A program made the position numbers and the translations under genes. 64,000 nucleotides of DNA from a virus. This document shows positions 1 to 64,000 of this stretch, piece by piece. The stretch lies in the IMG/VR virus record IMGVR_UViG_3300023172_000008, positions 120,931 to 184,930 of that record; one strand, 5' to 3'. The notes under the pieces are model-generated. The model had not been told where the DNA came from, searched no databases, and worked only from the letters and a program-made list of their open reading frames with translations. Numbering within the stretch: the stretch's first letter is position 1; each line of letters begins with the position of its first letter.

Positions 1-1
1 T

Positions 2-538
2 GATACAGACGGTGCTATTACTGGTGTAAGAACAAGAAATGCTTTTAATGCTAGACACATTAAAGAAGCAAAAACTGTTGTAAGTCCTACTGTTGAATAT
101 ACAGGTGACGGTAGTGCGGCAACATTCACACTTTCAAAAGTAGTACGTATTGATCCATGGAAAGTAAGATTTCCACAATCACCAAAAGCAAAATACCCAG
201 GTATTTGGGGTGAAGCAGATCAATTCCCAGGACCATTTGGACGATATGGAGCGGCAGTTGGATCATTAGCAGATGGTTCAGGAACTGACGCGGCACAATG
301 GGCAGATCCATCAGATGGTTGGTTAATGGAACATACATATCACCCAGCAACTTTCCACTTTATTCCACCAGAAAAAGGCGGTAACTACTTTGCTGAAGAC
401 CTTGCTAGATTAGGTTTAAGTACAGACGGAACACCTTTTGATGATGGTATTGTTGACGGGTTGCCAGCGGCGCCAACAGATGTACACGGTAACACTAGAG
501 TTGCTGGACGTATTACAGCCAGAAAACAATCTTCCTAA
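2..538 (+). CDS. Virion structural protein, C-terminal part (5' end outside window)
   Basis: The reading frame is open from the window edge to a TAA stop, so only the last 178 residues are visible. The fragment is rich in G, D, P and aromatic residues, with short stretches such as YTGDGSAATFTL that resemble phage fibre or baseplate beta-structure. No signal peptide, membrane segment or catalytic motif is seen. It precedes a glycan-type gene cassette and the fibre genes, so a tail or baseplate role is inferred from context and composition. The exact family is not recognised. Confidence 0.6.
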   Translation, partial: DTDGAITGVRTRNAFNARHIKEAKTVVSPTVEYTGDGSAATFTLSKVVRIDPWKVRFPQSPKAKYPGIWGEADQFPGPFGRYGAAVGSLADGSGTDAAQWADPSDGWLMEHTYHPATFHFIPPEKGGNYFAEDLARLGLSTDGTPFDDGIVDGLPAAPTDVHGNTRVAGRITARKQSS

Positions 539-558
539 TTAGTTTTACATTAAATATC

Positions 559-580
559 TTTACAAACGCAACTTTGTAAA
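559..580 (+). promoter_or_regulatory. Leader hairpin upstream of the heptosyltransferase-like gene
   Basis: A perfect 8-bp inverted repeat, TTTACAAA / TTTGTAAA with a 6-base loop, ends right at the AAGGA ribosome binding site of the next gene. A weak late-promoter-like box (ATTAAATA, 549-556) lies just upstream. There is no T-run, so this is not a standard terminator. It may affect translation or mRNA stability; that role is inferred. Confidence 0.4.
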
Positions 581-591
581 AGGATAATTTA

Positions 592-1572
592 ATGACAGAA
601 CAAACCAAACGAGATACTGCCATCTTTATTAATGGTGGTGCAGGACGAGTACTTGCTAGTATTCCGGCTCTATTAACCTTTGCAGAAGAAAATCCCGATG
701 ATAATTTTATAATTGTATGTGAAGGTGGCACAGACTTTTATAAAGGACATCCTTTACTTCATGCAAAAGCATATGATCATTGGCATAAGAACTTATTCCA
801 AGAAAAACTAGTTAACATGAATTTAGTTACTCCAGAACCGTATAGGGTTTGGGAATACTACAATCAAAAGTGTAGCATTGCTGAAGCCTACGACATTGCA
901 ATTAACGGTAAAGGACTAAGAAAAATTAAAAAACCAGAACTTAAACTTTCAAGAGAAGAATTAATGTTCGGTAAAAAGTTAATCGACGAAGTAAAAGAAA
1001 AAACAGGCAAAGATAAAATTGTTGTTTTCCAACCATTCGGTAGAGCAGTTATGCATGAAAACGGAATGATCTCTGATTGGAGTGGAAGAAGTTTTGAAGC
1101 AGAAAATTCTGTCAACATTGTTAAAAAATTATCTCATAAAGTTGGCGTTATACATATGGCAGAGTTTGGTATTGACTTTTCAAAACACGGTATTAAAAAT
1201 CCTGTAGCAAGTCCAATGGGTGCAAACCTAAGACAATGGGCAGGTATTATTCAAGCGGCAGATTATTTCTTAGGTTGTGATAGTGTTGGACAGCACATTG
1301 TACACGCATTAGGATTAAAAGGCACAGTTGTTATTGGCTCTACATTCCCTATTAATGTTTCATATCCTGAAGATAAAAACATGGATATTCTTGATATGGG
1401 TCAAGGTGCAAGAGTTTATTCACCAATTAGAGTTACTACAGATGAATGGTCAGACAGAATTAATGACGGTATCATGGCAATGAATGATAAGATTGAAGAT
1501 ATTGTTGTTGAATCAGTAATGAATGGTATTAAGGGTAAGGCTAAAGTAGGAAACCGCTTTACAGAAGAATAA
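592..1572 (+). CDS. Glycosyltransferase family 9-like (heptosyltransferase-type) protein
   Basis: This 326-aa protein has the layout of GT-B family 9 enzymes, which transfer ADP-heptose to LPS core sugars. The N-terminus has a glycine-rich loop (NGGAGR, residues 14-19) followed by an alpha-beta pattern. The C-terminal half has the donor-site pattern GCDSVGQHIVHALG followed by a beta strand and GST, as in family 9 enzymes (D-S/T-x-G-x-x-H). An AAGGA site precedes the ATG, and the stop overlaps the next start by one base. The ADP-heptose enzymes on the minus strand near 16-18 kb make a heptose donor plausible, but the sugar and acceptor are inferred. Other GT9-like glycan enzymes are possible. 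Confidence 0.65.
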   Translation: MTEQTKRDTAIFINGGAGRVLASIPALLTFAEENPDDNFIIVCEGGTDFYKGHPLLHAKAYDHWHKNLFQEKLVNMNLVTPEPYRVWEYYNQKCSIAEAYDIAINGKGLRKIKKPELKLSREELMFGKKLIDEVKEKTGKDKIVVFQPFGRAVMHENGMISDWSGRSFEAENSVNIVKKLSHKVGVIHMAEFGIDFSKHGIKNPVASPMGANLRQWAGIIQAADYFLGCDSVGQHIVHALGLKGTVVIGSTFPINVSYPEDKNMDILDMGQGARVYSPIRVTTDEWSDRINDGIMAMNDKIEDIVVESVMNGIKGKAKVGNRFTEE

Positions 1573-2399
1573 TGTCTAGACTATTTGCCTTTGGCTGTTC
1601 ATATACATCATGGAATTGGCCTACTTGGGCAGACTTCTACGCACATAATTTTAACTATTATGAAAACTGGGGTCATGCAGGGTTAGGCAATCGTGCTATT
1701 GCAGAACGTGTTGCTGAATGTAATTTAAAAAATAACTTTACCAAAGACGATACAGTAATAGTACAATGGTCAAGTTATCTAAGACATGACTATATGCGTT
1801 TTGACAAAGAAGAAACTTGGCAAACTAAAGGAAGTTTGTTCAGTTATCAAAACACTGAAACTTTTAACAAAGACTGGCATGATAAATTCTTTGATGAAAA
1901 GGCATATTTCCTAAGTACACTTAACAGTATTTTACTAACAGCAGGATTATTAAAATCAACTGGATGCAATTTTCTGTTTACAAGTATTAATAAGTTAGAA
2001 ACACTAGGCACAGATATACCACATCAAGCAGGTCATGGTGAAAATTTACGTAATACACCAGAACTTGCAAATGCCTGGGACGAATACGAACTACAAGATT
2101 ACAAATATATCTTTGACGAAGATTATTGGTTAGAACCAATTGGATTATATGCGTGGTATAGAAAAGATTATAGTTGGTGGTTTACTAATAAGAATAATGA
2201 AAAATGGATAGAACTACACCCTAGTCCAATACAACATTTAAATTGGGTAATGGACAATTTAAGCCACAACTTAAATCAACATCAAGAATATATGATAGAT
2301 AGTATTAACAATGTTAAAACTGATGACTACAAAGAAACAATTAAAAACATTACCAATCTTCAACTTGAAGGCTGGGATCGAAATTATCGAGGATATTAA
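1572..2399 (+). CDS. SGNH/GDSL-hydrolase-like protein
   Basis: A 275-aa protein opening with a beta strand and the sequence FAFGCSYTSW, the position of SGNH block I (usually GDS; here GCS). This is followed by GHAGLGNRAIAERV, resembling block II with its G and N. A W-rich C-terminal half contains ELHPSPIQHLNWV, a good match to the block V region with the catalytic-type D/H pair partly retained (HPS...H). The family acts as esterases or acyltransferases on glycans and lipids. It overlaps the previous gene by one base and lies 2 bases from the carbamoyltransferase, so a surface-glycan decoration role is inferred. A related protein lies at 60888. Confidence 0.6.
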   Translation: MSRLFAFGCSYTSWNWPTWADFYAHNFNYYENWGHAGLGNRAIAERVAECNLKNNFTKDDTVIVQWSSYLRHDYMRFDKEETWQTKGSLFSYQNTETFNKDWHDKFFDEKAYFLSTLNSILLTAGLLKSTGCNFLFTSINKLETLGTDIPHQAGHGENLRNTPELANAWDEYELQDYKYIFDEDYWLEPIGLYAWYRKDYSWWFTNKNNEKWIELHPSPIQHLNWVMDNLSHNLNQHQEYMIDSINNVKTDDYKETIKNITNLQLEGWDRNYRGY

Positions 2400-2401
2400 A
2401 T

Positions 2402-4204
2402 ATGGCGGATAAAAAACCGGTTTGGATTGCAGGTATTGCTAGAGGACATAACGGAGGTGTTTGTCTACTAAAGGACGGTGAAGTAGTATTTGCACTTGAA
2501 GAAGAGCGTCTAACAAGACACAAATACGATGGCGGCCCATTTGCCACAATGTTGAAAATTCTTGAGTACACAGATGAATTAGATTTTCTTATTGTAGCAC
2601 ATACACAAAATTTACAATATACAGCGGGTAAAATTGATTTTAGCGGAGACGATGTTTATACTGGTCTTGCACGTAAACTAGGTTTAATTAAAAGACAGCC
2701 GTTTAATGGAAATCCGCACCCACAAGTTATCGACCTAAGTCATATTCATCACAAGTTACACGCGGCTTGTGCTTTTTATCGCTCAGGGTTTGACGAAGCA
2801 GTTGGTGTTATTGTTGACGGTGCAGGAACATTTATTGATTTAAACATTGGCAATCAACAAACAACTGTTTGGGAAACTGAAAGTATTTTTGATTGTAACT
2901 ATCCAGATAACTTTAAAACATTATACAAACACCTAGGAACAAATGGACCTTTAACAGGTTCTTGGATGCCAGAATTTACTAGCGAAATGTATGACGAACC
3001 TAAAGAAAATACACACGAACTTTTCCTAACTGAAAATGCAGGTATTGTTAAAGCATACGAAGCAGTAACTGAGTACTGTGGTTTTAGTTTTATTGAAGCA
3101 GGAAAAACTATGGGGTTATTCCCATATGGTGGGCCCAATGTAGAGTGTCCTAAAATTTTTAGAGAGGACACACTACATCCTATTTCCGATAGAGAATTAA
3201 TTGTACCAACATATCCTAACGGTGCTCACGTTAATTACAATATGTTTCCGTTTTTAACTGATCACTCAGATGACGATGTTACTAAATTAAAAAATAGAAG
3301 AGACATGGCGTATGCTATTCAAACACAAACACAAGAACAAGTTGTACGCTTAATTAAAAAAGCAGTTGAAATGTCAGGAAAAAACAAAGTTGTTATTTCC
3401 GGAGGATACGGATTAAACTGTGTTGCTAACTATCATTACCTTGATGCACTAAAAGATCAAGACATTGAAATTTATGTTGAACCAGTATCAAATGATGCAG
3501 GCACAGCAATGGGTGCCGCAATGTACTGGCATAGAAAATTAACTAAAAGCAATAAAGTTAATCCACAAGTTGATACATTATACGAAGGACCGGAATATTT
3601 TTATTCACAAGAAGAAATTGAAAATACTGCCGAAAAATATAATGCAACTGTAACAGATGCAAGTGATAAAGATGCTGTTGCACTATTAAAAGATAGAAAT
3701 ATTGTTGTAATGCATCAAGGACGTTCAGAGAATGGTCCAAGAGCATTAGGTAATAGAACTATTATGTACGATCCAAGCGATCCAAACGGAAAGGATCACG
3801 TTAATACTGTTAAGCGTCGAGAATATTTCCGCCCGTTTGCAGGTAGTATCTTAGAAGAAGATGTACATGAGTGGTTTGACTTACGTGGTATGAAAAGTTC
3901 GCCTACAATGATGTATGCTGTAAATTGCCAGCCAGGCATTGAAAAGAAAATTCCTGCTATTATTCATGTAGACGGAACTTGTAGAATTCAAACCGTAAAT
4001 GAAAAACAAAATCCACTTTACTATAGATTCATTAAAGAATGGAAAAAAGAAACCGGTATTCCTATGGTGTTTAATACTTCATTTAATCTAGGCGGTGAAC
4101 CATTAGTAGAAACATTAGATGATGCAATTCGTACATTAGCACACAGTGATATCGAATACTTGTATCTACCAGAATACGGTAAATTAATTACACTAAAGAA
4201 CTAA
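2402..4204 (+). CDS. Carbamoyltransferase (NodU/CmcH/TobZ family)
   Basis: A full-length 600-aa member of the family that transfers a carbamoyl group from carbamoyl phosphate, via carbamoyl-AMP, to a hydroxyl of a sugar or antibiotic. The N-terminal Kae1-like domain starts with GIARGHNGGVCLL and EEERLTRHK, and has the metal-binding HIHHKLH motif near residue 115. The C-terminal YrdC-like domain has the signature GRSENGPRALGNRT near residue 440, followed by REYFRPFAG. It ends with FNTSFNLGGEP, also typical. Both domains are complete. Its neighbours (family 9 glycosyltransferase, SGNH protein, methyltransferase) point to decoration of a glycan; acceptor unknown. A shorter relative lies at 58467. 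Confidence 0.88.
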   Translation: MADKKPVWIAGIARGHNGGVCLLKDGEVVFALEEERLTRHKYDGGPFATMLKILEYTDELDFLIVAHTQNLQYTAGKIDFSGDDVYTGLARKLGLIKRQPFNGNPHPQVIDLSHIHHKLHAACAFYRSGFDEAVGVIVDGAGTFIDLNIGNQQTTVWETESIFDCNYPDNFKTLYKHLGTNGPLTGSWMPEFTSEMYDEPKENTHELFLTENAGIVKAYEAVTEYCGFSFIEAGKTMGLFPYGGPNVECPKIFREDTLHPISDRELIVPTYPNGAHVNYNMFPFLTDHSDDDVTKLKNRRDMAYAIQTQTQEQVVRLIKKAVEMSGKNKVVISGGYGLNCVANYHYLDALKDQDIEIYVEPVSNDAGTAMGAAMYWHRKLTKSNKVNPQVDTLYEGPEYFYSQEEIENTAEKYNATVTDASDKDAVALLKDRNIVVMHQGRSENGPRALGNRTIMYDPSDPNGKDHVNTVKRREYFRPFAGSILEEDVHEWFDLRGMKSSPTMMYAVNCQPGIEKKIPAIIHVDGTCRIQTVNEKQNPLYYRFIKEWKKETGIPMVFNTSFNLGGEPLVETLDDAIRTLAHSDIEYLYLPEYGKLITLKN

Positions 4205-4208
4205 TGGA

Positions 4209-4841
4209 ATGGATTATAAGGAAGTCAAATATTTCGACACAACTATCTTTTGGACTGACGAATTAGACGGTTGTGGAAACACAATGGTCGATGACTTTCT
4301 TGACGCGACTAATCATATTAGCAATAATAGACAGTTTAAAAATACACTAGAATGGTGTAGTGGTCCAGGCTATTGGGGGTTTGGATTACTTGCATCTTTA
4401 CAAACTGAAAAACTAACACTTAGTGATGTAGAATTAAACAACAGTTATTGCATCAATAAAACTATTAGAGAAAATAGTTTTGAAGCAAAAGCAAAGTTTA
4501 TTTACAGTCATAATTTTCAAAAAATTCCAGAGCAGAAATTTGACCTAATTGTTGCAAATCCTCCTCATTTTAATCACGATCCGTATGTAGAACACTACAA
4601 CGAACCAAGGAAATACAAGGATACTGATTGGGCAATACATAGAGATTTTTTTGATAATGTTAACAACTATCTAACTGATGACGGATTAATCATATTGGCT
4701 GAAAATGTATGGGGTTCTAGTCCTAAAACATTCCAAGATATGATAGATGATAACGGCTTAGAAATTATTACACACTTTAAAAGCAAACAATATCCCTTAG
4801 ATATGTGGTACTTAGCGATCTCAAAGCGTCAAATTGACTAA
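4209..4841 (+). CDS. SAM-dependent methyltransferase (NPPH type)
   Basis: A 210-aa class I methyltransferase. Motif I is CSGPGYWGFGLLA near residue 48, an acidic D follows the second strand (LSDVELN), and motif IV is VANPPHFN, the NPPF/Y-type signature used by enzymes that methylate amide or exocyclic nitrogens (PrmC, RlmG, HemK relatives). The start follows the carbamoyltransferase stop by 4 bases. Whether the target is protein, RNA or a sugar amine cannot be told. It is the last gene of this cassette. Confidence 0.72.
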   Translation: MDYKEVKYFDTTIFWTDELDGCGNTMVDDFLDATNHISNNRQFKNTLEWCSGPGYWGFGLLASLQTEKLTLSDVELNNSYCINKTIRENSFEAKAKFIYSHNFQKIPEQKFDLIVANPPHFNHDPYVEHYNEPRKYKDTDWAIHRDFFDNVNNYLTDDGLIILAENVWGSSPKTFQDMIDDNGLEIITHFKSKQYPLDMWYLAISKRQID

Positions 4842-4863
4842 GATCCTAAAGCCGTTAACTATC

Positions 4864-4871
4864 GATAAATA
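4864..4871 (+). promoter_or_regulatory. T4-late-type promoter box (GATAAATA)
   Basis: GATAAATA followed by TAC, 17 bases before the ATG of the next structural gene, with an AAGAGGA ribosome binding site in between. It matches the T4 late consensus TATAAATA in 7 of 8 positions and recurs before other virion genes here. Confidence 0.65.
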
Positions 4872-4888
4872 TACTAAAGAGGATAATA

Positions 4889-6583
4889 ATGTTTGATATC
4901 ACCAAGTATTTTAGACGCGGTCAAAACCAGACTATTGAATTTAGAAACGGCACAAATCTAAGTTATGCTGGCCCTACTTTTACACTTGTAGAAGCAGGTA
5001 CAGAACTAGATCGCTGGTATGTGGGTTCATATTTTGGTGTTGAATATACCATTGCGTGTGATGTAAACAGTGAAAGAAAAGAAATTATTAAGTGTTTGTG
5101 TACTGCTACAACTAGTAAAGCAAACATTGTAGTGTATGGTCGTTCAAACTTAGGTGACGATCTAATGCAGTTAGAAGTTGAAGTCACTGATGCATATTTT
5201 AAACTAGTTGCATATCCGAGGGTACAAGATGATTCGACTGCTATTCAAGGTGCAAAAATCATTTATAGTGCAAACTACTATGCAACACTAAACGAACCAA
5301 CACCGACATTGCTTGGTACAGCGGCAAGTGTTTACGCACCAACTTATACACTTTCTCCGAGCACAACATCAATTGGAGAAGTTGGCGAAGAAGTTTCGAT
5401 TAGACTTATTACAACAAACGTACTTGCAGGATCTATTGTTCCTTATACTATTACTGGAGTACAAAGTGCTGACATTGGCGGTGCAAACTTGACAGGTAAC
5501 TTTGTTGTCGGTGATGACGATGAGATAACATTCCCAATTACAGCAGATAACACAACAGAAGGTGTAGAAACTCTTGTGTTAACATTGGATAATAATGAAG
5601 CAAGTACATCAATTCAAATTGCAGACAGTTCAACAACACCTGCAATTAACCTTACACTTACAACTGATAAAACAAGTGTTAACGAAGGTGGCACATTTAC
5701 AATTACATTAACAACAGGAAATATTGACGCTGGTACAGAAATTGATTACGAAATTACAGGAGTTACTTCAGAAGATATCAATGGTGTAGCACTTACAGGA
5801 GTATTTACTGTTGGTCAAGATGAAGTTAGAACCTTTATTGTATCAGAAGATGTTACTACTGAAGGAACAGAACAATTCCAAATTAGTTTATCACAATATC
5901 CGCAAGTAACTGCTACAGTTACTATTGGTGACACAAGTCTTTCACCAATTGTTCCAAGTTATTCAATATCAACTAGTGCAAGTCCAGCCAATGAAGGCGA
6001 TACTATTACACTTACACTTGTAACTTCTAATGTTACGATTGGTAGTGTTCTACCTTGGACTATTACAGGAATTGAAAGTGCTGACATTGGCGGAGCAAGT
6101 TTAACAGGAGCATTTGTTGTTGGTTCAGATGAAACATTAAACGTAGCAATTACAGCAGACGATACAACTGAAGGATCGGAAACAATGACTATTGCACTAG
6201 ACAACGGCGAAGCAAGTTTAAGTATTCCGATTAATGATACAAGTACAACACCAGGTGCTGGATATACATTATCAGTATCAAACACATACTCAAGTGCATA
6301 TACAATAGTTGGTACAGATGAAAACGGGCAAGTAACAGGTTCTAATCCGACAGTTACGTGTTCAGTGGGCGATACATTAACATTTAATGTTGCATCACCA
6401 GGGCATCCGTTCTATATTAAAACTGTTAACAGCACAGGTACTAGTAATCAAGTTACAACCCCTACAGCATCAAACCAAGGTGCACAAAATGGTACAGTTG
6501 AGTGGACTCCTGCTGTTGCAGGACAGTATCATTATAACTGTCAATTCCATAGCGTAATGCACGGACTAATTGTGGTGAATTAA
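4889..6583 (+). CDS. Virion structural protein with Calx-beta-like repeats and C-terminal cupredoxin domain
   Basis: A 564-aa protein. Residues 1-135 form a distinct N-terminal domain. Residues ~150-460 hold three tandem modules of ~100 aa, each with a pattern like ITGVQSADIGGANLTGNFVV, then TADNTTEGVETL, which resembles Calx-beta/Ig-like repeats. The last ~100 residues resemble plastocyanin: His506 (GHPFY), Cys551, His554 and Met557 (YNCQFHSVMHG) match the four type-1 copper ligands. No signal peptide is seen. A late promoter and strong RBS precede it, so it should be a virion component, probably at the tail or on the surface. Copper binding is inferred from the ligand pattern. Confidence 0.75.
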   Translation: MFDITKYFRRGQNQTIEFRNGTNLSYAGPTFTLVEAGTELDRWYVGSYFGVEYTIACDVNSERKEIIKCLCTATTSKANIVVYGRSNLGDDLMQLEVEVTDAYFKLVAYPRVQDDSTAIQGAKIIYSANYYATLNEPTPTLLGTAASVYAPTYTLSPSTTSIGEVGEEVSIRLITTNVLAGSIVPYTITGVQSADIGGANLTGNFVVGDDDEITFPITADNTTEGVETLVLTLDNNEASTSIQIADSSTTPAINLTLTTDKTSVNEGGTFTITLTTGNIDAGTEIDYEITGVTSEDINGVALTGVFTVGQDEVRTFIVSEDVTTEGTEQFQISLSQYPQVTATVTIGDTSLSPIVPSYSISTSASPANEGDTITLTLVTSNVTIGSVLPWTITGIESADIGGASLTGAFVVGSDETLNVAITADDTTEGSETMTIALDNGEASLSIPINDTSTTPGAGYTLSVSNTYSSAYTIVGTDENGQVTGSNPTVTCSVGDTLTFNVASPGHPFYIKTVNSTGTSNQVTTPTASNQGAQNGTVEWTPAVAGQYHYNCQFHSVMHGLIVVN

Positions 6584-6588
6584 ATGCA

Positions 6589-6596
6589 GATAAATA
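6589..6596 (+). promoter_or_regulatory. T4-late-type promoter box (GATAAATA)
   Basis: GATAAATACT sits just after the stop of the cupredoxin gene and 16 bases before the next ATG. An AAAGGAG ribosome binding site lies between. Confidence 0.65.
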
Positions 6597-6612
6597 CTAA
6601 AGGAGAACCAAA

Positions 6613-7644
6613 ATGACCGTAGTAAAATCAGCATTTGAAGCACAGTATGGATTTAAATCACCGGGGTTTAGCGTTGATGACGAAGGTAACGTAACCCTAC
6701 GAAGTGTAACTTATACTGTTACAGAAGAAGAAGTCGATCTTGCTGGTGACTTTTTAGTAAGACAGGCAGGAAACGCTTTTACTATTGACGGATATTTTCA
6801 AGAAGGTTCTGATACAGAATTACAGCCTAATCCTACAATTGAACTAACACGTGGTAGTACGTATGTTTTTAACTTACAACTACGTGAGGTTAACGAAGCA
6901 GGACAAACATTAGGTAATTTTAGTTTTAATATTTTTACATTTTCCGACGGTATTTGGACTTTATATAATCAAGGAGTTAAGCACACCACTCTAGACGGGT
7001 TAACTGTTAAAGAAGGTAGTGAAGCACAAGGACAGTTTGAAGGCAAAGTAACTTTTGAAGTGCCAGACAATGCTCCGGCCGCACTAGCGTTTGGTAATAG
7101 TGATCAAACCCCACTATCATTAATGAATGCTAGTGATCCTACTGTTACTGGTATTGGTACTTTTAGTAGAATTACGTCAGTTGGTAATGTTACAGCGGTA
7201 GGTGAAAATGCTATTGTAACACTAAGTCCAACTGGTAGTTCAGGTACAGTAAATATCCAACCAGACAACGGCGGTACATTAAGTAATTTAGATGTAGAAG
7301 CAAATATTTTGACTGCGGCAGATGCTGTAACACTAAGTCCAGCAAACGCGGCAGTAACTTTAGCACCATCAGGAAGTGGTGGTATAGTTGTAATTAATCC
7401 AGGCACAACTGGCTTAATAGACAACGTTGATATAGGTACAATTACACCGGGAATTGTTTCCACAGACGACTTACGATCTAGTGGCGGAACAATAAATAAC
7501 ACAGTAATTGGAAATACTAAACCAGCAGATGCAACATTCAGTACTGGTACTGTTGTTGCTTCTCCAGCAAGTACGTATAACATTACAAACAAGAAGTATG
7601 TTGATAATAGAGCAGTTGCGATGGCTGTAGCATTTGGAGTTTAA
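6613..7644 (+). CDS. Tail fibre-like virion structural protein
   Basis: A 343-aa protein. The N-terminal ~170 residues include NPTIELTRGSTYVFNL, a beta-rich segment found in marine phage fibre proteins and distantly cupredoxin-like but without Cu ligands. The C-terminal half has short repeats of the form NAIVTLSPTGSSGTVNI and AAVTLAPSGSGGIVVI, ending with STYNITNKKYVDNRAVAMA, a common fibre-type C-terminus. It lies between two other large virion genes and has its own late promoter. The exact location in the tail is not determinable. Confidence 0.65.
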   Translation: MTVVKSAFEAQYGFKSPGFSVDDEGNVTLRSVTYTVTEEEVDLAGDFLVRQAGNAFTIDGYFQEGSDTELQPNPTIELTRGSTYVFNLQLREVNEAGQTLGNFSFNIFTFSDGIWTLYNQGVKHTTLDGLTVKEGSEAQGQFEGKVTFEVPDNAPAALAFGNSDQTPLSLMNASDPTVTGIGTFSRITSVGNVTAVGENAIVTLSPTGSSGTVNIQPDNGGTLSNLDVEANILTAADAVTLSPANAAVTLAPSGSGGIVVINPGTTGLIDNVDIGTITPGIVSTDDLRSSGGTINNTVIGNTKPADATFSTGTVVASPASTYNITNKKYVDNRAVAMAVAFGV

Positions 7645-7650
7645 TATTAG

Positions 7651-10600
7651 ATGGCTAAACAAAAGGTAGAACAGTATATATTTCAAAACGGTATTCCAAT
7701 TACAGGAAATCGTTTTCCATCATCATACGATCTAATTAAAAACAATGTTGAATTTATTACTGATGAAATAAATGCTTGGATTGATTCTAAGATTGCAAAC
7801 GCACAATCATATACACCAACAGGTGCTGTATATAATCCAGGTACAGGGGTAATGACATTAACCATTGGTAGCCACTTATTTGAAGTAGGCGACTATGTAA
7901 GATTTTTAGAAAATGCTCTAACATTTACTTGTGGGTATGATAACCATGCAACACCTCACTCTTACCCAAGATCATCAGGTGTTCCTAATACAGAAGGTAC
8001 TGATCCTTATTTTTCAACACCTGCAAAAATTACAGCAATAACAACAACTACAATTACAATGAATGTTGGTATTAGTTCCAATACTAGCGAACACACGTTT
8101 GTAAGTGCATTAGCAAATGGTGTTATTGATAACTTTGTAGGTTACACAAACGATTCAAAAGAAAAATGTGAACGTGATGCAAGATACAATCTTCAAGGTA
8201 CTGACGGCGAAGGTGGTATGCTTTATGACTTGCGGTATGGTGGTAATTCACAAACACGTTACATGGCCAGTAAGTATTGGATTAATAGTACTCCGCAGAT
8301 TGACGGAGATAGAACTGTTGAAATTAGTGCTAAAGAATTTATGGCACGACTTATTAACAATTATCTATTACCCCAGTCAGCATATCCAACTTTACAAAGT
8401 CCTGTTGTTACAACACAATATTACAATGCGGCTAATACATACGAAACTGGAACTGAAAATAGAATAAATGACTTGACGTTTATTATTACAGACGTTATCG
8501 AAAACGGTCTTGATAATGTTCCTGCACTTGATAGAGCAAAAATTTCTCAAGTTAGAATGCAAACACGTATTCCGACTAACGACTTATTATTAATTACAGA
8601 TACAACTAATAATGAAGTGTTGTTTAACTTTAGTGATCCAACATTAGGTGGTAGTGTAAGTTATCAGGTTGACGATGCTGAATTGTTAACTAAAGGTGTT
8701 GAAGATGACTTTCCTAAGTTCTTAGAAAGAACAGGTACAATTACAACAGTTTATCTAACTAAAGATACTGACAATAGAGTTTATTCACCAAACGCAGTTG
8801 CACTACTTGAAGCAAACTTAGAATTTATTAAGAAAGAAACTGTTGCTTGGATTGCCAACCATGTAGGACTAGCAGAAGAAGGAAGTATGTGGTATGGATA
8901 CACATACAATACTGCCAAGTGTGAAAGAGATATGGGCCTTAATGTTGAAGGCATTACACACGATATTAAATACGGTGGTAACGAAAAATCAAGATATAAT
9001 GCTAGTAAGTATTGGGTGCAAACAACACCACAGATTGACGGTGATAGAACTCCGGAAATTGCGGCCAAAAACTTTGCAAGAGATTTAATTAACAATTATA
9101 TCTTTAAAGGTATTGCATACGAAACACAGCAAAACAACGGAGTTGCACAAAACACTATTTTACCTATTTCTGAACTAGGTGTTGGAACTAGAGTTACTGA
9201 ACTGTTCGGTATTATTACAGATGTTATTGAAAATGGGTTAACAGCATTACCAGTAGAAACTAAAACACCTTTATATTCTGACACTGATGATTTACAAATC
9301 TTCATTGATCAAGGTGAAATGCGTATTAGACCATACGACTTTGGTACTGATGCTATTGAACGTATGCGTGTGTCAAACTCAGTATCTATGCTTGACGCTG
9401 ACTTTGAGTACGGACTACAGCCTACGAAATGGCAAGCGATTGCTATGCAAAGAGGTTATCCATCAATTTATGAAATTCCAGGTACAGATAAAGAAGTATT
9501 ATCTGTTACAACTGATGCATCATCTGGCACAGGCGGCGTTGGTCAAAGTTTAATTACTGTAACAACGGTTGGTGCCCACGGTATTGATGCAGGTACACCT
9601 ATTACAATTAAGGCTTTAGAAAATTCAGTGGCAGGCGCTTCACGTGCTGAAGGTTCATTTATTGTTTCCACTACACCAACAAACAGCACATTTACATATT
9701 TTGCTAAATCAAAAGTTGGTGCAACAAATGGTGAAACACTTTCAACTTATTATACACAATTAAGAGAAGCAGGATTTTATACAGGTGCGGCAATTGGTGC
9801 TCCGATCTTTAGCATTCTATCACAGGGTAGTGCAGGTACATTTACCAACCCATTAACAGCACCAGCCGGTGGTGCGATTATTACATTTGACGGTGCAATA
9901 CCAGAAGTTGGCGCTCCGGTTATTAATGAAACAGGATTAATTTCAGGCATTAACACATTTAGCGCCGCAGACCCACTACGTCCAGCAGGCACATATGGTC
10001 CTATTACTGGTACTACAGATAGCATTGTGCAAGATGTTGAAGTTGGTACATTTAGCATTACAGTTGATGGCACAGGTAATGTTATTGAATCAAGTGTTAT
10101 TACAGGTGGTAGACGTAACCAAGTAGGTGATACTATTACTATTGATGACGCTGATCTAGGTAACGGCGGAGCGGCAAACCTAACATTCTTAGTTGCTCAA
10201 GTTGTTAACGGTGATGGCGTAGGTGACGGTGCTCAGGTAACATCAGTAGAAGGTACAGGTGGTACTATTACTACACTAACTGTTGTTGGCGATTATAATG
10301 CAGGAGTTAACACCATTGAAGTTGCTGATCCGTCGGGTATTAACCAAGGGCAGGCAATTGATAGAGGTGACGGTGTAGCAATTCACGTTACCACTGTTAC
10401 AGGAAATGATGTTGCATTTGACGGTAACACAACAGATGCTATTGTTGGTAACCAAACAACTTATACAAACATAGCAGGTACAAATTATCAATCACAAGGT
10501 TTCGGAGCGGCATTTGATGTTGATAGAGCCGCCGGTGTATATACTGTTACACTAAACACAGCAGGTCAAGATTTTACAGTAGGAGACGTTCTACAAATTT

Positions 10601-13600
10601 TAGGTGACTCGGTTGGCGGTATTGCAGGCATTAACGATGTCAATATTACAGTTGATACTGTTGGTGCAAGTGGAGAGATTTTAACATTTACTGCAACAGG
10701 TTCAGCATTTGATGGTAATGCTACATTTGAAAACCAGTCAGGTACAAACTTAAACGGTCAAGGTGCTGGAGCAATTTTTGATGTTACTGCTGACTCTGGT
10801 ACGTATAGTGCTGTACTAGCAAATCCAACATACACTTCAGTTGCTTCAGGTATTACACAGGGTGGTGCAGGTAGTGGTGCAGTTTGGGACGTTACACTTT
10901 CAACAAACAATTATACTGTTACACAATCAGTAAGTTCGGCATCAACAGGATATGTTGTTGGTGACGTTATTAGAATTTCAGGTACAACGTTTGGAGGCAC
11001 TAGTCCAAACAATGACTTAGACATTGAAGTTACATCAGTTGGTGCAGTTAACGGAGATATTACAGGATTTAATTCAACAGGTAATGGGCCTGATGCACAA
11101 GCAAACTACGCGGCACCAAACTATACAACAAGTTCAATTGGTACTGGCGCAGAAATCAACGTTTCGTTTATAGGTTCAACTTATAGTGCAAGTGTTGTTG
11201 ACGGCGGTTCGGGATATTCACAAGGCGATACACTAGTTGTAGATGGTGCTGACCTAGGCGGTGTAACATCAACAAACGATTGTACAGTAACTATTGATCA
11301 AGTTGATGGTAGCGGAATTATTATTGCTGTTTCGGCTAGTGGTACTGCGGTTAACTCAGCAAGTTATTCAGACATTGTTTCTGGTGTTAACGTAACAGGT
11401 GCTGGCGCGGCATTTGATATTGTTCAGAACTTTAACCAAACATATACAGTTACAGTTTCATCAGGACAAGGTGGTACAGACTATGCCGCTGGTAATACAA
11501 TCTTAATTACTGGTGATAATGTTGGTGGACAAACACCGGCTAACGATATTACTATTACTGTTACAACTGCTGATAGTGCTGGTACAATTACAGCAATTTC
11601 ACATACAGGTACAGCAGGAACAGTAACACAAAATTACGCAGTAGGTGATAGATTACAAATTTTAGGTACTACATTATTTGGTGTAGACGGTACCAACGAT
11701 GCTGAAATTGAAGTTACAGCAGTTACCTCAGGTGAAATTAATACATTTACTATCAGTGGTACTGCGGCTGATCAAAGTGAATCGTATATTCAAGTACCTT
11801 ACACATATAACGGTGCAAGTGGTACAACTGCTGAATTTTCAGTAACACGTTTAGGAACAGTTTATAGTGTTCAAATTACTGCCGGCGGAGCAGGTTATCT
11901 TGCAACAGAAACATTCACAGTAGCAGGTACCGACTTAGGCGGAGCAAGTCCAGCAAACGATGCAACTATCACAGTACAAACAATCGGCGCAGGAGGTGAT
12001 ATTTTAACTGCATCAATTAGTGGTACAGCATCAAACAGCAAACTTATTGAAGATGTATCACAAGCAGATGGAGAAGTTATTGCACTTCAAGGTAGTTTAG
12101 CAACATTTGATATTACTATTACTAATGGTACGTATAGTGCTGTTGTTAATGCACCAGGACAAGATTACTCTGCAAACCAAAGTATTTTATTCTTAGGTAA
12201 CACACTAAGTGGTGCAAGTCCTACTAACGATTTAACTATTACAATTAGTAGTGTTGATGGTGCAGGCGGTATTACAGGAATTACAGTAGCAGGTAGTGGT
12301 GCTACAGGAACAGCAAGTTACACACAACTTGGTGCACAAAACTTACCTAACTTTGGTGCAAATGCAACATTTAGTATTTTAAGAAACAACGGAGTATATG
12401 CTTCACCTACAATTGAAATCGACGGTGAGAGTTATGTTGTTGGCAACAAGATTCAAGTTTTAGGTTCACTACTAGGTGGTGTTGATGGCACTAACGATGC
12501 TGTTATTTCAATTACTGAAGTAGCAACCGACGGTAGTATTGTTAATACTACAATTTCAGGTACAGCAATTCAAGGTACAACTGTACAAACTTATTCAACT
12601 ATTACTGTTTCAGAATTACACACAGCAAATATTGTAGCAAACACAACTATTGCGTTCGCGGCATTGGCTACTGTTGAAGTAACATTTAATACTGCACACG
12701 GTCTTGTTCCAGGTGATGCGTTTATTACTACAGTTGGTAGTGATGATGGAGTTAACAACCACACATTACTTGAAGGTCCATTCTTTGCACAGCAGGTTCC
12801 AACATCTCTCACATTAAGATATCAGTGTAGAGCACCAGGTGCAATTGGTGATGTTAATAACATTACTGCAACATTGTATCCAAGACCAGATTCGTTCTTT
12901 ATTCATAGACCATATGACGGTGGTGTTATGCTAGGAACAGGTGGACCACAACACGGTGCACAAGCAATACGTCAAAGTAAAAAGTATATTAGATACCAAT
13001 CAGGTAAAGGTATTATGTATACAACTGGTGCTTTGTTTGCACCATCATACGACTTATTAGAAGTTCATGCAGACGGTACATCAGCAGGTTCATTTATTAC
13101 AGTAACCACAGATGATGTAGACCATGGTCTACAAATTGGTGGTAAGATTAAATTAATTGGTATTGAAACAAACGGTTACAACGGTGAATACGAAGTAGCA
13201 AGTATTGTAAGTGAACGAGTGTTTAGAGTTATTGCAACAACACTACTTGGTGGTGTCAATCCAGTACTAAGTGCAAGATCACAAGTATCACTACTTAACT
13301 GGCACGGTGCAACTGTACGTTCAGGTACATTTGATGATCAAAACGGTATCTTCCAAGAATATGACGGTGTTAACTTTAATGCTGTACAAAGAACTGCTAC
13401 ACTACAATTAGCAGGTACTGTGTCACTTGGTGTTGATAGCAACTTAGTCACAGGTACAGGTACTAGATTTAGAGATCAATTAAAAGCAGGTGATGTAATT
13501 GTTATTAAAGGTATGACACACGTTGTTTCGGGCGTAACAAATCAAACTACAATGACAGTTACTCCAGACTTCCGCGGTGTTACTCCTGCTAGTGGTGCAA

Positions 13601-15315
13601 AATTGTGTAAGGTTGAAGACAAGAAAACAAAACAAGCAGACTTTAACAAAGACACACTCGACGGTTTAGGATCCTCAGGTTATATCATGGACATCTCTAA
13701 GATGCAGATGATTGGTATACAGTATTCATGGTATGGTGCTGGATTTATTGATTGGATGTTAAGAGGTGACGATGGTAACTTTATTTTCTATCATAGAATG
13801 CGTAACTCAAACATTAACACAGAAGCATATATGCGTACAGGTAATATGCCGGTGCGTTATGAAGTAGGTAACTACGGACCTAGCGATAGACTAGCGGCTG
13901 ATATTACAGCAACACAAACTACTATTCCGCTAATTGATGCTTCGTTCTTCCCTCCAACAGGTGGAACAGTTTATATTGATAACGAGATGATTAGATTTAC
14001 AGGTGTTAACGGAGATACACTAACAGGCTGTACACGTTCAGCACCAATGAGTAACTATGCGGCAGGTGCAACTAGAACATACACAGCAGGTGTAGCGGCA
14101 ACGCATACAGAACGTACTGGTGTAATTCTAATTAGTAATACTATTAGTCCAATTATTTCACACTGGGGTTCTGCATTCCAAACAGACGGTGGCTTTGACT
14201 CAGATCGTGGATACTTGTTCTCATATACTTCCACAGGTAACGAAATTAGTGGTACAAGAAATACTGTGTTTATGTTAAGACTAGCACCAAGTGTATCGAA
14301 CGCTATTACAGGTGACCTAGGTGAAAGAGAACTGCTAAACAGAGCACAGTTGCTACTTGAAGGTATTGAGATTACATCAGATGGTGTTGATCCAGCAAAT
14401 AACGCAGACGTAGTAACAGGTGGTATCGTTGTTGAAGGAATTCTAAATCCACAAAACTATCCAACAGATCCAGGATCAGTTGGTTGGACAGGATTAACAG
14501 GGGCGGCCCAGGGTGGTCAGCCAAGTTTCGCACAGGTTGCACCAGGTGGTGGTGTTACATGGACCACAGGTGCTACACAGACTACTGGTACAGCAACTAT
14601 TCAAGCGGCAATGACAGATACAGCGGCCGCATTGTATAACAGAAACAACACAAACTATCATTATGTTTCAACTGCTAATTGGGAAGCACTAGGTGGTAAA
14701 GTTGGTGTTGGTACAACAGTTACTGGATTATTCCCACAAGGTACTACAATCATTGAAGTTGTTAATGAATATTGGTACAGCAGATATAGATTTAGAACAA
14801 GCCAAAGAAACAATTCATTTGTTGCCGCTGGCGCAAACTATACATTTAGTTTTGGTGGTTCAACAAGTAACGCTTCTAAATTGCTATTTACAAAAGCATC
14901 TTGGGACGCACTAGGTGCTATTGCTGGTACTGAAGTTGACCCAGCAGATACTAAATTTCCACCAGGTACTTATGTAGCAAGTGTTAATATTGACGAATTT
15001 GGTGGAACTGAATACTACGAAGTTGGCTTTACACAGAGTTCGTCCACAACAATTAATCCAGGCGATACTGTATCGTTCTTATTTGGTCAACCACCTTATG
15101 CACAACCGGGTGAAACAGTATTTTCATTCATTGCAACACCGGGTGAATCATCACTACTTGATTTAAGTTCATTGAAAGAGTTAACTAATACTACACTAGG
15201 TGGTAGAGGCACATTCCCGAACGGTCCAGACGTGTTAGCAATTAACGTTTATAAAACGGGTGGTATATCCACACAAGCGAATATCATTCTACGTTGGTCA
15301 GAGGCACAAGCATAA
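7651..15315 (+). CDS. Giant repeat-containing virion protein (2554 aa), probable fibre or baseplate protein
   Basis: By far the largest gene in the window. Residues 1-550 contain two copies of a domain with the pattern KCERDxxxN...DxxYGGNxxxRYxASKYW...PQIDGDRTxEI. The middle (roughly residues 800-1650) holds about nine copies of an ~89-residue beta-rich repeat. The C-terminal third contains IDNEMIRFTGVNGDTLTGC, a motif frequent in phage baseplate and fibre proteins. No membrane segment or signal is seen. It follows the 343-aa fibre-like gene after 6 bases and is probably cotranscribed. Long-fibre or baseplate-wedge identity is inferred. Confidence 0.72.
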   Translation: MAKQKVEQYIFQNGIPITGNRFPSSYDLIKNNVEFITDEINAWIDSKIANAQSYTPTGAVYNPGTGVMTLTIGSHLFEVGDYVRFLENALTFTCGYDNHATPHSYPRSSGVPNTEGTDPYFSTPAKITAITTTTITMNVGISSNTSEHTFVSALANGVIDNFVGYTNDSKEKCERDARYNLQGTDGEGGMLYDLRYGGNSQTRYMASKYWINSTPQIDGDRTVEISAKEFMARLINNYLLPQSAYPTLQSPVVTTQYYNAANTYETGTENRINDLTFIITDVIENGLDNVPALDRAKISQVRMQTRIPTNDLLLITDTTNNEVLFNFSDPTLGGSVSYQVDDAELLTKGVEDDFPKFLERTGTITTVYLTKDTDNRVYSPNAVALLEANLEFIKKETVAWIANHVGLAEEGSMWYGYTYNTAKCERDMGLNVEGITHDIKYGGNEKSRYNASKYWVQTTPQIDGDRTPEIAAKNFARDLINNYIFKGIAYETQQNNGVAQNTILPISELGVGTRVTELFGIITDVIENGLTALPVETKTPLYSDTDDLQIFIDQGEMRIRPYDFGTDAIERMRVSNSVSMLDADFEYGLQPTKWQAIAMQRGYPSIYEIPGTDKEVLSVTTDASSGTGGVGQSLITVTTVGAHGIDAGTPITIKALENSVAGASRAEGSFIVSTTPTNSTFTYFAKSKVGATNGETLSTYYTQLREAGFYTGAAIGAPIFSILSQGSAGTFTNPLTAPAGGAIITFDGAIPEVGAPVINETGLISGINTFSAADPLRPAGTYGPITGTTDSIVQDVEVGTFSITVDGTGNVIESSVITGGRRNQVGDTITIDDADLGNGGAANLTFLVAQVVNGDGVGDGAQVTSVEGTGGTITTLTVVGDYNAGVNTIEVADPSGINQGQAIDRGDGVAIHVTTVTGNDVAFDGNTTDAIVGNQTTYTNIAGTNYQSQGFGAAFDVDRAAGVYTVTLNTAGQDFTVGDVLQILGDSVGGIAGINDVNITVDTVGASGEILTFTATGSAFDGNATFENQSGTNLNGQGAGAIFDVTADSGTYSAVLANPTYTSVASGITQGGAGSGAVWDVTLSTNNYTVTQSVSSASTGYVVGDVIRISGTTFGGTSPNNDLDIEVTSVGAVNGDITGFNSTGNGPDAQANYAAPNYTTSSIGTGAEINVSFIGSTYSASVVDGGSGYSQGDTLVVDGADLGGVTSTNDCTVTIDQVDGSGIIIAVSASGTAVNSASYSDIVSGVNVTGAGAAFDIVQNFNQTYTVTVSSGQGGTDYAAGNTILITGDNVGGQTPANDITITVTTADSAGTITAISHTGTAGTVTQNYAVGDRLQILGTTLFGVDGTNDAEIEVTAVTSGEINTFTISGTAADQSESYIQVPYTYNGASGTTAEFSVTRLGTVYSVQITAGGAGYLATETFTVAGTDLGGASPANDATITVQTIGAGGDILTASISGTASNSKLIEDVSQADGEVIALQGSLATFDITITNGTYSAVVNAPGQDYSANQSILFLGNTLSGASPTNDLTITISSVDGAGGITGITVAGSGATGTASYTQLGAQNLPNFGANATFSILRNNGVYASPTIEIDGESYVVGNKIQVLGSLLGGVDGTNDAVISITEVATDGSIVNTTISGTAIQGTTVQTYSTITVSELHTANIVANTTIAFAALATVEVTFNTAHGLVPGDAFITTVGSDDGVNNHTLLEGPFFAQQVPTSLTLRYQCRAPGAIGDVNNITATLYPRPDSFFIHRPYDGGVMLGTGGPQHGAQAIRQSKKYIRYQSGKGIMYTTGALFAPSYDLLEVHADGTSAGSFITVTTDDVDHGLQIGGKIKLIGIETNGYNGEYEVASIVSERVFRVIATTLLGGVNPVLSARSQVSLLNWHGATVRSGTFDDQNGIFQEYDGVNFNAVQRTATLQLAGTVSLGVDSNLVTGTGTRFRDQLKAGDVIVIKGMTHVVSGVTNQTTMTVTPDFRGVTPASGAKLCKVEDKKTKQADFNKDTLDGLGSSGYIMDISKMQMIGIQYSWYGAGFIDWMLRGDDGNFIFYHRMRNSNINTEAYMRTGNMPVRYEVGNYGPSDRLAADITATQTTIPLIDASFFPPTGGTVYIDNEMIRFTGVNGDTLTGCTRSAPMSNYAAGATRTYTAGVAATHTERTGVILISNTISPIISHWGSAFQTDGGFDSDRGYLFSYTSTGNEISGTRNTVFMLRLAPSVSNAITGDLGERELLNRAQLLLEGIEITSDGVDPANNADVVTGGIVVEGILNPQNYPTDPGSVGWTGLTGAAQGGQPSFAQVAPGGGVTWTTGATQTTGTATIQAAMTDTAAALYNRNNTNYHYVSTANWEALGGKVGVGTTVTGLFPQGTTIIEVVNEYWYSRYRFRTSQRNNSFVAAGANYTFSFGGSTSNASKLLFTKASWDALGAIAGTEVDPADTKFPPGTYVASVNIDEFGGTEYYEVGFTQSSSTTINPGDTVSFLFGQPPYAQPGETVFSFIATPGESSLLDLSSLKELTNTTLGGRGTFPNGPDVLAINVYKTGGISTQANIILRWSEAQA
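10087..12570 (+). repeat. About nine tandem copies of an ~89-residue coding repeat
   Basis: Each unit has the pattern G-x-x-Y-x-x-G-D-x-(I/L)-x-(I/V)-x-G-x-x-(L/F)-G-G-x-(S/T)-P-x-N-D, then a hydrophobic strand and a closing SGTA-type tetrapeptide. Anchor positions are near 10104, 10558, 10938, 11199, 11467, 11638, 11881, 12151 and 12418, so most units are 240-270 bases apart. The DNA copies have diverged, so this is an old protein-domain repeat rather than a recent tandem duplication. Confidence 0.7.
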
Positions 15316-15912
15316 TTATAAAGGAACGTAATAGTTTAGTCTATTACCTACTTCTTGTAAAACAGTTTCTCTAGGTTGGATATTAAACGCAATAGTAATA
15401 CGTGGTCTAGATTCGCTCCAATTACTTGTTCTATGTTCAACGCCTTTACTATTAGTAATAACTAATTGTCTATCTAAATTTTTAATGGTTACTTCGACAT
15501 TGTCTGAACCTAATGTTCTATAATAAGTTTCGGATGGTTCGCAATCAACACCTACATATCCATGAAAACAGTTTTCATCATCGCCGTATTCGTGTCCATG
15601 CCAAGGCAATGTTTCGCCTTTATTAGGCCAAAAGTTTAGCCAACCAACAATCCAATATGATTGTTCTTTATCGTGATCAACATTGTTTTTAAAATATCCA
15701 GCAATACTTTCTTTTAATTCAAAAATTGGTGGCATAAGACTTGTAAACAAATTGTATTGTTGACTTACTGCCGTCGGCTTACTGGTGTGAGGAACGTGTT
15801 GCATACCTAATGGCATTACAATATCGTTCATAATTTGGTTGTTTAAAAATACAGATGAATGTTTAAGTAAGTTTAAATTACATTCAAGGTCTGTTTTATA
15901 CACCTTGATCAT
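15316..15912 (-). CDS. Putative 2OG-Fe(II) oxygenase
   Basis: A 198-aa protein with a jelly-roll oxygenase pattern: an iron-site-like LPWHGHEYGDD, a glycine- and aromatic-rich strand, a distal His in GVEHRTSNW, and a 2-oxoglutarate-binding type Arg in SRPRITIAFNI. The first iron motif is H-x-H rather than the usual H-x-D. It is the last gene of the minus-strand neck/ADP-heptose operon and overlaps the cupin gene by 17 bases. The substrate (protein or sugar) is unknown. Two other oxygenases in the window (49780, 56946) are not close in sequence. Confidence 0.62.
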   Translation of the reverse strand: MIKVYKTDLECNLNLLKHSSVFLNNQIMNDIVMPLGMQHVPHTSKPTAVSQQYNLFTSLMPPIFELKESIAGYFKNNVDHDKEQSYWIVGWLNFWPNKGETLPWHGHEYGDDENCFHGYVGVDCEPSETYYRTLGSDNVEVTIKNLDRQLVITNSKGVEHRTSNWSESRPRITIAFNIQPRETVLQEVGNRLNYYVPL

Positions 15913-16303
15913 TTGTAACTTCTTCTGTCGGTTGTGTTACTTGGCTATCACCAGGCATAATACGATAGTTGTCTTCGATAGAATCCGCAGTACTTACTTC
16001 TGATATAGAACTATTATCTTCTAGTGCTTCTAACTGATGTGGTTGTAATGGCGGATTGTGCCAAGTATCACCCGGATTTAAAATCTTTTCATATAAGGTT
16101 GCTGTAGTTGTATCAATCCAACGTAATTTAAAACTACCTTGATTAACGAACCATGTTTCATCTTTTTCTTTATGATAATGCATACTAAATTTATTGCCTT
16201 TTTTATTAAAGACCATAATTTTCCCGCAATATAAATCGTTAGTTGCCCAAATTAATTCGTAGCCCCAACCTTTGTCTACTTTACCACTATGCCTGGCCGC
16301 CAT
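15896..16303 (-). CDS. Cupin-domain protein
   Basis: A 135-aa single cupin. The metal-site pattern is FSMHYHKEKDETWFVNQGSF (H-x-H-x-x-x-x-E type), followed by the second motif PGDTWHNPPLQPHQ. The opening KVDKGWGYELIW resembles the cupin part of mannose-6-phosphate isomerase type proteins. It overlaps HldD by 17 bases. Cupins next to nucleotide-sugar genes are often sugar isomerases or epimerases, so a sugar role is inferred; the reaction is unknown. Confidence 0.65.
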   Translation of the reverse strand: MAARHSGKVDKGWGYELIWATNDLYCGKIMVFNKKGNKFSMHYHKEKDETWFVNQGSFKLRWIDTTTATLYEKILNPGDTWHNPPLQPHQLEALEDNSSISEVSTADSIEDNYRIMPGDSQVTQPTEEVTNDQGV

Positions 16304-17120
16304 TTACATACTCCTCTATCGACATAAATTTATACTCTCCGATAGTATTACTTAACTTATCAATGTTTGCTTCTGTGAAATATTGATATTGTAGTTTTAA
16401 TTTATCCGGCATCGGAATTTCTTCTACTTTAGCATCATACTTTTTAGCATATAAATTTGCTATTTCTAAAAAAGTTCTAGCCTTTCCTGTTCCGATATTC
16501 CAAACATCTGTTTGATCAACATCAATAAATTTTTCAATTATTTGGCATACATCTCCTACCCAAATAAAATCTCTATAAATTTTGTCACTTCCTTCAAACA
16601 CTTTGATAACACCAGTTTCTTTTGCTTGTTTTTCAAACTTGTGAAACACACTCATTTGATCACCTTTATGTTCTTCCCCATGACCATAAACATTAAAGAA
16701 TCTAAATCCTTGTACATTACAAGTGTATTCGGGAATTTCTAAAACGCTTCTATCAAACAAATACTTAGACCAACCATACGGTGACGTAGGAAGTTTTTTA
16801 TCATTTTCTTTGATAGGTACGTTGCCGTTGATATTGCCATATTGATTTGCTGATGAAGCATACATTAGCGTAGTGCCAAACTTATCACATACTTGTAGCA
16901 AACGCATACTAAACTCGTAATTTTGTTCCCACACTTTATCAATATCTGTTTCAGTTGTGCTTGAAATAGCACCCATATGAATAATTCTATCGTATGGTGC
17001 TGGGTCAGGAACTTTGTTTGGTTGCCATTCCCACCCTTCTACTTCGTGTCCTTTGTAGTTTAAATACGAAGCAAGATTTTTTCCAATAAATCCTTCATGT
17101 CCTGTAACTAATATTCTCAT
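16287..17120 (-). CDS. hldD: ADP-glyceromanno-heptose 6-epimerase (HldD/RfaD)-like
   Basis: A 277-aa extended short-chain dehydrogenase. The NAD site GHEGFIG is at residues 7-13 and the catalytic Y115-x-x-x-K119 is in SPYGWSK. The HldD-specific stretch is well kept: RFFNVYGHGEEHKGDQMSV, then VFEGSDKIYRDFIWVGDV, NIGTGKA, and IPMPDKLKLQYQYFTEA. These match E. coli HldD closely, although the protein is ~30 residues shorter than the usual ~310. It converts ADP-D,D-heptose to ADP-L,D-heptose. It overlaps hldE by 4 bases, so the two should be co-translated. Confidence 0.87.
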   Translation of the reverse strand: MRILVTGHEGFIGKNLASYLNYKGHEVEGWEWQPNKVPDPAPYDRIIHMGAISSTTETDIDKVWEQNYEFSMRLLQVCDKFGTTLMYASSANQYGNINGNVPIKENDKKLPTSPYGWSKYLFDRSVLEIPEYTCNVQGFRFFNVYGHGEEHKGDQMSVFHKFEKQAKETGVIKVFEGSDKIYRDFIWVGDVCQIIEKFIDVDQTDVWNIGTGKARTFLEIANLYAKKYDAKVEEIPMPDKLKLQYQYFTEANIDKLSNTIGEYKFMSIEEYVNGGQA

Positions 17121-18367
17121 GATAACATCTTCTCAATTGTTTTTGATGTGCTGTATCCTTCTACTATTGGAAAGATATCAACTTTAGCATATTCGTGACC
17201 AACTACTTCTTCGACTGTGTAATCGCCACCCTTTACAATAATATCTGGTTTGATTTGCAAAATGGTTTCTAATGGTGTGTCTTCATCAAACACAACTACT
17301 TCGTCAATAAACCCTAATTGTTCTAGTTGTTGCTTACGTGTAAACTCGTCGTTAATGGGTCTTAATTCGCCTTTTAAGCGTTTAACAGAGGCATCGCTAT
17401 TAATGCCCACCACAAGACGTTTTCCAAGCGTGTGTGCGTGTCTAAGCAGTTTTAAATGGCCAGTATGCAGTATATCAAACACTCCGTTAGTCCATACTAA
17501 ACCTCTATTTAGATCAGCACCTGTTACTACAGCAACACCACGTTTTTCTACAACTCGCGATGCGGCATAACAAGCCAATTCACAAGCATCAAACATATCC
17601 ATTCCTGTTTCTAATCCGTATGCAATAACTGCCATTACTGTATCGCCAGCACCTGTAACATCTGCAACTTCGTGTACTTCTTCTTTATAATGATTATATT
17701 TTCCTGAAGTATGTAACACATGAATGCCGTTAGCACCATCAGTGACAACTAACCATTCCCAGTGAAATTCTTTTATTTTTAATAGTGCAATTTCTTTTCT
17801 AAATTTTCCAAACCATTGTTCATATTCTTTCATATTTGGTTTTACAAGAAATGCCCCTGTATAATACCCCGGTTCTTGTTTTGGATCTACAAGAACTTTT
17901 TTAGTTATTTTTAAAATTTTATCAATAGTATCTGCTCTAACAGTACCTTTATTATAATCACTAACACAAACAATATCATTTGCGTCTGTTGCGTTTTCTA
18001 ATTTATTAATGGCATCTAGTTTAGCATATTGGTCTTCTCTATCCCAACGCATTAGATGTTGTCCTGTTTGGCCAACAAGTCTTGTTTTAGTTGTTGTTGT
18101 AATTGTATCGCTCGTTATGTTTGCAGATACTTTAGAGTCTTTTAATAATTCTAAAACTTTGTAGCCTTCTTTGTCTTGGCCAACTACACCAAACAAATCT
18201 ACATCACCATTAATTGATGCAATATTAAGTGCTAGGTTGCCAGCACCACCAATGCTATATTTTTGATTAGATTCTTTTAAAACTGGAACTGGTGATTCAG
18301 GACTAATTCTGTCAACTGTACCTTCGATCCAACGATCTAACATTATATCGCCATAAACTTTAACCAT
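17117..18367 (-). CDS. hldE: Bifunctional heptose-7-phosphate kinase / heptose-1-phosphate adenylyltransferase (HldE)-like
   Basis: A 416-aa two-domain protein. The N-terminal PfkB/ribokinase domain (residues 1-~285) starts with YGDIMLDRWIEG and has the catalytic VTGAGDT (GAGD at 239-242). The C-terminal nucleotidyltransferase domain has TNGVFDILHTGHL with HTGH at 301-304, then VGINSDASVKRLKG and a late VEGYSTSKTIEK. This is the HldE/RfaE architecture; E. coli HldE is 477 aa, so linkers are shortened. The kinase makes heptose-1,7-bisphosphate and the second domain makes ADP-heptose. The isomerase GmhA and phosphatase GmhB are not in the window, so the host or distal phage genes must supply those steps. 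Confidence 0.87.
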   Translation of the reverse strand: MVKVYGDIMLDRWIEGTVDRISPESPVPVLKESNQKYSIGGAGNLALNIASINGDVDLFGVVGQDKEGYKVLELLKDSKVSANITSDTITTTTKTRLVGQTGQHLMRWDREDQYAKLDAINKLENATDANDIVCVSDYNKGTVRADTIDKILKITKKVLVDPKQEPGYYTGAFLVKPNMKEYEQWFGKFRKEIALLKIKEFHWEWLVVTDGANGIHVLHTSGKYNHYKEEVHEVADVTGAGDTVMAVIAYGLETGMDMFDACELACYAASRVVEKRGVAVVTGADLNRGLVWTNGVFDILHTGHLKLLRHAHTLGKRLVVGINSDASVKRLKGELRPINDEFTRKQQLEQLGFIDEVVVFDEDTPLETILQIKPDIIVKGGDYTVEEVVGHEYAKVDIFPIVEGYSTSKTIEKMLS

Positions 18368-18368
18368 C

Positions 18369-18809
18369 TTACTTCTCTATTAATGAAACTAATTGGAATA
18401 CTGTTTGTAATTTTAACAGATTTTGTTTGTTTTGTAAAGTGTTTCGGAGACCCTGATGTAAAGGTTTAGGCCAGTTATTAAAACTAACCCAAGAATACCC
18501 GTTGTGTTCGTGATTAAGTTTTGGTAAAAACTCGTCTTTGACTACACACAAATAAGTATGAAAACTAAATTTTTCATCGTTACTAATAAAAGTTTCTAAA
18601 GGTATGCTCTTAACAATATCTGGAACCATACCAATTTCTTCTTCTATTTCACGTAGTAATGCTTTATATGGAATTTCTTCACTTTCATTTCGTCCACCAA
18701 CAAGACCCCAAACATTGTTTTGTTTGGATTGTGTTCTATGTAAGAATAGAAATCTTTGGGTGTTTAATGTATAGAAGAGAGCACCACTACATATAATATT
18801 TTCTTTCAT
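18369..18809 (-). CDS. Nudix hydrolase
   Basis: A 146-aa protein with a complete Nudix box (residues 39-61): G-x5-E-x7-R-E-I-x-E-E-x-G, seen as GRNESEE... then REIEEEIG. The preceding WGLVGG is also typical. Such enzymes cleave nucleoside diphosphates linked to another group (nucleotide sugars, dNTPs, Ap4A). It lies 1 base upstream of hldE in the same operon, so a nucleotide-sugar or housekeeping role is possible. The substrate cannot be read from the sequence. Confidence 0.85.
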   Translation of the reverse strand: MKENIICSGALFYTLNTQRFLFLHRTQSKQNNVWGLVGGRNESEEIPYKALLREIEEEIGMVPDIVKSIPLETFISNDEKFSFHTYLCVVKDEFLPKLNHEHNGYSWVSFNNWPKPLHQGLRNTLQNKQNLLKLQTVFQLVSLIEK

Positions 18810-18822
18810 ACAAGTAGTTATG

Positions 18823-20244
18823 CTAGAATACTAGGCGCCAAGTGCCTTTTTGATATTCGCCTTCAAAGGATAAGGACCAATCTGTTCCGTCCCATTTATA
18901 TTGGACACCTGTATTTAAATTGGTTGTATATGTAAGGCCGTTTGATGCATCGTTTTCACTAGCATCGAATACAATTTGCCATTCAGTACCACTCCATTCG
19001 ATAATGTCGTTTTCATCAGCAATAAAGTCTGTACCATCAGTAGCCTTCCATGCATCAGGACCGTCTGCATTACCACTGTCGCCGATAGCATTTAGTAATA
19101 ATATTCTAGCCCCAGGAACTTTAATATTTGTTGGATTTGTTTTTTGTGGATCGATAATAGCATTAACTGTACCTGAATCTCCATTAGGGCCAGTAAGTAC
19201 TGTGTTTGATGGAATAGTATCAGTATCCCAGTTTACAATAATTTGTGTTTCGTCTAATGTATTAATAGCAAATGTACCAACAATAGGTGAACCAAAGTCT
19301 AATCTATCAAGTTCAATTCTGCTTAAACTTGCTACGTATTCACCAGGTGTTTGATCAATTACGTCACGCCAACTAATATTACCTTGAACTCCGTTTTTGC
19401 CTAGTTGTACAATATTATTCATTACAATAGCATCATAGGCATAGTATTCATTAATTACAGTACTTGCATCAACTCTACTTGTATTATTTTTACCATCAGA
19501 CTTCATAGTAGTGTCGTATGCATCGTTATACGCTTGAAGTTCTGGACGTGAATCACCTAAGTTAATAGTACCTCTTGATTCGTCAAATACACTCATTACA
19601 ATACTAGTAATAACACCAAGTTTCTTAACTTTAGCAGGTGGACTAATATAGATCGGTGTTTGAAAACTTAATTGTGCAACATCAATTTCGCTTTCAGTGC
19701 CCATTGGAATACTTCTTGAACTCCAGTTTACACTTTCTAAATTAACTACGGATAACGAAGTCCAGTCTACATAGTTGTCTGTTGTTTGAATTTCTAAACT
19801 AGGATTGAACAGCATTAATATCTGTTCCATAATTTGTAATTTTTGTTCTGTGTTTGTTGACCATATATCAACATTAATATTTAAATTATAAGGTGTAGGC
19901 ATTAAACGTTCTACAGTATAATTTTTACCTTGTGTGTTTAAGTATTCTTGATTATCTGCATCATAAGTACGTTCACGTAAATGTATTTTACCTGTATAAG
20001 TTGCATCAGCAGTACGTGTACGATCCATTTCTAAACCAGTTACATATACACCCATGCGTGGCGCACTTGGAATTTTGTTTTCACTGTTATCTCTAATGAT
20101 ATGTCCAACCTGACGTGTAATATCTCCATACATAACTGGAATCTGTGTAAGGTTACCATTTCCATCAGCATAAGAAAAATTACTCATGAGTCTAATCATT
20201 TGAGTAATGTATCTTCTTATTTGACCATCATAAAAATGTTGCAT
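18823..20244 (-). CDS. gp15: Tail sheath stabiliser/completion protein (T4 gp15-like) with C-terminal extension
   Basis: The N-terminus FYDGQIRRYITQMIRLMSNF followed by IPVMYGDITRQ and IPSAPRMGVYVTGLEMDRTR corresponds to T4 gp15 (SSFRRYATLMGDLFSN, RVPITYAS). The middle continues with PYNLNINVDIWSTNTEQKLQ and QILMLFNPSLEIQ, again as in gp15. At 473 aa it is far longer than T4 gp15 (272). The extra C-terminal part includes two W/Y-rich modules (IIEWSGTEWQIVF and VQYKWDGTDWSLSF). gp15 caps the sheath and joins the tail to the neck. Its ATG overlaps the gp14 stop by one base. Confidence 0.82.
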   Translation of the reverse strand: MQHFYDGQIRRYITQMIRLMSNFSYADGNGNLTQIPVMYGDITRQVGHIIRDNSENKIPSAPRMGVYVTGLEMDRTRTADATYTGKIHLRERTYDADNQEYLNTQGKNYTVERLMPTPYNLNINVDIWSTNTEQKLQIMEQILMLFNPSLEIQTTDNYVDWTSLSVVNLESVNWSSRSIPMGTESEIDVAQLSFQTPIYISPPAKVKKLGVITSIVMSVFDESRGTINLGDSRPELQAYNDAYDTTMKSDGKNNTSRVDASTVINEYYAYDAIVMNNIVQLGKNGVQGNISWRDVIDQTPGEYVASLSRIELDRLDFGSPIVGTFAINTLDETQIIVNWDTDTIPSNTVLTGPNGDSGTVNAIIDPQKTNPTNIKVPGARILLLNAIGDSGNADGPDAWKATDGTDFIADENDIIEWSGTEWQIVFDASENDASNGLTYTTNLNTGVQYKWDGTDWSLSFEGEYQKGTWRLVF

Positions 20245-21407
20245 TAATTATCCGCCTTAGGTTTAAGTGCTTTAGAAAGACTTTGTCTTTCTTTAATAGT
20301 ATCTCCGCCAATAGAGTCTTCTTTAGTGTTATTAATAAATCCTGTTTTCTGTGTACTTCTAGTGTTAGTATTAGTTAGATCCATTCTAACATTATCTTCA
20401 AACTTGACCCAGCGTTGGCCGTCATATCTAAATAATCTATTTGGCATAAAGTCTGTCCTTAAGAAGTAATCTCCTTTAGTTTGACCTAGTGGGAAACTAG
20501 GGCCATGTCCAAACGCTTCACCATTAGGTGCAATACCGTCGCCAATAAGGTAACCTGAGTAACCGTTTCTTTCAGGTGTTTCATAAACTCTACTTGCATC
20601 TAAATTACCACTATTAATACTTGCTTCAATAGTAGTATCGTCAGCAGTAGTTAATGCAGGTTTACCATTGTCGTCTACTGCTAATGTGTATAAATGTTTT
20701 GTATTATAACCTGACTTAGGTGCATCTGCTTCTGCTTGTGCAAGTACAGCATCATTAATTTGCATTTCTTTTTCGTAAGTAGAAAGTACATCACGTAGTG
20801 TTTGTGAACTTCCTTCTTCTGATGGTAAGTCAAGTATTTCTTTAAATTCTTGTGAATCAACAATTTGTTTTAATTTAATTCTGTATAAATGTGGATACCA
20901 TGTAGGTGAAAATCCTTCACTAGCACGATTAACATCTTCAACAACATAAAAACGTTTAAGTGCAACACTATAATCGTTCAATGCATATTCGTCTTTTAAG
21001 TGCGGTAACTCAATTACATCACCAGACATAATTTTTCTGCCAAGAGTTTTTACACTATAATTAATTGGAATAGTCATAAACAACGTATCATTTTGTAAGA
21101 ATAGTCCAAATTGACTCATATCAAAGTCAACATCTTGTACGTTGTAAATGCCACGCATTACATATACATCTGGATCGTATTTTCTATCCCTATTTTCAAG
21201 GAATAACATATCCTGTATATTTGTCTCTTTAACAGCATCGTAGCGAGGCGTTGCTGGAGTAGCGTCTTCTTCGTCTGGATTACTAGGTCCTAGATATTTG
21301 TGTACAAATATATCTGTACCCCCTACAGTAAACATCTCTGTAATGGTTCTATCTAGAAATTCGTAATCTTTTCCCTTCTCGGGTTTATATAAACTGATTC
21401 TTGGCAT
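20244..21407 (-). CDS. gp14: Neck protein (T4 gp14-like)
   Basis: A 387-aa neck protein, longer than T4 gp14 (256 aa). The N-terminus MPRISLYKPEKGKDYEFLDR and the segment NRDRKYDPDVYVMRGIYNV, then GLFLQNDTLF and KIMSGDVIELPHLKDEYALN fit the gp14 family. The C-terminal extension has a GDYFLRTDFMPNRLFRYDG...WVKFE module shared with gp15 and the sheath. The ATG at 21407 is chosen because an upstream in-frame ATG (21431) would place the start upstream of the late promoter box. With the box only 8 bases upstream, the mRNA may be leaderless. Confidence 0.78.
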   Translation of the reverse strand: MPRISLYKPEKGKDYEFLDRTITEMFTVGGTDIFVHKYLGPSNPDEEDATPATPRYDAVKETNIQDMLFLENRDRKYDPDVYVMRGIYNVQDVDFDMSQFGLFLQNDTLFMTIPINYSVKTLGRKIMSGDVIELPHLKDEYALNDYSVALKRFYVVEDVNRASEGFSPTWYPHLYRIKLKQIVDSQEFKEILDLPSEEGSSQTLRDVLSTYEKEMQINDAVLAQAEADAPKSGYNTKHLYTLAVDDNGKPALTTADDTTIEASINSGNLDASRVYETPERNGYSGYLIGDGIAPNGEAFGHGPSFPLGQTKGDYFLRTDFMPNRLFRYDGQRWVKFEDNVRMDLTNTNTRSTQKTGFINNTKEDSIGGDTIKERQSLSKALKPKADN

Positions 21408-21415
21408 AGTACTTG

Positions 21416-21423
21416 TATTTATC
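21416..21423 (-). promoter_or_regulatory. T4-late-type promoter box for gp14-gp15-hld operon
   Basis: On the minus strand the sequence reads GATAAATACAAGTACTATG. The box is 8 bases from the gp14 start, without a ribosome binding site. It is divergent from, and within 15 bases of, the gp13 late box. Confidence 0.6.
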
Positions 21424-21428
21424 GTTCG

Positions 21429-21436
21429 CATAAATA
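21429..21436 (+). promoter_or_regulatory. T4-late-type promoter box (CATAAATA) for gp13
   Basis: CATAAATACAT lies 20 bases before the gp13 ATG, with a TGGAGA ribosome binding site between. It forms a divergent pair with the gp14 box. Confidence 0.6.
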
Positions 21437-21456
21437 CATATGGAGACCAAAAGAAT

Positions 21457-22215
21457 ATGGCAACATTGACACAGCAAAAACAAGAAATATTTGATTATAT
21501 AAACTCAATGCTAGGTGGCGGCATGGTGGATGTCGAACTAGATCCAGTTCATTATGAAACTGCCCTTAAAAAAGCATTGACTAGATTTAGACAAAAGTCT
21601 GATAATTCTGTGGAAGAATCTTATTTGTTCTTGCCCACAGTTATTGATCAGAATTCATACATTTTGCCAGAGGAAGTAGTTGAAGTACGCAAACTATTTA
21701 GACGCTCAATTGGCTCAAGAACAGGTGGTGGCGATGGCGGCACATTGTTCGAACCATTTAATATGGCATACACAAATACCTATCTATTAAGTTCATCTAA
21801 TATGGGCGGACTTGCAACATACGAAATGTTTGCAGGATACCAAGAACTAGTAGGACGTATGTTTGGATCATTTATTGAATTTAAATGGAACACTACAACA
21901 AAAGAACTACTGTTATTACAACGTCCAAGAGCAGAAGAAGAACTATTACTTTATGTTTACAACTATCGCCCTGATAGCGAATTACTAAAAGACTACCTAG
22001 CAATTCAATGGATTAAGGACTATGCTCTAGCAACTGCTAAAATGATGTTAGGCGAAGCACGTTCAAAATTTGCTACTATTGCAGGACCACAAGGTGGTTC
22101 AACACTAAACGGTGAAGCACTCAAAGCAGAAGCACAAGCAGAAATGGAAAAACTTGAACAGGAAATTTCTACTGCTGTGCCAGGCGGCGTTGGCTACGGA
22201 TTCACAATTGGTTAA
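21457..22215 (+). CDS. gp13: Neck protein (T4 gp13-like)
   Basis: A 252-aa protein fitting the gp13 head-completion/neck family. The N-terminus QKQEIFDYINSMLGGGMVDV is followed by ELDPVHYETALKKALTRFRQ, then SYLFLPTVIDQNSYILPEE. The C-terminal half contains WIKDYALATAKMMLGEARSK and ends with GVGYGFTIG, as in other marine T4-like phages. gp13 joins the portal vertex to gp14 and the tail. It is divergent from gp14-gp15, whereas in T4 these three are collinear. Confidence 0.85.
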   Translation: MATLTQQKQEIFDYINSMLGGGMVDVELDPVHYETALKKALTRFRQKSDNSVEESYLFLPTVIDQNSYILPEEVVEVRKLFRRSIGSRTGGGDGGTLFEPFNMAYTNTYLLSSSNMGGLATYEMFAGYQELVGRMFGSFIEFKWNTTTKELLLLQRPRAEEELLLYVYNYRPDSELLKDYLAIQWIKDYALATAKMMLGEARSKFATIAGPQGGSTLNGEALKAEAQAEMEKLEQEISTAVPGGVGYGFTIG

Positions 22216-22403
22216 TGTCTGAGTTTAGCCACAAAGAAGCCTACAGGCTTTTTTGGATGGTTAAAGGCCACTTAAATTCAAGCGAACAAACAATCTTTCA
22301 ATCAGCACCCGGATACTTCAAACGCTTATGGCATAACGAAGAGGCGTATGCCAAAGAAGAAGGTTTTGAAGAAGCATATCAGAAAATACTTGACAACAAG
22401 TAA
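22215..22403 (+). CDS. Small hypothetical protein
   Basis: A 62-aa charged, mostly helical protein (MSEFSHKEAYRLFWMVKGHL...) whose ATG shares one base with the gp13 stop, so it is probably translated by coupling. Its family is not recognised; it has no membrane segment or motif. The -35 box of the dNMP kinase promoter lies within its last codons. Confidence 0.6.
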   Translation: MSEFSHKEAYRLFWMVKGHLNSSEQTIFQSAPGYFKRLWHNEEAYAKEEGFEEAYQKILDNK

Positions 22404-22418
22404 CTTAGGTTATATAAT
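22390..22418 (+). promoter_or_regulatory. Consensus sigma70-type promoter for dNMP kinase
   Basis: TTGACA (22390-22395), 17-base spacer, TATAAT (22413-22418): an exact consensus match. A 23-base gap and a TAGGAG ribosome binding site precede the kinase ATG. It should be read by unmodified host RNA polymerase, so early. Confidence 0.85.
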
Positions 22419-22441
22419 AATAACTTAACTTAGGAGTTTCT

Positions 22442-23035
22442 ATGATAATTGGTATTTGCGGCTTAATTGGTAGTGGTAAAGATACTATTGCTGGGCATCT
22501 TATTTCTGAACATAATTTTGAAAAAATCTCATTTGCAGATAAACTTAAAGATGCAGTAGCAGAAATGTTTGAGTGGGATAGAGAACTGCTAGATGGTAAA
22601 ACTGAGCAAAGCCGTTTTTGGCGAGAACAAGTAGACCAATATTGGACAGCAGAAACAGGGCGTACTATTACTCCTCGTTTAGTATTACAAGAGTTTGGTA
22701 CAGAATGTATGCGTGATGGGTTCTTTGACGGAATTTGGGTTAGTTTAACTAAGAAGAAGATCATCGAAAATCCACACAAAAACTTTGTTATTCCAGATGT
22801 GCGTTTTCCTAATGAAGCAAAAATGCTACACGAAGTTAATGGTCAAGTATGGCGTGTAAAGCGTGGGCAAGATCCTGCTTGGTTTACAGAGTATGTCGAA
22901 TATGACGTAGAGCCTAAAGATGTACACCCATCGGAGTGGGCGTGGGCAAAGACTAAGTTTACAAGAGTATTTGAAAATAACGGAACTATTAAAGAACTTA
23001 CAGATCGGGTACAAGATCACCTTGTTTCCATTTAA
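22442..23035 (+). CDS. gp1: Deoxynucleoside monophosphate kinase (T4 gp1-like)
   Basis: A 197-aa P-loop kinase. The Walker A GLIGSGKDT is at residues 7-15, followed by KISFADKLKDAVAEMF, the adenylate-kinase-like lid region of phage dNMP kinases. TPRLVLQEFGTECMRDGFF and VIPDVRFPNEAKML are the family's hallmark segments. It phosphorylates dNMPs from host DNA breakdown to dNDPs for phage replication. Its own strong early-type promoter sits among late structural genes. The 3' end overlaps the convergent HNH-like gene by 38 bases. Confidence 0.9.
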   Translation: MIIGICGLIGSGKDTIAGHLISEHNFEKISFADKLKDAVAEMFEWDRELLDGKTEQSRFWREQVDQYWTAETGRTITPRLVLQEFGTECMRDGFFDGIWVSLTKKKIIENPHKNFVIPDVRFPNEAKMLHEVNGQVWRVKRGQDPAWFTEYVEYDVEPKDVHPSEWAWAKTKFTRVFENNGTIKELTDRVQDHLVSI

Positions 23036-23336
23036 ACCCTTCTTTGTAGATAATCTTACTACAGTTAGCACATATAGTTTTTAAGTTACTAAACCTAACA
23101 TTGTTTAAGTTACCGTCTATGTAGTAAACATTGAATTGTTCTTCGTGCTTACTTTTAAATCCGCACTTATCGCATTGGTTCTTTTTAACGTATCCTGACT
23201 GTTGCCACTTAGGTTGACCGTTCTTAGGACGCCCATACCTAGTGCAACTTTCGCACTTACTTCTATAGAAAGGTTTACCCTTTTTATAGTAATTTATAGC
23301 AACAGGTCGTTGTCCGCAACTGCATAAAGGTCTCAT
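22998..23336 (-). CDS. HNH-like zinc-binding endonuclease, possibly degenerate
   Basis: A 112-aa Cys-rich protein. It starts MRPLCSCGQRPVAINYYKKG, with further pairs CESC and CDKCGF, then FNVYYIDGNLNNVRFSNLKT and ICANC. The DGN...N...NL...C-x-x-C layout is that of phage HNH homing-type nucleases, but the usual His before the IDGN is Tyr (YYIDGN), so activity is doubtful. An in-frame upstream start would run through the sheath gene's promoter, so the inner ATG is chosen. It stands alone against the direction of its neighbours, as free-standing homing nucleases often do. Confidence 0.65.
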   Translation of the reverse strand: MRPLCSCGQRPVAINYYKKGKPFYRSKCESCTRYGRPKNGQPKWQQSGYVKKNQCDKCGFKSKHEEQFNVYYIDGNLNNVRFSNLKTICANCSKIIYKEGFKWKQGDLVPDL

Positions 23337-23404
23337 ATAGTTATTTACCTGCCCTTTTTGATCCCTTTTTATAGGTATATAACGGTATGATTTATTCCAA
23401 TTCG

Positions 23405-23412
23405 TATAAATA
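23405..23412 (+). promoter_or_regulatory. T4 late promoter box (TATAAATA) for the tail sheath
   Basis: Exact TATAAATA, followed by a ~48-base leader with an AGGAGA ribosome binding site before the sheath ATG. It lies between the divergent HNH-like gene and gp18. Confidence 0.75.
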
Positions 23413-23460
23413 ATAGTAAGAATAGTATTTAGGAACATACTACCAACAGGAGAAAACAAA

Positions 23461-26400
23461 ATGGCTTTAGTATCACCAGGAGTACAGGTCAGCGTAATTG
23501 ATGAGAGTTTTTATACTCCCGCTGAGCCAGGTACAGTACCAATGATTTTTGTTGTATCTGCACAAGATAAAACAAATGGATCAGGAACAGGGACTGCAAC
23601 AGCAACACAGGCTGTTAATGCAGAAAAACCTTATTTAATTACATCACAAAGAGAATTGACAGAATTATTTGGCGATCCTCTATTTTATACAGATTCAAAC
23701 AACAACCCACTACACGGTAGTGAGTTAAATGAGTACGGATTACAAGCGGCTTATTCATACTTAGGCGTTGCTAACAGAGCATACGTAACAAGAGCAAACT
23801 TGGACACTAATCAATTGAAAGCAACTTCAAGTGCGCCAGCGGCAAATCCGGCAAACGGAACATATTGGTTTGACACAACCAATTCAGTGTATGGTATTTT
23901 TGAATGGAACGGTAAGTCAGCGACTACTACTGGTGGTCAGTCGTTTACTAACAAGATTCCTACAGTAATCACAGACACAACTAAAGTAGATAGCGGAGCA
24001 CCAAAGGCTTCTGTTGGTGGAATTGGCGACTACGCACTAGTATCTACTACTACACTGAACAAACTATTTTACAAAAATAAGTCAGGTGCTTGGGTAGAGG
24101 TTGGTTCTACAGCATGGATTAGTTCTTGGGCGGCCGTAACAGGTACACAAGCAAATCCAACTATCACTAACGGTGTTTCAATGAGCATTAACGGTACTCC
24201 TGTAACAGCAGGCGGTACTGCACTTAGTGATGTTGTAACAGCAATCGGAACAGCAGGAATTGCAGGTGTATCAGCGGCAGTTGTTGATGGATACTTAGAG
24301 ATTTACACAACTGGCGTTGACATTGTACTAGCAACAAACAGTTCAACCCTACTTACAGAAGTGGGCATGAGTGCAGGTACTTACAAAGCACCTAAACTAT
24401 CAATTGCTCCACACACACAAGTACCAGAATACAAAGCAACTGACACAGCACCAAGACCAACAGGTTCTATTTGGGTCAAGACAACTGTTCCAAACGCAGG
24501 TGCTAACTGGCAGGTTAAAGTATGGAATGACACTACACAATTATGGGACAGCAAGTCTGCTCCATTATATGCAGATGGTACAGCGGCACTTTATGGTTTA
24601 GATAAATCAAAAGGCGGTCTAAACATTCCAACAGGCGATGTGTTTATTAAATTTAATAACGATGAAGACAGCGATCCAATTGCTAACTTTAAAATTTACA
24701 GAAGATCATCAACTGGTAACACAACTGTAAAAGGTGACATTATTTCAACACAACTTACAGCAGGAACATACGGATTTGATATTGCTGAAACAGCACCTAA
24801 CTCAAATGCACTAAGTTCTGCAACTACTGTAAGCGTAACTACAACAGGCGCAGTTGGCGATGCTGATTTAGTAGCAGGTGCTATTAACACAGCAGGCTTA
24901 GCAAACGTTGTTGCAAGTGTTGACTCATCAAACAGAATTGTTATTGAACACAACGACGGTGGTGATATTCACTTTACTGACACAAACGGATTGTTAGCAC
25001 TAGCAGGCTTTACAGCAACAGGCTCTTCGCCAACTCCGAGATTACTTGAAGCATCAAGCAATAACGCGGCTGACTTTGTTGCAAGTAACTGGGCAGTATT
25101 AACTGTTACTAACTCCGACACAGCACCAACAGCATTAACAGCGGACGGTACATTATGGTATAGTTCAATTGTTGACGAAGTTGACATTATGATTCATGAT
25201 GGTAATAACTGGGTTGGATATCAGTCAGCAACATCTCCGTTCTTTGCGGCGGCAAGTGCTGATAAAACAGATCCAGAAGGTCCAATTGTAGCGGCTACTG
25301 AACCAACTGAACAGTCAGACGGAACAGATCTTAAAAATGGCGACATTTGGATTTCAACAGCAGACTTAGAAAACTATCCTAAGATTTACAAATACAACGG
25401 TGCTACACTAAAATGGGTACAACTTGATACAGGTGATCAAACAACTGAAGACGGTATCCTATTTGCAGATGCACGTATTAATACAGCAGGTGCAAACAGT
25501 GATAAAGAAGGTACTATTGTAGATCTATTAACAAGTGATTACCTAGACCCAGACGCTCCAGATCCAGCACTATATCCAAAAGGTATGTTGCTATGGAACC
25601 TAAGACGTTCAGGTTTCAACGTTAGAAAATATGTAAGAAATTACATTGACGTTGCAGGTGAAAACGAAAGATTTGAAAACGCTGGACTACCAGAATCAAT
25701 GGCAGGTTACTATCCACACAGATGGGTAACTGAGTCAGGTAACCAAGCAAACGGTGCAGGTTCATTTGGACGTAAGGCTCAACGTAAAGTTGTAGTACAA
25801 GCACTTCAAGCAATGGTTAACGGCAACCAAGACATTAGAGATGATAACTCAAGATTGTTTAACTTGATTGCGTGTCCAGGCTATTCAGAACTGATTGGTG
25901 AACTAGTTACACTAAACTATGACAGAGGACTAAGTGCTTTTGTTATTGGTGACACACCATATAGATTAACACCAGATGCTACTTCATTAAATGAGTGGGC
26001 AACTAACGTTAAACTAGCAGTTGAAGATAACGACGATGGCGCAGTAACATTTGACGAATATGTCGGAATGTTTTACCCAAGTTTATTCACAAGTGATAAC
26101 AGCGGTAACAACGTAGTTGTTCCAGCATCACATGGTATCTTAAGAACTATTGCATTAAGCGATCAAGTATCGTTTCCATGGTTTGCACCAGCAGGTACAA
26201 GACGTGGTGGAATTACAAATGCAAGTTCAGCAGGTTACATCACTAGCGAAGGCGAGTTCCAAAGCGTTGCACTTAACGAAGGTCAAAGGGATACATTGTA
26301 CTCAAATGCAATTAACCCAGTAACATTCTTAAGTGGTGCAGGACTTGTTAACTTTGGTCAGAAAACAAGAGCAAAAAATGCTTCAGCATTAGATAGAATC

Positions 26401-26709
26401 AATGTTGCAAGACTTGTTGTGTACTTACGTTCACAACTTAACAAACTTGCTAAACCTTATATCTTTGAACCTAATGATAAGATCACTAGAGATGAGATCA
26501 AGGCGCAGGTTGATTCCTTACTATTAGAACTTGTAGGTCAAAGAGCATTGTATGACTTCCTAGTAGTGTGTGACGAATCAAACAACACACCAACTAGAAT
26601 CGACCGTAACGAGTTGTATGTGGATATTGCAATTGAACCAGTTAAAGCAGTTGAGTTCATTTACATTCCGCTAAGACTTAAAAATACAGGCGAGATAGCG
26701 GGGCTATAA
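23461..26709 (+). CDS. gp18: Tail sheath protein (T4 gp18-like), enlarged
   Basis: A 1082-aa sheath protein, much longer than T4 gp18 (659 aa). The N-terminus MALVSPGVQVSVIDESFYTP, then ITSQRELTELFGDPLF and YLGVANRAYVTRANL is standard. The C-terminus is also standard: SALDRINVARLVVYLRSQLN and IAIEPVKAVEFIYIPLRLKN. Residues ~115-680 are an inserted region with several modules of the form NGTYWFDTTN...WNG, GSIWVKTT, DGTLWYSS and GDIWISTAD...YKYNG...W. These probably decorate the sheath surface. It has a late promoter and its own leader, fitting a highly expressed virion protein. Confidence 0.93.
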   Translation: MALVSPGVQVSVIDESFYTPAEPGTVPMIFVVSAQDKTNGSGTGTATATQAVNAEKPYLITSQRELTELFGDPLFYTDSNNNPLHGSELNEYGLQAAYSYLGVANRAYVTRANLDTNQLKATSSAPAANPANGTYWFDTTNSVYGIFEWNGKSATTTGGQSFTNKIPTVITDTTKVDSGAPKASVGGIGDYALVSTTTLNKLFYKNKSGAWVEVGSTAWISSWAAVTGTQANPTITNGVSMSINGTPVTAGGTALSDVVTAIGTAGIAGVSAAVVDGYLEIYTTGVDIVLATNSSTLLTEVGMSAGTYKAPKLSIAPHTQVPEYKATDTAPRPTGSIWVKTTVPNAGANWQVKVWNDTTQLWDSKSAPLYADGTAALYGLDKSKGGLNIPTGDVFIKFNNDEDSDPIANFKIYRRSSTGNTTVKGDIISTQLTAGTYGFDIAETAPNSNALSSATTVSVTTTGAVGDADLVAGAINTAGLANVVASVDSSNRIVIEHNDGGDIHFTDTNGLLALAGFTATGSSPTPRLLEASSNNAADFVASNWAVLTVTNSDTAPTALTADGTLWYSSIVDEVDIMIHDGNNWVGYQSATSPFFAAASADKTDPEGPIVAATEPTEQSDGTDLKNGDIWISTADLENYPKIYKYNGATLKWVQLDTGDQTTEDGILFADARINTAGANSDKEGTIVDLLTSDYLDPDAPDPALYPKGMLLWNLRRSGFNVRKYVRNYIDVAGENERFENAGLPESMAGYYPHRWVTESGNQANGAGSFGRKAQRKVVVQALQAMVNGNQDIRDDNSRLFNLIACPGYSELIGELVTLNYDRGLSAFVIGDTPYRLTPDATSLNEWATNVKLAVEDNDDGAVTFDEYVGMFYPSLFTSDNSGNNVVVPASHGILRTIALSDQVSFPWFAPAGTRRGGITNASSAGYITSEGEFQSVALNEGQRDTLYSNAINPVTFLSGAGLVNFGQKTRAKNASALDRINVARLVVYLRSQLNKLAKPYIFEPNDKITRDEIKAQVDSLLLELVGQRALYDFLVVCDESNNTPTRIDRNELYVDIAIEPVKAVEFIYIPLRLKNTGEIAGL

Positions 26710-26713
26710 TAGT

Positions 26714-26721
26714 GATAAATA
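26714..26721 (+). promoter_or_regulatory. T4-late-type promoter box (GATAAATA) for the tail tube
   Basis: GATAAATACAA in the 34-base gap between sheath and tube genes, with an AGGAGA ribosome binding site 7 bases before the tube ATG. Confidence 0.7.
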
Positions 26722-26743
26722 CAATTAAGCAGGAGATATTATA

Positions 26744-27373
26744 ATGGCAATTTCAACACTATCAAAAATTACAGTTCCATTAGATAGCAGTTCATCAGCA
26801 TCTAACCAGGGATTGTTAATGCCAAAACTCCAGTATCGCTTTAGAGTGTCGCTGGAAAACTTTGGTGTATCAACTCCAACAACAGAGTTGACAAAACAGG
26901 TTCAAGACGTTACTAGACCTAACGTTTCGTTCGAACAAATCACAGTTGATGTTTACAACTCACGTGTATACCTAGCAGGTAAACATAGTTGGGAACCAAT
27001 TACATTAACACTACGTGAAGATGTTTCAAACAACGTACAAAAACTAGTTGGCGAACAACTACAGAAACAATTTGACTTCTTCGAACAGTCAAGTGCGGCT
27101 TCTGGTAGTGATTACAAATTCGTTACTAGAATTGAAATGTTAGACGGTGGTAACGGTGTTAACACAGCAACAGTTTTAGAAACATTTGAACTATACGGTT
27201 GTTACTTAGAAAGTGCTAACTACAACTCATTAGCATATTCTACTAACGATCCAGTTACAGTTTCATTATCTATTAGATACGATAACGCAATCCAAACACC
27301 ACAAGGTACTGGTATTGGTACAGCAGTAGGTAGAACAGTTAATACTGCAATTACAGGCGGCGGCGCAAGTTAA
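26744..27373 (+). CDS. gp19: Tail tube protein (T4 gp19-like)
   Basis: A 209-aa tube protein directly after the sheath, as in T4. It contains PKLQYRFRVSLENFG, then KQVQDVTRPNVSFEQITVDV, SWEPITLTLREDV, and LYGCYLESANYNSLAYSTND, the typical gp19 layout of strand and turn elements. T4 gp19 is 163 aa; the extra length is mainly an N-terminal segment and a Gly/Ala-rich tail. A strong terminator follows. Confidence 0.88.
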   Translation: MAISTLSKITVPLDSSSSASNQGLLMPKLQYRFRVSLENFGVSTPTTELTKQVQDVTRPNVSFEQITVDVYNSRVYLAGKHSWEPITLTLREDVSNNVQKLVGEQLQKQFDFFEQSSAASGSDYKFVTRIEMLDGGNGVNTATVLETFELYGCYLESANYNSLAYSTNDPVTVSLSIRYDNAIQTPQGTGIGTAVGRTVNTAITGGGAS

Positions 27374-27403
27374 TAGGTAATATATAATATTTCCTGAAAC
27401 TTT

Positions 27404-27435
27404 AAAAGGGGCTTATTTTTAATAAGTCCCTTTTT
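27404..27435 (+). terminator. Intrinsic terminator after the tail tube gene
   Basis: AAAAGGGGCTTATT pairs with AATAAGTCCCTTTT (one G-T wobble) around a three-T loop, followed by TTTTT. It closes the sheath-tube transcription unit. Confidence 0.85.
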
Positions 27436-27460
27436 CTTTATATACGTACTTTATTTTAAG

Positions 27461-27468
27461 GATAAATA
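27461..27468 (+). promoter_or_regulatory. T4-late-type promoter box (GATAAATA), leaderless geometry
   Basis: GATAAATATTAGTATG: five bases separate the box from the ATG and there is no ribosome binding site. Transcription would start at or next to the A of the ATG. Confidence 0.65.
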
Positions 27469-27473
27469 TTAGT

Positions 27474-28838
27474 ATGGCAAACAAACTCAATGGATTCTTA
27501 GATAATTTAATAAGTGGAGCATTAAGTCCAAAAGGTAATATGGCGGACTTTGCTCATGCGGCACGGTTATATGTTGACGATGCACATCGACTATCGCCTA
27601 AACATAGATTCCTGTATCATGTAAGTTTTAACTTAAACCCTGAAGCAGTCGCACTTATTCCGCAACTTAAAACACAAGAACTTAATATGCTTGTGAAAAG
27701 CGTTGACCTACCAAAGTATCAAATTAGTACTACACTAAAACATCAATACAATAAAAAACGTAATCTACAAACACGTTTAGATTATGATCCTATTAACATT
27801 GTATTCCACGATGATAACTATGGACAGACTACAGCAATGTGGGAAGCATATTATAGATACTATTTTAAAGATGGTAACTATGCAAGTGCTGATGGTAGTA
27901 GACAACCTAATACACGTAACCCTGCATATGACAGAGGTAATACATATTCAAACAGTGAACGAAACAAATATAGATATGGTATGGACAACGATACCTATAA
28001 AAACTTCTTTGATAGTATACAAATCTATCAAATGGCAAGACACAGATATACTTGTTTCACACTAGTTAATCCTATTATTAGTTCATGGTCACATGATACT
28101 ATGGCTAACAGTGATAGTCAAACAGTTGAAAACCAAATGCAAGTACAGTATGAAACTGTATGGTATGCAAGAGGACCAATTACAGAAGGTTCAGCACCTA
28201 AGATGTTTGGACCAGCAAGTGGACATTATGATAGTACACCATCACCTAATTCACTAGCAGGTGGCGGAGCAGTTAACTTATTTGGCCAAGGTGGTATTGC
28301 ATCAGGTGCCGCAGAAGTGTTTGGAGATATTACAGACGGTTCTGCTTTTTCAAGCACCTCAAACTTTTTAGGTACAGTATTAAAAGCATCAAGTGTTGTT
28401 ACTAATGCTAAAAACTTATCAAGTGCCGGTATTAGACAAGAAGGCTTTGGTATCTTAAAAGATCAAATTGGTAAAGCCGCAGGTATTGATGTAAGTGGTG
28501 TTGCAAACGTAGCATTTCCAAAAAGTAGTGGTCTAGGTGGAAGCCTAAGTACTGTTACAGCAGTAGCAGGTGTTATCGGTCTTGGTGCAGTTGCAAACGA
28601 AGCACTAGGTAATCCACTAGGTAAAGCCGTTGATTATCTTGGTTCAAATACTAATGCACTTGACGACTTAGCAAAGTCAACTAACTTTAAGAAAGACCAT
28701 ATCAACAACGGCGGATCGCCAACACCGGACGCTATAAATAGTGCATATAACAATTTGTCAAGTGCTGATAAAAATTCTGCTAGATCAACTGCGATGGCAA
28801 ATATTAAATCGCACAATCAGAATTTTAACTTGACGTAA
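27474..28838 (+). CDS. Tail-tube-fold virion protein (gp48/gp54/gp19-like candidate)
   Basis: A 454-aa protein. The N-terminal half reads like a tail-tube-fold protein: HRFLYHVSFNLNPEAV, then LNMLVKSVDLPKYQISTTLK, DYDPINIVFHDDNYG, AMWEAYYRYYF and VQYETVWYARGPI. The C-terminal half is Gly/Ala/Ser rich with a hydrophobic stretch VTAVAGVIGLGAVANEAL. In T4 the baseplate proteins gp48 and gp54, which start the tube, share the tube fold, so this may be a tube initiator. The exact T4 counterpart is not certain. Confidence 0.55.
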   Translation: MANKLNGFLDNLISGALSPKGNMADFAHAARLYVDDAHRLSPKHRFLYHVSFNLNPEAVALIPQLKTQELNMLVKSVDLPKYQISTTLKHQYNKKRNLQTRLDYDPINIVFHDDNYGQTTAMWEAYYRYYFKDGNYASADGSRQPNTRNPAYDRGNTYSNSERNKYRYGMDNDTYKNFFDSIQIYQMARHRYTCFTLVNPIISSWSHDTMANSDSQTVENQMQVQYETVWYARGPITEGSAPKMFGPASGHYDSTPSPNSLAGGGAVNLFGQGGIASGAAEVFGDITDGSAFSSTSNFLGTVLKASSVVTNAKNLSSAGIRQEGFGILKDQIGKAAGIDVSGVANVAFPKSSGLGGSLSTVTAVAGVIGLGAVANEALGNPLGKAVDYLGSNTNALDDLAKSTNFKKDHINNGGSPTPDAINSAYNNLSSADKNSARSTAMANIKSHNQNFNLT

Positions 28839-28848
28839 GGATTTAATC

Positions 28849-29265
28849 ATGGGTGAAAATATAAATTCAACAACAGGTACAGTAGCATCAAATGTTACAG
28901 GTAACCTACCACAAGATAATACAGTATTAGATAGTGCTACAAAAGTAAAAGCATTATTTGATCAATACTACACCCGAACATTAGAATTTCCAAGCAACGA
29001 AGTTGATGCTACTGTTGGCTTCTTTGAAAAAAGAAATTTTGATACAACTAGTGCTCAAACAGTTGCAACAATTATTTTACAACAAGCAAAAATTGATAAC
29101 GTAAAAGTTTTCGAATTACTTGATACATTAAAAGGTTTTAATGACGCACAATTAAGTAATGTGGTTACAGAAATTTTAAACTATAACAGAGGCAAGATTA
29201 GTTCACTAGGTTATAGAATTTCTGAAACTTCTACAAAGTTAGATGCACGTAATATAATGGTATAG
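28849..29265 (+). CDS. Hypothetical protein in tail/head-completion cluster
   Basis: A 138-aa acidic, mostly helical protein (for example KVKALFDQYYTRTLEFPSNE then FFEKRNFDTTSAQTVATIIL). It lies 10 bases after the tube-fold gene and 4 bases before gp4, so it is transcribed with virion genes and is probably a structural or assembly protein. No motif is recognised. Confidence 0.6.
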   Translation: MGENINSTTGTVASNVTGNLPQDNTVLDSATKVKALFDQYYTRTLEFPSNEVDATVGFFEKRNFDTTSAQTVATIILQQAKIDNVKVFELLDTLKGFNDAQLSNVVTEILNYNRGKISSLGYRISETSTKLDARNIMV

Positions 29266-29269
29266 TCCA

Positions 29270-29707
29270 ATGGCGAAGTTCGCTCAAGGAAGATACAATC
29301 TAAAATATCCAGACAAATATTTAGGTCGTAAAACTCCCCTATATAGAAGTAGTTGGGAATTTGCATTTATGAAATTCTGTGATGAAAATCCTAGTGTAAG
29401 TAAATGGGCTAGTGAAAGTGTACGTATTCCATATCGTGACCCTTTAACAGGAAAATTTACAATTTATGTTCCAGACTTTTTAATACAATACACAGATCGT
29501 AATGGAAAAGGGCGTGTAGAACTTATTGAAGTAAAACCTGAGAACCAGGCACTAAAAGAAAGAATAGGTAGAGATAGAGGCCGTCAAGCACAGTATATAC
29601 GTAACCTTGCTAAATGGGAAGCCGCTAGAGCATGGTCTAAACAGAAGGGTATATACTTTAGGGTTATTACCGAAAATGACATTTTTCATAACGGCAAAAG
29701 AAAATAG
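29270..29707 (+). CDS. gp4: Head completion protein (T4 gp4-like)
   Basis: A 145-aa protein, close to T4 gp4 (150 aa). The opening FAQGRYNLKYPDKYLGRKTP and LYRSSWEFAFMKFCDENPSV is characteristic. It carries a PD-(D/E)xK nuclease-like pattern: E in SSWEFAF, D in YVPDFLIQY, and the E-x-K in LIEVKPENQ. gp4 (50) is needed to finish DNA-filled heads so that tails can attach. Confidence 0.85.
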   Translation: MAKFAQGRYNLKYPDKYLGRKTPLYRSSWEFAFMKFCDENPSVSKWASESVRIPYRDPLTGKFTIYVPDFLIQYTDRNGKGRVELIEVKPENQALKERIGRDRGRQAQYIRNLAKWEAARAWSKQKGIYFRVITENDIFHNGKRK

Positions 29708-29715
29708 GATAAATA
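29708..29715 (+). promoter_or_regulatory. T4-late-type promoter box (GATAAATA) for gp16
   Basis: GATAAATAATAG overlaps the end of the gp4 stop codon region, 26 bases before the gp16 ATG. A ribosome binding site is weak (AAAGAA). Confidence 0.55.
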
Positions 29716-29741
29716 ATAGTAGCATTTAATGGTATAAAGAA

Positions 29742-30242
29742 ATGACAAAGAAACTAGAAGAATTATTAAATTTGCCTGACTCGCAAGATATTATTGCTGA
29801 AGAACAAGAAAAGGCAAAAACTAAAGATAAACAAACAGCAGTAGTTGAGCATGAAGAAACTCAACGCAATATTGCTGAGTTAGATAAAATTGCCGCGGCG
29901 TTACCACAAGTTAAAGGTTTGGGTGAATTAGCAGATAAAGAACTTAACGAAGTAGCACAAAAGGCTATGGATGCATACGATGATCTAATGGATTTAGGTA
30001 TGAATGTAGAAAGTCGTTACAGCGGTAGAGTGTTTGAAGTTGCTGGTAATATGCTTAAAACCAACCTAGATGCTAAGGTTGCTAAACTAGATAAAAAACT
30101 AAAAATGGTTGAATTGCAACTCAAAAAAGAGAAAATGGATAAAGAATCTAATCCAGACGGTCAAGATATTATTAACGGCGAAGGTTATGTGGTTACAGAT
30201 CGTAATAGTTTGATTGAAAAATTAAAGAACATGGATAAATAA
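29742..30242 (+). CDS. gp16: Terminase small subunit (T4 gp16-like)
   Basis: A 166-aa, highly charged helical protein, the size of T4 gp16 (164 aa). It opens with KKLEELLNLPDSQDI, similar to the gp16 N-terminus. The central part has AYDDLMDLGMNVESRYSGRV then VFEVAGNMLKTNLDAKVAKL, a coiled coil that in gp16 forms the oligomer. The C-terminus ends VTDRNSLIEKLKNMDK. It lies two genes upstream of gp17. It regulates DNA recognition and cutting during packaging. Confidence 0.75.
   Translation: MTKKLEELLNLPDSQDIIAEEQEKAKTKDKQTAVVEHEETQRNIAELDKIAAALPQVKGLGELADKELNEVAQKAMDAYDDLMDLGMNVESRYSGRVFEVAGNMLKTNLDAKVAKLDKKLKMVELQLKKEKMDKESNPDGQDIINGEGYVVTDRNSLIEKLKNMDK
30234..30241 (+). promoter_or_regulatory. 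T4-late-type promoter box at the end of gp16
   Basis: GATAAATA is formed by the last codons and stop of gp16, 22 bases before the next gene's start, with an AGGA site between. Confidence 0.5.
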
Positions 30243-30263
30243 TATATAATAGGATATATGACA

Positions 30264-30833
30264 ATGAAAACATTTGCGGATTATTTAACAGAGTCTAAAA
30301 AGACTTATAATTTTAAAGTTGGTATTGCTGGAGAGTTACCAGAAGGTTGTGTAGACCAAATGGAAACAGCATTACAAAAATATGGTATTCAGAATATGAG
30401 TTCTGGTAAGAAAACTCCTATTACAGAACGTCCATTAGACTTTCCGCAGTTACAAAATAAAGAAGTACATTACTATGAAATGGAACTACAATATCCTACT
30501 ACAGTACAAGTTTTAGCAGAATACATTTCACAATCTTGCGGTATTGATACTTCACATTTAATTGTAAGAAATTTAGACGCACCACAAGAAACATATCAAG
30601 ATACACAATACGATAAAGTTTACGAGCCTAAGTTAGCAACAGAAGATATGGGCGGCGAATCAGCACAAGACGATGTTGGTGTAAATAGAACAATGGGTTT
30701 ATTAGCAGAATTAGAAAAAGCACGTAAGGAAAGAGAAAACGATCCTGGTATTGCAACAGAGGCTAATAAAGAACAGAAACAGATGGCTATGGATGAGCAA
30801 GAATCATCAGTAAGTCCAGTAGGGAGCAAATAA
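30264..30833 (+). CDS. Virion-cluster protein of unknown function
   Basis: A 189-aa protein starting MKTFADYLTESKKTYNFKVG; the ATG at 30264 is preferred to 30258 because the AGGA site then has a 9-base spacing. The first half is a mixed alpha-beta domain (FKVGIAGELPEGCVDQMETA). The rest is acidic and probably disordered. It shares the motif ETYQDTQY with the next protein (ETYQDTKY), suggesting a common partner. It lies between the two terminase genes; function unknown. Confidence 0.6.
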   Translation: MKTFADYLTESKKTYNFKVGIAGELPEGCVDQMETALQKYGIQNMSSGKKTPITERPLDFPQLQNKEVHYYEMELQYPTTVQVLAEYISQSCGIDTSHLIVRNLDAPQETYQDTQYDKVYEPKLATEDMGGESAQDDVGVNRTMGLLAELEKARKERENDPGIATEANKEQKQMAMDEQESSVSPVGSK

Positions 30834-31420
30834 TGAAATTAAATGATATCTACAAAAAGATTGATGCGTTAAACGAAGCAGTATCAATGAACATTTCAAT
30901 GTCCGGTGATAACGCTCAAGACGTTGGTGATCTTTTTAATATGATGCGTGGTGAAAAACCAGCAGAACCAAAGATGCTTCCACCTTTACCCCCAAGAGAT
31001 GATATTGAAAAAAGTTTATCAATTATTGACAGACCAGGCAAAGACATGGATGATCTTAAACCAGGAAAGCAAGGCGCACCTTGTCCAATTTGCGGCAAGA
31101 ATCATTTAGGCGCAAGTAGTTGTAATGACTCTGTAGAAGACGAAGAAGTACCAGTTGAAGAGTGGGACAACGAACCAGATGAAACTTATCAAGATACAAA
31201 GTATATGACAAAAGATTTATCAGGCGGATTAAACAGATCTAAAAAATCTTATCCAAAAGTTGCAGGCGGTGATAACCCAATGGCACTAGAAGATCAAATT
31301 AAACAAGAATTAGCGGCAAAGTTAGCAGAATACATGGCAGAAGAAGAAGGCGGATGTGAATGTTGCGATGGCGGCGAATGCAACTGTGGACCAGATTGTC
31401 CAGACTGCGATTGCAAGTAA
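30833..31420 (+). CDS. Acidic protein with zinc-ribbon-like motif and Cys-rich tail
   Basis: A 195-aa acidic protein whose ATG overlaps the previous stop. It has a CPICGKNHLGASSC zinc-type motif in the middle and ends with a Cys-rich tail: eight Cys in the last 21 residues (C175, 177, 178, 183, 185, 189, 192, 194), resembling a metallothionein-like metal cluster. It carries the ETYQDTKY motif also present in the preceding protein. An intrinsic terminator follows. Function is unknown; metal binding is inferred. Confidence 0.6.
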   Translation: MKLNDIYKKIDALNEAVSMNISMSGDNAQDVGDLFNMMRGEKPAEPKMLPPLPPRDDIEKSLSIIDRPGKDMDDLKPGKQGAPCPICGKNHLGASSCNDSVEDEEVPVEEWDNEPDETYQDTKYMTKDLSGGLNRSKKSYPKVAGGDNPMALEDQIKQELAAKLAEYMAEEEGGCECCDGGECNCGPDCPDCDCK

Positions 31421-31446
31421 TTAATTAAGTATTAAGTTAGCAAACC

Positions 31447-31474
31447 AAATAGGGCCTACGGGCCCTATTTTTTT
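31447..31474 (+). terminator. Intrinsic terminator before the large terminase gene
   Basis: A perfect 10-bp stem, AAATAGGGCC / GGCCCTATTT with a TACG loop, followed by TTTT. It ends the gp16 unit immediately before the gp17 promoter. Confidence 0.9.
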
Positions 31475-31475
31475 G

Positions 31476-31483
31476 AGTAAATA
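31476..31483 (+). promoter_or_regulatory. Late-promoter-like box (AGTAAATA) for gp17, leaderless geometry
   Basis: GAGTAAATACTATACTATGG: the box lies 7 bases before the gp17 ATG and directly after the terminator T-run. No ribosome binding site is present. It matches the late consensus in 6 of 8 positions. Confidence 0.5.
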
Positions 31484-31490
31484 CTATACT

Positions 31491-33077
31491 ATGGCAAAGA
31501 GTTTAGACGGCGTTCTTACTAAGAAAGCCAACCAAAGAGAAACATTTACTAACGAGAATATCGAGGATCTCAAGAAGTGCATGGATCCTGATACCGGCTA
31601 CCTATATTTTTCTGAAAAGTTTGCTTACATTCAACACCCCGTAAAAGGTAAACTTTTATTTGATCCTTTTACATATCAAGAAAGACTTTTAAAAAGTTAT
31701 CACGATCATCGTTTTAATATTAATATGTTACCCAGACAGACAGGTAAAACTACTTGTGCCGCTGTTTACTTAACTTGGTATGCGATGTTTCATCCAGATC
31801 AAACTGTACTAATTGCCGCACACAAATATTCAGGCGCACAAGAAATTATGCAACGTATTCGTTACGTTTATGAATGTTGTCCTGATCATATTAGAGCAGG
31901 AGTTGTTAACTACAACAAAGGTAGTATTGAATTTGAAAATGGTTCACGTATTGTAAGTGCTACCACAACAGGTAACACTGGTAGAGGTATGTCCATATCA
32001 TTACTATACTGTGACGAGTTTGCATTTGTGAATCCTAGTATTGCTGATGAGTTTTGGACTTCAATTTCACCTACACTAGCAACAGGTGGTCGTGCTATTA
32101 TTACAAGCACACCTAACTCAGACGAAGATACATTTGCTATTATTTGGAAAGAAAGCCAAAACAAGTTTGACGATAATGGCAACGAACAAGAAGTAGGTGT
32201 AAACGGATTTCATGGGTTTACTTGTAGTTGGGACGAGCATCCTGACAGAGACGAAGAATGGAAAAAGGCAGAGATAGGACGTATTGGTGAAGAACGATTC
32301 CGTCGTGAGTATGGTTGTGAATTCTTAGTCTATGACGAGACACTAATTAACTCAATCAAACTTGCAAGTATGGAAGGTATTGATCCTATACTCAATATGG
32401 GACAAACACGTTGGTACAGTAAACCAAGCGGTGATAAGACTTATGTAGTTGCATTAGATCCGGCAATGGGCACAGGCGGCGATTATGCGGCCATACAAAT
32501 ATTTGAATTACCAACCTACAAACAAGTAGGTGAATGGCGTCATAATCAAACAGCAATACCAGGACAAATTAGAATTCTAACAGATATTTGTAACTATATT
32601 AAAGACCAATGTCACAACGATGGACAAAACATTTATTGGAGTGTTGAAAATAACACTATCGGTGAAGGAGCATTAATTGTTATTAGAGACCTTGGGGAAG
32701 AGAATATACCAGGAATGTTAGTAAGTGAGCCTATGCGTAAAGGTCACGTAAGAAAATTCCGCAAAGGATTTAATACTACACACGCAACCAAAATAAGTGC
32801 TTGTTCAAGATTAAAAGCCATGATAGAATCAGATAAACTAGTAGTACATAGTAAAGTATTGCTAAGTGAATTAAAAGCATTTGTAGCCAGCGGTAGCAGT
32901 TACAAAGCAAAACCAGGTGAAACAGATGACTTAGTTTCAGCAACATTACTAACTATGCGTATTATTGCTGTGCTAAAGGATTGGGATCCTAGGGTATATG
33001 AAACCTTTAATCATGCTGAAACAGATGAAGATCATGTACCGCCAATGCCTATATTCGTTTCGACTAACATAAGATAA
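31491..33077 (+). CDS. gp17: Terminase large subunit (T4 gp17-like)
   Basis: A 528-aa packaging ATPase-nuclease. Walker A MLPRQTGKTT is at residues ~79-88 and Walker B LLYCDEFAF with D175-E176. The motif-III region is ATTTGNTGRGMS before it and ITSTPNS after. The RNase-H-like nuclease has D323 (VALDPAMGTGGDYAA), E386 (SVENNTIGEGA) and D479/480 (ETDDLVSA). An upstream TTG would add six residues but lies in the terminator T-run, so the ATG is chosen. It drives DNA into proheads and cuts the concatemer. Confidence 0.95.
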   Translation: MAKSLDGVLTKKANQRETFTNENIEDLKKCMDPDTGYLYFSEKFAYIQHPVKGKLLFDPFTYQERLLKSYHDHRFNINMLPRQTGKTTCAAVYLTWYAMFHPDQTVLIAAHKYSGAQEIMQRIRYVYECCPDHIRAGVVNYNKGSIEFENGSRIVSATTTGNTGRGMSISLLYCDEFAFVNPSIADEFWTSISPTLATGGRAIITSTPNSDEDTFAIIWKESQNKFDDNGNEQEVGVNGFHGFTCSWDEHPDRDEEWKKAEIGRIGEERFRREYGCEFLVYDETLINSIKLASMEGIDPILNMGQTRWYSKPSGDKTYVVALDPAMGTGGDYAAIQIFELPTYKQVGEWRHNQTAIPGQIRILTDICNYIKDQCHNDGQNIYWSVENNTIGEGALIVIRDLGEENIPGMLVSEPMRKGHVRKFRKGFNTTHATKISACSRLKAMIESDKLVVHSKVLLSELKAFVASGSSYKAKPGETDDLVSATLLTMRIIAVLKDWDPRVYETFNHAETDEDHVPPMPIFVSTNIR

Positions 33078-33080
33078 ATA
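33073..33080 (+). promoter_or_regulatory. T4-late-type promoter box (GATAAATA), leaderless geometry
   Basis: GATAAATACTAATATG overlaps the gp17 stop. Five bases separate the box from the next ATG and no ribosome binding site is seen. Confidence 0.65.
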
Positions 33081-33085
33081 CTAAT

Positions 33086-35017
33086 ATGAGTAATATGGAG
33101 CCTATTTCAGAACGTTTATTTGCCAAAATTAGAGGCAGATTCCCATCTGTGACTATTGGTGATGCCAGTGGTACAGTAACTGACCAACCAAGTCAAGCAA
33201 GATATTTTGATTTTGATTACAAGGAAGGGGCTAAAGTATTAGGAAAAGTAAGTGTATCATTAGATGAAAATGGTGTTGTTGTTTTGTTTAATACAGACAT
33301 CATGGCTGAAGCAGATGAATCAGAAAAGAACAACTGGTACGAGTTTTTAAAAGAACTTAGATTCTTTGCTAAAAAGAATATGCTAAATTTTGATACAAGA
33401 GATATAACAAAAAGCAACTTAGATAAAAGGGACTATGCACACCTAACTAGAACTGCCGGAGACAAACAAATGAGTGAAAGTAAATTGTATGGTACTGCTA
33501 GAACAAGTTACGAAGATGTAGATAATGCACGTCTTGTTCTTAAACATACGCAACCAATTAATCAAGAACTACCAGCAGGTAGAACACAACACGTACACAG
33601 CATTTATATTGAAAGTGCTGATGGCGAAAGATACAAATATCCATTTAGACATTTAAATGGTGCAAGAGCGTTAGCACGTCACGTCTCCAACGGTGGTAAC
33701 CTTTATGATGACTTTGGTCAGCACATTGTTAATATGTCTGAAGAATTAAACAAACTACGTCAATTTAGAACTTACATGAATAGATCAGCAGTAATGGCAG
33801 AAGGACTGAAAGGCTATTTAGATATTGTTAGTGAAAGAGTTGAAACTATCAAAAACGAAGTTCAAAAATTACAAAGACAAAATTATTATACAGAAGCAAC
33901 AAAAGATTTCAAACCAGTAGTAAAAGAAGAAGTTCCAGAAGATTTACAAAATGCTTGGGTTGATGAATTAACTATTAGAACATTTAACGAAGAACTTAAA
34001 TCTGTATTCCCATACATTTATGGTTTAGTACAAGAAAGAAATCAAGTTCAAGAAATGGGTCCAGAAGATTTACTTGGCGAAAAAGAAGCACAAGACAATA
34101 TGGGTTTCTCAGATAAAGAAATTAAAATGGCTTATGGCGTACTAAATGATCCAAGATACAAAGGCGGCAACTATTCAGGTGCTGTTGATACAATTGAAAA
34201 GATTGCAAAAGGACTTTCAGACCATCCAGGTGTTAAGAAAGCACTACAAAGAACAAACGAAACCCCAGAAGCAGATTTTGAAAAAGCAATGAATTCAATT
34301 GTAAGCGAAGAAGAAGATCAATTATTTGCGGGTGGCGATAAACAAGAAGAAGCACTTGGCAAACTTAATAACTTAATGGCTGAGCATTTCCCAGCAGGCA
34401 TTAATGGTGCAAACGCTATCCAAAGTTTAAAAGGTGTAATTGATGATCCAATGCTTTTAGATATGTTTAAAAAGGTAGGACAAAAAGATGCAGATTCAGA
34501 CGTTCGTCCTTTAGTTATTAAGTATGTAAAAGGTAAAGATCCACAAGTAGCAGAAAAAATTGAGCAAGGTGAAGTACCTGCTGAGCCAACAGCAGAACCA
34601 GAAGCGCCAACAGCAGAACCAGAAGCGGTTCCAGCAGAAAGCGAAACACCACAAGAAAAAAATAATAAAATGAGTGACTACGATGCTAAAAAGAAGGCAT
34701 TACAAGACATTCAATCTGATCCTAATACAAACAAAGATCCAGAACTTAAAAAAGAATTGATGCGTAGAAAGGCAGAATTAGAAAAGACAAAAGAAGATAA
34801 GTCATTATCTTCCAAAGGCGAAAAACTAGAAGAATTAGTAAAATCATATTACGACTACACAACTAACGCTTTTCCAAAAGGTGAAACAGCAGTATTAGTT
34901 GCGTGTGAAAAAGAATTTGGTGATAAGAGTGTACCATTTGCAGAAAAGATGATAGGTCGTTTACTTGCTGGCAAGGATAACGAAATGGAGCGTGTCAAGA
35001 AATTGGCAGGCCTGTAA
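33086..35017 (+). CDS. Large hypothetical protein, virion- or packaging-associated
   Basis: A 643-aa acidic, soluble protein of unknown family. Residues 1-~280 are mixed alpha-beta (ERLFAKIRGRFPSVTIGDAS; GRTQHVHSIYIESADGERYK; FRHLNGARALARHVSNGGNL). A coiled-coil segment follows (VSERVETIKNEVQKLQRQNY). The C-terminal third is acidic, with EPTAEPEAPTAEPEA-type repeats and a charged helical end. It lies between terminase and gp32 with its own late promoter, so a virion or packaging role is inferred. Confidence 0.6.
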   Translation: MSNMEPISERLFAKIRGRFPSVTIGDASGTVTDQPSQARYFDFDYKEGAKVLGKVSVSLDENGVVVLFNTDIMAEADESEKNNWYEFLKELRFFAKKNMLNFDTRDITKSNLDKRDYAHLTRTAGDKQMSESKLYGTARTSYEDVDNARLVLKHTQPINQELPAGRTQHVHSIYIESADGERYKYPFRHLNGARALARHVSNGGNLYDDFGQHIVNMSEELNKLRQFRTYMNRSAVMAEGLKGYLDIVSERVETIKNEVQKLQRQNYYTEATKDFKPVVKEEVPEDLQNAWVDELTIRTFNEELKSVFPYIYGLVQERNQVQEMGPEDLLGEKEAQDNMGFSDKEIKMAYGVLNDPRYKGGNYSGAVDTIEKIAKGLSDHPGVKKALQRTNETPEADFEKAMNSIVSEEEDQLFAGGDKQEEALGKLNNLMAEHFPAGINGANAIQSLKGVIDDPMLLDMFKKVGQKDADSDVRPLVIKYVKGKDPQVAEKIEQGEVPAEPTAEPEAPTAEPEAVPAESETPQEKNNKMSDYDAKKKALQDIQSDPNTNKDPELKKELMRRKAELEKTKEDKSLSSKGEKLEELVKSYYDYTTNAFPKGETAVLVACEKEFGDKSVPFAEKMIGRLLAGKDNEMERVKKLAGL

Positions 35018-35039
35018 TCACTTTTCGATAAAAAACCAC

Positions 35040-35068
35040 TTGACTTTACTAAATATTTCTAGTAGTAT
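35040..35068 (+). promoter_or_regulatory. Sigma70-type promoter for gp32
   Basis: TTGACT (35040-35045), 17 bases, TAGTAT (35063-35068), then a ~60-base leader with AGGAGG before gp32. The same -35/-10 pair with 17-base spacing recurs before the mini-DnaE gene. The -10 region is an AT-run, so its exact position could shift by a few bases. Confidence 0.6.
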
Positions 35069-35087
35069 ATATAATATGTGCTACTAG
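35059..35087. promoter_or_regulatory. Inverted repeat flanking the gp32 -10 region
   Basis: A perfect 7-bp inverted repeat, CTAGTAG (35059-35065) and CTACTAG (35081-35087), brackets the -10 and start region. It could be an operator, or an RNA hairpin if transcription starts earlier. No regulator is identified. Confidence 0.5.
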
Positions 35088-35090
35088 ATA

Positions 35091-35113
35091 CGAAGGCACT
35101 TAACAGCGAAGGC
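35091..35113 (+). repeat. Direct repeat in gp32 leader
   Basis: CGAAGGC occurs at 35091-35097 and 35107-35113, each followed within one or two bases by TTAA, upstream of the AGGAGG site. T4 gp32 controls its own translation by binding its leader, so these unpaired repeats could serve a similar role; this is inferred. Confidence 0.45.
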
Positions 35114-35135
35114 TTAAATTTATAGGAGGCTTATT

Positions 35136-36101
35136 ATGGCAACATTAGCAGAAATTCGTGCAAAACTAAAAGAGCAAGAAGCAAATACTGGCGGCAATCG
35201 TTCGTCAGGCGGTGGCGACAACGCAATTTACCCATTTTGGAACTTGAAGGAAGGCGAAACGGCAACGTTACGTTTCTTACCTGACGGTGACGAAAATAAC
35301 ACTTTCTTCTGGCAAGAACGTTTGATGATCAAACTTCCATTTGCTGGAATTAAAGGCGAGACAGACTCTCGTCCAGTTCAAGTACAAGTACCATGTATGG
35401 AAATGTATGGCGAAACTTGTCCAGTACTTTCAGAAGTACGTCCTTGGTTTAAAGATCCAAAACTTGAAGACTTAGGTCGTAAGTATTGGAAGAAGCGTTC
35501 ATACGTATTCCAAGGTTTTGTAACTGACAACCCACTTACCGAAGATACTACTCCGGATAATCCAATTCGTAGATTTATCATTGGCCCACAGATTTTCCAA
35601 ATCATTAAGGGTGCATTGATGGATCCAGATATGAACGAGTTGCCTACAGATTATACTGCGGGTGTTGACTTTAGAATTACAAAAACTTCTAAAGGCGGTT
35701 ATGCAGACTACTCAACATCAACTTGGGCTCGTAGAGAGCGTCCATTGTCTGAAGATGAGTACAAGGCTATTGAAGATCATGGGTTATTTAATCTTTCAGA
35801 TTACTTACCTAAGAAACCTTCAGAAGTTGAAGTCGAAGTTATCAAGAAGATGTTTGAAGCATCTGTTGATGGCGAAGCATACGACATGGATGCGTTTGGA
35901 CAGTATTTCCGTCCAGCAGGCGTAGCGGCACGTACAGGTGATCCTGTAAAAGCAACTACACCAGCACCAGCAACACCAGTCACAGAAACTGTAACTGAAA
36001 CTGCACCAGCGGCAGAACCAGTAGCAGAAACTGCGGCGGCACCAGCAGGTGATAACAAGGCGGAAGACATTCTAGCAATGATCCGTTCTAGACAACAGTA
36101 A
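35136..36101 (+). CDS. gp32: Single-stranded DNA-binding protein (T4 gp32-like)
   Basis: A 321-aa protein (T4 gp32 is 301). The N-terminal cooperativity domain MATLAEIRAKLKEQEAN is followed by the OB-fold core: AIYPFWNLKEGETATLRFLP, then WQERLMIKLPF and VPCMEMYGETCPVL with the Cys pair in the zinc-site region. The C-terminal tail is acidic with Pro/Ala-Thr-Glu repeats and ends EDILAMIRSRQQ, fitting the partner-binding tail. It coats single-stranded DNA in replication and recombination, next to UvsX and UvsY. Confidence 0.92.
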   Translation: MATLAEIRAKLKEQEANTGGNRSSGGGDNAIYPFWNLKEGETATLRFLPDGDENNTFFWQERLMIKLPFAGIKGETDSRPVQVQVPCMEMYGETCPVLSEVRPWFKDPKLEDLGRKYWKKRSYVFQGFVTDNPLTEDTTPDNPIRRFIIGPQIFQIIKGALMDPDMNELPTDYTAGVDFRITKTSKGGYADYSTSTWARRERPLSEDEYKAIEDHGLFNLSDYLPKKPSEVEVEVIKKMFEASVDGEAYDMDAFGQYFRPAGVAARTGDPVKATTPAPATPVTETVTETAPAAEPVAETAAAPAGDNKAEDILAMIRSRQQ

Positions 36102-36109
36102 TTTATATA

Positions 36110-36131
36110 GGGGTTGTCTAAGGGCAACCCC
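36110..36131 (+). promoter_or_regulatory. Hairpin between gp32 and uvsX
   Basis: GGGGTTG (36110-36116) pairs perfectly with CAACCCC (36125-36131) around an 8-base loop. No T-run follows, so it is not a standard terminator; a 3'-end stabiliser, partial attenuator or processing site is possible. Confidence 0.5.
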
Positions 36132-36155
36132 ATTATAAAAGATTAAGGAGAAGTA

Positions 36156-37229
36156 ATGGCTAACAAAGCATTTGACGTTTCCAAGTTTCGTAAAAACTTG
36201 ACTAAGTCTATTACAGGCATGAGTGCGGGATTCAACGATCCAACTGATTGGATTAGTACAGGTAATTATGCACTCAATTATCTTGTAAGTGGTGACTTCC
36301 ATAAAGGTGTTCCACTTGGTAAGGTAACTGTATTTGCAGGCGAGTCAGGAGCAGGTAAATCATATATTTGTGCAGGTAACATTGTTAAAGCCGCACAAGA
36401 ACAAGGCATCTTTGTAGTTCTAATTGACTCAGAGAACGCACTTGATGAAGCATGGTTACACGCACTTGATGTAGACACTTCAGAAGATAAACTACTAAAA
36501 CTTAATATGTCAATGATTGATGATGTTGCAAAAACAGTATCAACATTTATGGCAGATTACAAAGCAATGGACGAAGAAGAACGTCCTAAAGTATTATTTG
36601 TTATTGACTCATTGGGTATGTTATTAACACCCACAGACGTTGATCAGTTTAGTAAGGGTGATATGAAAGGTGACATGGGTAGAAAACCTAAGGCACTTAC
36701 AGCACTTGTACGTAACTGTGTTAATATGTTTGGTTCACACAACGTGGGCCTAGTAGCAACTAATCATACTTACGCATCTCAAGATATGTTTGATCCAGAT
36801 GATAAGATTTCAGGTGGTCAAGGATTTATCTATGCATCTTCAATTGTTGTAGCAATGAAAAAACTAAAACTAAAAGAAGATGAAGATGGTAACAAAGTAA
36901 CTGATGTACGTGGTATTCGTGCAGGTTGTAAGGTAATGAAAACAAGATATGCAAAACCGTTTGAAGGTGTGCAAGTTAAGATTCCTTATGAAACTGGTAT
37001 GAATCCATACAGCGGTCTTGTTGATCTTTTTGAGAAAAAAGGTATGCTATCGAAAGACGGAAATCGTTTGAAGTATGTAACTAAGAGCGGTGAAGAAATC
37101 AAAGAGTATCGTAAGGCATGGGAAGCAGGTGGTCCATTATTAGATCAAATAATGAACGAGTTTTCAGATGAAGACGCACCTGTAGACACTACAGTCGAAA
37201 CTGAAACCGAAGAAACTGTAACTGAATAA
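36156..37229 (+). CDS. uvsX: RecA-like recombinase (UvsX)
   Basis: A 357-aa recombinase (T4 UvsX is 391). Walker A GESGAGKS is at residues 62-69 after the GVPLGKVTVF strand, Walker B is VLFVIDSLGML, and the DNA-loop region has TNHTYASQDMFDPDDKISGG. The C-terminus is acidic (TVETETEETVTE). It forms presynaptic filaments with gp32 and UvsY for recombination-dependent replication. A good RBS (AAGGAG) lies in the short gap after gp32. Confidence 0.93.
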   Translation: MANKAFDVSKFRKNLTKSITGMSAGFNDPTDWISTGNYALNYLVSGDFHKGVPLGKVTVFAGESGAGKSYICAGNIVKAAQEQGIFVVLIDSENALDEAWLHALDVDTSEDKLLKLNMSMIDDVAKTVSTFMADYKAMDEEERPKVLFVIDSLGMLLTPTDVDQFSKGDMKGDMGRKPKALTALVRNCVNMFGSHNVGLVATNHTYASQDMFDPDDKISGGQGFIYASSIVVAMKKLKLKEDEDGNKVTDVRGIRAGCKVMKTRYAKPFEGVQVKIPYETGMNPYSGLVDLFEKKGMLSKDGNRLKYVTKSGEEIKEYRKAWEAGGPLLDQIMNEFSDEDAPVDTTVETETEETVTE

Positions 37230-37243
37230 AATAGTATGACGAT

Positions 37244-37251
37244 TATAAATA
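37244..37251 (+). promoter_or_regulatory. T4 late promoter box (TATAAATA) before uvsY unit
   Basis: Exact TATAAATACC in the 51-base gap after uvsX. An AGGAGA ribosome binding site precedes the next ATG at 29 bases. Confidence 0.6.
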
Positions 37252-37280
37252 CCGTAGATAATTTATAGGAGACAAATTCT

Positions 37281-37514
37281 ATGGAATCAGGTTCACAAGT
37301 AGTAGACATTTGGCAAACGTTTAAAGAATATGTAGACAAGAAGCATATTGAAACTATTGCTGAAAAATACGTAGACGTCTGTGCCGATTATGGTACGTCA
37401 GACGAATCTTTTAGAGATGCTTTAGGCACTTGTAATCATTTAGACAAGGCTATTGGGTATTACCTAGAAGAGGACATTGACGAAGATGTCTACGATGATG
37501 AGGATTACGATTAA
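37281..37514 (+). CDS. Small acidic hypothetical protein between uvsX and uvsY
   Basis: A 77-aa acidic protein (DIWQTFKEYVDKKHIETIAE; ending EEDIDEDVYDDEDYD). The acidic tail resembles DNA-mimic or partner-binding tails. It is coupled to uvsY by a one-base overlap. The family is not recognised; a role with UvsX/UvsY is only suggested by position. Confidence 0.65.
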   Translation: MESGSQVVDIWQTFKEYVDKKHIETIAEKYVDVCADYGTSDESFRDALGTCNHLDKAIGYYLEEDIDEDVYDDEDYD

Positions 37515-37969
37515 TGGGATGGTATTCAAAAATTGCTAAGGATATTTCACAAATTCCTAATGCTATTGATTATTACGAAACCGAACTACTCGAAGCCAAA
37601 AAAGAGTGCCGTGTATACGGGAATATCGAAAAGGCTTCTGCAGAAATGCCAGGGTTAGTTGAACAGCGTTTTAATCAATTACAGGAATTAGAGGCAATTT
37701 TAGAATACCTGAACATTGAGTTGAGACGTCTGCGTAGCAGTTTCTTTAAAAAATATTTAGAGAATTATCAACGTGCTTTGAGTAGCAGAGATGTAGAAAA
37801 GTATGTTGACGGCGAAGCAGACGTAGTAGACATGGAAAAAATCATCAACGAATTCGCATTAATGCGAAACAAATGGTTGGGTATAACAAAAGGACTCGAC
37901 CAAAAACAATGGCAGATTACTAACATTGTTAAACTGCGTGTAGCAGGTATGGAAGACGCAAGTCTTTAA
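37514..37969 (+). CDS. uvsY: Recombination mediator (UvsY-like)
   Basis: A 151-aa helical, highly charged protein (T4 UvsY is 137). It has the family feel of YETELLEAKKECRVYGNIEK, PGLVEQRFNQLQELEAILEY and LRRLRSSFFKKYLENYQRAL, with a conserved FFKKYLENY-type segment. It loads UvsX on gp32-covered DNA. Position next to uvsX and the size support the call. Confidence 0.82.
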   Translation: MGWYSKIAKDISQIPNAIDYYETELLEAKKECRVYGNIEKASAEMPGLVEQRFNQLQELEAILEYLNIELRRLRSSFFKKYLENYQRALSSRDVEKYVDGEADVVDMEKIINEFALMRNKWLGITKGLDQKQWQITNIVKLRVAGMEDASL

Positions 37970-37990
37970 TTTTTAACTACAGGAAATATT

Positions 37991-38569
37991 ATGTATCAAC
38001 ATCCAGGCGCTAGACAAGCGATTCAAAAATGGGATTCACTACCCCATGTCACTTTTATTAATAGAATCGGTGACGAAGTTGCAGATGACGGAGGATGTGC
38101 CATCGGCGGTGAGTTTGTACAAGTAGATTCAAAAGATCTTTTTGCAAACAAAAAAGTTGTTATCTTTGGATTACCAGGAGCATTTACTCCAACGTGTTCA
38201 AGTGAACAACTTCCTAAGTACGAAGAAATGTACGAAAAGTTTAAAGATGCAGGTGTAGATGAGATTTATTGTGTATCCGTTAACGACGGATTCGTAATGA
38301 ATGCTTGGGCCAAACAACTTGGTGTAGAGAAAGTTAAATTACTATCAGACGGTAATGCAGACTTTACACACGGTATTGGTATGCTTGTTAACAAAAGACA
38401 TTTAGGATTTGCTAATAGAAGTTGGCGTTATTCTTTATTTGTTGACAATGGCATTGTCCAAGAAGCATTTGTAGAACCAGGCTTTAACAACGAAGGAACT
38501 GACATGGATCCTTACGAAGTTTCAGACCCTGAAACAATGCTCCAATATATTGAGGCTGAAAATCGATAA
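37991..38569 (+). CDS. Peroxiredoxin (Prx5/AhpC-TSA type)
   Basis: A 192-aa thiol peroxidase. The peroxidatic Cys69 lies in the Prx5-type motif FGLPGAFTPTCSSEQLPKY, followed by VDEIYCVSVNDGFVMNAWAK and then DFTHGIGM, all characteristic. It reduces hydrogen peroxide or organic hydroperoxides. A second Cys near residue 94 (IYCVSVND) could be resolving; this is uncertain. No signal peptide, so cytoplasmic. Peroxiredoxins are unusual T4-core neighbours; it looks like an acquired auxiliary gene between uvsY and the sugar cassette. Confidence 0.9.
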   Translation: MYQHPGARQAIQKWDSLPHVTFINRIGDEVADDGGCAIGGEFVQVDSKDLFANKKVVIFGLPGAFTPTCSSEQLPKYEEMYEKFKDAGVDEIYCVSVNDGFVMNAWAKQLGVEKVKLLSDGNADFTHGIGMLVNKRHLGFANRSWRYSLFVDNGIVQEAFVEPGFNNEGTDMDPYEVSDPETMLQYIEAENR

Positions 38570-38571
38570 CT

Positions 38572-38579
38572 GTTAAATA
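38572..38579 (+). promoter_or_regulatory. Late-promoter-like box (GTTAAATA), leaderless geometry
   Basis: GTTAAATAATACTATG: five bases between the box and the ATG of the sugar cassette's first gene, and no ribosome binding site. The box is a 6 of 8 match. Confidence 0.45.
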
Positions 38580-38584
38580 ATACT

Positions 38585-39349
38585 ATGAAGAGCGTAGTAT
38601 TAGTAACTGGTGGATTTGATCCATTACATTCAGGACATATTGATTATTTTAAGGCCGCAAAAGAACTTGGCGACAAGTTAATTGTCGGACTAAACAGTGA
38701 CGAATGGCTTACCCGTAAAAAAGGTAGGCCATTCTTAACTTGGGAAGAACGTGCTTCTGTTATCGGTGAACTAGCGTGTGTTGATCGTGTAATTAATTTT
38801 AACGATGACGACGATAGTGCTACTGATGCAATTCGAAAAACACGTAGTCTTTATCCAAACATAGAAATTATTTTTGCCAACGGCGGAGATAGACAAGCCG
38901 ATAACATTCCAGAACTATTTGACGACAACACAGGCGAACTAACATTTGCATATGGTGTTGGTGGCGATAATAAAAAGAATAGTTCAAGTTGGATATTAGA
39001 CAACTGGAAAACACAAAAGACCGAGCGTGATTGGGGATACTGGCGTGTGCTTGATCAAGCAAAAGGTTACAAAGTTAAAGAACTGGTAATTAATCCTAAG
39101 TCAAGATTAAGTATGCAACGACACAAAAGTCGTTCAGAGTTTTGGTATATTTTAAAAGGCAACTGTACTATTGGAACTATAAACGGTAGCACAGACTTTG
39201 AAATTATGTCAGAACTAGGTCCACATCAAAGAGCCATTATTCATGAAATGCAATGGCATCAAGGCATTAATGACACAGACGAGCCTTGTCATATACTAGA
39301 AGTACAGATAGGTGATTACTGCGAAGAAGATGATATCGAAAGGCAGTAA
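38585..39349 (+). CDS. Nucleotidyltransferase-cupin fusion (sugar-phosphate cytidylyl/adenylyltransferase type)
   Basis: A 254-aa fusion. Residues 1-~140 form a HldE-C/TagD-like nucleotidyltransferase: VTGGFDPLHSGHIDYFKAAK (HSGH motif), VGLNSDEWLTRKKGRPFLTW, ERASVIGELACVDRVINF. Residues ~150-254 form a cupin related to mannose-6-phosphate isomerase type II ends: WGYWRVLDQAKGYKVKEL, LSMQRHKSRSEFWYILKG, then HEMQWHQGINDTDEP. It likely activates a sugar phosphate and modifies or senses the sugar. The stop overlaps the next ATG by one base. The exact nucleotide and sugar are unknown. Confidence 0.78.
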   Translation: MKSVVLVTGGFDPLHSGHIDYFKAAKELGDKLIVGLNSDEWLTRKKGRPFLTWEERASVIGELACVDRVINFNDDDDSATDAIRKTRSLYPNIEIIFANGGDRQADNIPELFDDNTGELTFAYGVGGDNKKNSSSWILDNWKTQKTERDWGYWRVLDQAKGYKVKELVINPKSRLSMQRHKSRSEFWYILKGNCTIGTINGSTDFEIMSELGPHQRAIIHEMQWHQGINDTDEPCHILEVQIGDYCEEDDIERQ

Positions 39350-40020
39350 TGGACTATTATCCTACCACAAGTGAATTACCAATACTAGAAACGGTTAGTC
39401 CTCTTACAATGACTAGCGGAAGACGTATTGTTCACACTTTACGTACTATTCGAGAACTTGACAAACAAAACATCGAAGGCGACTTTGTTGAGTGCGGTGT
39501 TTGGAAGGGAGGCCAAGTTATTGCGGCATATCTTGCAAACCAAAAAAGCAAAAGAATGTTTTGGTTGTATGATACATTTGAAGGTATGACAATACCAACA
39601 AAAGATGATTATAAAATTGATAGTAAGGGCAAGGCATCATACGCAATGAAAAGTGCTAAAGCAAAAAAAGGTTTTAATCAATGGTGCAGAGCAGAAATTG
39701 AAGAAGTTATAGATAATGTGAGAAAGCATATTCCTATGGACCAATGTAGGTTTGTTAAAGGAGATGTTTGCCAAACATTAAAACTTGGTGGTAATTTGCC
39801 TAGTAAAATAGCATTTCTTAGACTAGATACTGACTGGTATAAAAGCACTAAAATAGAATTGGAAAAACTTTGGCCGCGTGTTGTACCCGGAGGAATAATG
39901 GTTTTGGACGATTACCACAATTGGGGTGGTAGTAAAAAAGCCTTTCATGAGGTGTTTGGTGACTCACTAGAGATACATACTATTGACACAACAGCAATAT
40001 GGGTGAAGAAAGATAAATGA
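39349..40020 (+). CDS. TylF/macrocin O-methyltransferase-like protein
   Basis: A 223-aa methyltransferase of the TylF type. It has MTSGRRIVHTLRTIRELD, then the SAM-site region IEGDFVECGVWKGGQVI, FWLYDTFEGMT, and the metal-binding-type acidic residues LRLDTDWYKSTKIELEKLWP with GGIMVLDDYHNWGG. The family O-methylates sugars. It overlaps the next gene by 4 bases, as part of the sugar cassette. Confidence 0.85.
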   Translation: MDYYPTTSELPILETVSPLTMTSGRRIVHTLRTIRELDKQNIEGDFVECGVWKGGQVIAAYLANQKSKRMFWLYDTFEGMTIPTKDDYKIDSKGKASYAMKSAKAKKGFNQWCRAEIEEVIDNVRKHIPMDQCRFVKGDVCQTLKLGGNLPSKIAFLRLDTDWYKSTKIELEKLWPRVVPGGIMVLDDYHNWGGSKKAFHEVFGDSLEIHTIDTTAIWVKKDK

Positions 40021-40700
40021 GTAACAAAGTATTCGTAGGATATGACACTAGAGAAGATATTGCTTACCAAGTTTGTGAGCATAGTATAAAGAGGTTCAAC
40101 AAAGACACAGATGTTATACCTCTAATCCAGGACGACCTGCGTCAACAAAAAGTGTACTGGAGAGAAGTTGATAAGTTAGCATCTACCGAATTTACATTTA
40201 CAAGATTTTTAATTCCACATTTAACAAATTATAAAGGCTGGGCATTATTCATTGACAGCGACATTGTATTTTTAGAAGATGTCGACAACTTGTTTGCATT
40301 AGCAGATGACAAGTATGCTGTTATGTGTGTACAACACGATTACACACCTAAGCCAGGAATTAAAATGGACGGACAAGTACAAACAGTATACCCACGTAAG
40401 AATTGGTCAAGTGTTGTACTTTGGAATTGTGGACACCCATCAAATGAAAAAGTTACTGTTGATAGTGTTAACAATCCAAACAATGACGGTGCATACTTTC
40501 ATCGTTTCAGTTGGCTCAAAGATGAAGAAATCGGTTCACTACCAGTTGATTGGAATTGGTTAGTAGGTTGGTATAAAGAAGGTGACGGTACTCCAAGAGC
40601 ATTACATTATACTGAAGGCGGACCTTGGTTTAAGAATTATAGAAACTGTGAATTTAATGCGGAATGGAAACAATGTTTAAGTGATATGATGGAGCAATAG
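40017..40700 (+). CDS. GT-A-type glycosyltransferase (GT8-like)
   Basis: A 227-aa protein starting VFVGYDTREDIAYQVCEHSI. It has the metal-binding D-x-D in WALFIDSDIVFLEDVDNL, and later WNCGHPSNEKV and a C-terminal ALHYTEGGPWFKNY, fitting the GT8-type His-rich end. It likely transfers a sugar from a nucleotide donor to a phage or host glycan. It overlaps the TylF-like gene by 4 bases. Confidence 0.75.
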   Translation: MSNKVFVGYDTREDIAYQVCEHSIKRFNKDTDVIPLIQDDLRQQKVYWREVDKLASTEFTFTRFLIPHLTNYKGWALFIDSDIVFLEDVDNLFALADDKYAVMCVQHDYTPKPGIKMDGQVQTVYPRKNWSSVVLWNCGHPSNEKVTVDSVNNPNNDGAYFHRFSWLKDEEIGSLPVDWNWLVGWYKEGDGTPRALHYTEGGPWFKNYRNCEFNAEWKQCLSDMMEQ

Positions 40701-40703
40701 TAT

Positions 40704-41705
40704 ATGAGCGACTACTCCGGAGAATGGGATCCAAGAGTGCTAAAACCACATTTAAAAGCAACGATTGACAAAATACTTTATAGTGTTGCCACAGGACAAC
40801 AAGTCCATGCCGTGGAAGCAGTAGCAGAAGTATTTGAAGAAGTTAAGAATCCAGAATTAATTTGTATTGACAGCGGAATTAAAAAAGTTGAAAAGAAAGT
40901 AAAAGGATCTTTTGGACTTGTTGATTCTTTTATTATGGGCATGGCTTTAGGTTCTAATGGAAAATATATTCGTGCTGATGATGTAGATCAATATTGGGAC
41001 AGTCCTGCACCTTTCCTTGTTAGGGGGTTAGGAAAACAGAAACTTATTAAAGAATGTATTGCAAGAGGTAAAGATTTTTACTTTATGGATACAGGATACG
41101 TAGGAAATAATCCTAGCCAAGTTAATCCAAACGGTAAAAAGATTTATCATAGAATTGTAAAAAATGCATTACAAAATCTTCATATGCCAGATAGAGACGG
41201 ACCTAATGCTAGTGAAGATTATGGTAGCGGACGTTGGAATAGTCTAGCAATTCAAATTAAAGATTGGGTTCCAGGTAGCAAAGTTTTAGTTGTACCACCT
41301 AGTGAAAAAGTAATGAAATACTTTGATCAAAATCTAGATGAATGGTTAGAAAATACTGTTAAAGAATTAAAGAAGCATACTAAACGTCCTATCTTTGTAC
41401 GTAAAAAGCCTAGTAGAGAAGATAGAGTTTCAGTTAATACAATGGAACAAGCACTAGCAGATGATGTACATTGTCTAGTAACATATAACAGTATTGCCGC
41501 AGTAGAAGCAATGTTATACGGTAAACCTGCTATTGTAGTAGGTCCTAATTGTGCTCAAGATCTTGCTGAAACTAAACTTTCAAGAGTTGAGTTTGCAGAA
41601 CATCCAGGCAGAAAAGCAGTAACATACTTGTGTAGATATCTAGCAAACAATCAATTTACATACGAAGAAATGTTAAGCGGTTATGCATGGAGTAAATTAA
41701 AATGA
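40704..41705 (+). CDS. GT-B-like polysaccharide protein, paralogue 1 (KpsC/KpsS-like pattern)
   Basis: A 333-aa protein. The C-terminal half holds ELKKHTKRPIFVRKKPSRED and HCLVTYNSIAAVEAMLYGKP followed by AIVVGP, a pattern of capsule-type GT-B enzymes (R-P-x-x-V-R-x-x-P and N-S-x-x-x-x-E-A-x-x-x-G-x-P). The next gene and the one at 43436 share both motifs, so the three are paralogues. The sugar donor is not known. A catalytic HP dipeptide seen in the others is KKP here, so it may be altered. Confidence 0.58.
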   Translation: MSDYSGEWDPRVLKPHLKATIDKILYSVATGQQVHAVEAVAEVFEEVKNPELICIDSGIKKVEKKVKGSFGLVDSFIMGMALGSNGKYIRADDVDQYWDSPAPFLVRGLGKQKLIKECIARGKDFYFMDTGYVGNNPSQVNPNGKKIYHRIVKNALQNLHMPDRDGPNASEDYGSGRWNSLAIQIKDWVPGSKVLVVPPSEKVMKYFDQNLDEWLENTVKELKKHTKRPIFVRKKPSREDRVSVNTMEQALADDVHCLVTYNSIAAVEAMLYGKPAIVVGPNCAQDLAETKLSRVEFAEHPGRKAVTYLCRYLANNQFTYEEMLSGYAWSKLK

Positions 41706-42631
41706 GAGTAGTAGCGTATGCAAAAGTTATTCCGCCAGGTAAATCACTAAAACCTAACAAGCCTAATCACAAACACGACATTTTAAAAAACTTTATTGAA
41801 GGTGTTAGAATGTGCGGAGACAGCGGTTTGTTATACGAAGGGTTTGATATGCTAACATCTGACGTTGCTGTTATGCAAGGATTTATGCATGATAAAAGCG
41901 AACACGTGCCTCATATTAACCTACGTAGACAAATAGCATCAAACACACATAATAAAATGTTTGTTACTGCTGACGCTAATCTATTCTTATACAAAGCAAG
42001 AAAAAACGAGCCGCATCATTATTTGCGTTATAGTTTTAATGGCGTTTTTCAAAACACAGGATTATACTGTAATGACAACCCAGGTGACGAACAATGGCAA
42101 AAGATACAAAGAGATTTAGGTGTAAAATTAAAGCCTTGGTCTATTAATGAAAGAGAACACGTTCTGCTGTGTCTACAGCGAAATGGTGGTTGGTCGATGA
42201 AAGGTAAAGATGTTGTTAATTGGGCAAACGAAAAGATTGCCCACATTAGACAATTTACAGAAAGACCAATTATTGTTAGACCGCATCCAGGTGATAAAAA
42301 GGCTCCAGAGTATTGTAAAAAGATACAAGGTCGTAATGTAAAGATTAGTTTCGAACCGTTAATTGAACACGACCTACAAAAGAGTTTTGTAACTGTTGGC
42401 TATAATAGTTCACCACTAGTTGCAAGTGTTATTGAAGGTATTCCAATTATTTGTGAAGATCCAGAAGCAAGTCAAGCAGGTGAAGTAGCACACAAAACTA
42501 TGCAAGAGATTAATGATTTAAGACCTTGCGATAGAGAAAAGTGGATTAGAAAGATTGCACAATGTCATTGGAGTTTTAAAGATCTACGAGAAGGTGTTTG
42601 TTGGCAACATATGAGGAAGTGGGTAAAATGA
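41702..42631 (+). CDS. GT-B-like polysaccharide protein, paralogue 2
   Basis: A 309-aa protein that overlaps paralogue 1 by 4 bases. It has an internal motif HVLLCLQRNGGWSMKG, then QFTERPIIVRPHPGDKKAPE and FVTVGYNSSPLVASVIEGIP followed by IICEDP. The RPHPGD stretch is typical of capsule-export glycosyltransferases and glycerophosphotransferases. It is probably a glycosyltransferase acting on a surface glycan. Function inferred. Confidence 0.58.
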   Translation: MRVVAYAKVIPPGKSLKPNKPNHKHDILKNFIEGVRMCGDSGLLYEGFDMLTSDVAVMQGFMHDKSEHVPHINLRRQIASNTHNKMFVTADANLFLYKARKNEPHHYLRYSFNGVFQNTGLYCNDNPGDEQWQKIQRDLGVKLKPWSINEREHVLLCLQRNGGWSMKGKDVVNWANEKIAHIRQFTERPIIVRPHPGDKKAPEYCKKIQGRNVKISFEPLIEHDLQKSFVTVGYNSSPLVASVIEGIPIICEDPEASQAGEVAHKTMQEINDLRPCDREKWIRKIAQCHWSFKDLREGVCWQHMRKWVK

Positions 42632-43446
42632 ATTTAACAGTTATTACAACGTTCCATCAAAAAGGACTAGATGAATATGCTCAACGTTTTATTGACAGTT
42701 GGATTAAAAACGTAGATCCACGTATTCATTTAAGAATTTATGCAGAAGATTGCATTCCGGTTATTCCACACAATGCACAAAACATTGAAGTTAGACAAGC
42801 CAAAGATGCATTACCAATGCTAAATGCATTTAAGGAACGCTGGAAAGATGTTCCTAAAGCAAATGGCAAATGTCCTTGGCCAGCACGTAGACCGCGTGAT
42901 CATCACAAAGAATTTAAATGGGATGCCGTGAGGTTTGCTAACAAAACTTATGCTGTATTTGACGCGTCTAGAGACCCTAACATTGATGTTTTAGTATGGA
43001 TGGATGCTGACTCTTATGTACACAGTCCTATTACATACGGTCAATTAAGAGCCATGTTGCCAATGAGCCAATGGTTACATTACCTAGGTAGAAATAAGAA
43101 ATGGCCGGAGTGTGGCTTCTATGGATTGACATTACGCACACCAGGTGCAACAGCATTTTTAAAAGAATTTGAACGTGTGTATGAAGAAGCCGAGGACGGA
43201 ATTTTTAAAATGGAAGAATGGCACGATAGTTATGTGTTTGATCAAGTACTTAAAAAGATTAGAGTCGAGCATCCGAACATAAAAGACTTTAGTGGACATT
43301 TAGTAAATGGAGAAGGTCATCCGCTAATTAATTGCGAACTAGGACAATACTTTGATCACCTTAAAGGTGTACGAAAGCAAGAAGGTCGTAGTCGTAAAAG
43401 AGACTTGTTAGCACCTCGGAATGAACCATATTGGAATGAAGTTTAG
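42628..43446 (+). CDS. Putative glycosyltransferase with D-x-D motif
   Basis: A 272-aa protein beginning MNLTVITTFHQKGLDEYAQR; the start at 42628 gives a 4-base ATGA overlap with the previous gene. VLVWMDADSYVHSPITYGQL carries a D-A-D metal motif, followed by CGFYGLTLRTPGATAFLKEF and EWHDSYVFDQVLK, which resembles GT-A enzymes. No assigned family by eye. It is the last complete GT-A-like enzyme of the cassette. Confidence 0.6.
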   Translation: MNLTVITTFHQKGLDEYAQRFIDSWIKNVDPRIHLRIYAEDCIPVIPHNAQNIEVRQAKDALPMLNAFKERWKDVPKANGKCPWPARRPRDHHKEFKWDAVRFANKTYAVFDASRDPNIDVLVWMDADSYVHSPITYGQLRAMLPMSQWLHYLGRNKKWPECGFYGLTLRTPGATAFLKEFERVYEEAEDGIFKMEEWHDSYVFDQVLKKIRVEHPNIKDFSGHLVNGEGHPLINCELGQYFDHLKGVRKQEGRSRKRDLLAPRNEPYWNEV

Positions 43447-44281
43447 TTTATTTACGGATTATGGGAGCCTCAATAGTAAACCTGTTTTTGATGCCTTTGC
43501 TAATGGTGCTCGTCTTCTCGGTCATGATATTGTCTTCAATGATTATGATTGTGATGTTCCTGTTATTTGGTCTGTTCTTTGGAACGGTCGAATGTCTAAG
43601 AACAGGACCGTATGGCAGTTTTTTAGACAACAGGGCAGACCGGTTGTGGTCCTCGAAGTCGGAGGACTAAAGCGTAATTCAACATGGAAGGTAGGTATAA
43701 ATGGAATCAATAGAGATGCTTATTTTGGCAGTAGCGGCAATAGCAGTAGCAGGTTTGAGGGACTTGGATTAGAACTTAAACCTTGGAAAACAGATAATAC
43801 CGGCGACATCTTATTTTGTACTCAACACGATAAGAGTCAACAACTTGCTAACATATCACAATCTAATTTAATTTTAAAAACAATCGAACATATACGCAAA
43901 CAAACATCTAAGCGTATTATTTTACGTCCACACCCGCGATGTCCTTTACCTGCAATAGAATATGAATTTGAAAATGTTGTTAGACAAGAACCAAGACAAA
44001 TAATTAACACATATGACGATTACGACTTTGATTTAACTAACGTATATTTGGTTTATAGTTTTAGTAGCAACCCAGGATTACAATCTGCTATGCAAGGTGT
44101 TCCAGTTTGTGTTAGTGAACACAGTCTAGCATACGATGTTAGTAACGATTGGTTTGGTGATATCAATAATTTAAAATATCCTGATAGGCAACAATGGGCA
44201 AATGATCTAGCATATACTGAGTGGACAATTGAAGAAATAAGTACAGGAAATCCACTTAAACGCTTGACTTCTAGTCTATAA
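43436..44281 (+). CDS. GT-B-like polysaccharide protein, paralogue 3
   Basis: A 281-aa protein starting MKFSLFTDYGSLNSKPVFDA; the inner ATG at 43436 is chosen, giving an 11-base overlap. It has GDILFCTQHDKSQQL, then KQTSKRIILRPHPRCPLPA and VYSFSSNPGLQSAMQGVP followed by VCVSEHS, matching paralogues 1 and 2. Its first ~80 codons use CGT, CTT, GTT and GTC far more than the surrounding genes, which hints at recent recombination in the N-terminal part. Function inferred as surface-glycan glycosyltransferase. Confidence 0.58.
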   Translation: MKFSLFTDYGSLNSKPVFDAFANGARLLGHDIVFNDYDCDVPVIWSVLWNGRMSKNRTVWQFFRQQGRPVVVLEVGGLKRNSTWKVGINGINRDAYFGSSGNSSSRFEGLGLELKPWKTDNTGDILFCTQHDKSQQLANISQSNLILKTIEHIRKQTSKRIILRPHPRCPLPAIEYEFENVVRQEPRQIINTYDDYDFDLTNVYLVYSFSSNPGLQSAMQGVPVCVSEHSLAYDVSNDWFGDINNLKYPDRQQWANDLAYTEWTIEEISTGNPLKRLTSSL

Positions 44282-44292
44282 TATCATATAAT
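44264..44292 (+). promoter_or_regulatory. Sigma70-type promoter, leaderless geometry (44300 gene)
   Basis: TTGACT (44264-44269), 17-base spacer, TATAAT (44287-44292). The ATG of the next gene is 7 bases after the -10 box, with no ribosome binding site. The -35 lies within the end of paralogue 3. Confidence 0.85.
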
Positions 44293-44299
44293 AACTATT

Positions 44300-45607
44300 A
44301 TGAAAAGAACGTTTCCACAAATTGAATCTATTGATGCCATCACTTGCGAGGACTGCTTAGAACTTGTTGCAGGCATTAGCCAATTAAAGTATACTGGAAT
44401 TCCAGAGTTCCAAGACTTGCATAGTTTTAAATTGCACCCCGATAATCATAGACTTATGTTTAGCATTGCAAAGCAAGTTTTCAGAGGAGTGGCATTAACA
44501 AGCAAACAACATAAACTTGTTAAACACTTGTTGTTAGAATACTATCAAGACCAATTTGATATCCACGAGATTGATCTTCGTAATCATATTGATCAGTTAC
44601 GTAGTCCGTACAGACAAATTGATTCTAGTCACTGGATTAAAATTCAAACTAGCAAACATCCTAAAAAAAGAGAAGAAGAGGAGATGCTTGTTATTAGATT
44701 TCCTTTTAATAAAAAAGTTATTGATAGACTTACTGAACTAAAAAATTCAAGTGATAAAGATTACTTCTATAACGAACACAAACATTACTTTCCTATTACA
44801 GAAAAGTATGTATACAAACTTGTAACAATAGCAAACAAGTTTGCTGAGAAGTTTGATATCGACGATGCAGTTATGGAAATTTATAATAAATTATTAGAAT
44901 TTGAAAATAACAAACAAGATTATATTCCAGGCATTTATAATAACGAAGTTAAAAATTTGCCACAGAAAGCAGTTGATAATATTTTAGAAGATATCGGTTC
45001 TCCGTCAGACGAAACACTTTATAAGTTTTATGATAGACGTAGAATGTATGGTCTTGAACATTTTGATCAAGGTATTGTTAGTGATAACTTTAGATATCTA
45101 AACGACCTAACAAAGAAACTTATTGACAGAGCAGGCAGAAATGTTTGTGTAAATTCAACAAAATGGACATTAGATGCCCTAGTTGAAAGTTTAACAGAAC
45201 TAGATCGTTTTCCATTATTAGTGTTGCTAGACGACCACACCGCATTGGATAATTTAATTAATTTGCATAGCAGACTTACACATATTATTCCTGCAAAAGA
45301 AATGAGTGTAATGTTTAGATTAGATAATGATAAAAATGGTGTGAATGAATTTAACCAATTTGTGAAGGATAAGGGATTAAATAATTATGTTGACAAAAAC
45401 ACTAAAGTAGTGTATGCTAGTAGTAATAAAATATCCAAGCCATTAATTAGAAGCGACTGGGATCCAATTTGTGTATTTCATTACACTAGAGAATCTATTC
45501 GTGGTAATATTGATAGTTGGTTACAAGGAAAAGATTTATATTTGCAATATGATGCAGACACACTTAATAAGCATGGAAGAATAAGCGAGACAGTAGACTT
45601 AATATGA
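44300..45607 (+). CDS. Hypothetical protein upstream of uvsW
   Basis: A 435-aa soluble protein, not recognised. The first ~180 residues are helical and charged (QIESIDAITCEDCLELVAGI; LRNHIDQLRSPYRQIDSSHW). The C-terminal half has an alpha-beta pattern: FPLLVLLDDHTALDNLINLH, then EMSVMFRLDNDKNG, KVVYASSNKISKPLIRSDWD. It has its own early promoter and overlaps uvsW by 4 bases, so it should be made with UvsW at about the same level. A DNA-metabolism role is only inferred. Confidence 0.65.
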   Translation: MKRTFPQIESIDAITCEDCLELVAGISQLKYTGIPEFQDLHSFKLHPDNHRLMFSIAKQVFRGVALTSKQHKLVKHLLLEYYQDQFDIHEIDLRNHIDQLRSPYRQIDSSHWIKIQTSKHPKKREEEEMLVIRFPFNKKVIDRLTELKNSSDKDYFYNEHKHYFPITEKYVYKLVTIANKFAEKFDIDDAVMEIYNKLLEFENNKQDYIPGIYNNEVKNLPQKAVDNILEDIGSPSDETLYKFYDRRRMYGLEHFDQGIVSDNFRYLNDLTKKLIDRAGRNVCVNSTKWTLDALVESLTELDRFPLLVLLDDHTALDNLINLHSRLTHIIPAKEMSVMFRLDNDKNGVNEFNQFVKDKGLNNYVDKNTKVVYASSNKISKPLIRSDWDPICVFHYTRESIRGNIDSWLQGKDLYLQYDADTLNKHGRISETVDLI

Positions 45608-47067
45608 TTAGTTGTAGAATAGTTATTCAAGATGAAGTAAATGTAAAGGTAGAAAACTTACCTGTAGAATACAGACGTAAGATTGCTAACAAGTTAAAGT
45701 TTCAAGTACCTTACGCTCGTTATCTTCCACAATACAAACTAGGGAGATGGGATGGAACTGTTAACTTTTTTGGAATTGGTGGTACTGGCTACGTTAACCA
45801 CCTTGATGTTATTATAAACACACTTGTTGATGCAGGTGTTGAAATTGCTGAAGTTGTTGATCGTAGAGAAAAACACGATTTAACATTTCCAGAAATAAAT
45901 GAACGCTATTGGGCAGACCAAGGCGTATGCTGGCCAGAAGGTCATCCAGCAGAAGGCGAAGAAATTGTTTTACGTGATTATCAAGTAGAAGCAATTAATA
46001 ACTTTTTAAAGAATCCGCAAAGCCTACAAGAAATTGCAACTGGCGCAGGTAAAACTATTACCACTGCTACACTTTCACATCTGTGTGAACCATTTGGGCG
46101 TAGTCTAGTTATTGTTCCAAATAAGTCTTTGGTTGTACAAACAGAAGAAGATTATATTAACTGCGGTTTAGATGTAGGTGTGTATTTTGGCGATAGAAAA
46201 GAGTTAGGTAAAACTCATACAATCTGTACGTGGCAATCCTTAAACATACTAGACAAAAGAAATAAAAACGGTGAAGATATTCTTTCACTAGCAGAATTTT
46301 TAGATGGTGTAAGCACAATTATTGTTGACGAAGTACACCAAGCAAAAGCAGATGTGCTTAAAAAATTACTAACACAAAATTTGAAAAATGCTCCGATACG
46401 TTGGGGACTAACAGGTACTATACCTAAAGAACAATTTGAATTCCAAAGCATCCTAGCAAGTTTAGGTCCTGTTATTGGAAGCATTACAGCAAAAGAATTA
46501 CAAGACAAAGGTGTGCTATCTAACTGTCATGTTAATGTTTTACAGATGTTAGATACACAAGAATTTAGTGATTATCAGTCAGAACTAAAATACCTTGTAA
46601 CAAACAAGCATAGGCTCGAATACATAGGCAAATTATTAAACAAGATCAAAGACTCCGGTAATACACTAATTCTAGTTGATAGGATTAGTGCCGGAGAACA
46701 GATTCTGGAACATATTCCAGACGCTGTGTTTATTAAAGGTGATGTTAAAATAAAAGATAGAAAGGATGCGTATGACGAAGTCCGTGATGCAACAAATAAA
46801 GTTATTGTTGCAACGTATGGAGTGGCCGCAGTCGGAATTAATATACCACGTATTTTTAACTTGGTTCTTATTGAACCTGGCAAATCTTTTGTTCGGGTCA
46901 TTCAGTCTATAGGACGTGGAATTCGAAAAGCAGAAGATAAAGACTTTGTACAAATTTGGGATGTCACGTCAACTTGCAAATATGCAAAAAGACATTTGAC
47001 TTCAAGAAAGAAATTTTATAAAGAGGCTGAGTATCCATTTACTATTGAAAAGGTGGATTGGACATGA
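45604..47067 (+). CDS. uvsW: DNA helicase (UvsW-like)
   Basis: A 487-aa superfamily 2 helicase, the size of T4 UvsW (502). After an N-terminal domain (YLPQYKLGRWDGTVNFFG), it has LRDYQVEAINNFLK (Q-type motif), Walker A EIATGAGKTITT (GAGKT 147-151), motif II VDEVHQAK (DEVH 242-245), motif III GLTGTIPK, and motif VI QSIGRGIRKAEDKD. UvsW unwinds branched DNA and R-loops, and in T4 turns off origin replication. Confidence 0.93.
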   Translation: MISCRIVIQDEVNVKVENLPVEYRRKIANKLKFQVPYARYLPQYKLGRWDGTVNFFGIGGTGYVNHLDVIINTLVDAGVEIAEVVDRREKHDLTFPEINERYWADQGVCWPEGHPAEGEEIVLRDYQVEAINNFLKNPQSLQEIATGAGKTITTATLSHLCEPFGRSLVIVPNKSLVVQTEEDYINCGLDVGVYFGDRKELGKTHTICTWQSLNILDKRNKNGEDILSLAEFLDGVSTIIVDEVHQAKADVLKKLLTQNLKNAPIRWGLTGTIPKEQFEFQSILASLGPVIGSITAKELQDKGVLSNCHVNVLQMLDTQEFSDYQSELKYLVTNKHRLEYIGKLLNKIKDSGNTLILVDRISAGEQILEHIPDAVFIKGDVKIKDRKDAYDEVRDATNKVIVATYGVAAVGINIPRIFNLVLIEPGKSFVRVIQSIGRGIRKAEDKDFVQIWDVTSTCKYAKRHLTSRKKFYKEAEYPFTIEKVDWT

Positions 47068-47285
47068 AGTCGTTTACAGTAGAAATTAAAGTTGGAGATG
47101 AAATCCAAGTAGGCAAATTTAGAAATGTAACAACAAAAATTAAAGGCATAGAAATCGATCAATACGGACAACCAACAGTTATAACAAGCAAAGGAAAGCG
47201 TAACTTGTTTAACTGTCGTATAGCAAAATTAGATCCAGGTAACTTAACACCCAAAGAGATCTTAAAAAATAAAGGAAAGAAATGA
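47064..47285 (+). CDS. Small basic hypothetical protein after uvsW
   Basis: A 73-aa protein with an SH3-like beta pattern (FTVEIKVGDEIQVGKFRNVT; GIEIDQYGQPTVITSKGKRN) and a Lys-rich end. The ATG at 47064 overlaps the uvsW stop (ATGA), so it is co-translated. Position next to UvsW suggests a nucleic-acid role; the family is not recognised. Confidence 0.65.
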   Translation: MKSFTVEIKVGDEIQVGKFRNVTTKIKGIEIDQYGQPTVITSKGKRNLFNCRIAKLDPGNLTPKEILKNKGKK

Positions 47286-47788
47286 GAATATTAACATTAG
47301 AAAATCAATGCTACGAACTTGAGCATCTTCCAGAAGAACTAACAGATGATATTAGATTTGCAGTATTAGATAATAGTAATCCTAAAGAGCCGGATTTCTT
47401 TTACATACCTTTAATCTTTTTAGAAAGTTTTAATAGTCCAGCAATGGTTATGGAAATTAACGGTAAAGAAATTACAATGCCTATTGATTGGAATCTAGCA
47501 GTAGGTGACAGTGAAGGATCAGGCGACATTGAAGTATTACCACTAACAAGTTTAAATGACAGAGGCTTTGAAGCATTTTTATTCAACCCATTAACAAGTT
47601 ATACTATGAACTGGGGCGAAGTAAAAATTACAAACTTTTACAATGATGTGAAATGGTATTTTCCTAAAATGAAAAATGGACAACTACTAGGTGTTCCGTT
47701 AACAGAAGGTAAAGATCCTGTGTGTGCATGGTTTGTAAAAGATATTAGTAGACAAAGTGAAACAATTGATTATGGACTTCTTATTTAA
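47282..47788 (+). CDS. Hypothetical protein in uvsW operon
   Basis: A 168-aa beta-rich acidic protein (MRILTLENQCYELEHLPEEL; PDFFYIPLIFLESFNSPAMV; NPLTSYTMNWGEVKITNFY). It overlaps the previous gene by 4 bases. No known motif or membrane segment is seen. It belongs to the uvsW transcription unit; function unknown. Confidence 0.65.
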   Translation: MRILTLENQCYELEHLPEELTDDIRFAVLDNSNPKEPDFFYIPLIFLESFNSPAMVMEINGKEITMPIDWNLAVGDSEGSGDIEVLPLTSLNDRGFEAFLFNPLTSYTMNWGEVKITNFYNDVKWYFPKMKNGQLLGVPLTEGKDPVCAWFVKDISRQSETIDYGLLI

Positions 47789-48503
47789 GAAAAAGAAAAT
47801 TGTATTAGACGTTTTTACTAACCAACAGTATTGTTACGATCAATTTCAACCAATGTTGGCTAAAAAGTTTATTCCTGACTGGTGGAAGTCATTACCAGCA
47901 AGTAGAACAGACGGAGGTCTTTTTACAGCACAGGATAATTCAATACCTGTTAGTAGTATGAAGCAATGTCCTGCTATTAATGAAATACTAAAACAAGGTG
48001 TTATCTTTCCAAGTTGGTGTGAACTACATTTTAAAGTAGACAACTTTGGAAGAATCGAACAACGTGTGTTTCCAGAACACACAGCATTATTACCGCATGA
48101 TGAGCAAGATTGGAATTTTCATAAACCAGATATGGCTCATGTTAAAATTGGATCACCTTGGTTAATAAAAGAATCAACTGGTGTCAAATGGATGTGGATT
48201 AAACCAGACTGGCATACAACCAATCCGTTAGCATATTGGGGAGTACCTGGTATTGTTGAATACAAATATCAACACGCTGTATTGAATAATATTATGTTAC
48301 CTTTTGGACAAGAACTTAAAATTAATCCGGGCGATCCGTGGTTACAACTAATTCCAATGTCCGAAAATCCAATAGAGGTTCGTTGCCACATAGTAAGTGG
48401 TGAAGAAATGAGTCGCTTAAATACAACAAATATTTCTGCTGTTGGCAGTTATATGAAATCGGTTAAAAATATTAAAAAGCAGGAAGAAAGATTAAAATCA
48501 TGA
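47772..48503 (+). CDS. Hypothetical protein, paralogue of the 53851 protein
   Basis: A 243-aa protein. The start at 47772 gives a 17-base overlap with the previous gene; a GTG at 47757 is an alternative. It has KKFIPDWWKSLPASRTDGGL, then SSMKQCPAINEILKQGVIFP and SWCELHFKV. These correspond to WPEWFKNQGG, TVKSCPAVLDVLNMGYVIP and LWCDYKVKR of the 53851 protein, and both end with a related LP(F/M)G...P W/I-V-x-L-I-P stretch. No enzyme family is assigned. The repeated Trp-rich layout suggests a ligand-binding or cupin-like barrel; this is inferred. Confidence 0.62.
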   Translation: MDFLFKKKKIVLDVFTNQQYCYDQFQPMLAKKFIPDWWKSLPASRTDGGLFTAQDNSIPVSSMKQCPAINEILKQGVIFPSWCELHFKVDNFGRIEQRVFPEHTALLPHDEQDWNFHKPDMAHVKIGSPWLIKESTGVKWMWIKPDWHTTNPLAYWGVPGIVEYKYQHAVLNNIMLPFGQELKINPGDPWLQLIPMSENPIEVRCHIVSGEEMSRLNTTNISAVGSYMKSVKNIKKQEERLKS

Positions 48504-49063
48504 AAACTATAAGCGAGGAATACGCAAGGCAGTTATCACAACTGCACGACGAGAAAGCATCTTTTGGTGATGCTAAAGGATTAAAAACTATTGAGAAATG
48601 GCTTAAAGAATATAAGCCACAGTCTGTTATTGATTACGGTTGCGGTAAAGGTGGCGTTGTATTAGCACTAAAAGAAAACTACAATAAGATTAATACAATT
48701 GGTTATGATCCTGGTATGCCTGGCTTTGATAATAAACCTGACGGAACATTTGATATGCTAATCAGTACAGATGTATTAGAACATATTGAACCTGTTTTCC
48801 TAGATGCAGTACTAAAAGAAATTCATGGTTACTTTGATAAATGTGCTTTCTTAATTATTGCCACAAGTCCTGCTAAAAAGTTTTTACCCGATGGACGTAA
48901 TGCACACTTGATTGTTGAAACACCAGGTTGGTGGAAAGACAGACTTGAAAAGAATATGCCTGGAATTAAAATTAGGCATCATGAATTTGTTGAAAAGTCA
49001 AGAACAGATAAGCAAGGCAGAGTACACCCTAACAACAAATACATTGTAGTACTGGAGAAGTAA
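48500..49063 (+). CDS. SAM-dependent methyltransferase
   Basis: A 187-aa class I methyltransferase. Motif I is VIDYGCGKGGVVLAL, the acidic ribose contact follows in NTIGYDPGMPGF, and motif IV is DMLISTDVLEHIEP. The rest has KCAFLIIATSPAKKFLP. It is like the small-molecule methyltransferases of surface-glycan and secondary pathways. It overlaps the preceding gene by 4 bases; substrate unknown. Confidence 0.82.
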   Translation: MKTISEEYARQLSQLHDEKASFGDAKGLKTIEKWLKEYKPQSVIDYGCGKGGVVLALKENYNKINTIGYDPGMPGFDNKPDGTFDMLISTDVLEHIEPVFLDAVLKEIHGYFDKCAFLIIATSPAKKFLPDGRNAHLIVETPGWWKDRLEKNMPGIKIRHHEFVEKSRTDKQGRVHPNNKYIVVLEK

Positions 49064-49783
49064 ATGTCATTTACAAACTTAGTAACAACAGCAATTGACA
49101 CAGTACTAGATGAAATTAGAACTCGTCCTGAACCAACAGTTTGTGATCTTGGAAATCAAAGACTTAAAAACAACAAGTCACGTGCAACAATTTTTAACCG
49201 ATTAAATATTAACGCAAGTCCTACTACTACAAAAGAATTTTATCTTGCTTGTGGTTTTAAAAAATATCTAGCAATTGATGTAAACGAAGACATGGATGCC
49301 AAAGCAATGGACCTTAATATGGACATTGTTTCGCACTATGATTTTAACGAAAAGTTTGACCTTGTAACTAATAACGGAACAGGTGAACACGTTTTTAATC
49401 AATATGCTGTTTTTAAAAACGCACACGATATTACAAAACTAGGCGGGTTTATGATCCATGTACTTCCATTTTATAGATGGGTTGATCATGGCTTCTACAA
49501 CTACCATCCTAATTTATTTTTCTGTCTAGCAAACCAAAATGATTATAAAATGCATGGTGTTTGGATTGGACAAAGCGACGGAGGTCGTATCGAAAAACTC
49601 GGAACTAAACTGACTAGAGACAAAGGCTATCGTAACAAATATAGTTTAGATACTTGGGAAAGAGATCCTATGGTAGTTGCTATTATGCAAAAAGTTAAAG
49701 ACCAACCTTTTACTATGCCACAACAATTTTTATATGCAGGAGATAATATTTCAAGTTCAGAGATAGCAGAAAGGTACAAATGA
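49064..49783 (+). CDS. Methyltransferase-like protein
   Basis: A 239-aa protein with a degenerate class I methyltransferase layout: VCDLGNQRL near motif I, FYLACGFKKYLAIDVNEDMD, FDLVTNNGTGEHVFNQY near motif IV, then GGFMIHVLPFYRWVDHGFYN. The motif I glycine pattern is weak, so SAM binding is uncertain. It lies directly after a methyltransferase and overlaps the oxygenase by 4 bases. Substrate unknown. Confidence 0.65.
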   Translation: MSFTNLVTTAIDTVLDEIRTRPEPTVCDLGNQRLKNNKSRATIFNRLNINASPTTTKEFYLACGFKKYLAIDVNEDMDAKAMDLNMDIVSHYDFNEKFDLVTNNGTGEHVFNQYAVFKNAHDITKLGGFMIHVLPFYRWVDHGFYNYHPNLFFCLANQNDYKMHGVWIGQSDGGRIEKLGTKLTRDKGYRNKYSLDTWERDPMVVAIMQKVKDQPFTMPQQFLYAGDNISSSEIAERYK

Positions 49784-50550
49784 ACAAGTATTCAGTATTA
49801 CAAAACTTTAAGAACGAAAACTTAAAGTTAGATCCTTTTCCTTACATCTATATTCCAGAAGTATTGCCGTGGGACTTATATGAAAAACTAGAAGCAGAAT
49901 ATCCAGAAGAATATGTTACTGAAGGTAGAAGTACCGGATTTGGTACAGCAAGATATCGTCAGCATGACTTTGATTATTCAAATGTAATAAGCGATACTTG
50001 GAGAGAATTTATTAACTACAACACTAGTAAGTTATTTAAAGATGAACTAATTAGAGCCTTCCGTAGTGGTATTGTTGAACACTATAACACTACAAAAGGT
50101 TTTAAAGAAGACCTTTATACAAAGTATATTAGATCAGATGTAAGTCCAAGAATGTATCCTAAAAAAGGAACTATCAGAATGGAAATGCAATTTGTTGCTA
50201 ATGCTATTGACAATATTCAAATTAGAACACCACACGTTGATCAGGCTAAAGAATTATTTGCTTGTCTATTTTATTTTAAGAAACCTGAAGACAAAGGAAC
50301 AGATGGCGGACTAAATGTATTTAGAAATACAACAGGTAAGCAATGGCGTAGAGTAACAGGACGTGAAGCAGTAGACGAAGACATTGAAGTAGTAGATCAT
50401 ATTCCTTATGCAAGAAATACTATGGTATGTTTCCTTAATACTGTAAACAGTTTACATGGTGTTACACCAAGAGAAAATCCAGATACAATTAGACGTTATA
50501 TTAATATTGACGGACACGTTGAGGAAAAACTATTTAAATTTATCGATTAA
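49780..50550 (+). CDS. 2OG-Fe(II) oxygenase (prolyl-hydroxylase-like)
   Basis: A 256-aa oxygenase. The iron triad is H-x-D in RTPHVDQAKELFACLFYF, the distal His in NSLHGVTPRENP, and the 2OG-binding Arg in IRRYINIDGH. The N-terminus FPYIYIPEVLPWDLYEKLEA resembles prolyl-4-hydroxylase-like proteins. It probably hydroxylates a small molecule, sugar or protein. It is one of three different oxygenases in the window. Confidence 0.78.
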   Translation: MNKYSVLQNFKNENLKLDPFPYIYIPEVLPWDLYEKLEAEYPEEYVTEGRSTGFGTARYRQHDFDYSNVISDTWREFINYNTSKLFKDELIRAFRSGIVEHYNTTKGFKEDLYTKYIRSDVSPRMYPKKGTIRMEMQFVANAIDNIQIRTPHVDQAKELFACLFYFKKPEDKGTDGGLNVFRNTTGKQWRRVTGREAVDEDIEVVDHIPYARNTMVCFLNTVNSLHGVTPRENPDTIRRYINIDGHVEEKLFKFID

Positions 50551-50562
50551 GGAGAAAGGATA

Positions 50563-50931
50563 GTGACTATGAAAGCAGGAAAAATTTGGGGACAAACAGA
50601 ATTAATTCACGCCAATGGTGTGCTAGAATTTCACCGTATCGAATACAAAGCAGGGTTTAAATGTTCGGAACATGAACACAAATATAAATGGAACGGATTC
50701 TTTGTTGAATCGGGCAAGATGCTTGTCCGTGTTTGGCAAGATGACCAAGATGGATTAGTTGATGAAACTATACTTGGTCCAGGGGAGTTCACGCAAGTGA
50801 AACCCGGCAAAATTCACCAGTTCGAAGGTTTGGAAGATGGAGTCGCTTTTGAACTTTACTGGGCTGAATTTAATCATGACGATATTGTTCGTCGAACAGT
50901 AGGCTCCGTAGTAACAAAAGGAAAGAAATAA
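50563..50931 (+). CDS. Cupin-domain protein
   Basis: A 122-aa single cupin: CSEHEHKYKWNGFFVESGKM carries the first metal motif (H-x-H plus a downstream E), PGEFTQVKPGKIHQFEGL the second. The start is GTG at 50563 or ATG at 50569, both just after AGGAGAAAGG. It resembles sugar-modifying cupins. No enzyme activity can be assigned. Confidence 0.68.
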   Translation: MTMKAGKIWGQTELIHANGVLEFHRIEYKAGFKCSEHEHKYKWNGFFVESGKMLVRVWQDDQDGLVDETILGPGEFTQVKPGKIHQFEGLEDGVAFELYWAEFNHDDIVRRTVGSVVTKGKK

Positions 50932-50932
50932 T

Positions 50933-51580
50933 ATGTTTACAAAACTACTAGAAGGTGTAGATAGAGCACTAGTAACTAAACTAGTAATCCTACACACACT
51001 AGTAATTGCAGTAAGTAATTACTTAGTAACAATTAGATTTGATCTATTTCCAGGTGCAGACTTGCCCTTGTTTGGATCATTTCCACTAGCGGCGGCCGCA
51101 TTCACATTCCCGATTGTAGTCGTAGCAACTGACCTTACAGTACGTATGGTTGGTAAAGAAGCAGGTCGTGCTGTTGTAGCAATGGCTATTATTCCTGCTA
51201 TTATTGCCTCAGTCCTCGTGCTGTTAGCATTAGATGATCCACACGCATACAGAGTTGGTTTTGCAAGTGGTACTGCTTATGCTATTGGTACTATGCTAGA
51301 CGTATATGTATTCCAGGCAATTAGAGAACGTTCTGACGCATGGTGGGCGGCTCCAGCGATTTCAACTATCGCGGCTAACATCATTGACACATACTCATTC
51401 TTTTATGTGGCGTTTGCAGGTTCTACAGATGCAGAAGGCAATCTATCTTGGATTGGTGCTAACTGGCACGTAGTTGCACAGAACAATACACTGACTAAGA
51501 TCGTTGTAGGACTAATTGTATTCCTACCAGCATATGGCTTACTACTTCAATACTTAAGAAGCAAATTCAAAGTGAAGTAA
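50933..51580 (+). CDS. Queuosine-precursor (7-deazaguanine) transporter, YhhQ/VUT family
   Basis: A 215-aa integral membrane protein with about six hydrophobic segments (for example KLVILHTLVIAVSNYLVTIR; FPLAAAAFTFPIVVVATDLT; LVLLALDDPHAYRVGFASGT; NNTLTKIVVGLIVFLPAYGL). The segment FPIVVVATDLTVRMVGKEAG matches the family's T-D-L-x-x-x-x-x-G-K pattern, and the ...AANIIDTYSFFYVAFA stretch fits as well. The family imports preQ0/preQ1 for queuosine in tRNA or deazaguanine in DNA. It is not T4 core; phage carriage suggests tRNA or DNA modification. No DNA-modifying transglycosylase gene is seen here. Confidence 0.8.
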   Translation: MFTKLLEGVDRALVTKLVILHTLVIAVSNYLVTIRFDLFPGADLPLFGSFPLAAAAFTFPIVVVATDLTVRMVGKEAGRAVVAMAIIPAIIASVLVLLALDDPHAYRVGFASGTAYAIGTMLDVYVFQAIRERSDAWWAAPAISTIAANIIDTYSFFYVAFAGSTDAEGNLSWIGANWHVVAQNNTLTKIVVGLIVFLPAYGLLLQYLRSKFKVK

Positions 51581-51843
51581 TGGCTAAACTAATTCCGGGC
51601 GAAGATTTGATATACGAACGTGTAGACGATGTAGTTTATGCTCGTTATGCGAACCGCCCGGAAATAGACCGTTGGGTTGTTGGCGGTAACCCACAAAAGA
51701 ATTTATTTGAAGATTTCAATCAATGGATGGATATTATAGACGCTAGTAAAAATTATCCAACTTTAAGAAAAGCACTTGACAAAGTTGAAACAATATGGTA
51801 TACTATAAAAGATGAAACAGAAAAAGAAACTTCCACTAAATGA
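51580..51843 (+). CDS. Hypothetical protein in the replication cluster
   Basis: An 87-aa acidic protein (GEDLIYERVDDVVYARYANR; NLFEDFNQWMDIIDASKNYP) which overlaps the transporter stop by one base. Its 3' end contains the promoter for gp62 (51776-51804) and runs 32 bases into the gp62 gene. Function unknown; it resembles no enzyme by eye. Confidence 0.7.
   Translation: MAKLIPGEDLIYERVDDVVYARYANRPEIDRWVVGGNPQKNLFEDFNQWMDIIDASKNYPTLRKALDKVETIWYTIKDETEKETSTK
51776..51804 (+). promoter_or_regulatory. Sigma70-type promoter inside the 87-aa gene, leaderless geometry (gp62)
   Basis: TTGACA (51776-51781), 17-base spacer, TATACT (51799-51804). The gp62 ATG lies 7 bases after the -10 box and there is no ribosome binding site. 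Confidence 0.82.
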
Positions 51844-52279
51844 AATCTTTATGGCCATGGATATGAATGCCAAAGGTGCATTCAAAGAATGGTCTGATGA
51901 AGAACGCAAAGAATTAAACTACTGGCTACTAAACAGGTATGCTAGTTCGGTTGCAGGAAATAGAGATGCTCAAGAATGGGCCATTGTTGCAACTAATGAA
52001 TATTATAATAAGAACTGGAATGTTCTAGGTACTAAACACCCACAACTACAATGGCAGTTATTATGTGCAACACATAACGCACAGGCTAGTCCAAGGAGAC
52101 ATGAGTGGTTAGGTTTGAAATCAAAAGGATCTGATAACAAAGCAGTTAAGTTTTTATTAGATCGTTTCCCTAATATGAAAAAAGATGAGGTAGAACTCCT
52201 TGCTAGAATATCTACAAAAAAAGAACTCGAAACGTATGCAACCGATCTTGGATTTGAAAAGAAAGATGTCAAACTCTGA
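51812..52279 (+). CDS. gp62: Clamp loader small subunit (T4 gp62-like)
   Basis: A 155-aa protein (T4 gp62 is 187). It has LPLNEIFMAMDMNAKGAFKE, LNYWLLNRYASSVAGNRDAQ, the conserved TKHPQLQWQLLCATHNAQAS, and a C-terminal LLARISTKKELETYATDLG. gp62 joins with gp44 to load the gp45 clamp. The start at 51812 is directly downstream of a -10 box; an ATG 39 bases later is less favoured. Confidence 0.78.
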   Translation: MKQKKKLPLNEIFMAMDMNAKGAFKEWSDEERKELNYWLLNRYASSVAGNRDAQEWAIVATNEYYNKNWNVLGTKHPQLQWQLLCATHNAQASPRRHEWLGLKSKGSDNKAVKFLLDRFPNMKKDEVELLARISTKKELETYATDLGFEKKDVKL

Positions 52280-52955
52280 TAAACCATTTGTTTGTCCATA
52301 CTGCAACAAAGGGTACACAAAAGAAAAGACTCTTATTGTTCACGTATGCGAAAAGAAAAGACGTGCTTTACAAAAAGATGAAAAGCGTGTACAGTTAGGC
52401 TATCTTACATTTAATAGATTTTATAAACTGTGTCAAAAAGCAAAAGAAAATAAAACTTATGAACAGTTTTGTGATAGCCAATACTATAATGCATTTGTAA
52501 GGTTTGGATCTTTTTTAAACAACGTAAGACCTTTGTATCCTGAAAAATATATAGACTATGTTGTTACTAGCGGTGTTAAATTAGATCACTGGTGCAGAGA
52601 AGAGATGTATGAAAAGTATGCACTAGAATTAATTTTAAAAGAAGATGTTACAACAGCACTAGAACGTAGTGTTAAAACTATGATGGACTGGGGTGATGAT
52701 AATGAAGCACGATGGCAAGATTATTTTAACTATGCAAGTTTGAATCGTGTAGCACAACATATTAAAGACGGTAAAGTGTCGCCGTGGTTAATACTAAATT
52801 GTAAAAGTGGACGTAATATGCTTGGCAAGATGAATGACGAACAACTACAAATTGTAAGCAATGTTATGAATCCAAACCACTGGGCAATTAGGTTTAAAAG
52901 ACACGTAGCAGATGTCGAACTCGTAAAAGAGATCGTCAAGGAGAGCGGACTATGA
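52266..52955 (+). CDS. Zinc-finger protein next to clamp loader
   Basis: A 229-aa protein; the ATG at 52266 overlaps gp62 by 14 bases. The N-terminus holds FVCPYCNKGYTKEKTLIVHV then CEKKRR, a C-x2-C...H-x-C zinc-finger-like motif. The remaining ~190 residues are helical and charged (LTFNRFYKLCQKAKENKTYE; DVTTALERSVKTMMDWGDDN; GKMNDEQLQIVSNVMNPNHW). A DNA-binding or replisome role is inferred from motif and position; no family is recognised. Confidence 0.65.
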   Translation: MSNSDKPFVCPYCNKGYTKEKTLIVHVCEKKRRALQKDEKRVQLGYLTFNRFYKLCQKAKENKTYEQFCDSQYYNAFVRFGSFLNNVRPLYPEKYIDYVVTSGVKLDHWCREEMYEKYALELILKEDVTTALERSVKTMMDWGDDNEARWQDYFNYASLNRVAQHIKDGKVSPWLILNCKSGRNMLGKMNDEQLQIVSNVMNPNHWAIRFKRHVADVELVKEIVKESGL

Positions 52956-53269
52956 GCAAGGATGAAACTTTTGATTCAGTAACTCCAAAGCCAGGTAACG
53001 ATTTTCAACTTGTAAGTAACCATGTTGGTCCAAATGGTGAAAGCGTTGATAGAATATACGGATCACCGGCTAGTGGAGGACATATGAGATTAATGCAGGC
53101 AGACTATACACAATACAAAGGTGGTATAACCAAAAAATCTATTATCAAAAAAGATACACATGGTAATAACTTTAGGTCTTTTGTTTATGTTACCGATGAC
53201 GGTAGATGGTTTGATAGAGCAGGATTACCAATTTCAAAACCAAATGAGGTTGACGAATCAACAGAATGA
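52952..53269 (+). CDS. Small hypothetical protein
   Basis: A 105-aa acidic protein (KPGNDFQLVSNHVGPNGESV; HGNNFRSFVYVTDDGRWFDR) overlapping the previous gene by 4 bases. No motif is recognised. Its 3' end holds the -35 of the next promoter. Confidence 0.65.
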   Translation: MSKDETFDSVTPKPGNDFQLVSNHVGPNGESVDRIYGSPASGGHMRLMQADYTQYKGGITKKSIIKKDTHGNNFRSFVYVTDDGRWFDRAGLPISKPNEVDESTE

Positions 53270-53278
53270 TGTTAGTAT
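53250..53278 (+). promoter_or_regulatory. Sigma70-type promoter, leaderless geometry (mini-DnaE gene)
   Basis: TTGACG (53250-53255), 17-base spacer, TAGTAT (53273-53278), ATG 6 bases after the box. The same TAGTAT at 17-base spacing is used before gp32. No ribosome binding site is seen. Confidence 0.6.
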
Positions 53279-53284
53279 ATAATA

Positions 53285-53854
53285 ATGCCTGATATTGATA
53301 TAGACTTTGCAAACAGAGATATTATCTTAGATAAGATAGAGCACCGTGTGGCAAAACTTTCTACAGGTAAGAAACATAATACAGGAGTGTATGTAACAGA
53401 ATGTCCCCATAACCCGATTGACAATGTTTCAACTATTGAATATGAAGAAGCAGAAGAAAGAGGATATTTTAAACTAGATTTTCTTAATGTTTCGATATAT
53501 AATGATATAAGAGATGAAGCACATCTCGATCACTTGATGAAGAAAGAGCCACTATGGGATTTACTCACGCACAAAGAATTCAGCGACAAATTATTTCACG
53601 TCGCAGGACACAATACAGTCTTACAAGAAATGAAACCATCGAACATACAACAACTAGCCGCAGTACTAGCAATGATACGTCCGGCGAAGAGACATTTGAT
53701 TGGACAACCGTGGGATACGGTGATGAGTCAAGTGTGGACGAAACCAACTGACGGCAGTTATTATTTTAAAAAGGCACACGCAGTTGCTTATGCTCATGCG
53801 ATAGTTGTACACATGAATCTGTTGTGCGAACAATTAGAAAAGGAAAAAGCATGA
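53285..53854 (+). CDS. Miniature DNA polymerase III alpha (DnaE)-like protein
   Basis: A 189-aa protein that lines up with the palm/finger core of bacterial C-family polymerases. MPDIDIDFANRDIILDKI matches the catalytic P-D-F-D-x-D-F motif, GYFKLDFLN (D65) matches the second catalytic K-F-D-F-L, QQLAAVLAMIRPAKR matches the helix before R-P-G, and YYFKKAHAVAYAHAI matches the fingers motif F-x-K-S-H-A-x-x-Y. All three catalytic Asp positions are kept, but the PHP, OB and beta-binding domains are absent and the palm insert is only ~57 residues. It may be active, regulatory or a remnant under selection. Function is not established. Confidence 0.72.
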   Translation: MPDIDIDFANRDIILDKIEHRVAKLSTGKKHNTGVYVTECPHNPIDNVSTIEYEEAEERGYFKLDFLNVSIYNDIRDEAHLDHLMKKEPLWDLLTHKEFSDKLFHVAGHNTVLQEMKPSNIQQLAAVLAMIRPAKRHLIGQPWDTVMSQVWTKPTDGSYYFKKAHAVAYAHAIVVHMNLLCEQLEKEKA

Positions 53855-54612
53855 CTACAGAAGTAACTTTCTTTACACAACATGAAGAACTAAAAGAAGC
53901 AATGCCACCAGTGCCAGCAAGTAAGTATTGGCCCGAATGGTTTAAGAACCAAGGCGGCGCAAAGAACTGGTCACTAGGTTCTGAAAAGAACGGCATGGCA
54001 CCAGATGGTAGTCATCAAGACGGATACCAAACAGTTAAAAGTTGTCCGGCAGTACTAGATGTATTGAATATGGGATATGTTATTCCGTTATGGTGCGACT
54101 ACAAAGTTAAACGTATTGAGAAAAACGAACATTGTCCACAAGGCATTGTTTGGCGTCTGCCGGCAGGACCTTTTAACAATATGTTCGGAGCGGCAACACA
54201 CCCGCATGAACAGATGGACGCTTATCCTTTTCCACCTGATACATTTGAAGGAACGTTTAAGTTACTAAACCCGTGGCAAGTAAAAACTCCTAAAGGTTAT
54301 AGTTGTTATGTTTGTGCTCCGCACTACAACAAGCACGGCAACTTAGAAGTTTTAAATGGCGTTATTGACACAGACATCTATCATGAACTACACGTAAACA
54401 CTTGGTTTACTGCTCCACTAGACGAGGAAGTATTGTTACCGATGGGTATGCCTATTGTGCAAATAATTCCTTTTAAACGTGAAGACTATGAGATGAAGGT
54501 TGAAGTGGGAGATCATCGATCAATGCATAATCGAGTTACACAGTTTATACACAATGCTATGTTTAAAGCACAGCACTATAGACCTAAACTAAGTCCGAAA
54601 TACTACAAGTAA
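53851..54612 (+). CDS. Hypothetical protein, paralogue of the 47772 protein
   Basis: A 253-aa protein beginning MTTEVTFFTQHEELKEAMPP; the ATG at 53851 overlaps the previous stop by 4 bases (ATGA). It shares PASKYWPEWFKNQGG, YQTVKSCPAVLDVLNMGYV, IPLWCDYKVKR and a late LPMGMPIVQIIPFKREDYEM with the 47772 protein. No enzyme family is assigned. The duplicates sit in separate operons, so they may act at different times. Confidence 0.62.
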   Translation: MTTEVTFFTQHEELKEAMPPVPASKYWPEWFKNQGGAKNWSLGSEKNGMAPDGSHQDGYQTVKSCPAVLDVLNMGYVIPLWCDYKVKRIEKNEHCPQGIVWRLPAGPFNNMFGAATHPHEQMDAYPFPPDTFEGTFKLLNPWQVKTPKGYSCYVCAPHYNKHGNLEVLNGVIDTDIYHELHVNTWFTAPLDEEVLLPMGMPIVQIIPFKREDYEMKVEVGDHRSMHNRVTQFIHNAMFKAQHYRPKLSPKYYK

Positions 54613-54984
54613 TTATTTTTTAGGTTTGCGTACTAGTTGAACACTTTTACGTTTTACCCTCTTTACTGCTAAGTTGCCTAAATTAACAACAGGCCCTGCT
54701 GTTACCTTTACATCTTTTGTATTCATGGTCATTAAGCAATGTCTAAATTTTGGAAATTCTCTAGGAAGAAAGATACTGATCGGTATTGTTCGGTTGCTTT
54801 CAAACCACCAAGTTTCGCCCATGTCTAGGAAGTGTTGCTTCTCAACATCTGTAGTTAAGTCTGTGTATACGTACATACTTGTAACGTAGTTGTCTTGATT
54901 GTTTATGATCCCGATATATTCATTGCCCCCGTACTGGACAATGCTTAGGAATGGAAATTTTTCTTCTATATCTTTTAATAGCAT
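54613..54984 (-). CDS. Hypothetical protein, minus strand
   Basis: A 123-aa protein, convergent with the 53851 gene. It starts MLLKDIEEKFPFLSIVQYGG, has DNYVTSMYVYTDLTTDVEKQ and PREFPKFRHCLMTMNTKD, and ends in a Lys/Arg-rich tail (VKRVKRKSVQLVRKPKK), suggesting nucleic-acid binding. It is the only minus-strand gene inside the replication block. Family not recognised. Confidence 0.62.
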   Translation of the reverse strand: MLLKDIEEKFPFLSIVQYGGNEYIGIINNQDNYVTSMYVYTDLTTDVEKQHFLDMGETWWFESNRTIPISIFLPREFPKFRHCLMTMNTKDVKVTAGPVVNLGNLAVKRVKRKSVQLVRKPKK

Positions 54985-54996
54985 GATTCTTTTTTA

Positions 54997-55004
54997 AATA
55001 AATA
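54997..55004 (+). promoter_or_regulatory. Late-promoter-like box (AATAAATA), leaderless geometry
   Basis: AATAAATACTGTTATG: the box is five bases from the ATG of a structural-type gene and no ribosome binding site is seen. It matches the T4 late consensus in 6 of 8 positions. Confidence 0.55.
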
Positions 55005-55009
55005 CTGTT

Positions 55010-55795
55010 ATGCAGTTAACATACAGATATTTAGCAACCAACAAAGCCATTCTCTCAGTAGATTTGGCTAGCAACATTACGGAGTATAAACCAGTGTACA
55101 GTAGACATTTACAGGTATATAGAGGTATTGACAATACCTTAACCTTTGAAATTAAAAATCACGATCAAAAATCTTTAAGTATTTTAAACACATACACACC
55201 TAAGTTTCAAGCATTTGATTCTAACGGCGATATGATTATAGAACGTACAGGAACTATTTTAGAAACAACTACTCCGAGCAAAGTTGGTCAATTTACTGTA
55301 ACAATTACTGCTAATGATCTGTTAAATGTAGAACATCAATTTGTTAGTTATAATGTACATCTAATGGATTCAAATAACAATAATGTACTAACGTATGCTA
55401 ATTCACATTTTGAATCTGCAGGTACAATCCAAATTGTTGCTAATGCTTTTCCTGGACCAAGTGACCCGCATAGTGTTTCAACATTTAATGAAACAGGTGT
55501 TGGCACAGGAATCTTTTACAGTGAAGCAATAGATGCCCATCCGGCAAAGAACGGAAACGAAGCATTACATACTGCCGCTGTATACACTACAGGGTTTCAA
55601 GGCGATGTAACTATCCAAGGTACTTTGGATAATCAAGTTAGTGGTGCAACCAATTGGGGTGATATCACAACACTCAATTTAAATAATCCTACAAAACCAG
55701 AATACGTTAACTTTAATGGAGTGTATTCACATCTTAGAGTTAAAATGGAAAACAAAGTTTCTGGAACAATTGATAAAATTTTAGTCAGAAACTAG
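55010..55795 (+). CDS. Virion structural protein (Ig-like/BppU-like N-terminus)
   Basis: A 261-aa beta-rich protein. The N-terminal ~130 residues (LQVYRGIDNTLTFEIKNHDQ; TPSKVGQFTVTITANDL) resemble the Ig-like BppU domains of baseplate proteins. The C-terminal part (GDVTIQGTLDNQVSGATNWG; NGVYSHLRVKMENKVSGTID) resembles a domain common in marine phage virion proteins. It has a late promoter although it sits among replication genes. Exact role unknown. Confidence 0.62.
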   Translation: MQLTYRYLATNKAILSVDLASNITEYKPVYSRHLQVYRGIDNTLTFEIKNHDQKSLSILNTYTPKFQAFDSNGDMIIERTGTILETTTPSKVGQFTVTITANDLLNVEHQFVSYNVHLMDSNNNNVLTYANSHFESAGTIQIVANAFPGPSDPHSVSTFNETGVGTGIFYSEAIDAHPAKNGNEALHTAAVYTTGFQGDVTIQGTLDNQVSGATNWGDITTLNLNNPTKPEYVNFNGVYSHLRVKMENKVSGTIDKILVRN

Positions 55796-55824
55796 TTGAC
55801 TTTATACTAAAGAGATACTATACT
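55796..55824 (+). promoter_or_regulatory. Sigma70-type promoter, leaderless geometry (primase)
   Basis: TTGACT (55796-55801), 17-base spacer, TATACT (55819-55824), ATG 7 bases later and no ribosome binding site. The -35 begins one base after the TAG stop of the upstream structural gene. Confidence 0.82.
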
Positions 55825-55831
55825 ATATAGT

Positions 55832-56839
55832 ATGAGTGGTCTAGTATATGAAACAATCTTATCGCACCTTCCGCATAAACGGAAAACAACCCCTTCTGGT
55901 TGGACATCGTTCAATGCACCTTGTTGTGTGCATAATGGAACGTCAGCAGATACTAGACAACGTGGCGGACTAATTAAAAATGGTGATGACGGTGTAAGTT
56001 ATCATTGCTTCAACTGTGGATTCAAAGCAAGTTGGAATAAAGGTAGAAAACTATCTCACAAGATGCGTAGACTACTGCAATGGCTTAATGTTTCCGATGA
56101 CACTATTAATAAATTAGCATTGGCTGTTTTACAATTCCAAGAGAACATAGACCACTCTCAAATAGTAGAACTGCCAAAGTTTAACGAAGTGCCACTACCT
56201 GATAGTGCAAGACAAATCAACCAATGGGACGATTACAAGGCACTAGAACCAACAGGTATGGATAGTAATCTTGTTAAAGTGTTTGAATATCTTAGAACAA
56301 GAAAACTAAACACAGACGATTATCCGTTTTACTGGACGCCTGAACTTGGCTATCGTGATAGGGTAATTATTCCTTTCTTTTATGAAAAGAAAATCGTAGG
56401 CTGGACTGCTCGTACTATTTTACCTAATAAACAACCAAAGTATCTAAGTGAACAACAACCAGGATATGTTTTTAACTTAGATGAACAAAATTACAATAGA
56501 CTATTTACTGTAGTTGTTGAAGGTCCTATTGATGCTATACATATTGATGGCGTAGCACTAATGGGTAGCGAAGTCAAAGATCAACAGGCTCTACTACTAA
56601 AATCTTTAAATAAAGAAGTAATACTAGTACCTGATAGAGATGATAAAGGTAAACAATTAGTAGAACGTGCAATAGAATTAGGTTGGTCGGTTAGTATGCC
56701 AGACTGGTCTGAGGACGTAAAAGATGTAAACGATGCTGTTGAAAAATATGGTAGAGTTTATACTTTGCATTCAATTATAATGCAAAAAGAAACTAATGAG
56801 TTAAAAATTAAACTTAGGAGCAAACAATGGTTTGGTTAA
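55832..56839 (+). CDS. gp61: DNA primase (T4 gp61-like)
   Basis: A 335-aa DnaG-type primase, close to T4 gp61 (342). The N-terminus has a zinc-finger-like region: SFNAPCCVHNGTS and VSYHCFNCGFKASWNKG. The TOPRIM core has VVEGPIDAIHIDGVALMG (E near residue 230) and VILVPDRDDKGKQ (D-x-D near 267). WTPELGYRDRVIIPFFYEKK and IVGWTARTI precede it. It makes RNA primers for lagging-strand synthesis with gp41. Confidence 0.88.
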   Translation: MSGLVYETILSHLPHKRKTTPSGWTSFNAPCCVHNGTSADTRQRGGLIKNGDDGVSYHCFNCGFKASWNKGRKLSHKMRRLLQWLNVSDDTINKLALAVLQFQENIDHSQIVELPKFNEVPLPDSARQINQWDDYKALEPTGMDSNLVKVFEYLRTRKLNTDDYPFYWTPELGYRDRVIIPFFYEKKIVGWTARTILPNKQPKYLSEQQPGYVFNLDEQNYNRLFTVVVEGPIDAIHIDGVALMGSEVKDQQALLLKSLNKEVILVPDRDDKGKQLVERAIELGWSVSMPDWSEDVKDVNDAVEKYGRVYTLHSIIMQKETNELKIKLRSKQWFG

Positions 56840-56949
56840 AAAATATCATTACTTGGCCTGTGCGTCAGTTCAAGAAATGGAATGAAAACAGAAAATTTAA
56901 AAAGAAGATTAAAGAACTACAAAAGAAAGATCCGTTTATCTATAAATGA
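56827..56949 (+). CDS. Small basic protein (40 aa)
   Basis: A short gene with a TAGGAG site 7 bases before its ATG, starting inside the primase gene and ending with a TGA that overlaps the next ATG (ATGA). The product starts MVWLKNIITWPVRQFKKWN and is Lys/Arg-rich (KKKIKELQKKD). Coupling at both ends supports a real gene. It may be an amphipathic or nucleic-acid-binding peptide. Confidence 0.6.
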   Translation: MVWLKNIITWPVRQFKKWNENRKFKKKIKELQKKDPFIYK

Positions 56950-57611
56950 GTTACAATGTACTAAGACCGTTCGGTCCAACAATATATAAAAGTAAACTAA
57001 CTGCTGACGAAGTAGTTTGGTTACAGGAAGTTGCGTTAGAATCTGCAAAACGCAAACAGCCTCGCGGTCACGAACTAGCAGGCAATATTGCTGAACAGTA
57101 CAAGGGTATATTTAACGATGATCAGAAGTTTGGCTTTATGAGATTTGTACATACTCATGTAGCAAACTTTATGTCTGAAGAAATAAAAAGACAAAACGAA
57201 TATGTTATTAATCCTATGAACGATGAAGTTGATTGGGAAACTCTACGTTTCCATCTTGCTACAGGTCCTTGGATTAATTTTCAAAAAGCAAACGAATTTA
57301 ATCCTATACACAGTCACAATGGTATGTTAAGTGCAGTAGTGTATATTGATGTGCCAGAAGAAATAAAAGAAGAAGCAAACGATGGGTTATTAACAAACAT
57401 GAGATGCCCTGGACAGATTGAATTTGCTTACGGCAGTGACGTATTAGGATCATCAGGAACACATAAAGTGATTCCTGAAACAGGCGATGTACTACTCTTT
57501 CACGCAGGATTGAAACACACGGTTTATCCTTTTAAATCTGATGTCACAAGAGTAAGTATGTCTTTTAATGTATTTGACATCAGTTACGGAAAGGAGGCAA
57601 CTAATGAGTGA
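56946..57611 (+). CDS. 2OG-Fe(II) oxygenase (TIGR02466-type)
   Basis: A 221-aa protein typical of marine T4-like phages: RPFGPTIYKSKLTADEVV at the N-terminus, NEFNPIHSHNGMLSAVVYI with the first iron His, PGQIEFAYGSD, then TGDVLLFHAGLKHTVYPF with the distal His, and VTRVSMSFNV with the 2OG-binding Arg. These are all the marks of TIGR02466. Target unknown; phage oxygenases may act on nucleotides, proteins or host metabolites. Confidence 0.85.
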   Translation: MSYNVLRPFGPTIYKSKLTADEVVWLQEVALESAKRKQPRGHELAGNIAEQYKGIFNDDQKFGFMRFVHTHVANFMSEEIKRQNEYVINPMNDEVDWETLRFHLATGPWINFQKANEFNPIHSHNGMLSAVVYIDVPEEIKEEANDGLLTNMRCPGQIEFAYGSDVLGSSGTHKVIPETGDVLLFHAGLKHTVYPFKSDVTRVSMSFNVFDISYGKEATNE

Positions 57612-57846
57612 AATTAAACAAGGAATATTTAATTTACTTAAACGTTTAATTGCAGGAAGTTCGTTAGGGTTAGCCGTAGTATATACTGTAGGACATATCG
57701 TAATTGCAATGTTTTGTAATAGATTAATCACAGGCGCCGCACTAGAACTTGCCGCAGTCGATGCCATTGTAGAACCAATCGTAAATGGAGTTTGGTTTTA
57801 TATTTTACATTCGGCATATAAAAAATATCAACAAGGAGTAAACTAA
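57604..57846 (+). CDS. Small two-segment membrane protein (DUF2061-like)
   Basis: An 80-aa protein with two hydrophobic segments: AGSSLGLAVVYTVGHIVIAM and ALELAAVDAIVEPIVNGVWF. The pattern ITGAALELA...VNGVWFYILHSAYK resembles DUF2061 membrane proteins. It overlaps the oxygenase by 8 bases with an AAGGAGG site just upstream, and lies directly upstream of clpP (gap of 0). Function unknown. Confidence 0.65.
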   Translation: MSEIKQGIFNLLKRLIAGSSLGLAVVYTVGHIVIAMFCNRLITGAALELAAVDAIVEPIVNGVWFYILHSAYKKYQQGVN

Positions 57847-58467
57847 ATGTCAACATTAATACCTATGGTAGTTGAACAAACAAGTAAAGGCGAAAGAGCA
57901 TATGACATTTATAGTCGTTTGCTTAAGGATCGTATTGTAATGCTTAATGGACCAGTAGAAGATGTTATGGCTAATTCAGTTGTAGCACAGATGCTGTTCT
58001 TAGAAAGTGAAGATCCAGCAAAAGCAATTAACTTGTATATTAACAGTCCAGGTGGTCAAGTAACAGCAGGTCTTGCTATCTATGATACTATGCAGTATAT
58101 TAAATGTCCTGTGCGTACTATTGTAATGGGCCAAGCGGCATCGATGGGGTCATTCCTAGCACAAGCAGGGGAGCCAGGACATCGTATTGTACTACCTGAA
58201 TCACGTACAATGATTCACAGAGTAAGTTCAGGAACAAGAGGTACAGGCGGTAGTGTGTACGTACAAGAACTTGAAATGGAAGATAACATTAGACACTTAC
58301 AAGAGTCTAAACGTATTAACGAACGATTGGTTGAGTTGTATGCTAAACACAATTCAAAAGAAAAGACATACGAGGAACTGTTAGAGACAATGAAGTTTGA
58401 TACTTTCTTGTCAGCACAAGAAGCAGTCGACTATGGTCTTGCTGATCAGGTTGTGGAGAAAAGATAA
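57847..58467 (+). CDS. clpP: ClpP-type serine protease
   Basis: A 206-aa ClpP with the full catalytic triad: Ser99 ([11 protein letters not shown]), His124 (MIHRVSSG, where bacterial ClpP has MIHQP) and Asp185 ([12 protein letters not shown]). The N-terminal region has [20 protein letters not shown] and [15 protein letters not shown]-like sequence; the handle region has [20 protein letters not shown]. Bacterial ClpP pairs with ClpX or ClpA; no Clp ATPase is in the window, so it likely uses the host ATPase. A role in host-protein turnover or capsid maturation is possible. Confidence 0.93.
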
Positions 58468-59456
58468 TGATTACTTGGGGAATGGTAGGTAACAGTCACG
58501 ATGCATCGCTGGCTGTTTTCAAAGACGGGTTTTTAGTTTGGGCAAGTACCGCTAACAAGTTTAGTGATGTGCCAAACGATCCTAAACATTCCCCAATACA
58601 AATTCAAACAGCAATACAAAGTTATGGCAAGCCTGACTTAGTAGTATGGTATGAAAAGCCTTTGTTAAAATCATTTAGACAATGGCGAGCAGGCCAAGGC
58701 AGTTTCTTAAGTTGTGTAAAAGAAAATAATATTGAAAAGTATCTTGCAGACTTAGGCATTGACTGTCCTGTAAAATATATGCAACACCATCATAGCCATG
58801 CGGCATATGGTTACTATACACAAGGCATTCCTAAAGCAACTGTCATGTGTTTAGACAGCATTGGTGAGTTTGAATGTTTTACTATTTGGTCTGGTGATTC
58901 TAATAGAAAACTAAAGAAAGTTTATTCACAAAGTTATCCACATAGTATTGGATTATTTTATAGTGCTATGACAATGCGTTGTGGATTTAAACCTAATGCA
59001 GAAGAATACAAAATTAGTGAAGCAGGAAGAGATATTGCTATTACAGAAAACTTATCATTAATAAATGATCTAATCAAAACATTTATCGACGGACCGTTAG
59101 ATGGATCTAAACCAGGTGTTAAGTTTAAACACAACCTACACAAAGGTTGCCAATGGTATAGACCTGACCTAACTACAGAAGATGATATGAAAAGACTTGC
59201 TAATGCTACCCAAAGTGTTTTTGAAATGATTGTTAAGTCTAGTGCTAAATGGTGTACCGAAAACTTACCAAATCGGGATTTAATTGTAACAGGCGGTTGT
59301 GCGTTAAATAGAGATGCAATGGACCAACTAAGAGAAACATGGAATAGTGTATATGTTCCACCTAACCCGGGTGACCCAGGAAGTTGCATTGGCGCTGTAT
59401 TAGCAATGGATAAAAAGACTATTGACTTTAACCCTAACGTATGGTATAATAACTAA
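58467..59456 (+). CDS. Half-length carbamoyltransferase-like protein (Kae1-like domain only)
   Basis: A 329-aa protein with only the N-terminal ASKHA/Kae1-like domain of NodU carbamoyltransferases. It starts WGMVGNSHDASLAVFKDG, has metal-type QHHHSHAAYGYY near residue 107, MCLDSIGEFECFTIW, and VTGGCALNRDAMDQL with PPNPGDPGSCIGAVLA. The C-terminal YrdC-like domain (GPRALGNR) is missing, so carbamoyl-AMP formation would need another protein. It overlaps clpP by one base and carries the gp41 promoter in its last codons. Confidence 0.8.
   Translation: MITWGMVGNSHDASLAVFKDGFLVWASTANKFSDVPNDPKHSPIQIQTAIQSYGKPDLVVWYEKPLLKSFRQWRAGQGSFLSCVKENNIEKYLADLGIDCPVKYMQHHHSHAAYGYYTQGIPKATVMCLDSIGEFECFTIWSGDSNRKLKKVYSQSYPHSIGLFYSAMTMRCGFKPNAEEYKISEAGRDIAITENLSLINDLIKTFIDGPLDGSKPGVKFKHNLHKGCQWYRPDLTTEDDMKRLANATQSVFEMIVKSSAKWCTENLPNRDLIVTGGCALNRDAMDQLRETWNSVYVPPNPGDPGSCIGAVLAMDKKTIDFNPNVWYNN
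59422..59450 (+). promoter_or_regulatory. Sigma70-type promoter, leaderless geometry (gp41)
   Basis: TTGACT (59422-59427), 17-base spacer, TATAAT (59445-59450), inside the end of the carbamoyltransferase-like gene. The gp41 ATG is 6 bases later and no ribosome binding site is seen. Confidence 0.85.
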
Positions 59457-60887
59457 ATGAAGCAAAACGTTGACTACGGATTCGATATCCAAAAAACATA
59501 TTTAGAAATGATGTTAAGTGACGCAGAAACATTTGTGCGTTGCCAAGGTATCTTTGATCCAAGTTTATTCGATAGAAAAATACAACCACAAGCAGAGTTT
59601 ATTAAAAACTTTGTCAACGAACACAACACACTTCCAACAGAAAAGATTGTAAACGCACAAGGACAAGTTAAGTTTGAGATTCCAACAGGACTTAATGAAC
59701 AACACTATGATTGGTTACTAGGTGACTTTGAAACATTTAGTAGACACAAAGCACTAGAACGTGCAATACTTGAAAGTGCTGACTTGCTTGAAAAAGGTGA
59801 GTATGGTCCAGTAGAACAAAAAGTAAAAGACGCAGTACAAATTGGTTTGCAAAAAGATCTAGGACTAGATTACTTTGCTGATCCTAAAGGTAGACTACAA
59901 GGACTAAAAGATAACAACGGACAAGTAAGTACTGGTTGGGAAAGTTTAGACAAGAAACTATTTGGTGGATTTAACAAAGGTGAACTAAACATCTTTGCAG
60001 GTGGTTCAGGTGCAGGTAAATCTTTGTTCCTAGCAAACTTAGGTGTTAACTGGGCACTACAAGGAATGAACGTAGTTTACTTAACACTTGAATTGAGTGA
60101 GAAGTTAGTTGCTATGCGTGTAGATAGTATGACTACAGATATACCAAGCAGAGAGATTTTTAGAGACTTAGATAATGTTGAGATGAAAGTCAAGATGATT
60201 GGCAAGAAGTCTGGAGCATTTCAAATCAAATATATGCCAAGTGGTAAGACTGCAAATGATATTAGAAGTTTTATTAAAGAGTATGAAATTAAAACAAACA
60301 AAAAGATTGATGTATTGTTAATTGACTACTTAGACTTGTTAATGCCAATTGGACAAAGAATTAGTGCAGAGAATTTGTTTATTAAAGACAAGTATGTATC
60401 AGAAGAACTACGTAACCTAGCAATGGAATTAGGTTGTATCTTTGTTACAGCATCACAGTTGAACAGAGCATCTGTAGAAGAAATTGAATTTGATCACAGT
60501 CACATCAGTGGTGGATTGAGTAAGATCCAAACTGCTGATAACGTGATCGGTATCTTTACAAGTAGAGCAATGCGTGAGCGTGGACGTTATCAAATACAGT
60601 TAATGAAAACAAGAAGTAGTAGTGGTGTAGGTAGTAAGATTGATTTAGAATTTAATATTGATACACTACGTATTACAGATCTTGATGACGATGACGATGC
60701 AGGATATTCAAATAACTCTAGTCCAATCATGAGTACACTTAAAAGAGGATCAACAGTAACACAAGATTTAAATCCAGATGAACCTAAAGATCCAGCACAA
60801 GGTACTACTGCTCCAAAAGTAAGAGCAGAAACAGACAGTACTAAACTTAGACAGTTCTTAAATAATTTAGATAATGACGAGGAATAA
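59457..60887 (+). CDS. gp41: Replicative helicase (T4 gp41-like, DnaB family)
   Basis: A 476-aa hexameric helicase (T4 gp41 is 475). Walker A GSGAGKS is at residues 183-189 after FNKGELNIFAGG, Walker B is KIDVLLIDYLDLLMP (D290), with the H3-type TASQLNRASVEE and an arginine-finger region TADNVIGIFTSRAMRERGRY. The acidic C-terminal tail resembles that of gp41. It works with the gp61 primase just upstream. Confidence 0.93.
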   Translation: MKQNVDYGFDIQKTYLEMMLSDAETFVRCQGIFDPSLFDRKIQPQAEFIKNFVNEHNTLPTEKIVNAQGQVKFEIPTGLNEQHYDWLLGDFETFSRHKALERAILESADLLEKGEYGPVEQKVKDAVQIGLQKDLGLDYFADPKGRLQGLKDNNGQVSTGWESLDKKLFGGFNKGELNIFAGGSGAGKSLFLANLGVNWALQGMNVVYLTLELSEKLVAMRVDSMTTDIPSREIFRDLDNVEMKVKMIGKKSGAFQIKYMPSGKTANDIRSFIKEYEIKTNKKIDVLLIDYLDLLMPIGQRISAENLFIKDKYVSEELRNLAMELGCIFVTASQLNRASVEEIEFDHSHISGGLSKIQTADNVIGIFTSRAMRERGRYQIQLMKTRSSSGVGSKIDLEFNIDTLRITDLDDDDDAGYSNNSSPIMSTLKRGSTVTQDLNPDEPKDPAQGTTAPKVRAETDSTKLRQFLNNLDNDEE

Positions 60888-61685
60888 ATGCGTAAGATAT
60901 ATTTCTTCGGTGATAGTTTTACCGTAGATTACGACACTAACTGGACCTGGACCAGAAACCTAGCAGAAAAACTTAGAGTCAATGGCTTGGTCAATCACAG
61001 CATGATTGGTACTAGCAATGATTGGATCTTAATGAAGATTAGAGAATCGTTAAGTGACATTACCAAAGACGACATTGTTGTAGTTGTATTAACAAGTGTA
61101 TATCGCTATTGGTTCTTCAAAGACAAACCAGAACTATCTAACTACATGATTAGTAATTGGGATAACTTTGCAAAGGAAACAAATAACAAAGACGCTGTTG
61201 ATGCTGTAAAGGGTTATGTTAATTACATACAAAGAGACGATTTAGACGCATTTAGATTTGAACATCAGGTTGCCTGGCTTAAAGGAACACAGCAACGTTA
61301 CGGGTTTACCCTTCTTCTTATACCAGGGTTTACTATGCCAATTGACTATACCGATATGATTCCTGTTATAGGTGATCTAACTGCTACAGTAAGTAACGCA
61401 GAGTTTATGACACCCAAGGACGATGAAGAATGGTATAGCAGTGGAATTGATACACGTTACAATCATATGCTAAGATGTAATCACGAGATTATGGCACAGA
61501 AGTGTGCAAACAGCATACTAACAGGACAGCCATTAGATCTACAAATAGGATTTAACAGACACATACTCAAAGGTCATGAAAGACTTACACACAAAGAACT
61601 AGGCTCTAAACTTATTGCTACTAGCAACGAGTTATATGGAAATGAGTCTAAACCTACTAAATTTACCCATTGGCTTAAAAGTTAG
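60888..61685 (+). CDS. SGNH/GDSL-hydrolase-like protein
   Basis: A 265-aa protein with a clear block I: KIYFFGDSFTVDYDTNWT, then a block II-like NHSMIGTSNDWILMKI and block III-like DIVVVVLTSVYRYWFF. The C-terminal block V-type sequence is degenerate (HERLTHKELGSKL). It is a paralogue-type relative of the protein at 1572. It starts directly after gp41. A deacylase or esterase role on glycans is inferred; the substrate is unknown. Confidence 0.72.
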   Translation: MRKIYFFGDSFTVDYDTNWTWTRNLAEKLRVNGLVNHSMIGTSNDWILMKIRESLSDITKDDIVVVVLTSVYRYWFFKDKPELSNYMISNWDNFAKETNNKDAVDAVKGYVNYIQRDDLDAFRFEHQVAWLKGTQQRYGFTLLLIPGFTMPIDYTDMIPVIGDLTATVSNAEFMTPKDDEEWYSSGIDTRYNHMLRCNHEIMAQKCANSILTGQPLDLQIGFNRHILKGHERLTHKELGSKLIATSNELYGNESKPTKFTHWLKS

Positions 61686-61692
61686 ATAAATA
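61685..61692 (+). promoter_or_regulatory. T4-late-type promoter box (GATAAATA)
   Basis: GATAAATATACTTTTAGTATG: the box overlaps the previous stop region and is 10 bases from the next ATG, with no ribosome binding site. Confidence 0.55.
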
Positions 61693-61702
61693 TACTTTTA
61701 GT

Positions 61703-61993
61703 ATGCAGAGAGTTACCAGGCAAACTAAAAAATATACTATAGACGGCACAGCGATGATTGATGTCGAACTTGTTGCTATTATGGAACAAGCACTCAAGGA
61801 TTACTCCAGTAAAAATAGATATGTTGTTAAAGTAGATAACGACAGATGGGATCCTAAACATAAAACAGAGTGGGCAAATCACATTCGGACTATAGACCAT
61901 TGGAACCCGTTAGACTATAGATACCTTCCTAGATCAGATACATTTGTATTCTTTCGAAAGAAGAACAAGACACGGTTCGGACAGCCTCACTAA
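61703..61993 (+). CDS. Small hypothetical protein
   Basis: A 96-aa basic protein (VTRQTKKYTIDGTAMIDVEL; WDPKHKTEWANHIRTIDHWN; TFVFFRKKNKTRFGQPH). No family is recognised. A late box precedes it with a very short leader; a virion or DNA-binding role is only a guess. Confidence 0.6.
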   Translation: MQRVTRQTKKYTIDGTAMIDVELVAIMEQALKDYSSKNRYVVKVDNDRWDPKHKTEWANHIRTIDHWNPLDYRYLPRSDTFVFFRKKNKTRFGQPH

Positions 61994-62001
61994 ATTAAGT
62001 T

Positions 62002-62190
62002 CTAATTGTGTTGTTCTTGTGTTGTAATATAAGTCTTTAGGGCGTGTACACACTCCACTAAACGATCGTATTGTTCTTTATGAAATGGCTCTGCTGTTTT
62101 GATATACTGTTCGCTATGGTGGTCAATAAGTTTACACAAGTGCTTTATATGAACTTGATAAGGTTTACGTATACTATCCCAATCAGACAT
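62002..62190 (-). CDS. Small hypothetical protein, minus strand
   Basis: A 62-aa helical protein rich in His (YQVHIKHLCKLIDHHSEQYI). A GGAGAG ribosome binding site lies 3 bases upstream of its ATG on the minus strand. It converges on the 61703 gene. Function unknown. Confidence 0.6.
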   Translation of the reverse strand: MSDWDSIRKPYQVHIKHLCKLIDHHSEQYIKTAEPFHKEQYDRLVECVHALKTYITTQEQHN

Positions 62191-62217
62191 CGACTCTCCA
62201 TTAGCAATCTCTTGTAT

Positions 62218-62451
62218 TTAGTTATTACAAGACTCAGGAGCAAATACACATCCTAGTGCATCTGCTATACCTTTAAAGTTCGGAATGCCTGGTTCTTCAA
62301 GTGTACTATCTTTATCTTCTGCTACTTGTTCTTGCGGTTGTGGATCTAGCACACGATCAATTACAGGTGCTTGACCGCAACCTTGTAGTGCTATACTCAC
62401 AAGTATTACAATCAATATAAGTGCTACACGTATTTCCCATTTAGTATTCAT
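62218..62451 (-). CDS. Putative small lipoprotein
   Basis: A 77-aa protein with a charged start (MNTKWEIR), a hydrophobic segment (VALILIVILVSIAL) and a lipobox-like LQGC; Q at the -2 position is unusual for a lipobox. The mature part is acidic and Pro-rich and ends LGCVFAPESCNN. The ATG at 62451 is preferred over 62457. In phages such small lipoproteins act in lysis (Rz1-like) or superinfection exclusion; the role here is unproven. Confidence 0.65.
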   Translation of the reverse strand: MNTKWEIRVALILIVILVSIALQGCGQAPVIDRVLDPQPQEQVAEDKDSTLEEPGIPNFKGIADALGCVFAPESCNN

Positions 62452-62500
62452 GAACATTAGTTATGCCTGTAGATACACACATTAAGTGGATATAGAATAG

Positions 62501-62598
62501 CCGCGGAGCGGAAAAGCCATTTAGAGCGTAGCGACCGCGGTAGCGGTGGAAAGCCATTTAAGCAAATCGGTGCGGTAGATTTTAGATCCGCGAAGCGG
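62501..62598. repeat. Three short GC hairpins (CCGC-loop-GCGG)
   Basis: CCGC-GGA-GCGG at 62501-62511, ACCGC-GGTA-GCGGT at 62534-62547, and CCGC-GAA-GCGG at 62588-62598. The copies are similar but not identical, and are linked by a repeated GCGG-x-AAAGCCATTTA segment. They look like a family of mini-palindromes. Confidence 0.6.
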
Positions 62599-62675
62599 TA
62601 GCGGTAAAACGCTAGAAAACGGAGCGCCGGAATTTGGCTCTTTAATCCGAATGCCTACCTCTTTTTCACCATGCA

Positions 62676-62691
62676 TTTAAGACGTCTTAAA
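62676..62691. repeat. 16-bp perfect palindrome TTTAAGACGTCTTAAA
   Basis: TTTAAGACG on one arm and CGTCTTAAA on the other, with a third TTTAAGACG at 62787-62795. Perfect symmetry suggests a dimeric-protein binding site. Confidence 0.6.
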
Positions 62692-62862
62692 CGTATGAAA
62701 ATCACCCCTAAATGGCTCTTATTTTGCATTTAAGCATCTTTGTAGTACTTTGCCCTATCTGACGTGTGTATGACGCTTATATTGCGTTTAAGACGCCTTT
62801 TTAAGTGTGTGCTATACTTCGTTGCACACCGTTCAGACTGCACACGGGGCGATGGTTAACCC

Positions 62863-62870
62863 TATAAATA
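62863..62870 (+). promoter_or_regulatory. T4 late promoter box (TATAAATA)
   Basis: Exact TATAAATAAAA, 16 bases before the next ATG, with a CGGAGGT ribosome binding site. Confidence 0.7.
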
Positions 62871-62886
62871 AAACGGAGGTACTATT

Positions 62887-63111
62887 ATGTTAAAATGGTT
62901 AAAATCGTTATTTGGCAGTACTGTACAGGAGCCTCTAGTATTGGATAAACCTGTAGAGACACCGCGTAAACTTAAACGTGCTGAACTTGCTAAAATGACC
63001 AAAACACAACTAGAAGACTTGGGTCGTGTTCACGGTATAGAACTTGATCGTAGACAAACCAAAGACAAACTAGTAAAAGAACTATGGCCTGTAGTTAAGG
63101 CTAATCAATAA
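62887..63111 (+). CDS. Small protein with SAP/HeH-like domain
   Basis: A 74-aa basic protein. The C-terminal ~45 residues (LKRAELAKMTKTQLEDLGRV; ELDRRQTKDKLVKELWPVV) have the helix-extended-helix pattern of SAP/HeH or Rho-N-type domains, which bind nucleic acids or proteins. It has its own late promoter and RBS and an intrinsic terminator after it. The N-terminus MLKWLKSLFG is amphipathic. Confidence 0.65.
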   Translation: MLKWLKSLFGSTVQEPLVLDKPVETPRKLKRAELAKMTKTQLEDLGRVHGIELDRRQTKDKLVKELWPVVKANQ

Positions 63112-63137
63112 CAAAATTTTTCACTTAAATTTTTATA

Positions 63138-63190
63138 AGAGCAACGGGTATACGTATTATTATGTGTACACCCGGATTGCTCTTTTTTTT
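63138..63190 (+). terminator. Intrinsic terminator after the 62887 gene
   Basis: AGAGCAA pairs with TTGCTCT and the next CGGGT with ACCCG (a two-base GA bulge), followed by a run of eight T. Confidence 0.8.
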
Positions 63191-63193
63191 TGA

Positions 63194-63388
63194 CTACCAG
63201 TTGTTGGTAGATTTAGTAGACTGATGTCCTAAGATTTTATCTTTGTTAGGACCATGCTTTACTACATAACCAGAAGTACCATGACCATTTATTTCCACCT
63301 CATGACGAGCCTTCCATAATTCCATTTCTTTCTTTTTACGTAGTTGTTGCTCACTGTATTGCTTGAGCATAAATGAGTGTCTATCCAT
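63194..63388 (-). CDS. Small hypothetical protein, minus strand
   Basis: A 64-aa charged protein (KQYSEQQLRKKKEMELWKAR; GTSGYVVKHGPNKDKILGHQ) with a strong AAGGAGG ribosome binding site a few bases upstream. Helical and then possibly structured; family not recognised. Convergent with the 62887 gene. Confidence 0.65.
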   Translation of the reverse strand: MDRHSFMLKQYSEQQLRKKKEMELWKARHEVEINGHGTSGYVVKHGPNKDKILGHQSTKSTNNW

Positions 63389-63465
63389 GTCACCCTCCTT
63401 GTTAAAGTTAGGTGCGTTCCTTCGACATAGTGTCTACTTCCAAGCGTGTTGCTCGAACGTATTAG

Positions 63466-63473
63466 TATTTAGC
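63466..63473 (-). promoter_or_regulatory. Late-promoter-like box (GCTAAATA)
   Basis: On the minus strand GCTAAATACTAATAC lies upstream of the 64-aa gene. It matches the T4 late consensus in 6 of 8 positions, so it is a weak candidate. Confidence 0.35.
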
Positions 63474-63498
63474 ATAGCAGGTATGTGTTTTGGGTATA

Positions 63499-64000
63499 TT
63501 ATAGGCTTGAACTTATTGGTGCTTCGGGGTCGTTCTCTACAAGCAGGATGTCAAACGTTGCTGTAACTCTAGCATTGTTACTTCTAACTAGGGCTCTTAC
63601 ATCAATGTCGCTTTTTTCTGGTATTGCTGGAGGGAAAGAGAACTTGTAATTATACTGTGATCCGCCAGCAACTTCAAAGGTATGTCCCACTCTAAATGTA
63701 ACGCCTTCGCCATTGCGTCTTACAAACATATAACCTGTAGCATCTGCGTTAGCCTGTACAGTCATAGTGCCTTGGTACAAGTATCCAATGTATCCTGCTG
63801 GTATGGTATAAACACACATCAGTGTCTGTCCAAGGTTGGCTGTAATACGAGCAACTGTGGTACCACCTGCGGCACCTGCTTCAATGTCAATGTTGCCCAC
63901 ATTCACTACGGCTGTGCCTGAACTGACATAGGCTCTATTCACTCTACGCCACAGTTTGGTGCCCACTTGGTCCGCACCTGTGATTGTGATGTCTTCCGTT
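63499..64000 (-). CDS. Virion structural protein, C-terminal part (5' end outside window)
   Basis: The frame is open to the window edge; upstream residues include TEDITITGADQVGTKLWRRV, so a GTG start at 63966 is not the true start. The visible 166 residues include MFVRRNGEGVTFRVGHTFEV, TIPAGYIGYLYQGTM and PEKSDIDVRALVRSNNARVT, a jelly-roll-like virion pattern seen in many phages. The exact protein is unknown. Confidence 0.75.
   Translation of the reverse strand, partial: TEDITITGADQVGTKLWRRVNRAYVSSGTAVVNVGNIDIEAGAAGGTTVARITANLGQTLMCVYTIPAGYIGYLYQGTMTVQANADATGYMFVRRNGEGVTFRVGHTFEVAGGSQYNYKFSFPPAIPEKSDIDVRALVRSNNARVTATFDILLVENDPEAPISSSL

Follow-up and report, generated by a model that had tools for sequence, protein, structure and literature searches.

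Start-codon-proximal sigma70-type and late promoters, and predicted leaderless genes, in a lineage of marine T4-superfamily jumbo phages

The cI gene of phage lambda, as transcribed from PRM, has its -10 hexamer about 6 bases before the ATG and has no Shine-Dalgarno (SD) sequence. Its mRNA is leaderless (PMC9031893). Leaderless phage genes are known chiefly as single cases of this kind. A paper on phage AR9 remarks that phage transcripts are 'often leaderless' (PMC5312081). In Deinococcus-Thermus and Actinobacteria, genes termed TA-led or '-10 adjacent to ORF' have a -10 motif 6-7 bp upstream and give rise to leaderless mRNAs (PMC3160421, PMC12340547). The late box of phage T4, TATAAATA, spans -13 to -6, with its first base at -13 relative to the RNA start (PMC2988020). 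Searches of the open-access literature turned up no account of T4-type late genes that are leaderless.

The DNA analysed here (the window; 64,000 nucleotides, GC 36%) makes up the final part of a 184.9-kb record, which comes from a lineage of marine T4-superfamily jumbo phages. Its late promoters resemble those of T4 in using the same box, a gp55-family sigma is likewise encoded, and many late genes have the box followed by a short SD-bearing leader. They differ in that a subset has the box at -13 to -6 relative to the ATG itself, whereas in the same analysis no T4 late box lies fewer than 13 bases from a start codon (0 of 22 at a distance d of 8 or less, d being counted from the end of the box to the ATG). 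In common with lambda cI the arrangement has no SD and a -10 hexamer some 6 bases before the ATG, but here it is multi-gene and lineage-wide, takes in replication and virion genes, and involves two promoter types. The spacing logic is also that of the TA-led genes; those, however, are on bacterial chromosomes and have sigma70 promoters, as opposed to a phage lineage with a late sigma of its own.

Two cultured jumbo phages share part of this arrangement. In Pseudomonas phage PA5oct the primase gene has TTGACA-17-TATAAT-6-GTG, and the counterpart of gene 55010 has TATAAATA-5-ATG at the same place, but enrichment is insignificant and the terminase and most virion genes are leadered with an SD. 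Salicola phage SCTP-2 has TTGACA-16-TAGCAT-6-ATG at its primase gene and a late box 5 bases before the ATG of seven ORFs, but the enrichment is weak (late p 0.004).

Promoter spacing and SD sites across the lineage

A megablast of the window against phage records gave no match, so relatives were drawn from protein searches and IMG/VR loci. Host assignment through MAG contigs yielded unrelated phyla and was dropped. Spacing and enrichment were analysed genome-wide in the window's own phage (G000) and in G001, G002 and G003, with T4 and RaK2 for comparison. In all four lineage genomes the distance from box to start is bimodal, with a short class at d 4-8 without an SD, a long class at d of at least 16 (late box) or about 20 (sigma70) with an SD in most cases, and intermediate values nearly empty. 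A late box at 4-8 nt is 10- to 30-fold more frequent at gene-start ATGs than at other ATGs (p 4e-6 to 5e-23 in all four genomes), and for sigma70 sites with a 17-base spacer, at 5-7 nt, the excess is 14- to 27-fold (p 2e-4 to 2e-6); the same analysis of T4 and RaK2 found neither short-distance enrichment nor bimodality. About 8-9% of genes have the leaderless layout, which bounds the initial annotation's description of it as widespread: it is multi-gene, but extends to this fraction.

The late-box upstreams of orthologs fall into 155 at d 4-8, two at 9-11, none at 12-15 and 20 at 16-22. An SD is present in all 20 of the last group, and in 25 of the 29 with a late-box distance of at least 16 as against 11 of the 155 at d 4-8, the latter being about background (8-11%, taken from non-start ATGs); a further count at short distance gives 2 of 58. 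The dependence of SD presence on distance (late p 2e-18, sigma70 p 9e-8) bears out the earlier statement linking AGGA-type sites to longer leaders. When upstreams with d 5 are anchored on the ATG, the late box spans -13 to -6, as it does in T4 when counted from the RNA start, and its core is near-invariant in aligned orthologs ([GTA]ATAAATA and close variants). ATG is the start in almost every short-distance case, though the step that chose starts in ortholog upstreams gave preference to ATG, which also predominates among leadered starts; because of that step no AUG-only rule is claimed for the short class.

A gp55-family late sigma was found in all five genomes searched (PHROG 12791 and 234, E down to 1e-90). 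A search for the gp33 co-activator with PHROG 254 had no match, and the controls were equally without one; this negative carries little weight. A phage bS21 protein, considered as a lineage-wide translation factor, is present in G002 only, and that role is unsupported.

These results make it very probable that, at about 8-9% of the genes in this lineage, sigma70-type and late promoters start RNA at or near the ATG and give leaderless mRNAs translated by the leaderless route. RNA polymerase would start at, or a few bases from, the A of the start codon, as judged from promoter position. One set of genes would be transcribed from host sigma70-type promoters (primase and gene 44300, and in some relatives helicase and gene 51812), and another from late boxes of the T4 type, recognised by the gp55-family sigma that the phage encodes (terminase, 33086, 38585, 55010 and the tail tube gene). 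The resulting mRNAs, with neither leader nor SD, would be translated through binding of 70S ribosomes to the 5'-terminal AUG. As the layout occurs with sigma70-like promoters as well as with T4-type late ones, the proposal that early and late classes alike are leaderless stands.

Sigma70-type sites

On reading the sequence, all twelve promoter/start-codon pairs of the initial annotation were present. Five are sigma70-type sites with a spacer of 17 and 6-7 nt to the ATG, as had been described:
55796..55831 (+), primase promoter: TTGACT (55796-55801), 17 bases, TATACT (55819-55824), 7 bases, ATG 55832
55832..56839 (+), DNA primase gene (PHROG 47, E 1.5e-43), proposed leaderless start at 55832
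44264..44299 (+), promoter of gene 44300: TTGACT (44264-44269), 17 bases, TATAAT (44287-44292), 7 bases, ATG 44300
44300..45607 (+), gene 44300, 435 aa, proposed leaderless
51776..51811 (+), promoter of gene 51812: TTGACA-17-TATACT-7-ATG 51812, within the end of the upstream ORF
53250..53284 (+), site at gene 53285: TTGACG-17-TAGTAT-6-ATG 53285, a weak sigma70-like match
59422..59456 (+), promoter of gene 59457, a DnaB-like helicase: TTGACT-17-TATAAT-6-ATG 59457

The primase promoter fills the entire gap between the upstream stop codon and the ATG. All 45 distinct orthologs (51-100% identity) retain a TTGAC/TATAAT-like promoter at d 5-9, with a spacer of 17 in nearly all, and 36 of them are at exactly d 6. 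In those 36 aligned sequences TTGAC is invariant at -35 to -31; anchored on the ATG, the hexamers occupy -35 to -30 and -12 to -7, which are the canonical positions if the A of the ATG is +1. The gene 44300 protein had no match in PHROG or Pfam, and its orthologs in G001, G002 and G003 (53, 36 and 34% identity) show the same geometry at d 5-7.

At the remaining three genes conservation is partial or absent. The 51812 promoter is at d 5-7 in 9 of 40 orthologs, the remainder having no promoter or one at a greater distance, so that a leaderless reading applies to about a quarter of them. At 59457, 4 of 39 orthologs are at d 5-6, and 13 of 39 are at d 21-27, all 13 with an SD-like motif. The 53285 promoter was rejected: a single ortholog of 47 has it, namely the window's own sequence, and the site may be a chance match.

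Late-box sites

The other seven pairs have late boxes at the distances originally given (5-8 nt, and 10 at 61703), but not all of one type, three being variants of GATAAATA:
27461..27473 (+), gene 27474, tail-tube-like protein: GATAAATA (27461-27468), 5 nt before the ATG
31476..31490 (+), gene 31491, terminase large subunit: AGTAAATA (31476-31483), 7 nt before the ATG
31448..31474 (+), intrinsic-terminator-like hairpin immediately 5' of the terminase late box: AATAGGGCC-TACG-GGCCCTATT and a T run
33073..33085 (+), gene 33086, virion structural protein: GATAAATA (33073-33080), 5 nt before the ATG
38572..38584 (+), gene 38585, nucleotidyltransferase-cupin protein: GTTAAATA, 5 nt before the ATG
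54997..55009 (+), gene 55010, virion structural protein: AATAAATA (54997-55004), 5 nt before the ATG
61685..61702 (+), gene 61703: GATAAATA, 10 nt before the ATG
21408..21423 (-), gene 21407: GATAAATA (21423-21416), 8 nt before the ATG

Short spacing is conserved at the terminase gene (50 of 52 orthologs at d 4-8), at 33086 (49/49 at d 4-7) and at 38585 (16/17 at d 4-8). The initial annotation's own test, to look for RBS-bearing leaders at these positions in relatives, found no clearly leadered ortholog at these three genes, at the primase gene or at 44300, where the promoter keeps its fixed place next to the ATG. At 27474, 24 of 28 orthologs are at d 4-5 and three are leadered (d 19-30); an AAGGA overlaps the upstream edge of the window's late box, and is not an SD because it is too distant from the ATG and lies upstream of the expected RNA start. 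At 55010, 13 of 39 orthologs are at d 4-6, and 26 are at d 16-28 with an SD in most. In the leadered relatives at 27474, 55010 and 59457 the box has shifted upstream and an SD has been gained, as the leaderless hypothesis predicts.

For two genes, the initial inference of leaderless starts would give way to leaders of a few bases. The box at 61703 (d 10 in both of two sequences) would give a short leader of about 5 nt, and that at 21407 (d 8 in 3/3 orthologs) one of about 3 nt. The 21407 box stands back to back with a plus-strand CATAAATA box (21429-21436), which precedes a leadered gene at 21457.

Alternative explanations and significance

The layout might serve as a translational regulon, in which infection shifts the host to 70S/5'-AUG initiation via initiation factors, S1 or free 70S, allowing primase, terminase and some virion proteins to be synthesised while SD-dependent initiation is restricted; we regard this as unlikely. 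It is distinctly unlikely that the promoters are real but incidental, the genes being translated chiefly by coupling or reinitiation on longer polycistronic mRNAs, or by SD-independent initiation on AU-rich leaders. The listed genes are mostly co-directional with their neighbours, and for 59457, where the upstream stop TAA directly adjoins the ATG, and 51812, which overlaps the upstream ORF, translational coupling from the upstream gene is a sufficient alternative. Against this as a general explanation, 41 of 52 terminase orthologs have the terminator-like hairpin right before their late box; in relatives, just 39-43 bp, containing two late boxes, separate the ATGs of each of three divergent gene pairs (permuted hexamers give 0-1 such pairs), which have no same-strand upstream gene; and the 5-6 base spacing is held over 45-50 orthologs, with an SD solely where the spacing grows. 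On the leaderless reading, too, some of these genes could have leadered transcripts in addition, through readthrough from upstream.

Start calls were made without experiment, and the real starts might lie further downstream with SD sites of their own, the listed ATGs being unused. At record position 78247, the gp55 gene in G000 resolves in this way: an apparent 12-base case there was rejected, its relatives being leadered, and an SD-like GGAGA directly follows the called ATG, so that the true start is probably downstream and uses it. As an account of the listed genes this is very improbable, since tblastn matches to nearly every ortholog of the conserved genes start at residue 1-6, and from one ortholog to the next the ATG keeps its position relative to the box. 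Chance can be dismissed for the class as a whole, 53285 excepted: sequence of 36% GC often yields TAAATA or TATAAT near an ATG, and single sites such as 53285 lack conservation, but the 10- to 30-fold enrichment over non-start ATGs recurs in four genomes and is absent from the equally AT-rich T4.

Annotation is affected in cultured phages as well: the SCTP-2 primase start is annotated downstream of the proposed leaderless ATG, and that of PA5oct at a GTG touching the -10 box. The switches between leaderless and leadered forms among orthologs of 27474, 55010 and 59457 provide a direct comparison of both modes. If the proposal is correct, essential replication and packaging genes would routinely skip the SD step in T4-like phages.

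Promoter/start pairs and their conservation

All twelve promoter/start pairs of the initial annotation, with their spacings, were found on reading the window (G000:C1:120931-184930, the end of a 184,930-base IMG/VR virus record). Distances (d) run from where the -10 hexamer or the late box ends to the ATG; in 5/5 sigma70-type sites, 17 bases separate the -35 from the -10.

Genes, named by start-codon position, with promoter type, d in bases and conservation of the close promoter in orthologs
44300: sigma70, 7; same geometry in relatives G001, G002, G003 (34-53% identity)
51812: sigma70, 7; 9/40
53285: sigma70, 6; window only
55832, DNA primase: sigma70, 7; d 5-9 in 45/45 distinct orthologs, exactly 6 in 36
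59457, DnaB-like helicase: sigma70, 6; 4/39
21407, minus strand: late, 8; d 8 in 3/3
27474, plus strand, tail-tube-like: late, 5; 24/28
31491, plus strand, terminase large subunit: late, 7; 50/52
33086, plus strand, virion structural: late, 5; 49/49
38585, plus strand: late, 5; 16/17
55010, plus strand, virion structural: late, 5; 13 short, 26 others long
61703, plus strand: late, 10

The placement seen in the window is kept in relatives for 55832, 31491, 33086, 38585, 27474, 21407 and 44300, in part for 51812, 59457 and 55010, and not for 53285. Coupling to the preceding gene could be a sufficient explanation at 59457 and 51812. The primase layout extends outside the lineage to PA5oct (TTGACA-17-TATAAT-6-GTG) and SCTP-2 (TTGACA-16-TAGCAT-6-ATG), whereas in RaK2, Vibrio phage 2.275.O, GAP32, Phosso and Atu_ph07 the primase upstream region is SD (Shine-Dalgarno)-bearing or longer. 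The primase starts of SCTP-2 gene 154 (L235), set 3' of the leaderless ATG, and PA5oct EST35_0223 (L174), with a GTG directly abutting the -10 box, look misannotated.

No near relative of the window was found among named phages; at the protein level, its nearest cultured relatives are jumbo phages of the PA5oct-like type, with 53% identity in the terminase and 36% in the primase. IMG/VR contains numerous relatives, with identities of 50-100%. In MAGs, both bacterial and archaeal, relatives of the terminase are scattered over unrelated groups and point to no particular host. A gp55-family late sigma is encoded in 5/5 genomes searched, and a bS21 ribosomal protein homolog at G002:C1:332212-332364, with none found in G000, G001, G003 or G005.

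Gene 38585-39349 fuses a cytidylyltransferase-like domain to a mannose-6-phosphate isomerase-type cupin domain, under a predicted conserved leaderless late promoter. A Nol-like carbamoyltransferase gene (58467-59456) is flanked by those for the head maturation protease (57847-58467) and the DnaB-like helicase (59457), and a very long ORF (7651-15315, 2554 aa) lies in the late region. Outside the window, the minus-strand gene G000:C1:72675-73112 is a conserved leaderless-type late gene, with GGTAAATA 4-5 bases before the ATG in G000, G001 and G002.

Enrichment and leader classes

Genes were called with a simple codon-usage caller, and start ATGs compared with all others. A late TAAATA core lies 4-8 bases before 3.5% of start ATGs against 0.33% of others in G000, the window's phage, and before 3.9% against 0.30% in G001, 4.7% against 0.16% in G002 and 4.3% against 0.40% in G003 (p from 4e-6 to 5e-23); for sigma70-type sites at 5-7 bases the values across G000-G003 are 1.1-2.2% against 0.07-0.12% (p 2e-4 to 2e-6). 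Close placement in these genomes exceeds chance. The same test gave no enrichment of close late or sigma70 sites in T4 or RaK2, no significant enrichment in PA5oct, and weak enrichment of late boxes in SCTP-2.

Both distance distributions are bimodal: late boxes peak at 5, are nearly absent at 9-15 and return from 16 upward, while sigma70 sites peak at 6-7 and then from ~20 upward. In T4, by contrast, the nearest late box is 13 bases from the start. The initial annotation held that short-distance genes lack a ribosome-binding site and longer leaders carry one, and the orthologs bear this out: for the listed late genes, pooled, an SD-like motif accompanies 11/155 boxes at 4-8 bases, the background rate, but 20/20 at 16-22, with 0 boxes at 12-15. 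Short-distance sigma70 genes have an SD in 2/58 ortholog upstreams (Fisher, SD against distance: late p 2e-18, sigma70 p 9e-8). Single genes switch class between orthologs: most long 55010 orthologs carry an SD, 27474 has a long distance in three relatives, and 59457 has 13 relatives with distance 21-27 and an SD, some starting with GTG.

Predicted RNA starts

The standard positions of sigma70 hexamers relative to +1 are -35 to -30 and -12 to -7. In ATG-anchored alignment the primase hexamers fall at -35 to -30 and -12 to -7 and the late boxes at -13 to -6; the first base of the T4 late box is numbered -13 (PMC2988020). Because hexamers and late boxes occupy these standard positions, RNA would be expected to start at the ATG.

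Two features speak against a long leader concealed upstream. A terminator-like hairpin and T-run end just upstream of the terminase late box in 41/52 orthologs, and some divergent pairs, two in G002 (190497, 194353) and one in G003 (60022), have an ATG-to-ATG gap of only 39-43 bases, occupied by a pair of late boxes set back to back; with permuted hexamers the number of such pairs is 0, in one case 1. As the gap holds only those boxes, both genes of each pair would be leaderless, under a bidirectional promoter. In the window, late boxes TATTTATCG..CATAAATA also stand back to back at 21405-21457, where they serve minus-strand 21407, predicted to be near-leaderless, and plus-strand 21457, which is leadered.

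Precedent, extent and proposed mechanism

Lambda cI is the textbook phage example of a leaderless gene. In bacteria, leaderless genes and their inference from a -10 adjoining the ORF are already established (PMC3160421, PMC12340547). A search of open-access papers turned up no description of leaderless mRNAs made from T4-type late promoters, nor of a conserved multi-gene leaderless class within a phage lineage.

Some 8-9% of genes qualify (13/168 in G000; 22/257, 33/365 and 16/188 in relatives), perhaps a tenth of the counted set being due to chance. For this class, the best reading of transcription start and translation mode, judged from sequence, is that host RNA polymerase with sigma70, and later with the phage gp55-type sigma, would initiate on the AUG or no more than a few bases from it. 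70S ribosomes would translate such mRNAs from the 5'-terminal AUG, a mode of translation reviewed in PMC9031893.
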